In this document: positions 1-20,051 of the stretch, piece by piece
Position numbering within the stretch: position 1 is the stretch's first letter
How the letters are laid out: each line of letters opens with the position of its first letter
IMG/VR virus record: IMGVR_UViG_3300010151_000277
Location: 1 to 20,051 of that record
DNA: 20,051 bases
Reading direction: 5' to 3' (one strand)
Source of the DNA: a virus
The notes under the pieces: generated by a model
Told to the model about the DNA's origin: nothing
The model's database searches: none
Seen by the model: only the letters and a program-made list of their open reading frames with translations
Translations under genes and position numbers: made by a program

Positions 1-149
1 ATTGGCAATGTAGCAGGTCCTAAGCGGACTCTCAATAGAAACGTCACCATACCATAACGTATAGAATATTCGCTAAATCTATTGGCCTACGTGGCTACCA
101 ATACCCCGTGCCACACGTGAATTTTGTATCATTTTAAACCACACGAAGA

Positions 150-174
150 AGAGAGAGCCGTATAGGCCCTCTCT
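150..174 (-). terminator. Weak hairpin downstream of the minus-strand gene
   Basis: Positions 150-159 and 165-174 form a 10-bp stem with one mismatch around a 5-base loop (GTATA). The hairpin lies 26 bases beyond the stop codon of the minus-strand gene that ends at 201, where a transcription terminator is expected. After the stem the minus strand reads TCTTCG, not a clean T-run, so intrinsic termination would be weak. The stem is nearly symmetric and could instead act on + strand transcripts from the left. Confidence 0.35.
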
Positions 175-200
175 ACTGAGAGTGTAACTTGCATAAGCTA

Positions 201-614
201 CTACAAGGTGAATGAGGCAGTCTTTCTTGGCTTATATACCTTGTAGTTGATGAAGGTGATAGGTGAATCGTCAGACTTACTCTTCGTATGTCTGTAGATA
301 CGACCGTCTTTGTCTGCTGTAGCAGACCAAGTGGTGTTACCTGTAACCCATTTGGGAGTAACTAAGGTTACCTTGTCGCCTTTATTAGCGTCAGCAACAC
401 TCTTAGCCATTTTGGTAAGTGTGTTGGTAGTAACTTTTGCAAGTTTAGCTATTGCAGAGGCATCTGTAAGATGACCTTCAAGTACAAGGGTAACTTGGTT
501 GTTAGCAACAACTGGCTGATTAGAAGAGTCCTTCTTATCAGTCCATTGACCTTGGAATTGAACTCGTGCAATTGCGTTACGAACAGATTGAATGATTAAT
601 TTAAATGCAGACAT
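201..614 (-). CDS. Hypothetical protein, 137 aa, only minus-strand gene
   Basis: I do not recognise this protein. It is small and lysine- and threonine-rich, with no signal peptide or membrane segment. The N-terminal third (residues 1-50) alternates hydrophobic and polar residues like beta strands. Residues 50-75 look helical (Ala/Lys-rich), and the C-terminal half again looks like beta strands with charged loops, ending in a basic stretch (KPRKTASFTL). The start is well supported: on the minus strand AAAGGAGA sits 6 bases before the ATG. Its upstream side faces the structured non-coding region before the terminase genes, so it is transcribed divergently from the structural operon. That position would suit an early, regulatory or DNA-binding protein, but this is only context. 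Its codon use is somewhat less AT-rich than that of the structural genes. Confidence 0.8.
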   Translation of the reverse strand: MSAFKLIIQSVRNAIARVQFQGQWTDKKDSSNQPVVANNQVTLVLEGHLTDASAIAKLAKVTTNTLTKMAKSVADANKGDKVTLVTPKWVTGNTTWSATADKDGRIYRHTKSKSDDSPITFINYKVYKPRKTASFTL

Positions 615-702
615 AGTATGTCTCCTTTACTTTAAGATTGAGTCTCGTTGTAGTAAATACCGTATGTATTTGCTTTGTCACACCGAGACCAAGATGTGAG
701 TG

Positions 703-724
703 CACTTTGTATACATACAAAGTG
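703..724. repeat. Perfect 9-bp inverted repeat, 4-base loop
   Basis: CACTTTGTA (703-711) and TACAAAGTG (716-724) are exact reverse complements separated by TACA. No T-run follows on either strand, which argues against an intrinsic terminator. The length and symmetry fit an operator for a dimeric repressor placed upstream of the minus-strand gene (its ATG ends at 614), or a processing hairpin next to the folded element that starts at 737. Function is inferred only from shape and place. Confidence 0.55.
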
Positions 725-736
725 AACAGGGGTAGA

Positions 737-841
737 ATTGCCCGAGCGTAGCGAGAGTCACCCGACAATAGGTGGAGCTGGGGATGAACTTCAACGAAGT
801 TTAGACCCCCACACCGTAAAATTGGCGGGGGACGGGGCAAT
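737..841. ncRNA. Candidate structured RNA or DNA element (unassigned)
   Basis: ATTGCCC (737-743) pairs exactly with GGGCAAT (835-841) and would close a domain of about 105 bases. Inside it, CACC (759-762) can pair with GGTG (771-774). TGGGG (779-783) can pair with CCCCA (807-811), stacking over AACTTC/GAAGTT (787-792 with 796-801) and a 3-base loop. The segment is visibly richer in G and C than its surroundings, as expected for selected structure in an AT-rich genome. No strand is favoured because the stems lack wobble pairs that would discriminate. It does not match tRNA, tmRNA or any riboswitch I can recognise. Alternatives are a packaging (pac/cos) recognition site acting as DNA, or chance pairing. 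Confidence 0.4.
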
Positions 842-866
842 GTATATCTCATACTCCCATTCTGCG

Positions 867-955
867 TATATTTTTTCAACTTGCCCACTAAAGCCTATAT
901 TTGCCCACTTAAAGTATTACTTTATACCTCTCCTATATTTTTTAGTATATTTTTT
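867..955. repeat. Direct repeats: TTGCCCACT pair and TATATTTTTT triplet
   Basis: TTGCCCACT occurs at 881-889 and 901-909, a 20-base period or about two DNA helical turns. The second copy continues TAAAG where the first continues AAAG. TATATTTTTT occurs at 867-876, 934-943 and 946-955. Same-face spacing of the first pair is typical of protein binding sites. The T-tracts could bend DNA or help melting. Confidence 0.5.
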
Positions 956-973
956 CGTATTTGCACTTGTTCA

Positions 974-1035
974 GTAACTACGTAACTACGTAACTTACGT
1001 TATGGGGGTAGGGGGGGAGCAATTTACGTTATAAC
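974..1035. repeat. Iteron-like GTAAC/TTACG repeats with G-runs
   Basis: GTAACTAC repeats at 974-981 and 982-989, followed by the variant GTAACTTAC at 990-998. TTACGTTAT then occurs at 995-1003 and again, as TTACGTTATAAC, at 1024-1035. Between them lie GGGGG (1004-1008) and GGGGGGG (1011-1017). A related GTAACGTAACGTAC run sits at 1101-1114, inside the likely terminase reading frame. Short tandem units immediately before the small terminase gene are a plausible binding array for the small terminase itself, by analogy with phages whose packaging site lies in or near that gene. Confidence 0.45.
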
Positions 1036-1144
1036 AATACAACATAGAGATATAGGTAAAACAGACTATACGATACTTAGTAAAGCTGAAGCAGACTTAG
1101 GTAACGTAACGTACCTAGACTGGAGAGTAGCCCAGCCAGGTGAT

Positions 1145-1780
1145 ATGGCTTTAAGTGATGATAACTACATAGGCCAAGTAATCTCTAGAAAAGCTTATAT
1201 CGACCTTAATAATAGACAAAAAGATTACATAAGAGCTCCTTGGGGTTCTGTTTTTTACAAGCTAGGTAGTAAAACCAAGTTTAATGTAAAGGGTCGTAAG
1301 ACTAATACTACATTATCTGGTAAGTCTGGTTCTGAGGTATTTTGCAATAGTAAGAGAGTAAAGCTATTAGCCAAGGTATATGCTCGTACAAGGAACAAAA
1401 GAGAAGCAATAGAGAGGATTTATGGAGAAGTCGATAAGAATAAAAGACTTAAGTTATCTGTTTCAATGGAATCTAAGTATTTCAAGAAGATGGTAAAAGA
1501 AGAAACAGATAAATTGCTTGATACACATGGTTTCACTGGAGACTATGTTATGGAGCTATTAAAAGAAGCTATAAACATCGCTAAGACTAAGAAAGACGTT
1601 GGTAATCTTATGAAAGCGGTGGATAATCTACAAGATTTACATGGAATGAAGGAAAAGAAGGTGCAAGTGGATACTCGTCAGATAGAGGTTACATCAACTA
1701 AGACCCTTATAGACGCAATAGCAGAGCAAGAGAATAAGTTGGTTGCTACTGAGACTACTACTAAAGAGGTAGATGAGTAA
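1145..1780 (+). CDS. terS: Putative terminase small subunit
   Basis: The protein (211 aa from this ATG) is assigned mainly by position: it precedes and overlaps the large terminase gene by 8 bases (ATGAGTAA). In the packaging motor the small subunit recognises phage DNA and hands it to the large subunit. The first 60 or so residues look like a compact beta domain rich in Trp, Tyr and Gly. Residues 75-105 are basic and helical, a possible DNA-binding segment, and 110-190 are strongly helical, suited to ring assembly. The tail is Thr/Glu-rich. The start is doubtful. The same frame stays open upstream to 986 and encodes convincing protein from about residue -30 (TDYTILSKAEADLGNV, then TYLDWRVAQPGD) without any ATG, GTG or TTG. 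The only signal before 1145 is AGGTGA, placed very close. The true protein is probably 30-45 residues longer. Confidence 0.75.
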   Translation: MALSDDNYIGQVISRKAYIDLNNRQKDYIRAPWGSVFYKLGSKTKFNVKGRKTNTTLSGKSGSEVFCNSKRVKLLAKVYARTRNKREAIERIYGEVDKNKRLKLSVSMESKYFKKMVKEETDKLLDTHGFTGDYVMELLKEAINIAKTKKDVGNLMKAVDNLQDLHGMKEKKVQVDTRQIEVTSTKTLIDAIAEQENKLVATETTTKEVDE

Positions 1781-3266
1781 CTTTGAGGCTGATTATGCCA
1801 AACAAAAGGCATTAGAGAAGCTATATCATAATATGGCGTTGTTTGGGAAGATATGTTTCCCAACGGCAATCCGCTCTAGCACACCTCCGTTTCACCATGA
1901 GCTCTACAAAGCTCTACAGAATAGGGGAAAGAGACGAGTACTGGCTGCAGCACCGCGTGGAACGGCAAAGTCTACTGTTTTCAGTCTCATCTTTCCAATG
2001 CATCAAATAGCATTTAAAAAAAGTAATGAGGAAGTATTCATTGTTATTATATCAGAAAGTCAAACTCAGAGTATCAACTTTCTTAGTCGGATTAAGTACC
2101 ATCTTACCCATACTAAGGGGTTTAGTGATGTGTTTGGCGACCTTGGTCCAAATACTGCTAGTAGGTGGACTAATACTGATATTATACTCGCCAATAACGC
2201 TAGGATTGTTGCTGTTGGTACTGGGCAGCGTGTTAGGGGTTTCATTACGGGTGATACTAGACCAACAGCTATCATCATTGATGACTTTGAATCAGAACTT
2301 AATGCAGCGACTTCAGAAGCACGGGCAAAAAATCGTAAGTGGATTACAGAAGCTGTTATTCCGTCATTAGCCGATGGTGGAAGAATATTAATGGTTGGTA
2401 CAGTTATATCAGAAGATTGTTTCCTATACTGGGCAAAAGATTCCCCCACATGGACAGTATTGTGGACAGCTATTACAAATGATGATGGTTCTCCTGTATG
2501 GCCAGAAAGATTCCCTGCTGATAGAATAAAAGAAATACGACAGGAATATGAGAGTGTGGGTAATATTACTGGTTTTTATCAGGAATATATGAATATAGCT
2601 CAAGCTCCTGACGATGCTCCTTTTAAAGATAAATGGTTAAAGCTACATCACTATGATTTTGAACGTATAGAGGGACAAAATTGCCTAGTAAGAGAAATTG
2701 GAGAAGAAAAGAAGGTTATACCCGTAGATTTATATACTGGGGTTGACCCTGCTAGTTCATTAAACCCTAGGGCTGATTTCTTCGTTATAGCTACTATTGG
2801 TAAGGATAATGATGATAATGTTTACATAGTAGACTTATTTAGGGCACATTTAAACCCCTCAGAACAGCCAGATAAGATTATAGAGATATTCAAGAAGTTT
2901 AGACCCAGAAAGATGAAGATTGAGACTGTAGCATACCAAGAAGCACTAAGACAATCAGTTAGAAAGCGTATGCTAGAAGAAAACCTTTATATACCCGGTT
3001 TAGAGAAAGGATATAAGCCGCGTACTCGTAAAAGCGAACGGCTAATATCTATGGTTCCTGTATTCGCTAAGGGTAGGTTTTTCTTTAGACCACAAGACGA
3101 TATAGCTCAAGCAGAGTTCTTAAGCTACCCTAGGGGTAAGCATGATGATATTATGGATGCTATTTGGATGGCGTTAGACAATGCAAAGCCTTGTAGGTTG
3201 AAATCAGTTGGAAAGCAAGAGAAAACAAACAAAAAGAAAAAGTTACTTGATTGGTTGACTATTTAA
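1773..3266 (+). CDS. terL: Terminase large subunit (packaging ATPase-nuclease)
   Basis: This is the motor that pumps DNA into the prohead and cuts the concatemer. At 497 aa it has the usual length. The N-terminal ATPase domain shows a phage-type Walker A (PRGTAKST, residues 61-68), an adenine/coupling region with RGFITGDTRPT (155-165), a Walker B (IIIDDFE, 167-173) and a motif III-like LMVGT (206-210). The C-terminal RNase H-like nuclease shows the expected acidic residues: D325 in YTGVDPASS, E384 in MKIETVAYQEALRQ, and the D458/D459/D462 cluster in HDDIMDAIW. A lysine-rich tail ends the protein. All key residues appear present, so it should be active. It is translationally coupled to the small subunit gene by an 8-base overlap and followed 16 bases later by the portal gene. 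The family assignment is secure; the packaging type (cos or headful) cannot be read from the sequence alone. Confidence 0.95.
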   Translation: MSNFEADYAKQKALEKLYHNMALFGKICFPTAIRSSTPPFHHELYKALQNRGKRRVLAAAPRGTAKSTVFSLIFPMHQIAFKKSNEEVFIVIISESQTQSINFLSRIKYHLTHTKGFSDVFGDLGPNTASRWTNTDIILANNARIVAVGTGQRVRGFITGDTRPTAIIIDDFESELNAATSEARAKNRKWITEAVIPSLADGGRILMVGTVISEDCFLYWAKDSPTWTVLWTAITNDDGSPVWPERFPADRIKEIRQEYESVGNITGFYQEYMNIAQAPDDAPFKDKWLKLHHYDFERIEGQNCLVREIGEEKKVIPVDLYTGVDPASSLNPRADFFVIATIGKDNDDNVYIVDLFRAHLNPSEQPDKIIEIFKKFRPRKMKIETVAYQEALRQSVRKRMLEENLYIPGLEKGYKPRTRKSERLISMVPVFAKGRFFFRPQDDIAQAEFLSYPRGKHDDIMDAIWMALDNAKPCRLKSVGKQEKTNKKKKLLDWLTI

Positions 3267-3282
3267 GTGAGAGATTACGCCC

Positions 3283-5388
3283 ATGGCATACGGCACTAAA
3301 GTAGGCTCTAAAGAGTCTGTAGTTGATGAAACACAACGTTTGTGGCGCTCTTATTCTAATAATCGCTCAACTTGGGCTGAACACGCGGTCGAAGATAGAG
3401 AATTTAGATTAGGAAAGCAATGGACTCAAGAGCAGATTGATACTCTAAAAGCTAGAGGTCAAGCTCCTGCTGTGGTTAATCGCATACATCCAGCCGTAGA
3501 AGCTGCGAAAGCAATGCTTACATCTCATAAACCTTCGTTTAGAGTATCTGGAAGAGAGGATTCCGATAATAAGGTAGCACAGGTATTCAATGCTCTATTA
3601 GAGTATATGTGGCAGATTTCTGATGGTGATATGCAACTTAGAACAGCTGTAGATGATTATTATGTTACCGGTTTAGGTTGTTTGCTATTATATCAAGACC
3701 CAACTAAAGATATGGGTAAGGGTGAGGTAATGCTCCGGGCTATTGACCCAATGGACGTATATGTTGACCCCAACGCTAGGGATAGGTTCTTTGATGATGC
3801 AGAGAATATTATAGTTTCTAGGCTTTTCACTAAAGACCAAGCTAAGAAGCTATATCCGATGTATGATAATGCTATTCAAAATGCTGGTAACAATAGTTTT
3901 ACAGATACACCCAACACAAGTAGAGCCGACGATGGAGAAGTTAGTTTCCCTGAAGATATATTAACTCAAGAAGACGAATATATCAGGGGATACGAAAGAT
4001 ATTATAAAGTATTAGTTAGCAAGTATAGAATCTTTGAGCAGTTTTCAGGTCAAGAACATTTACTTGAAAGAGAAGAGTTCGAAGGCTATATATCTCAACC
4101 GGCGTGGTTTTACAAAGACCAACCTATAATAGATGAGCAAGTAGCTACTCAATTACAACAGCAAGGTCAGACTGTAATGCCTATGACTTTTAATGACCTA
4201 ATTGAGATGGGTTTAATAAAAGTAGTCAATGTTCAGGTGACTAGAGTTAAACAATGCGTAGTTATGGGTGATAAAAAGCTTTATTCACGCATATTACCTA
4301 CTGAAGAGTACCCTGTTATTCCTTTATGTAACCTACATACAAGAACTCCTTATCCAATGAGTGATGTTCGTATGGTCAAGAATATACAAGAGTATATTAA
4401 TAAAACTAGAAGCTTAATAATAGCTCATGCTACTACTAGTACTTCCGGTAAGGTATTAATACCCGAAGGTAGTGTTGATATGAAAGAATTTGAAGAGAAG
4501 TGGGCTCAACCTGGGGTTGCTATCCCAATTGATTTTTCTGAAGGTCAACCAGTTGCAATGCCTCCTACTCAACTTAGTAATGAACTATACAAGAACGAAG
4601 CTGATGCTAAGAATGATATAGACCATCAATTAGGGTTATACGCTCTTATGATGGGAGATAGTGGAAGTGCTCCTCAGACATATAAAGCTACTGTAAGTAT
4701 AGATGAGTTTGGACAAAGGAAAATGAAGTCAAAGCAGATGGATATAGAGGCAGGTTTGACTAGAGCAGCTAAGATAGCTATTCCTTTAATGCAACAACTA
4801 TTTCAACAAGAAAAGTTAATTCGTATAGTTCAACCAAATAACTCTTTGAGTGAATACGTAATTAATAAGAAGTTAGTAGACGATAAAACTGGCGAAATAG
4901 CCATTTTTAATGATATAACAATCGGTAAGTATGATGTTATTGCCGTTTCTGGTTCAACAATGCCAACTAATAGGTATGCACAACTTGAGTTGTACATGGA
5001 TGCTTATAAGAATGGCATAATCGACAGAAATGAGGTCTTGAAAAAGACAGAAGTCTTCGATATGGAAGGTGTTCTTGAAAGAACTGATACGATTACCCAA
5101 CTGCAAGGTCAGTTGCAGCAATCACAGGAACAAATCAAGAAACTTTCAGGAGACTTACAGACTCGTGATAGAGAGGCAGTTAATCTTCGGAAGAAGGTTG
5201 AAACCGAGAAGTTCAAAGGTAAATTGGATAAGATTGGAAATAAATCTTCTGCAGCCTCAACCTTGTTCGAGAAAAGGCTTGATGATATGTTAAGTATGGT
5301 CAAAGACGAAGTCAAGCGAGAAATAAAAGATAAAATGAAAGATGATACTCCTAAAAAGGACTCATCTAAGAAAAAGGATAAAAAATAA
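3283..5388 (+). CDS. Portal protein, P22-type
   Basis: This 701-aa protein should form the dodecameric ring at one head vertex through which DNA passes. It belongs with the long P22-like portals: an N-terminal segment WRSYSNNRSTWAEHAVED followed by FRLGKQWTQEQI, then VVNRIHPAVEAAKAML (from about residue 64) and PSFRV, a wing/stem core, and a C-terminal coiled coil (about 604-655, Gln/Lys/Glu-rich) comparable to the P22 barrel. It ends in a very lysine-rich tail. The position between terminase and scaffold is the canonical one. The Shine-Dalgarno sequence is weak (GAGAG, 13 bases before ATG). The start is kept because it is the first ATG after the terminase stop and gives the expected N-terminus. 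The stop overlaps the next start as TAATG. The family is clear from sequence pattern and context. Confidence 0.93.
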   Translation: MAYGTKVGSKESVVDETQRLWRSYSNNRSTWAEHAVEDREFRLGKQWTQEQIDTLKARGQAPAVVNRIHPAVEAAKAMLTSHKPSFRVSGREDSDNKVAQVFNALLEYMWQISDGDMQLRTAVDDYYVTGLGCLLLYQDPTKDMGKGEVMLRAIDPMDVYVDPNARDRFFDDAENIIVSRLFTKDQAKKLYPMYDNAIQNAGNNSFTDTPNTSRADDGEVSFPEDILTQEDEYIRGYERYYKVLVSKYRIFEQFSGQEHLLEREEFEGYISQPAWFYKDQPIIDEQVATQLQQQGQTVMPMTFNDLIEMGLIKVVNVQVTRVKQCVVMGDKKLYSRILPTEEYPVIPLCNLHTRTPYPMSDVRMVKNIQEYINKTRSLIIAHATTSTSGKVLIPEGSVDMKEFEEKWAQPGVAIPIDFSEGQPVAMPPTQLSNELYKNEADAKNDIDHQLGLYALMMGDSGSAPQTYKATVSIDEFGQRKMKSKQMDIEAGLTRAAKIAIPLMQQLFQQEKLIRIVQPNNSLSEYVINKKLVDDKTGEIAIFNDITIGKYDVIAVSGSTMPTNRYAQLELYMDAYKNGIIDRNEVLKKTEVFDMEGVLERTDTITQLQGQLQQSQEQIKKLSGDLQTRDREAVNLRKKVETEKFKGKLDKIGNKSSAASTLFEKRLDDMLSMVKDEVKREIKDKMKDDTPKKDSSKKKDKK

Positions 5389-6296
5389 TGGAAGTAGAAC
5401 AACAACAAGCGGTACAAGAGACACCCCAAGTTGAAGAATCAACTGGGCCTTCTTCGTTTGAAGAAATATTCCAGAATATGGGCGAAGGAACACCAGCAGA
5501 AGCTGGACAACAAGCTCAGGCTCCACAAGAAGGTCAACCTTCTACACCTGTGGAAACCCCTACTCAACAACCTGTAAATAACGACGAAAGACGTTTTCAG
5601 TACTGGCAGTCAGAAGCTGACAAGAGGCAGAATATGATTGATTCACAGCAAAAGCAAATTGAAATGTTGCAACAACAACAACAACAACAACCAACTGCTC
5701 CTGCTAATCAGCCAGCACCACAGGAAGAAAAGTTCCCAGAACCTCCTCAAAGACCAATCCCTCCTGCGGGATTTAGCAGGGAAGATGCGATGTCGGACCC
5801 AAGTGGGTTGTCAGCGCAATATCAAAATCAGGTCGAGCAATGGCGAGATAATATGGACGAATATAATTACTTGCATTCTCAATATAACGCAGCTAAGACT
5901 AATGAAAGATTCGATGCTATTCAAAAAGAACAGCAAAAAACACTTCAAAAGCAAGCAGCTGAACAGCAATGGTATGAACAACAGAACCAAGCTACTGAAT
6001 ATTTAAAAGGTACGTTTGGAGCGACTCCAGAGCAGGCTCAAGAATTTGTGCAACGTTATAGTGACCCTAAATCAGTTACAATGGATAATTTGTGGAAATT
6101 GTATCAGTTAGAATCAGGACAAGGACAAGTACCCAATAACGGGCCATCCCCTGCATTTCAACAGACTCAGAATGCACAACAAGTTCCATCTCCTATGGGA
6201 GTAGTAACTGGAGCAGGTCAGGGACAGCAAGGAAGTATTGAAGACCAAATGATGAACGCCATGGTTAACGACCATAATAAAACAAATTATTTTTAA
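5388..6296 (+). CDS. Putative capsid scaffolding protein
   Basis: The 302-aa protein lies between portal and capsid genes, where phages encode the scaffold that templates the prohead. The sequence agrees: residues 1-60 are acidic and Gln/Pro-rich, 65-105 form a Gln-rich helix with a run of Gln from an exact (CAA)7 repeat, 106-150 are Pro-rich, 150-205 are helical and charged, and the C-terminus is Gly/Gln-rich and likely disordered. No enzymatic motif is visible, and in particular no Ser protease pattern that would make it a maturation protease. It starts in a TAATG overlap with the portal gene, which couples their translation. The role is inferred from place and composition; low-complexity sequence makes any family assignment unreliable. 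Confidence 0.75.
   Translation: MEVEQQQAVQETPQVEESTGPSSFEEIFQNMGEGTPAEAGQQAQAPQEGQPSTPVETPTQQPVNNDERRFQYWQSEADKRQNMIDSQQKQIEMLQQQQQQQPTAPANQPAPQEEKFPEPPQRPIPPAGFSREDAMSDPSGLSAQYQNQVEQWRDNMDEYNYLHSQYNAAKTNERFDAIQKEQQKTLQKQAAEQQWYEQQNQATEYLKGTFGATPEQAQEFVQRYSDPKSVTMDNLWKLYQLESGQGQVPNNGPSPAFQQTQNAQQVPSPMGVVTGAGQGQQGSIEDQMMNAMVNDHNKTNYF
5670..5690 (+). repeat. (CAA)7 microsatellite in the scaffold gene
   Basis: Seven exact CAA triplets encode consecutive Gln residues near position 95 of the scaffold-like protein. Such a tract can change length by replication slippage without breaking the frame. Confidence 0.8.
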
Positions 6297-6316
6297 ACTT
6301 GGAGGTTTAATATAAA

Positions 6317-7729
6317 ATGGCAAACGCGAATTTTTTAAGCACAACACCGGGCACAACAGCTGCATTAGGGGGAATTTCTTCCCTTGATTCAACAAGACGC
6401 CTGTATAACTTTGGAGACAGAGTAGCATCTCTAGCTCCAGAACAAACACCTTGGTTTGTCTATCTTTCAAAGGTAGCAAAGCAAGCAACAGATGACCCAA
6501 CTTTCAAATTCATGGAACAACGTCATCAATGGCAAAGACGTAACTTTGATGTAGCTACTACAGTTTCTTCAGGAGTAGCAGCAGATGGTACAGTTGCGGA
6601 TTTTGAAATTGACGTAGATTGCAAATATGACAAATATGGTAACGCTGTAGATACACCTGTAGCTCCAGAGTTTTTAGTAGTAAACCAAATGGTTGCTATT
6701 AAATGCCAATATGACTCTGCAGGAGATGGAGATAATGCAAATGACTCTCCTATTGTAGGACATTTCAGAGTTGCTAGTATAGCTACTGGTACTACAGCAG
6801 TTGCAAAGCCAACATTAAAGTTTATTTCAGCAACTAAAGCTAGCGGTAAAGAGCAAGTTTTAGTTGATAATTCAAAGCTTTTATTGGTAGCAACAGAGTG
6901 TCCAGGTGAAGTTATTGGTTCAGCATTCCAAGAAGGAACTAGCTTCCCAAAGGGCTGGGCAGATGAGCTTTATGCACGTGAAGGTCACTGTCAAATATTC
7001 AAAACTGCTTCTCCAGTTATGTCTGGTACAGCACAAGCGACTCGTTACAGAGGTGTAGCTAACGAATGGCAACGTGTTTGGAAAGAAAAGCTGATGGAAC
7101 ATAAAATGGATATTGAGAGAGGTATGCTTTTTGGTATAGGTGGTGCTCAAAATGCTGATTATAGAACATCTTGGGGTATTGTACCTTATACTGAGCGTTA
7201 TGGTAAAGTATATAATTACTCTATGTCAGGAACAGCTCCGACTGGCCATAAAGAAAACTATGATGGATTATTAGAGATTATGGAAGACTTCTATGCTCCT
7301 GAATCAGGTAATAGTGGTAATAAACTATGTCTTGCTTCAAGAAGTGTTATAAGTTACTTCAATAAAATGGCTTCTGGCTTTGTAAATAGCACAATAGGTG
7401 CAGGTAACCAGCCATTTACTGTTGATGTGAATTATAAAGATGGTAAGTTTGGCCATAAAGTAGCTCAAGTTGATACTGTATTTGGTGGGTTTACAATGGT
7501 TCAAGAGCCATTATTTAGAGGCCCTTATGCTGATATGATGGTATTAATTGATATGGATAACGTTAAATATAGACCACTAGTTGGTAATGGTATTTCTCGT
7601 GATACATATATTGAGACTAATGTTCAATCACCTGGTGATGATGCAAGAGTAGACCAAATCTTAACAGAGGCTGGTCTGCAAGTTGAATTACCTGAAACTC
7701 ACGCTATTATTAAATTTGCTGACAATTAA
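6317..7729 (+). CDS. Major capsid protein
   Basis: This 470-aa protein follows the scaffold and has the strongest ribosome binding site nearby (GGAGG, 11 bases before ATG), as expected for the most abundant virion protein. The N-terminal part contains a pattern RRLYNFGDRVASLAP (27-41), then TPWFVYLSKVA and TFKFMEQR. This resembles, from memory, capsid proteins of the phage SU10 group, which have an HK97-type fold. An extra loop rich in Val, Ala and Thr (about 85-180) may be a surface insertion. A basic helical segment (WQRVWKEKLMEHKMDIERGML, split here by coupling residues) precedes the compact C-terminal domain. No prohead protease gene is visible and the N-terminus lacks a long delta domain. 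Capsid identity is well supported by order, length and signal; the exact family is an inference. Confidence 0.88.
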   Translation: MANANFLSTTPGTTAALGGISSLDSTRRLYNFGDRVASLAPEQTPWFVYLSKVAKQATDDPTFKFMEQRHQWQRRNFDVATTVSSGVAADGTVADFEIDVDCKYDKYGNAVDTPVAPEFLVVNQMVAIKCQYDSAGDGDNANDSPIVGHFRVASIATGTTAVAKPTLKFISATKASGKEQVLVDNSKLLLVATECPGEVIGSAFQEGTSFPKGWADELYAREGHCQIFKTASPVMSGTAQATRYRGVANEWQRVWKEKLMEHKMDIERGMLFGIGGAQNADYRTSWGIVPYTERYGKVYNYSMSGTAPTGHKENYDGLLEIMEDFYAPESGNSGNKLCLASRSVISYFNKMASGFVNSTIGAGNQPFTVDVNYKDGKFGHKVAQVDTVFGGFTMVQEPLFRGPYADMMVLIDMDNVKYRPLVGNGISRDTYIETNVQSPGDDARVDQILTEAGLQVELPETHAIIKFADN

Positions 7730-7820
7730 GATTAGTAGATAATAGTTAAATAAATGAGGATTTTATAGGGGGTGGGGTTTTTCTTCCTTCTCTTTCTCTG
7801 CCTCCTTCCTCTAAAAATAT
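7730..7820 (+). promoter_or_regulatory. Intergenic spacer with G-run and 35-nt pyrimidine tract
   Basis: The spacer between the capsid gene and the next gene holds GGGGGTGGGG (7768-7777), followed at once by 35 bases (7778-7812) that are all C or T except one G at 7800. There is no hairpin that would make a standard terminator. The tract occupies the place where a Shine-Dalgarno sequence should be, so the downstream gene has none. It may act in transcript attenuation, RNA stability or S1-dependent initiation; this is inference. Confidence 0.5.
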
Positions 7821-8912
7821 ATGAAATTTTCAACGCAAATAGCAAACTATACAGGTGACGCTGATACCACTTATCAAGTAAGTGCAGCAGATGATACACT
7901 TGACGGCTCTACTTCCCAATGGTTTACCGAGGGTATTAGAGATGTTATTGCTCGTGTAGAAAAAATCATGCCTGCTAAGCTTAGTATGTTTGCTTCTGAA
8001 GCTAGTATAACATCTACAGGTTTAGAATTAACGAACGATAGAGTATTCTCTGTTGAAAGAGGTGGAAAAATAGCTACTGAAGTTAGTGCAAAATTAAGAC
8101 ATAAATTAACAGATATAGAGAGTATATATTACACTTACCCGGATACACCTGCTTATTATAAAATATCTGGTAAATTACATGTAGTCCCTACTCCAGATGA
8201 TACTGGTGCTAATACTGGAATTATTTCTTTAGTAAAATATACTGCAAATGGCGTTGATTTAACTGCAATTAATACAAGTGCTAATCATAACTTAGTTACA
8301 GGTGATTTTATAGATATAACGGCCGATACGTCTCTTTTACCTGCTATATATACTAAGAATACATTTAAAGTTACATATTCTACTGTTACACAATTTGCAA
8401 TAGAAGTTCCTTGGAGTAATATTAATGATAGCGATACATATAATAATGTTGACGATTCTTATACCCCCGATTCTACTATTTATTATTCAAGAGCTACTGC
8501 TACTGCAGAAGTAGTAAAAGTAGGTGATATTGATAGTGCTAATGGAACTATTGCTTCTTTTCCTGAATCAATGTATCACTTGCCGGTCTTATATACAGCA
8601 GCTAATATTATGTATGCTAAACTAGTGACTATAAGGAAGTCAATAGCTAGTACACTTGCATCTACTGGTATTACTAATGCTAGTAATTACATATCAAATT
8701 GGGGTGGTAGTGATGAATTTGATTTTAAAACAATGATGGAAGATGAGGATACAGAAATTGCTCAAATGGCTTTAAGCGGTGCACAAACTGAATTAGGTAC
8801 AGCACAGGCACAATTGGGCGTACTTACTGCTGATTACAATTGGGTAATGGGGCAATTACAATATATTAAAGGGCTATATAACGAGGCCTTTATACAGGTG
8901 GCACAAAGCTAA
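7821..8912 (+). CDS. Putative virion structural / neck protein
   Basis: I do not recognise a named family for this 363-aa protein. Residues 1-60 contain a pattern (DDTLDGSTSQWFTEGIRDVI) common at the start of phage head-completion or adaptor proteins that follow the capsid gene. The middle (about 80-240) is Thr/Ser/Tyr-rich and beta-like. The C-terminal 90 residues are helical, with Gln/Ala repeats (GAQTELGTAQAQLGVLTADY) that suggest a coiled bundle. The start is fixed by an in-frame stop only 7 bases upstream, although no Shine-Dalgarno sequence is present. The stop overlaps the next gene as TAATG. A role in joining head to tail is inferred from position after the capsid gene and from the connector-like genes that follow. 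Confidence 0.7.
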   Translation: MKFSTQIANYTGDADTTYQVSAADDTLDGSTSQWFTEGIRDVIARVEKIMPAKLSMFASEASITSTGLELTNDRVFSVERGGKIATEVSAKLRHKLTDIESIYYTYPDTPAYYKISGKLHVVPTPDDTGANTGIISLVKYTANGVDLTAINTSANHNLVTGDFIDITADTSLLPAIYTKNTFKVTYSTVTQFAIEVPWSNINDSDTYNNVDDSYTPDSTIYYSRATATAEVVKVGDIDSANGTIASFPESMYHLPVLYTAANIMYAKLVTIRKSIASTLASTGITNASNYISNWGGSDEFDFKTMMEDEDTEIAQMALSGAQTELGTAQAQLGVLTADYNWVMGQLQYIKGLYNEAFIQVAQS

Positions 8913-9175
8913 TGAAACAAAAAGAACTTATCGAACTTGTTCAGCAGCATCATCCTCATATATTAGAGAAAGAGGCTAGAATCTTGCTAAATAGAGCATC
9001 TGATGACATTTGTAGTCAATCAGAGATTTTTGATACTTCTTATAAAGATGTTTCTATTACAGGTCAAAGATATTATTTTCTAGGTAATACAATATTAAAA
9101 ATTAGAAGAGTTGATGTTGAGGATAAATTAGTACCTAGATTACAAGGGCAATTAGAAGAAACGGACTTAACCTAA
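8912..9175 (+). CDS. Putative head-tail connector, N-terminal part (split gene)
   Basis: The 87-aa product has a helical N-terminal half (ELIELVQQHHPHILEKEAR, then LLNRASDDI) followed by strands (SITGQRYYFLGNTILKIRRVDVED) and ends at LVPRLQGQLEETDLT. In my recollection many phage connector proteins of about 200 aa have this shape: a helical start, the turn GQRYY.L, an 'I.KI.RV.' strand and a 'PRL.G' motif, and then continue directly. Here the frame stops and the remainder appears in the next gene in another frame. Both ends are TAATG overlaps, so the three genes in this block are coupled. It may be a genuine two-protein version or the result of a frameshift. Confidence 0.7.
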   Translation: MKQKELIELVQQHHPHILEKEARILLNRASDDICSQSEIFDTSYKDVSITGQRYYFLGNTILKIRRVDVEDKLVPRLQGQLEETDLT

Positions 9176-9528
9176 TGGCTGATAAAGAATACGCATGGTA
9201 TATTGAACGAAACCAACTTGGTATCGTTGAAAAAGTTAGTGGAGAGTGGAAAAGTATTACTGAAGCTGGAAAAAGTATACGTATATTTTGTTCTGCTTTA
9301 GTTCCTCATTTTTCAGTAGATTTAGATGGGCAATCTGAGATACCTGCTCAATTTCATCAAGCCTTAGTAAATAAGGTTATTTCTGAAGGATATAAAGACC
9401 CAAGAAATTTAAATTTAGACTTGGCTCAATACTTTGAAGGAGAGTATATTAAGGGCGTGAAATCAGCTAAGAAATACGCAAGAATGCATCATTATAGTAG
9501 CGCTAAAATTATTCCACAGGAGTTTTAA
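9175..9528 (+). CDS. Putative head-tail connector, C-terminal part (split gene)
   Basis: This 117-aa product looks like the continuation of the preceding gene. It has a strand pair WYIERNQLGIVEKV, then GKSIRIFCSALVPHFSVDL, a conserved-looking IPAQFHQALVNKVISEGY helix, and a helical basic end (AQYFEGEYIKGVKSAKKYAR). The last part resembles the C-terminal helix block of phage connector or head-completion proteins. It starts in a TAATG overlap without a strong Shine-Dalgarno sequence, so its translation probably depends on ribosomes finishing the upstream gene. It ends in another TAATG overlap with the next gene. Functional assignment is by pattern and neighbourhood only. Confidence 0.7.
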   Translation: MADKEYAWYIERNQLGIVEKVSGEWKSITEAGKSIRIFCSALVPHFSVDLDGQSEIPAQFHQALVNKVISEGYKDPRNLNLDLAQYFEGEYIKGVKSAKKYARMHHYSSAKIIPQEF

Positions 9529-9977
9529 TGGCGTTTACAAATGATAATCTTAATGTAGGTGGTTTTGTTAATGATACAACAGCAACTCATAATGTTAATT
9601 TTGCAGTAGACCAATATACTAAATATATAGCTCAAGATTATACAGCTGATAATACGTTTAAATATTATGGTAATGATAATGACTTCGGGTTTATGTATAA
9701 CACAGCTGATGCAGAGCTTAATATGTATTCAGGTGATAATAAGTTACTTGAAATAACTAAGCAAGGAGCTGTAACTTTTACCTGTAAAGCAGGTACTGGA
9801 ATTGATGCTTTTAAAATAAAAGATACTAATGGGACTACTCTTTTTGGAGTTAATACAGATGGTGATTTTAATTTAGGTTCAGTTTTAGAGATGAGCGAGT
9901 ATACCCCGGCTAGTTTGCCTGATATAGATGCTCATGGTATGGTTTTTTATGATTCAAATTTATATGCAAAGGTATAG
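9528..9977 (+). CDS. Putative fibre-associated structural protein
   Basis: The protein (149 aa) is rich in Asn, Asp, Thr and Tyr and looks like a chain of short beta strands. Residues 85-120 contain the sequence GTGIDAFKIKDTNGTTLFGV and NTDGDFNLG, a type of repeat (GxDAFKI-DTNG-xLFxVNTDG) often seen in phage fibre and other virion surface proteins. The C-terminal end HGMVFYDSNLYAKV also looks like the closing strand of such proteins. It has a good ribosome binding site (AGGAG) and overlaps the preceding stop as TAATG; the next gene begins at the base after its stop. Whether it is a fibre, a whisker or an adaptor cannot be told. Confidence 0.65.
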   Translation: MAFTNDNLNVGGFVNDTTATHNVNFAVDQYTKYIAQDYTADNTFKYYGNDNDFGFMYNTADAELNMYSGDNKLLEITKQGAVTFTCKAGTGIDAFKIKDTNGTTLFGVNTDGDFNLGSVLEMSEYTPASLPDIDAHGMVFYDSNLYAKV

Positions 9978-10838
9978 ATGGCTTATTATTTAAATGTAAC
10001 TCATCCAACAGTTACTCATGGTCTATTAAAATTCGATAAAGGGAATAGACAGTATGTTACTATTTCTTTTATTGGTTTCGCATCGAGCGCCCCTTATGAC
10101 ATATTAAAAGTAGAAACGAGTCCTGATGCATCAACATTTACTACTTTAGATACGTTTACATTAACTGCTGCTTCTGGTGTATTAAAGACAGTTTTACCTC
10201 CTATTCCTGCAGGCACATTACATTTAAGATTAAAAGGTTATGATAGTGATGGTTCGACAGCTTTAACAGATGCTACAGAATTAAAGAAATGTGCCGTAGT
10301 AAATATTAAGTCAAAAGCATCACACAATTTAGAACCTATTTATACTGAGTCTAAAAAAATTGCAGAAGATGTAATAGACTCAGGTATTGTGACTACTGAT
10401 ATTGAAAATTTAAACCAAAAAAAAATTATGTGGAATGCATTATCTAATGCGTATGCAGAAATTAATACAAATGATGCAACTGATATGACTGAATATACTA
10501 TTACAGGTGTTAATAATAATTTATATGGATTAGCTCAATATCCTTCATGGTTAAAAACGCAAATAACAGATAATAAAAATTGGGTTATAAATGGAAGTAA
10601 TCTAACTACTCCTCATTGGATAATAGGAGATAAAATTTATAGTTTTAAAGAGACTGGTAGTGATGGTGGCGTAGCAATAGCTCAATCATGTGAGGAAGTG
10701 CTAGTTAGTCATATAAGTAAGTCTATGTTAGCAGAAGAAAAACTAAAATACACAGCAGGAAGTGATGAACATGATGAATTAACAGCTGCTGAAACAACAT
10801 TAAGTAGTATAATAACAGATAAAATAACTCTTATTTAA
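9978..10838 (+). CDS. Hypothetical virion protein, 286 aa
   Basis: I do not recognise it. The first 110 residues read as a beta sandwich: alternating strands with VTISFIGFAS, ILKVETSPDASTF and a strand AGTLHLRLKGYD, much like fibronectin-type domains on phage surface proteins. Residues 110-165 are helical (KIAEDVIDSGIVTTDIENL), and 165-240 contain aromatic residues (YPSWLKTQI, NWVINGSNL, HWIIGDKIYSF) that could form a binding face. The C-terminal 45 residues are a charged helix. AAAGG lies 7 bases upstream of the ATG, directly after the previous stop. Its place between the small fibre-type gene and a large fibre gene suggests a baseplate or fibre-attachment role. Confidence 0.6.
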   Translation: MAYYLNVTHPTVTHGLLKFDKGNRQYVTISFIGFASSAPYDILKVETSPDASTFTTLDTFTLTAASGVLKTVLPPIPAGTLHLRLKGYDSDGSTALTDATELKKCAVVNIKSKASHNLEPIYTESKKIAEDVIDSGIVTTDIENLNQKKIMWNALSNAYAEINTNDATDMTEYTITGVNNNLYGLAQYPSWLKTQITDNKNWVINGSNLTTPHWIIGDKIYSFKETGSDGGVAIAQSCEEVLVSHISKSMLAEEKLKYTAGSDEHDELTAAETTLSSIITDKITLI

Positions 10839-10849
10839 GGAGAGAAACA

Positions 10850-12571
10850 ATGGCAGGATGGAGAAAAGTATTAGTAAGTAACACAAAAGGAACAGCTGGA
10901 GTTGATTTAGAAAACCTAGGTCATATAGTTCCAGATGATTTAGCTATAAATGAAGATGGTAGTTTTTTATCGGGGGTAGCTAGCCAAGCTTTATCTATTA
11001 ATGATAGTGGAAACGGCCTTGAATGGAAAGATGTAACAACTACATTTGCTTCTTTAACTGATTCTGATACTACAAGCACTGGATTAGCTGATAATGACAT
11101 AATGGTCTATGATACTCAAGATAGTAAATATAAGATGATGCCTATGGTAGGAGATGTGAAAGTAGCAGTTACAGGCTCAGGAGCTAGTACAGTAGCTACT
11201 ATGAGTATTCAACCTGATTCCGTAGCTCTTGGTACTGACACTACAGGTAATTATGTTTTAAAAGGTGAAACTACAGGTAATGGTATTTCAGGCTCTATTA
11301 ATGCCGAAGGAGGTACTTTTACAGTTACTTCTAATGCAGTTTCTACTGCTACTGCAAATACTCTTGTATATAGAGATGCAAGTGGAGATTTTATTGCAAA
11401 TGAAATAACTGCTAGTTTAGACGGTACTGCTGCTATAGCTACAGCTGTAAACCTTTCTGGTGCGACTGGGCAAGGTAATAATGATAAACTTGTTTTTGCT
11501 GCTAATGGGACCGCGACGGGTACAGCTACTTTAGAAACTGATGTTGCATTACATTATAACCCTAATACCCAATTATTCACTGCCCCTAATTTTGCAGGAG
11601 ATATAAATGGTACAATTGGTGCCACTGCTCCTACTTCTGGTGCGTTTACAAATTTAACTAGCTCTGGTAATACTAGTTTAACCACAGCTAATATCACTGG
11701 CAACTTATCACATACTGGTGGTACAGCTACTCTTGCAGGTGGGTCTCTTGTAGTAAGTAATGAAATTGCTAATGCAGTCATTAATACTTTTATTTTAAAC
11801 AACTCACAAACTGGAACTTGGCCTTTAGCTGACCCTGCACCTACTGCCCAAATCAGTTTTGATATTTTACAATCATCACAAATCACTGCTACAGATATAG
11901 ATGATGATGATTTTATATGGGTTAAGGCTCAAAATTATGATGAAAGCAATGAAGCAATTTCAGGAAGTTATTCTTATGTTAAATTACGAGCTACTGATGA
12001 TTATGATATGGTAGCTACTGTGGGAACTAATCTGACGACAACATGGGATGTTATTGATTGGCCTGATGGAGCAAAAATTATAAAAGGTCCTGTGTCTATA
12101 GCTTATTCAAGTGAACCAACGGGTACACAAACTATAACAATGGATGATACTGTTATATTTACAGGTGGTGGAACTTTTGCATCTACTTCTAATTTTGCTA
12201 CAACAGATAATCTAATTCATTTAAATGTATTAGCAGATAATAGTGCATACGGAGGTGACCTTTCCTCTGGTATTGTATTTGGAACAACTGCAGCTGATGA
12301 GGGTGAAAGTGCGACAGCATACAAAACTGGTGGTAAATTAATACATACTGATACTGAATTTATTTTTGGAACATTTGCAGATGTAGTTAGCTCTACTCCG
12401 GCTAATCAAGATAATCTAACTACTACTAATTTAAAAGATATACGAGTTAAAGCTATTCAATTTGATACCAGTGATACTATTGATGAGACTGGTAATAGTT
12501 ATGCTAATGGTGATAATCCTTATTTAGGAGTAAATGATTCTGGCGTTCTATATTTTTATATGGCTGAATAA
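10850..12571 (+). CDS. Putative tail fibre protein 1
   Basis: This 573-aa protein is Thr-, Ala-, Gly- and Asp-rich with strand repeats typical of trimeric fibres. Recognisable fibre phrases are NTLVYRDASGDFIANEITA (about 168-187), followed by SLDGTAA, and IGATAPTSGAFTNLTSSGN (about 256-274). A third is DNLIHLNVLADNSAYGGDLS in the last third, which resembles decoration segments of cyanophage-like fibres. The N-terminus MAGWRKVLVSN matches in style the N-terminus of the second large fibre (MSWKKILLENN at 12988), so both probably dock on the same site. The start has a strong ribosome binding site (AAGGAGAG). No peptidase or depolymerase active site is evident. Function as a receptor-binding or side fibre is inferred from composition and repeats. 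Confidence 0.75.
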   Translation: MAGWRKVLVSNTKGTAGVDLENLGHIVPDDLAINEDGSFLSGVASQALSINDSGNGLEWKDVTTTFASLTDSDTTSTGLADNDIMVYDTQDSKYKMMPMVGDVKVAVTGSGASTVATMSIQPDSVALGTDTTGNYVLKGETTGNGISGSINAEGGTFTVTSNAVSTATANTLVYRDASGDFIANEITASLDGTAAIATAVNLSGATGQGNNDKLVFAANGTATGTATLETDVALHYNPNTQLFTAPNFAGDINGTIGATAPTSGAFTNLTSSGNTSLTTANITGNLSHTGGTATLAGGSLVVSNEIANAVINTFILNNSQTGTWPLADPAPTAQISFDILQSSQITATDIDDDDFIWVKAQNYDESNEAISGSYSYVKLRATDDYDMVATVGTNLTTTWDVIDWPDGAKIIKGPVSIAYSSEPTGTQTITMDDTVIFTGGGTFASTSNFATTDNLIHLNVLADNSAYGGDLSSGIVFGTTAADEGESATAYKTGGKLIHTDTEFIFGTFADVVSSTPANQDNLTTTNLKDIRVKAIQFDTSDTIDETGNSYANGDNPYLGVNDSGVLYFYMAE

Positions 12572-12594
12572 TAAATTTCATTAAACGAGGTTAG

Positions 12595-12795
12595 ATGATA
12601 GAAGAGAAGAAAAGGAAGCTTACTCCTGGAGAGATAGGCTTAAATGTAAAGGATACTGGGTTTTTATTGGCAATATTAAATAGGGCTTCAATACAAGGTT
12701 CAGAATTAAAACATGCAATGGCTGTAACAACTAAGATAGAGAAGTTGCATGATTACATAATAAATCAAGAGGAAGTAATAAGAGGAATACATTGA
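12595..12795 (+). CDS. Small hypothetical protein, 66 aa
   Basis: A charged, mostly helical protein: a basic N-terminus (IEEKKRKLTPGEIGL), a hydrophobic helix (GFLLAILNRASIQGSELKHAM) and a final amphipathic helix (KIEKLHDYIINQEEVI). There is no membrane segment. GAGG lies 5 bases ahead of the ATG. It sits between two large fibre genes, and its stop overlaps the TTG start of the next small gene (TTGA). Pairs of small helical proteins in this place could be fibre chaperones or assembly factors, but nothing in the sequence proves it. Confidence 0.75.
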   Translation: MIEEKKRKLTPGEIGLNVKDTGFLLAILNRASIQGSELKHAMAVTTKIEKLHDYIINQEEVIRGIH

Positions 12796-12959
12796 ATATA
12801 ACAAGAGAAGATGCACAAGCTTTACTACAAATAATAGGAAGAGCTAAATTTGAAGGTAACGAAGTTATGAGCGTAGCTCAATTGATACAAAAGTTAGGAA
12901 CTATCGCAGACCCTCCAAAACAGGAACAACCTCCTGTACCCCTAAAAAAAAAAGACTAA
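12792..12959 (+). CDS. Small hypothetical protein, 55 aa, TTG start
   Basis: The frame starts with TTG at 12792, which overlaps the stop of the preceding gene (TTGA), and has AGAGGA 5 bases upstream. The product begins NITREDAQALLQIIGRAKFE (after the start residue), continues GNEVMSVAQLIQKLG, and ends with a Pro/Lys-rich tail (PPKQEQPPVPLKKKD). The two helices with a conserved-looking turn indicate a real small protein. An A10 run (12944-12953) lies just before the stop. A -1 shift there would extend the protein to a TAA at 12986-12988 that overlaps the next ATG. Paired with the 66-aa gene, it may form a small complex working on the fibres; this is inference. Confidence 0.7.
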   Translation: MNITREDAQALLQIIGRAKFEGNEVMSVAQLIQKLGTIADPPKQEQPPVPLKKKD

Positions 12960-12987
12960 AATCAACTAACATTAAGAGTAATATCTA

Positions 12988-15321
12988 ATGTCTTGGAAAA
13001 AGATATTACTTGAGAATAACATTTCAGCGTCAGATATTACGACTGTAGGAAACCCTGAATCAGCTGGCAGTGTATTTTTACGAAATGATTCTAATACTTT
13101 AAGATGGGCGACTACAAACGCATCTGGCGATGCTTCCTTTCAACGCATAGCTATTATAGATGGCTCTAAAGATGAATCAGTCGATAGTACTTTCCCTTTT
13201 CACTATATTACTAGACAAGAATTACATGATGGTTATATAAGTTCAAGTAATGCTCATTATGTTGATAGTAACTCTGGTGGTGATACTACTCTTTGGGATA
13301 ACACTACTACGGGTGGTAATAAAATTAGCACTTTCATTACTAACTACTTATCTGACCCTGATTGGGCTTCGCCACCAGATGAATACGAAGATGCAGACCA
13401 ATTTCAAGAGGTGCATAAGGACGACCTTGTAATTCTTCCCTTAGGATTATGGTCGGATGAAGATACTAATGCATTAACAACGGGCGCTGGTTTATACTCA
13501 AAGCCTAATATAAATCCAGAAAATGATGAATGTATTGCACATTGGACTCTTGGAACTTCTTCTCCGTATAAAGGTTGTTTTTTAATTACACAAGTTGCTA
13601 GTAATGGACGTGCGTATATGATACGTACTAACAATGCAATATCAGAGCCTTCAGGTGAAAGTAGTAGGGATAGTAGACAAGTACAATATGATTCAGCGAT
13701 TGAAGACATTTTTGATGGGGGGATTCTATATAGAGCTAAAGGGGAGTGGATAGAAAATATTGGAGCAATATCTATAGATTCTGCTGATGATAATATTACT
13801 GTAGATATTACAAATGGGGATACTCTTATAGACAACGAGACTTCTTCTACTAATGTATCTGTATTTGATGTTAAATTAGCAGATGATTTATCAATTACAT
13901 CATTAACTACTAGTGGTAAAGTAATAACTGATGAATTAATTCCTGCTACTGCAGATGAAACTATAAAAATATCTATTAATGGTACTAGTACTACTGCTTT
14001 AAAAATTCCTTCTACTAAAACTTTAAATTTTATGCACTCCGGTAGTAATATCCCAACATTATCAGGACAAACTGGGTTATTAACTTCTAGCCAAGAATTG
14101 ACAGCTCCTTTACTTTCTAGTGATGTTTTTAATATAAATACATTAGATAGTACAAAAACTTCTTCTAATTGGGATGATATATATACTACTGTAGGAGATG
14201 CTCGAGGTATAATATTAAAAGGTGAGGAAGGTGAAACGCTTAGTAATTTACCAGTTGGGAAACTTGCTTATCGTGGTAGTGATGGGGAGTGGGACAAAAC
14301 AGGTGCTGATGTATATCCTGAATTAGGTATATGTGTCGCTAATGAAGACGCAGGGCGTGTAGACATACTGACTCAAGGATTTGTTCGAATAGCTAGTGGT
14401 AATTTATGGGGAACTGCTAGTACTGAATATTCTCCTGGAGATGCTGTATATGCTCACACAGGTATATCTAACGGACAAATAAGTTTAGCTAAATATAATG
14501 CTGGCGGAGTGGGGAAATCTACACCAATAGGAACTATAATTGGGTTTGAAACAAGTGCTTCTCATACAACAGGTGCTTCAGGTGGTGCAACTGATGATGT
14601 ATTAATTTATTTTAACCCTATTAATGTTTGGTATGAATATAATACATCAGGTACTCTTACAAAGATTGATGGTGTCTCTTTAGGAGGTACTGATACTGTA
14701 GATATGGGTGATGGTTTTACTGTAACTGCTACTACAGCGGGTACAAATTCAACCATTACAGAAAGTGATACATTAACAATTGCAGCTGCTGGTTTAATAA
14801 CTACAACGGCTACAAGTGACGGAGTAATCACGATAGGAACTACTGCTACAGCAGACCAAACAGGCGAACAAATAAAAACCGCTTATGAAGCAGAGGATGA
14901 TACAAATGCTTTTACTGATGCTAATGTAATTACGCTTGGCAATGCTATAACAAGCACTTTAACAGCAGATTTAAATGCTGGAGCTAACCAAATAGGCTTT
15001 ACTGAAAATGAAGTAAGTAATGCTGCTAGTATGACAGTAGATTGGGGTATAGGGAATAAAGCTTCTGTTATATTAAGTCAAGTTGGGCATACCATTGCAA
15101 TGACAAATCCTGCAACTGCATGTAATTTATTATTAAAAATAACACAGGGGGACCCTGGTAGTGATACAATTACTACATGGACTCCAAGCGCAGGCAACAT
15201 TTACTGGGCAGGAGGTGGTGATGAACCTACATTATCTACATCTGCTAGTGCTATAGATATAATTACTTTTTATTTTGATGGTACTAATTATTATGGTGCT
15301 GCAAGTTTGGACTTTAGCTAA
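12988..15321 (+). CDS. Putative tail fibre protein 2, large
   Basis: This is the largest gene in the window (777 aa). It begins with MSWKKILLENN, like the first fibre protein. Residues 60-250 form a Trp/Asp-rich domain with no recognised family. Residues 250-400 are strand repeats rich in Thr and Ser. About 400-550 resembles a small beta-barrel of the DUF2190 type (GIILKGEEGETLSNLPVGKL, later VDILTQGFVRIAS and YSPGDAVYAH). About 684-777 is a conserved-type fibre end domain: DWGIGNKASVIL, LLLKITQGDPGS, WTPSAGNIYWAGG, PTLSTSASAIDIITFYFDG and NYYGAASLDF. The last domain is common at C-termini of phage fibres and other virion surface proteins, which supports receptor binding. The ribosome binding site is weak (AAGAG), so translation may depend on the upstream small genes. 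The stop overlaps the next start as TAATG. Confidence 0.78.
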   Translation: MSWKKILLENNISASDITTVGNPESAGSVFLRNDSNTLRWATTNASGDASFQRIAIIDGSKDESVDSTFPFHYITRQELHDGYISSSNAHYVDSNSGGDTTLWDNTTTGGNKISTFITNYLSDPDWASPPDEYEDADQFQEVHKDDLVILPLGLWSDEDTNALTTGAGLYSKPNINPENDECIAHWTLGTSSPYKGCFLITQVASNGRAYMIRTNNAISEPSGESSRDSRQVQYDSAIEDIFDGGILYRAKGEWIENIGAISIDSADDNITVDITNGDTLIDNETSSTNVSVFDVKLADDLSITSLTTSGKVITDELIPATADETIKISINGTSTTALKIPSTKTLNFMHSGSNIPTLSGQTGLLTSSQELTAPLLSSDVFNINTLDSTKTSSNWDDIYTTVGDARGIILKGEEGETLSNLPVGKLAYRGSDGEWDKTGADVYPELGICVANEDAGRVDILTQGFVRIASGNLWGTASTEYSPGDAVYAHTGISNGQISLAKYNAGGVGKSTPIGTIIGFETSASHTTGASGGATDDVLIYFNPINVWYEYNTSGTLTKIDGVSLGGTDTVDMGDGFTVTATTAGTNSTITESDTLTIAAAGLITTTATSDGVITIGTTATADQTGEQIKTAYEAEDDTNAFTDANVITLGNAITSTLTADLNAGANQIGFTENEVSNAASMTVDWGIGNKASVILSQVGHTIAMTNPATACNLLLKITQGDPGSDTITTWTPSAGNIYWAGGGDEPTLSTSASAIDIITFYFDGTNYYGAASLDFS

Positions 15322-15872
15322 TGCCTACTTTTGATTTACTTCCTGATGGACAAACAACACAGGAATGGGCGAAGGGTACTTCCTCTAATACCTCTTCAGA
15401 TGGGACATACGCAGAAGTTGTAGATGCTACAGACGGTACTTATTTAAAAGAAGTATCTCGTAGGCATAAGATGGTTTTTACTACAGCAAATCCTACTATT
15501 TCTTCAAGTGATATTCAGTCTATTGATTCAGTTAAGCTTGAAGCTGATTTAAAATATACTAAAAATAGTTCTTTTGATATTGATATTGATATACGACAAG
15601 ATGTTTCAGGAAGTGGGAATGGGCTTGATTTCAAGAATGTTATAGGTTCTGGCCCCTCTGGCGGCTATACTACATTTACAGGTACAGAAGAGACTACAAA
15701 TCCTTCTGGTAATTCATGGACATTGACAGATTTAGATAATTTAAGTATTATAGTTGAATTAACTGAAGCCCCAGCTATTTTAGGGAGAGTAGAAATACGG
15801 TACTTTAAGGCTATTGTTTCTTATACGGCGGCTATAAAAGATAATGCAGTATTTTTTGGAACAAATTTTTAA
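15321..15872 (+). CDS. Putative jelly-roll fibre-associated protein
   Basis: The 183-aa protein is beta-rich with almost no cysteine. It has the pattern of lectin-like or carbohydrate-binding jelly rolls that accompany phage fibres: an early Trp segment (GQTTQEWAKGTSS), YAEVVDATDGTYLKE, an alternating strand core (SVKLEADLKYTKNSSFDIDI) and the WTLTDLDNLSIIVELTEAP segment, ending in VEIRYFKAIVSYTA. No catalytic residues are apparent. It begins in a TAATG overlap with the large fibre gene and has only a weak ribosome binding site, so it is probably made in step with the fibre and may cap or decorate it. The fold is inferred from strand pattern, not from a database match. Confidence 0.65.
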   Translation: MPTFDLLPDGQTTQEWAKGTSSNTSSDGTYAEVVDATDGTYLKEVSRRHKMVFTTANPTISSSDIQSIDSVKLEADLKYTKNSSFDIDIDIRQDVSGSGNGLDFKNVIGSGPSGGYTTFTGTEETTNPSGNSWTLTDLDNLSIIVELTEAPAILGRVEIRYFKAIVSYTAAIKDNAVFFGTNF

Positions 15873-15882
15873 AGGAGAGTAG

Positions 15883-16284
15883 ATGCCAAAATTCGGAAGT
15901 AAATCAACAGAGAATCTTTTAACTTGTCATACTAAGCTAATAGAGGTATTTAATGAGGTTATTAAACACGTGGATTGCTCAGTACTCCAAGGGCACAGAG
16001 GGGAAGAAGAGCAAAATAAATATTTTAACGAAGGAAAGTCTAAAGTTCCGTATCCTAAAGGTCGCCATAATAGTGTTCCTAGTCGTGCAGTCGATGTTAC
16101 TCCTTATCCTGTTGATTGGGATGATAGAGAACGTCAAACATTATTTGCAGGTTTTGTTATTGGGATAGCATTAGCAAGGGGTATTAAATTACGTTGGGGT
16201 GGAGATTGGGATTCTGACTTTAAAGTTCAGGATAATAGATTTGATGATTTCCCTCATTTTGAATTAGTTAAAGGAGAAAAGTAA
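15883..16284 (+). CDS. Endolysin, M15-type peptidoglycan peptidase
   Basis: This 133-aa enzyme should cut peptide stems of peptidoglycan (D-Ala-D-Ala carboxypeptidase / L-Ala-D-Glu endopeptidase family M15) at the end of infection. Zinc ligands are visible: H62 and D71 (GRHNSVPSRAVDV, the family's HxxG..AxD block with a changed middle), and H125 in DDFPHFEL, where D122 is the likely catalytic acid. R39 (QGHRGEEEQ) fits the conserved Arg, and LRWGGDWD is the usual motif before the last ligand. There is no signal peptide or cell-wall binding domain, so it needs a holin to reach the wall. The start has a strong ribosome binding site (AAAGGAGAG). The small size is typical of phages of Gram-negative hosts. 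It heads the lysis cluster. Confidence 0.88.
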   Translation: MPKFGSKSTENLLTCHTKLIEVFNEVIKHVDCSVLQGHRGEEEQNKYFNEGKSKVPYPKGRHNSVPSRAVDVTPYPVDWDDRERQTLFAGFVIGIALARGIKLRWGGDWDSDFKVQDNRFDDFPHFELVKGEK

Positions 16285-16476
16285 GTGCTTGCACAATTAG
16301 AAGATACATTAAGGCAATATCCGTTAATAGGGGCAGGTTCATCACTTACTCCTGTGTTTGGTTGGCTTGAGATAGTTAATCCGGTACTGGCTGTCCTGGG
16401 TTCGTTTCTTGGTATAGCCATAGGGATATATACTTTAAAAATAAAGATAATCGAATATAAGGAAAAGAAAGAATAG
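16285..16476 (+). CDS. Small membrane protein, holin candidate 1
   Basis: The 63-aa protein has one clear hydrophobic segment (about residues 28-50, WLEIVNPVLAVLGSFLGIAI) and a basic C-terminal tail (KIKIIEYKEKKE), giving a single-span membrane protein. The start is GTG at the base after the endolysin stop, with AAAGGAG upstream. Directly after a peptidase gene, such a protein is the first candidate for the holin that opens the inner membrane. An anchor for another lysis protein is possible. No family motif is recognised. Confidence 0.75.
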   Translation: MLAQLEDTLRQYPLIGAGSSLTPVFGWLEIVNPVLAVLGSFLGIAIGIYTLKIKIIEYKEKKE

Positions 16477-16821
16477 GTGATTATACCCTATACACAAGAT
16501 GCCCCTAAAGTTTTACAGATAGGCTTGTTTGTAAATAAGAATTTAAAGTATTCTCCTAAAGAATTACTATTACAAATAAAAGTAGTAGATTTTCGTCCTA
16601 ACGCACATAAACCGGCCAACTGTTATAATTGCGAATCTCCGATGATAGTTCCCCTTGAGGTATTAGATTTATCTTCTGAGGTTTTATTCTGGACTTGTAT
16701 GGAATGTGGGTTTAAAAGTCTAAAGACTGACTTTGAACATGTCTCAGCATTGATAGAAGAATCGCGTGATATATATGTGATTCCTGAACATTTCAACAAC
16801 AATAATCGAATTAAAGCATAG
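16477..16821 (+). CDS. Zinc-ribbon protein within the lysis cluster
   Basis: The 114-aa protein has two CxxC knuckles (C49-C52 and C74-C77) 21 residues apart, a classic zinc-ribbon spacing. Between them is a hydrophobic strand pair (MIVPLEVLDL, VLFWTCMECG). The N-terminal half has basic residues and two short helices, and the C-terminus is acidic. It starts with GTG immediately after the previous stop, with AAGGAAAAG upstream. Zinc ribbons in phages are often found in transcription or DNA-associated proteins, or in virion parts, but nothing here selects one. Its place among membrane and lysis genes is unusual. A role in late gene control or lysis timing is speculation. Confidence 0.75.
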   Translation: MIIPYTQDAPKVLQIGLFVNKNLKYSPKELLLQIKVVDFRPNAHKPANCYNCESPMIVPLEVLDLSSEVLFWTCMECGFKSLKTDFEHVSALIEESRDIYVIPEHFNNNNRIKA

Positions 16822-16829
16822 GAGTAATT

Positions 16830-17015
16830 ATGAATAACGAAACATTAATAATAGAGCCTCAAGATACAATAGACGAAGCAAAAGGGATATATGCAGAGGT
16901 TATAATTAAGCAATTAGAGTTAGGGATTCCAGCAAAAACGGCAATAGAGAACGCTGTTGATGCATCTCAAACATTCATAACTACTTTTCAGGTTTTAGAG
17001 GGATTTAATAATTAA
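16830..17015 (+). CDS. Small helical hypothetical protein, 61 aa
   Basis: An acidic protein made mostly of two helices (IDEAKGIYAEVIIKQLELG and AKTAIENAVDASQTFITTF) with a Gly-Ile-Pro turn. It has no membrane segment and no cysteines. AGGAG lies 7 bases before the ATG. The stop overlaps the next start by one base (TAATG). The family is not recognised. Its coupling to the following membrane protein gene suggests that they work together. Confidence 0.7.
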   Translation: MNNETLIIEPQDTIDEAKGIYAEVIIKQLELGIPAKTAIENAVDASQTFITTFQVLEGFNN

Positions 17016-17296
17016 TGGATTTAAATATCATAGATACTTATGGACTCCCTATTGCGGGAGTTATAGCACTAGCGGTTACCCTCTATAAGGCTGTAGAATT
17101 TATTCAAAAGCAACTTTTAAATCAGATTGAAGATAGGCATAGCGCTGAAATGGAAGCCATAAGACAACTAGAAGAAGAGCATAAAGTATTTCATTCAATA
17201 ATAGTTACTTTAATTAATAATTCTAAAAAGAATCAGTTAGTTTTAGAAGAGATTAAAGGAAGCCTATCTATGTTAGTTAATTTTTTAAACAAATAA
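17015..17296 (+). CDS. Membrane-anchored coiled-coil protein, holin/spanin-like candidate 2
   Basis: The 93-aa protein has one N-terminal membrane segment (about residues 9-29, YGLPIAGVIALAVTLYKAVE) followed by a charged coiled coil (about 32-65, QLLNQIEDRHSAEMEAIRQL and further Glu-rich heptads) and a short C-terminal helix. That layout suits an inner-membrane spanin (Rz-like) or a class of single-span holin. No lipoprotein partner is seen inside or beside it. It begins in a TAATG overlap and ends 9 bases before the next membrane protein gene. The lysis role is inferred from topology and neighbours. Confidence 0.7.
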   Translation: MDLNIIDTYGLPIAGVIALAVTLYKAVEFIQKQLLNQIEDRHSAEMEAIRQLEEEHKVFHSIIVTLINNSKKNQLVLEEIKGSLSMLVNFLNK

Positions 17297-17305
17297 AGGA
17301 GTATT

Positions 17306-17575
17306 ATGAACATACTTGGACTTATAACAAAAATAGCAGGTAAAAATAAATCTGTGGAAAAGGTTACCAATCTTTTTATTGGTGAAAATTCAAAGAAGAG
17401 AAATATAGGATTTGCAGGGTTTGCAGTATCTGCGCTTTTATTCCAAACGGGATATATTGATGCTGAATTATTTGATACTTTAATGTTACTATGTGCAGGT
17501 TGGACGGGAATAGCATTTAGTAGCAAATTAAGTAAACTTGGTGATGCATTGAAAGAGGCTAAGAAAAAGAAGTAA
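17306..17575 (+). CDS. Small membrane protein, holin candidate 3
   Basis: The 89-aa protein has a basic N-terminal helix (residues 1-32) and two closely spaced hydrophobic segments (about 34-46, GFAGFAVSALLFQ, and 56-71, FDTLMLLCAGWTGIAF). It ends in a very basic tail (LKEAKKKK). The two-span layout with a basic end is common for class II holins. AAGGAG precedes the ATG. This is the third membrane protein in the cluster; one may be the holin, another the antiholin or spanin. Alternatively it is an internal virion protein that enters the host membrane. Confidence 0.7.
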   Translation: MNILGLITKIAGKNKSVEKVTNLFIGENSKKRNIGFAGFAVSALLFQTGYIDAELFDTLMLLCAGWTGIAFSSKLSKLGDALKEAKKKK

Positions 17576-17576
17576 T

Positions 17577-18308
17577 ATGGCTCTTACAGAAGAAATGATT
17601 AGAGAGGCATGGAATAGCTTATCAGAAAGAGATAAGTTACACCGTTATGGGGGAGACTATAATAATCTTGTCTCTCAAATTAAAACACATCAGCAAAACT
17701 CGAAACTATATGGCTATGAAGACCCTTTTAAAGATATATCTCCTCCAACAAGAAATTATCAAGAAACTTCAGTTAATCCAAATGTTCCTGTTGATGACCC
17801 TAGTTATTCTGACTTTACTTATACCAAAGAGTATAACAATCCTAAACCTGCTGATTGGGAAAATTATAGTATAAAAAATAAGAAGCAATATATAAGGCAA
17901 TATGGAGACCCAGACAGGCCAACAATTGTAAGACGTAGGAATCAGACATTGCCTCCAACTGACGACCCTAATGTTATACAAAGTCTTGACGACCCTAGAT
18001 TAGTTGCATTACAAAAACGTTTTGATGAGCGAACTAAGCGTAATAAAAGCGGTTATGTTATGCCTAAGGAAGATATAGAAAATTTACGTAAAGAACAAGA
18101 ACGAGAAAGGTTGGCATTAGTTACTGGGGGTACGCCCAATCCTTTAGAAATTGCTATTATGAATGCTGGAGATAAATTTAAAAATTTAGGTAATGTTCCG
18201 AAAGATATTAGACGAAAATTAAATCGTTCAAAACTTGGGCAAATAGTAAACAAAAAACTTAAACAAGGTAAGAAAAAAGGAAAGGGGATTTTAGATTGGG
18301 TTTTTTAG
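17577..18308 (+). CDS. Hypothetical protein, 243 aa, Pro/Asp-rich with basic end
   Basis: I do not recognise it. The first 50 residues are helical and polar. Residues 50-150 are rich in Asp, Pro, Asn and Tyr with repeated DDP or DPN turns (VDDPSYSD, PPTDDPNV, LDDPRLV), likely extended. Residues 150-190 are a charged helix (LRKEQERERLALV), and the last 45 residues are strongly basic (RRKLNRSKLGQIVNKKLKQG, KKKGKG) and end in LDWVF. The ribosome binding site is poor. Basic tails with extended acidic parts are seen in internal virion proteins and in DNA-binding proteins. It overlaps the following gene by 13 bases. Confidence 0.65.
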   Translation: MALTEEMIREAWNSLSERDKLHRYGGDYNNLVSQIKTHQQNSKLYGYEDPFKDISPPTRNYQETSVNPNVPVDDPSYSDFTYTKEYNNPKPADWENYSIKNKKQYIRQYGDPDRPTIVRRRNQTLPPTDDPNVIQSLDDPRLVALQKRFDERTKRNKSGYVMPKEDIENLRKEQERERLALVTGGTPNPLEIAIMNAGDKFKNLGNVPKDIRRKLNRSKLGQIVNKKLKQGKKKGKGILDWVF

Positions 18309-18658
18309 ACTACATAAAAAACAATCCTTTATCTCAAGCAATGTCTGGAATTTCTAATTTGAAAGGTGATGGTCAATTTGTAGATTTTATTGAAAAAGAC
18401 CTTGGTTTAGGATGGGACCAATTAAACAAAAGAAATGCTTTAGGAATGATTGGGTCTGAAGATGCTAGTTGGCTTATGAATCAACCTAAAGATATGGCTT
18501 ATGAGGATAAAATTAATAGGTATATGGATATAACTTCTAAGTATAATCTTGTAGATGAAGACGCTAGGCCTGGTATGAGGCAAGGACTGATAGATATGGG
18601 TCAAGAATCGTTTCAAGACTCGTCACAACATTTTGGGAATGTATACAGAGGTCAGTAA
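18296..18658 (+). CDS. Hypothetical protein, 120 aa, TTG start
   Basis: The frame opens with TTG inside the end of the preceding gene (13-base overlap), with AAAGGGG 7 bases ahead. The start residue and following FLDYIKNNPLSQAMSGI are helical. The rest is polar with Gly, Met and Asp, for example FIEKDLGLGWDQLNKRN, then DKINRYMDITSKYNLVDED, and ends in QDSSQHFGNVYRGQ. There is no membrane segment or known motif. The next internal Met (residue 16) would remove the overlap but also the ribosome binding site. Its tight linkage to the genes on either side suggests a virion assembly role. Confidence 0.65.
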   Translation: MGFLDYIKNNPLSQAMSGISNLKGDGQFVDFIEKDLGLGWDQLNKRNALGMIGSEDASWLMNQPKDMAYEDKINRYMDITSKYNLVDEDARPGMRQGLIDMGQESFQDSSQHFGNVYRGQ

Positions 18659-20051
18659 TGCCTAAAGAATTATTTGAATTAAAGAATTTTCAAACAGGGA
18701 TAATAAGTTCTCCTTCGACTACTGACGTTCCAGAAGAAGCGGCTGTATTTTCTAAGAATATAGACCCTTCTAGTGAAGCAGGAGTATTGAAGGGCATACC
18801 CGAAGACGATACCTTGGTATCCGGTATTAACAGTACTTCAGCTCAGATAATAGAAAATGACTTAATACATTATAATCCAGATACTAAAACAATGATAAGA
18901 ACAGAGGGATTCAATCTTGAGACCCAAACTGAAGAAGCACCTACAAATATATTATATATTGGCGATTGGGATGGTGATACAATATTAACTGATGAATCTA
19001 TAGATGGTATTACTACTGATGCTAATCAAACATTAGAAATAACAGATGCTTATGATAGAAAAAATGTCTTAAAATGGAGTAATTCTAGCACTACAGGTCA
19101 TAGTAAGGTATTAATGTTTAATACTAATCAGCAGTGGGTGGTTGGTGAAATGTTACAAGTTAGTTTTGACTATTACATACCCTCTTTAAGAACAGACGAA
19201 ACTACAGATTCGGATGTTGATAGAATAGTAGTATATTCAGGTTCTGGCCAAAAACACCAACATCTTAATGGGGGTATTTGGGACGATAAGGATGTTTGGG
19301 CTAATTATAATGTCAGAACTATAGTAACAGAGGCTAATGATGATAATTATCATCTCGCTATATATTTTCAAGGTTTTGAAGATAATGATGGAGATGATGA
19401 CGGTGTTAGTGTAGAAGATACTATTCCTGGAGGAAACCACGTATATATAGATAACCTAACAGTTGTTAAAAATCAATCTATTTCAACAATACTAGGTAAT
19501 TCAGTAACTTTCCCTAGCTTTGTTAAAAGAAATAATGAGTTGCTTTCTGGACATGGAAAAGAAGAATCTCCTAAGTTTACAAATGGGGAGTTTTTAGCTA
19601 TAAATGGTGAACTTACACGACCATTAGATGGGCAAACCGGGACATTCTTTGATTTTATATTAAACTATGATTCAACAGCTGGTACTGAAAAGTGGGTTGC
19701 GTTTAGACGTGGGGTAAAAAAAATATATACATTGTCAATGGTTGATGGCGAAATTTCTATATCAGAGAATCCACTACTTAGAGACAATATATTGGCGATT
19801 GGACTTAATTATGCTAAAGATTATCTATATATTGCGGAAAGAAGTGTAGATTATTCTAGTTATTTATGCGTTATATATAAAATTGAGATTTCAACTTTAG
19901 ATGGCGAAAGTGATATTTCTGGCACATCAATCTCAATACACTATAGCAATGACTTAGATAAACCTAATTTTGGTGTAGCATTAGAGGATATGATAATTTC
20001 TGATATTATAGAAACGAAAGTAGATGGTAATTCTACTGTTAATAATGGAGA
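18658..20051 (+). CDS. Large structural protein (partial), putative tail/stabilisation protein with binding-domain insert
   Basis: The gene starts at a TAATG overlap with AGAGG upstream and stays open to the right edge (464 codons, no stop), so it is truncated by the window. The N-terminus (ELKNFQTGIISSPSTTDVPE, then SKNIDPSSEAGVLKGIPEDD) resembles, in my judgement, phage tail-tube or head-stabilisation proteins, which open with a phrase about residues that set an N-terminal platform. Residues about 97-272 look like a carbohydrate-binding jelly roll: GDWDGD, a WVVGEMLQVSFDYYIP strand, YHLAIYFQGFEDNDGDDDG, and the closing VYIDNLTVVK. After that, repeated strands resume (FKRNNELLSGHGKEESPKFT region and LTRPLDG). 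The tail assignment is an inference from order and pattern; the insert suggests host or exopolymer binding. Confidence 0.7.
   Translation, partial: MPKELFELKNFQTGIISSPSTTDVPEEAAVFSKNIDPSSEAGVLKGIPEDDTLVSGINSTSAQIIENDLIHYNPDTKTMIRTEGFNLETQTEEAPTNILYIGDWDGDTILTDESIDGITTDANQTLEITDAYDRKNVLKWSNSSTTGHSKVLMFNTNQQWVVGEMLQVSFDYYIPSLRTDETTDSDVDRIVVYSGSGQKHQHLNGGIWDDKDVWANYNVRTIVTEANDDNYHLAIYFQGFEDNDGDDDGVSVEDTIPGGNHVYIDNLTVVKNQSISTILGNSVTFPSFVKRNNELLSGHGKEESPKFTNGEFLAINGELTRPLDGQTGTFFDFILNYDSTAGTEKWVAFRRGVKKIYTLSMVDGEISISENPLLRDNILAIGLNYAKDYLYIAERSVDYSSYLCVIYKIEISTLDGESDISGTSISIHYSNDLDKPNFGVALEDMIISDIIETKVDGNSTVNNG

Follow-up and report, generated by a model that had tools for sequence, protein, structure and literature searches.

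Loss of restriction sites from phage genomes is an old idea. In lytic phages, it was described as the total disappearance of short palindromic Type II sites from non-temperate dsDNA phages (Rusinov et al. 2018, PMC6286503); full site elimination was commoner in non-temperate phages, and of 46 phages with hosts encoding a GATC enzyme, every one was low in GATC. Marine pelagiphages depleted of GANTC similarly cluster on their tree by the density of this one methylatable motif (PMC9516812). The small ssDNA phage phiX174 was reported to be without any GATC, and this was tied to escape from mismatch repair (PMC5014478).

We analysed a stretch of viral DNA of 20,051 bases (the window), which is one complete IMG/VR record. 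The loss of GATC observed here is of this known kind but uncommonly strict, and it comes and goes from one related virus to another. Compared with the elimination in lytic phages cited above, it concerns one uncultured family, in which GATC content is bimodal and has switched repeatedly and CCGG is lost independently, and whose hosts and GATC enzyme are putative. The pelagiphage case involves another motif and another family; here the count is exactly zero in about half of the distinct relatives. The window shares the zero GATC of phiX174, where GATC alone is concerned, whereas the window's family also eliminates other palindromes.

The window encodes the structural half of a tailed phage, from terminase and portal through capsid and tail to an endolysin, with the following features:

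1 to 20051, no strand: whole window, IMG/VR record without GATC (0 observed, 56.1 expected)
1773 to 3266, + strand: terminase large subunit, the family-tree marker (PHROG 38, 3.9e-92; at least 597 relatives)
3283 to 5388, + strand: portal protein (PHROG 156, 7.3e-74)
6317 to 7729, + strand: major capsid protein (PHROG 1328, 3.7e-19)
10850 to 12571, + strand: tail protein (PHROG 356, 8.1e-13)
15883 to 16284, + strand: endolysin (PHROG 465, 1.4e-35)

The window is a piece of a virus from a large, uncultured and presumably bacteria-infecting family of marine tailed phages. No close isolate was found among 50,697 phage records, where the best terminase match was 27% identical and the portal, the capsid and the relatives' helicase gave only remote matches. 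Judging from the endolysin, the host is a bacterium. The only cellular contig with a relative of the family was one phage-like contig (L081) in a Euryarchaeota (archaeal) MAG. Its placement there is probably a binning error, and we rejected it as evidence of an archaeal host because the family carries endolysins.

The earlier note, made by eye, had reported no GATC in 20 kb where tens were expected, and the counts agreed. Under a maximal-order Markov model the zero count had a z of −9.0, the most extreme value of all tetramers in the window, and GATC was the sole palindrome absent. When the genes were shuffled synonymously 200 times with the proteins and the pooled codon usage fixed, 43.9 ± 4.6 GATC sites were obtained (minimum 31, z = −9.5); the second-lowest palindrome under this shuffling was AATT (z = −3.0). 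The avoidance runs through codon choice. Asp before a C-starting codon, which had been noticed to be written GAC, was GAC in 33 of 33 cases and never GAT, whereas elsewhere GAT was used for 359 of 432 Asp residues and GAC for 73. Likewise, Ser codons following NGA were AGY in all 11 cases and never TCN, and Ile codons following G were ATT or ATA in all 52 and never ATC.

The loss had also been described as specific to GATC. This stood in so far as no other palindrome is absent, but CATG (28 observed, 61.5 expected) and GTAC (53 observed, 80.5 expected) were also low by the Markov count. As these deficits became much weaker under codon shuffling (z = −1.4 and −2.0, respectively), they reflect codon and amino-acid usage for the most part, and GATC alone among the palindromes has truly been lost from the window. 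CCGG was retained (15 observed, 10.7 expected).

Next, we considered the distribution of GATC in the family. From at least 597 terminase relatives in viral contigs, 207 distinct ones were used for GATC ratios, and these were bimodal: 114 relatives had exactly zero and two had a single site, while nearly all of the remaining ones were at 0.2–0.9 of expectation. The GATC-bearing relatives had about 0.55 of the expected GATC. Over 14 related records pooled (520 kb) we observed none of 1430 expected sites, and whole or near-whole related records (∼50 kb) had zero against 120–170 expected. On the terminase tree the GATC state required about seven changes, compared with 67 when labels were shuffled. 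The window clusters with L001 and L002, and this small GATC-free group adjoins the GATC-bearing L140/L211 and the GATC-free L143/L198. In an unrelated marine family of the pelagiphage (HTVC010P) type, GATC was present at 2665 of 2749 expected, and none of 80 loci was at zero.

The outcome of the loss was visible at unchanged amino acids. From GATC-bearing to GATC-free relatives (G044 and G043 to G045; G048 and G047 to G046), all 76 GATC sites had been lost, while comparison tetramers were kept at 23–87%; between the two GATC-bearing records G044 and G043, 79% of GATC sites were kept. The relatives compared share 56–64% mean protein identity, and so the comparison shows the outcome of the loss and not its tempo.

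GATC is not the only motif eliminated in the family. We counted a tetramer as eliminated when it fell under one-tenth of its expected number. In records of at least 20 kb, this was so in 52 of 566 palindromic tests, as against 2 of 4440 non-palindromic ones. The palindromes concerned were CCGG, GATC, CGCG, GCGC, CTAG and ACGT, and the hexamers GAATTC and GATATC recurred among the eliminated motifs; all of these are classical Type II sites. The number of eliminated motifs per record varied from none to several. CCGG was likewise all-or-nothing, on a pattern different from that of GATC: one GATC-bearing clade had 1 CCGG where 125 were expected, and one GATC-free clade had 76 where 59 were expected.

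Some individual records showed further deficits. In the GATC-bearing pair L119 and L133 (records G034 and G033), CTAG was nearly absent (6 of 62 and 4 of 53 expected) and GCGC was absent (0 of 18 and 0 of 13). In L367–L369 (the GATC-bearing record G052), CCAGG stood at 0 of 42 and GGACC at 0 of 23, which suggests that this record lost CCWGG and GGWCC sites.

The loss is thus exact, structured within the family, specific to palindromes and reached through codon choice. It is probably best explained by lytic phages having been purged of their hosts' Type II restriction sites, a reading in which host, enzyme and lytic habit are inferred. The window's lineage would infect bacteria having a Type II endonuclease that cuts unmethylated GATC (DpnII/MboI/Sau3AI specificity). 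Each GATC site would carry a risk of cutting on entry, so that mutations removing it would be selected until none was left, mostly by synonymous codon choice, which is possible for every dipeptide; newly arising GATC would then be purged. In sister lineages infecting other hosts, the constraint may have been relaxed, or sites cut by different Type II enzymes lost instead (CCGG, GCGC, CGCG, CTAG, ACGT, GAATTC, GATATC). The earlier note had offered either a restriction enzyme or a Dam-linked system. Restriction is well supported by the confinement to palindromic Type II sites, the phylogenetic structure, the independent loss of CCGG, GCGC, CGCG, CTAG or ACGT, and the absence of elimination from the unrelated marine family; a Dam-linked system can explain GATC alone.

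The lytic life style, presumably that of most members, is suggested by the integrase searches: a phage integrase was found in 1 of the 34 records searched, some of which may be incomplete, the window being half a genome. This matches the published rule of fuller elimination in non-temperate phages (PMC6286503). The sole integrase (L092:16963-17658) lies in the GATC-bearing record G008.

Selection against GATC could also arise without a restriction enzyme. In hosts with Dam and MutH, mismatch repair nicks unmethylated GATC, the MutH site, in fast-replicating phage DNA, and such selection has been put forward for phages of enterobacteria, phiX174 among them. The reduced GATC of the GATC-bearing relatives would fit this explanation, as does the zero count of phiX174. 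We consider it unlikely here, since it cannot account for the loss of CCGG, GCGC, CGCG, CTAG or ACGT from relatives, which is just as strict; the window has lost no palindrome other than GATC, but its relatives have. Moreover, mismatch-repair avoidance in dsDNA phages is usually partial, and 0 of 1430 is stricter than that. An artefact, arising from sampling (for instance, library preparation with a GATC-cutting enzyme) or from plain compositional or codon bias, has a negligible chance of being the cause. All the records are metagenomic assemblies, but the same metagenomes yielded GATC-bearing relatives as well as unrelated phages with normal GATC (3300030372 gave both L014 with 31 GATC and L040 with none), which excludes library artefacts, and the composition-keeping codon shuffle still gave 44 GATC.

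If instead the phage encoded a GATC nuclease that degrades host DNA, its own genome would have to be GATC-free. Most fuller records of both GATC states have an HNH/endonuclease VII-like protein, and some GATC-free records also have a PD-(D/E)XK protein. This origin appears very improbable, since the GATC state was not matched by the presence of any gene family and the eliminated motifs vary from none to several between records. Homologues of Dam, DpnII and MutH/Sau3AI were found in none of 34 related records, a search that unrecognised families may escape. In the searches for these and for N6/N4 methylases, profiles PF04556, PF02976 and PF05869 had no match in 34 records and PF02086 none in 42; PF01555 gave nothing above cut-off in 40, with one weak sub-threshold match inside a 2997-residue frame. 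No gene was common to all GATC-free members and to no GATC-bearing one. The HNH gene occurred in 11 GATC-free and 12 GATC-bearing records, and none of its columns fully separated the two. Several core genes have protein columns that separate the GATC states, a pattern that can result from common descent. The gene with the most such columns, an AAA_24 ATPase of two types, was rejected as the determinant: G045 and G038 are GATC-free, yet have the type of the GATC-bearing records.

Returning to host restriction, in one marine MAG survey only 3.19% of Type II methyltransferases belonged to complete restriction systems (PMC9516812), and therefore there is no obvious reason to expect a universal GATC cutter. 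We tentatively raise the possibility that each member's motif pattern (GATC, CCGG, GCGC, CTAG and ACGT, each on or off) lets one read off which restriction enzymes its uncultured marine host has and that, complete Type II systems being apparently scarce in marine genomes, the GATC and CCGG cutters are enzymes which current searches do not recognise. The family supplies dozens of related genomes in which GATC is either entirely missing or just reduced, the state having switched repeatedly, and in which another site follows a pattern of its own. The strength and speed of marine restriction pressure become measurable without cultures, and a phage genome becomes usable for predicting the restriction enzymes of its host.

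Two other features of the relatives were observed. A protein of ∼3000 residues is common to most fuller records (L092:5818-15156, L103:8915-17725); as it had no Pfam match, we did not retain it as an antirestriction protein. An early operon encodes a ubiquitin-like protein with a conserved terminal NKSG motif, a Prok-JAB peptidase-like protein and a ThiF/E1-like protein (L094:507-4190 in record G020, and also in G027, G039 and G013). It is absent from G043 and G044, and is about equally common in GATC-free and GATC-bearing members.
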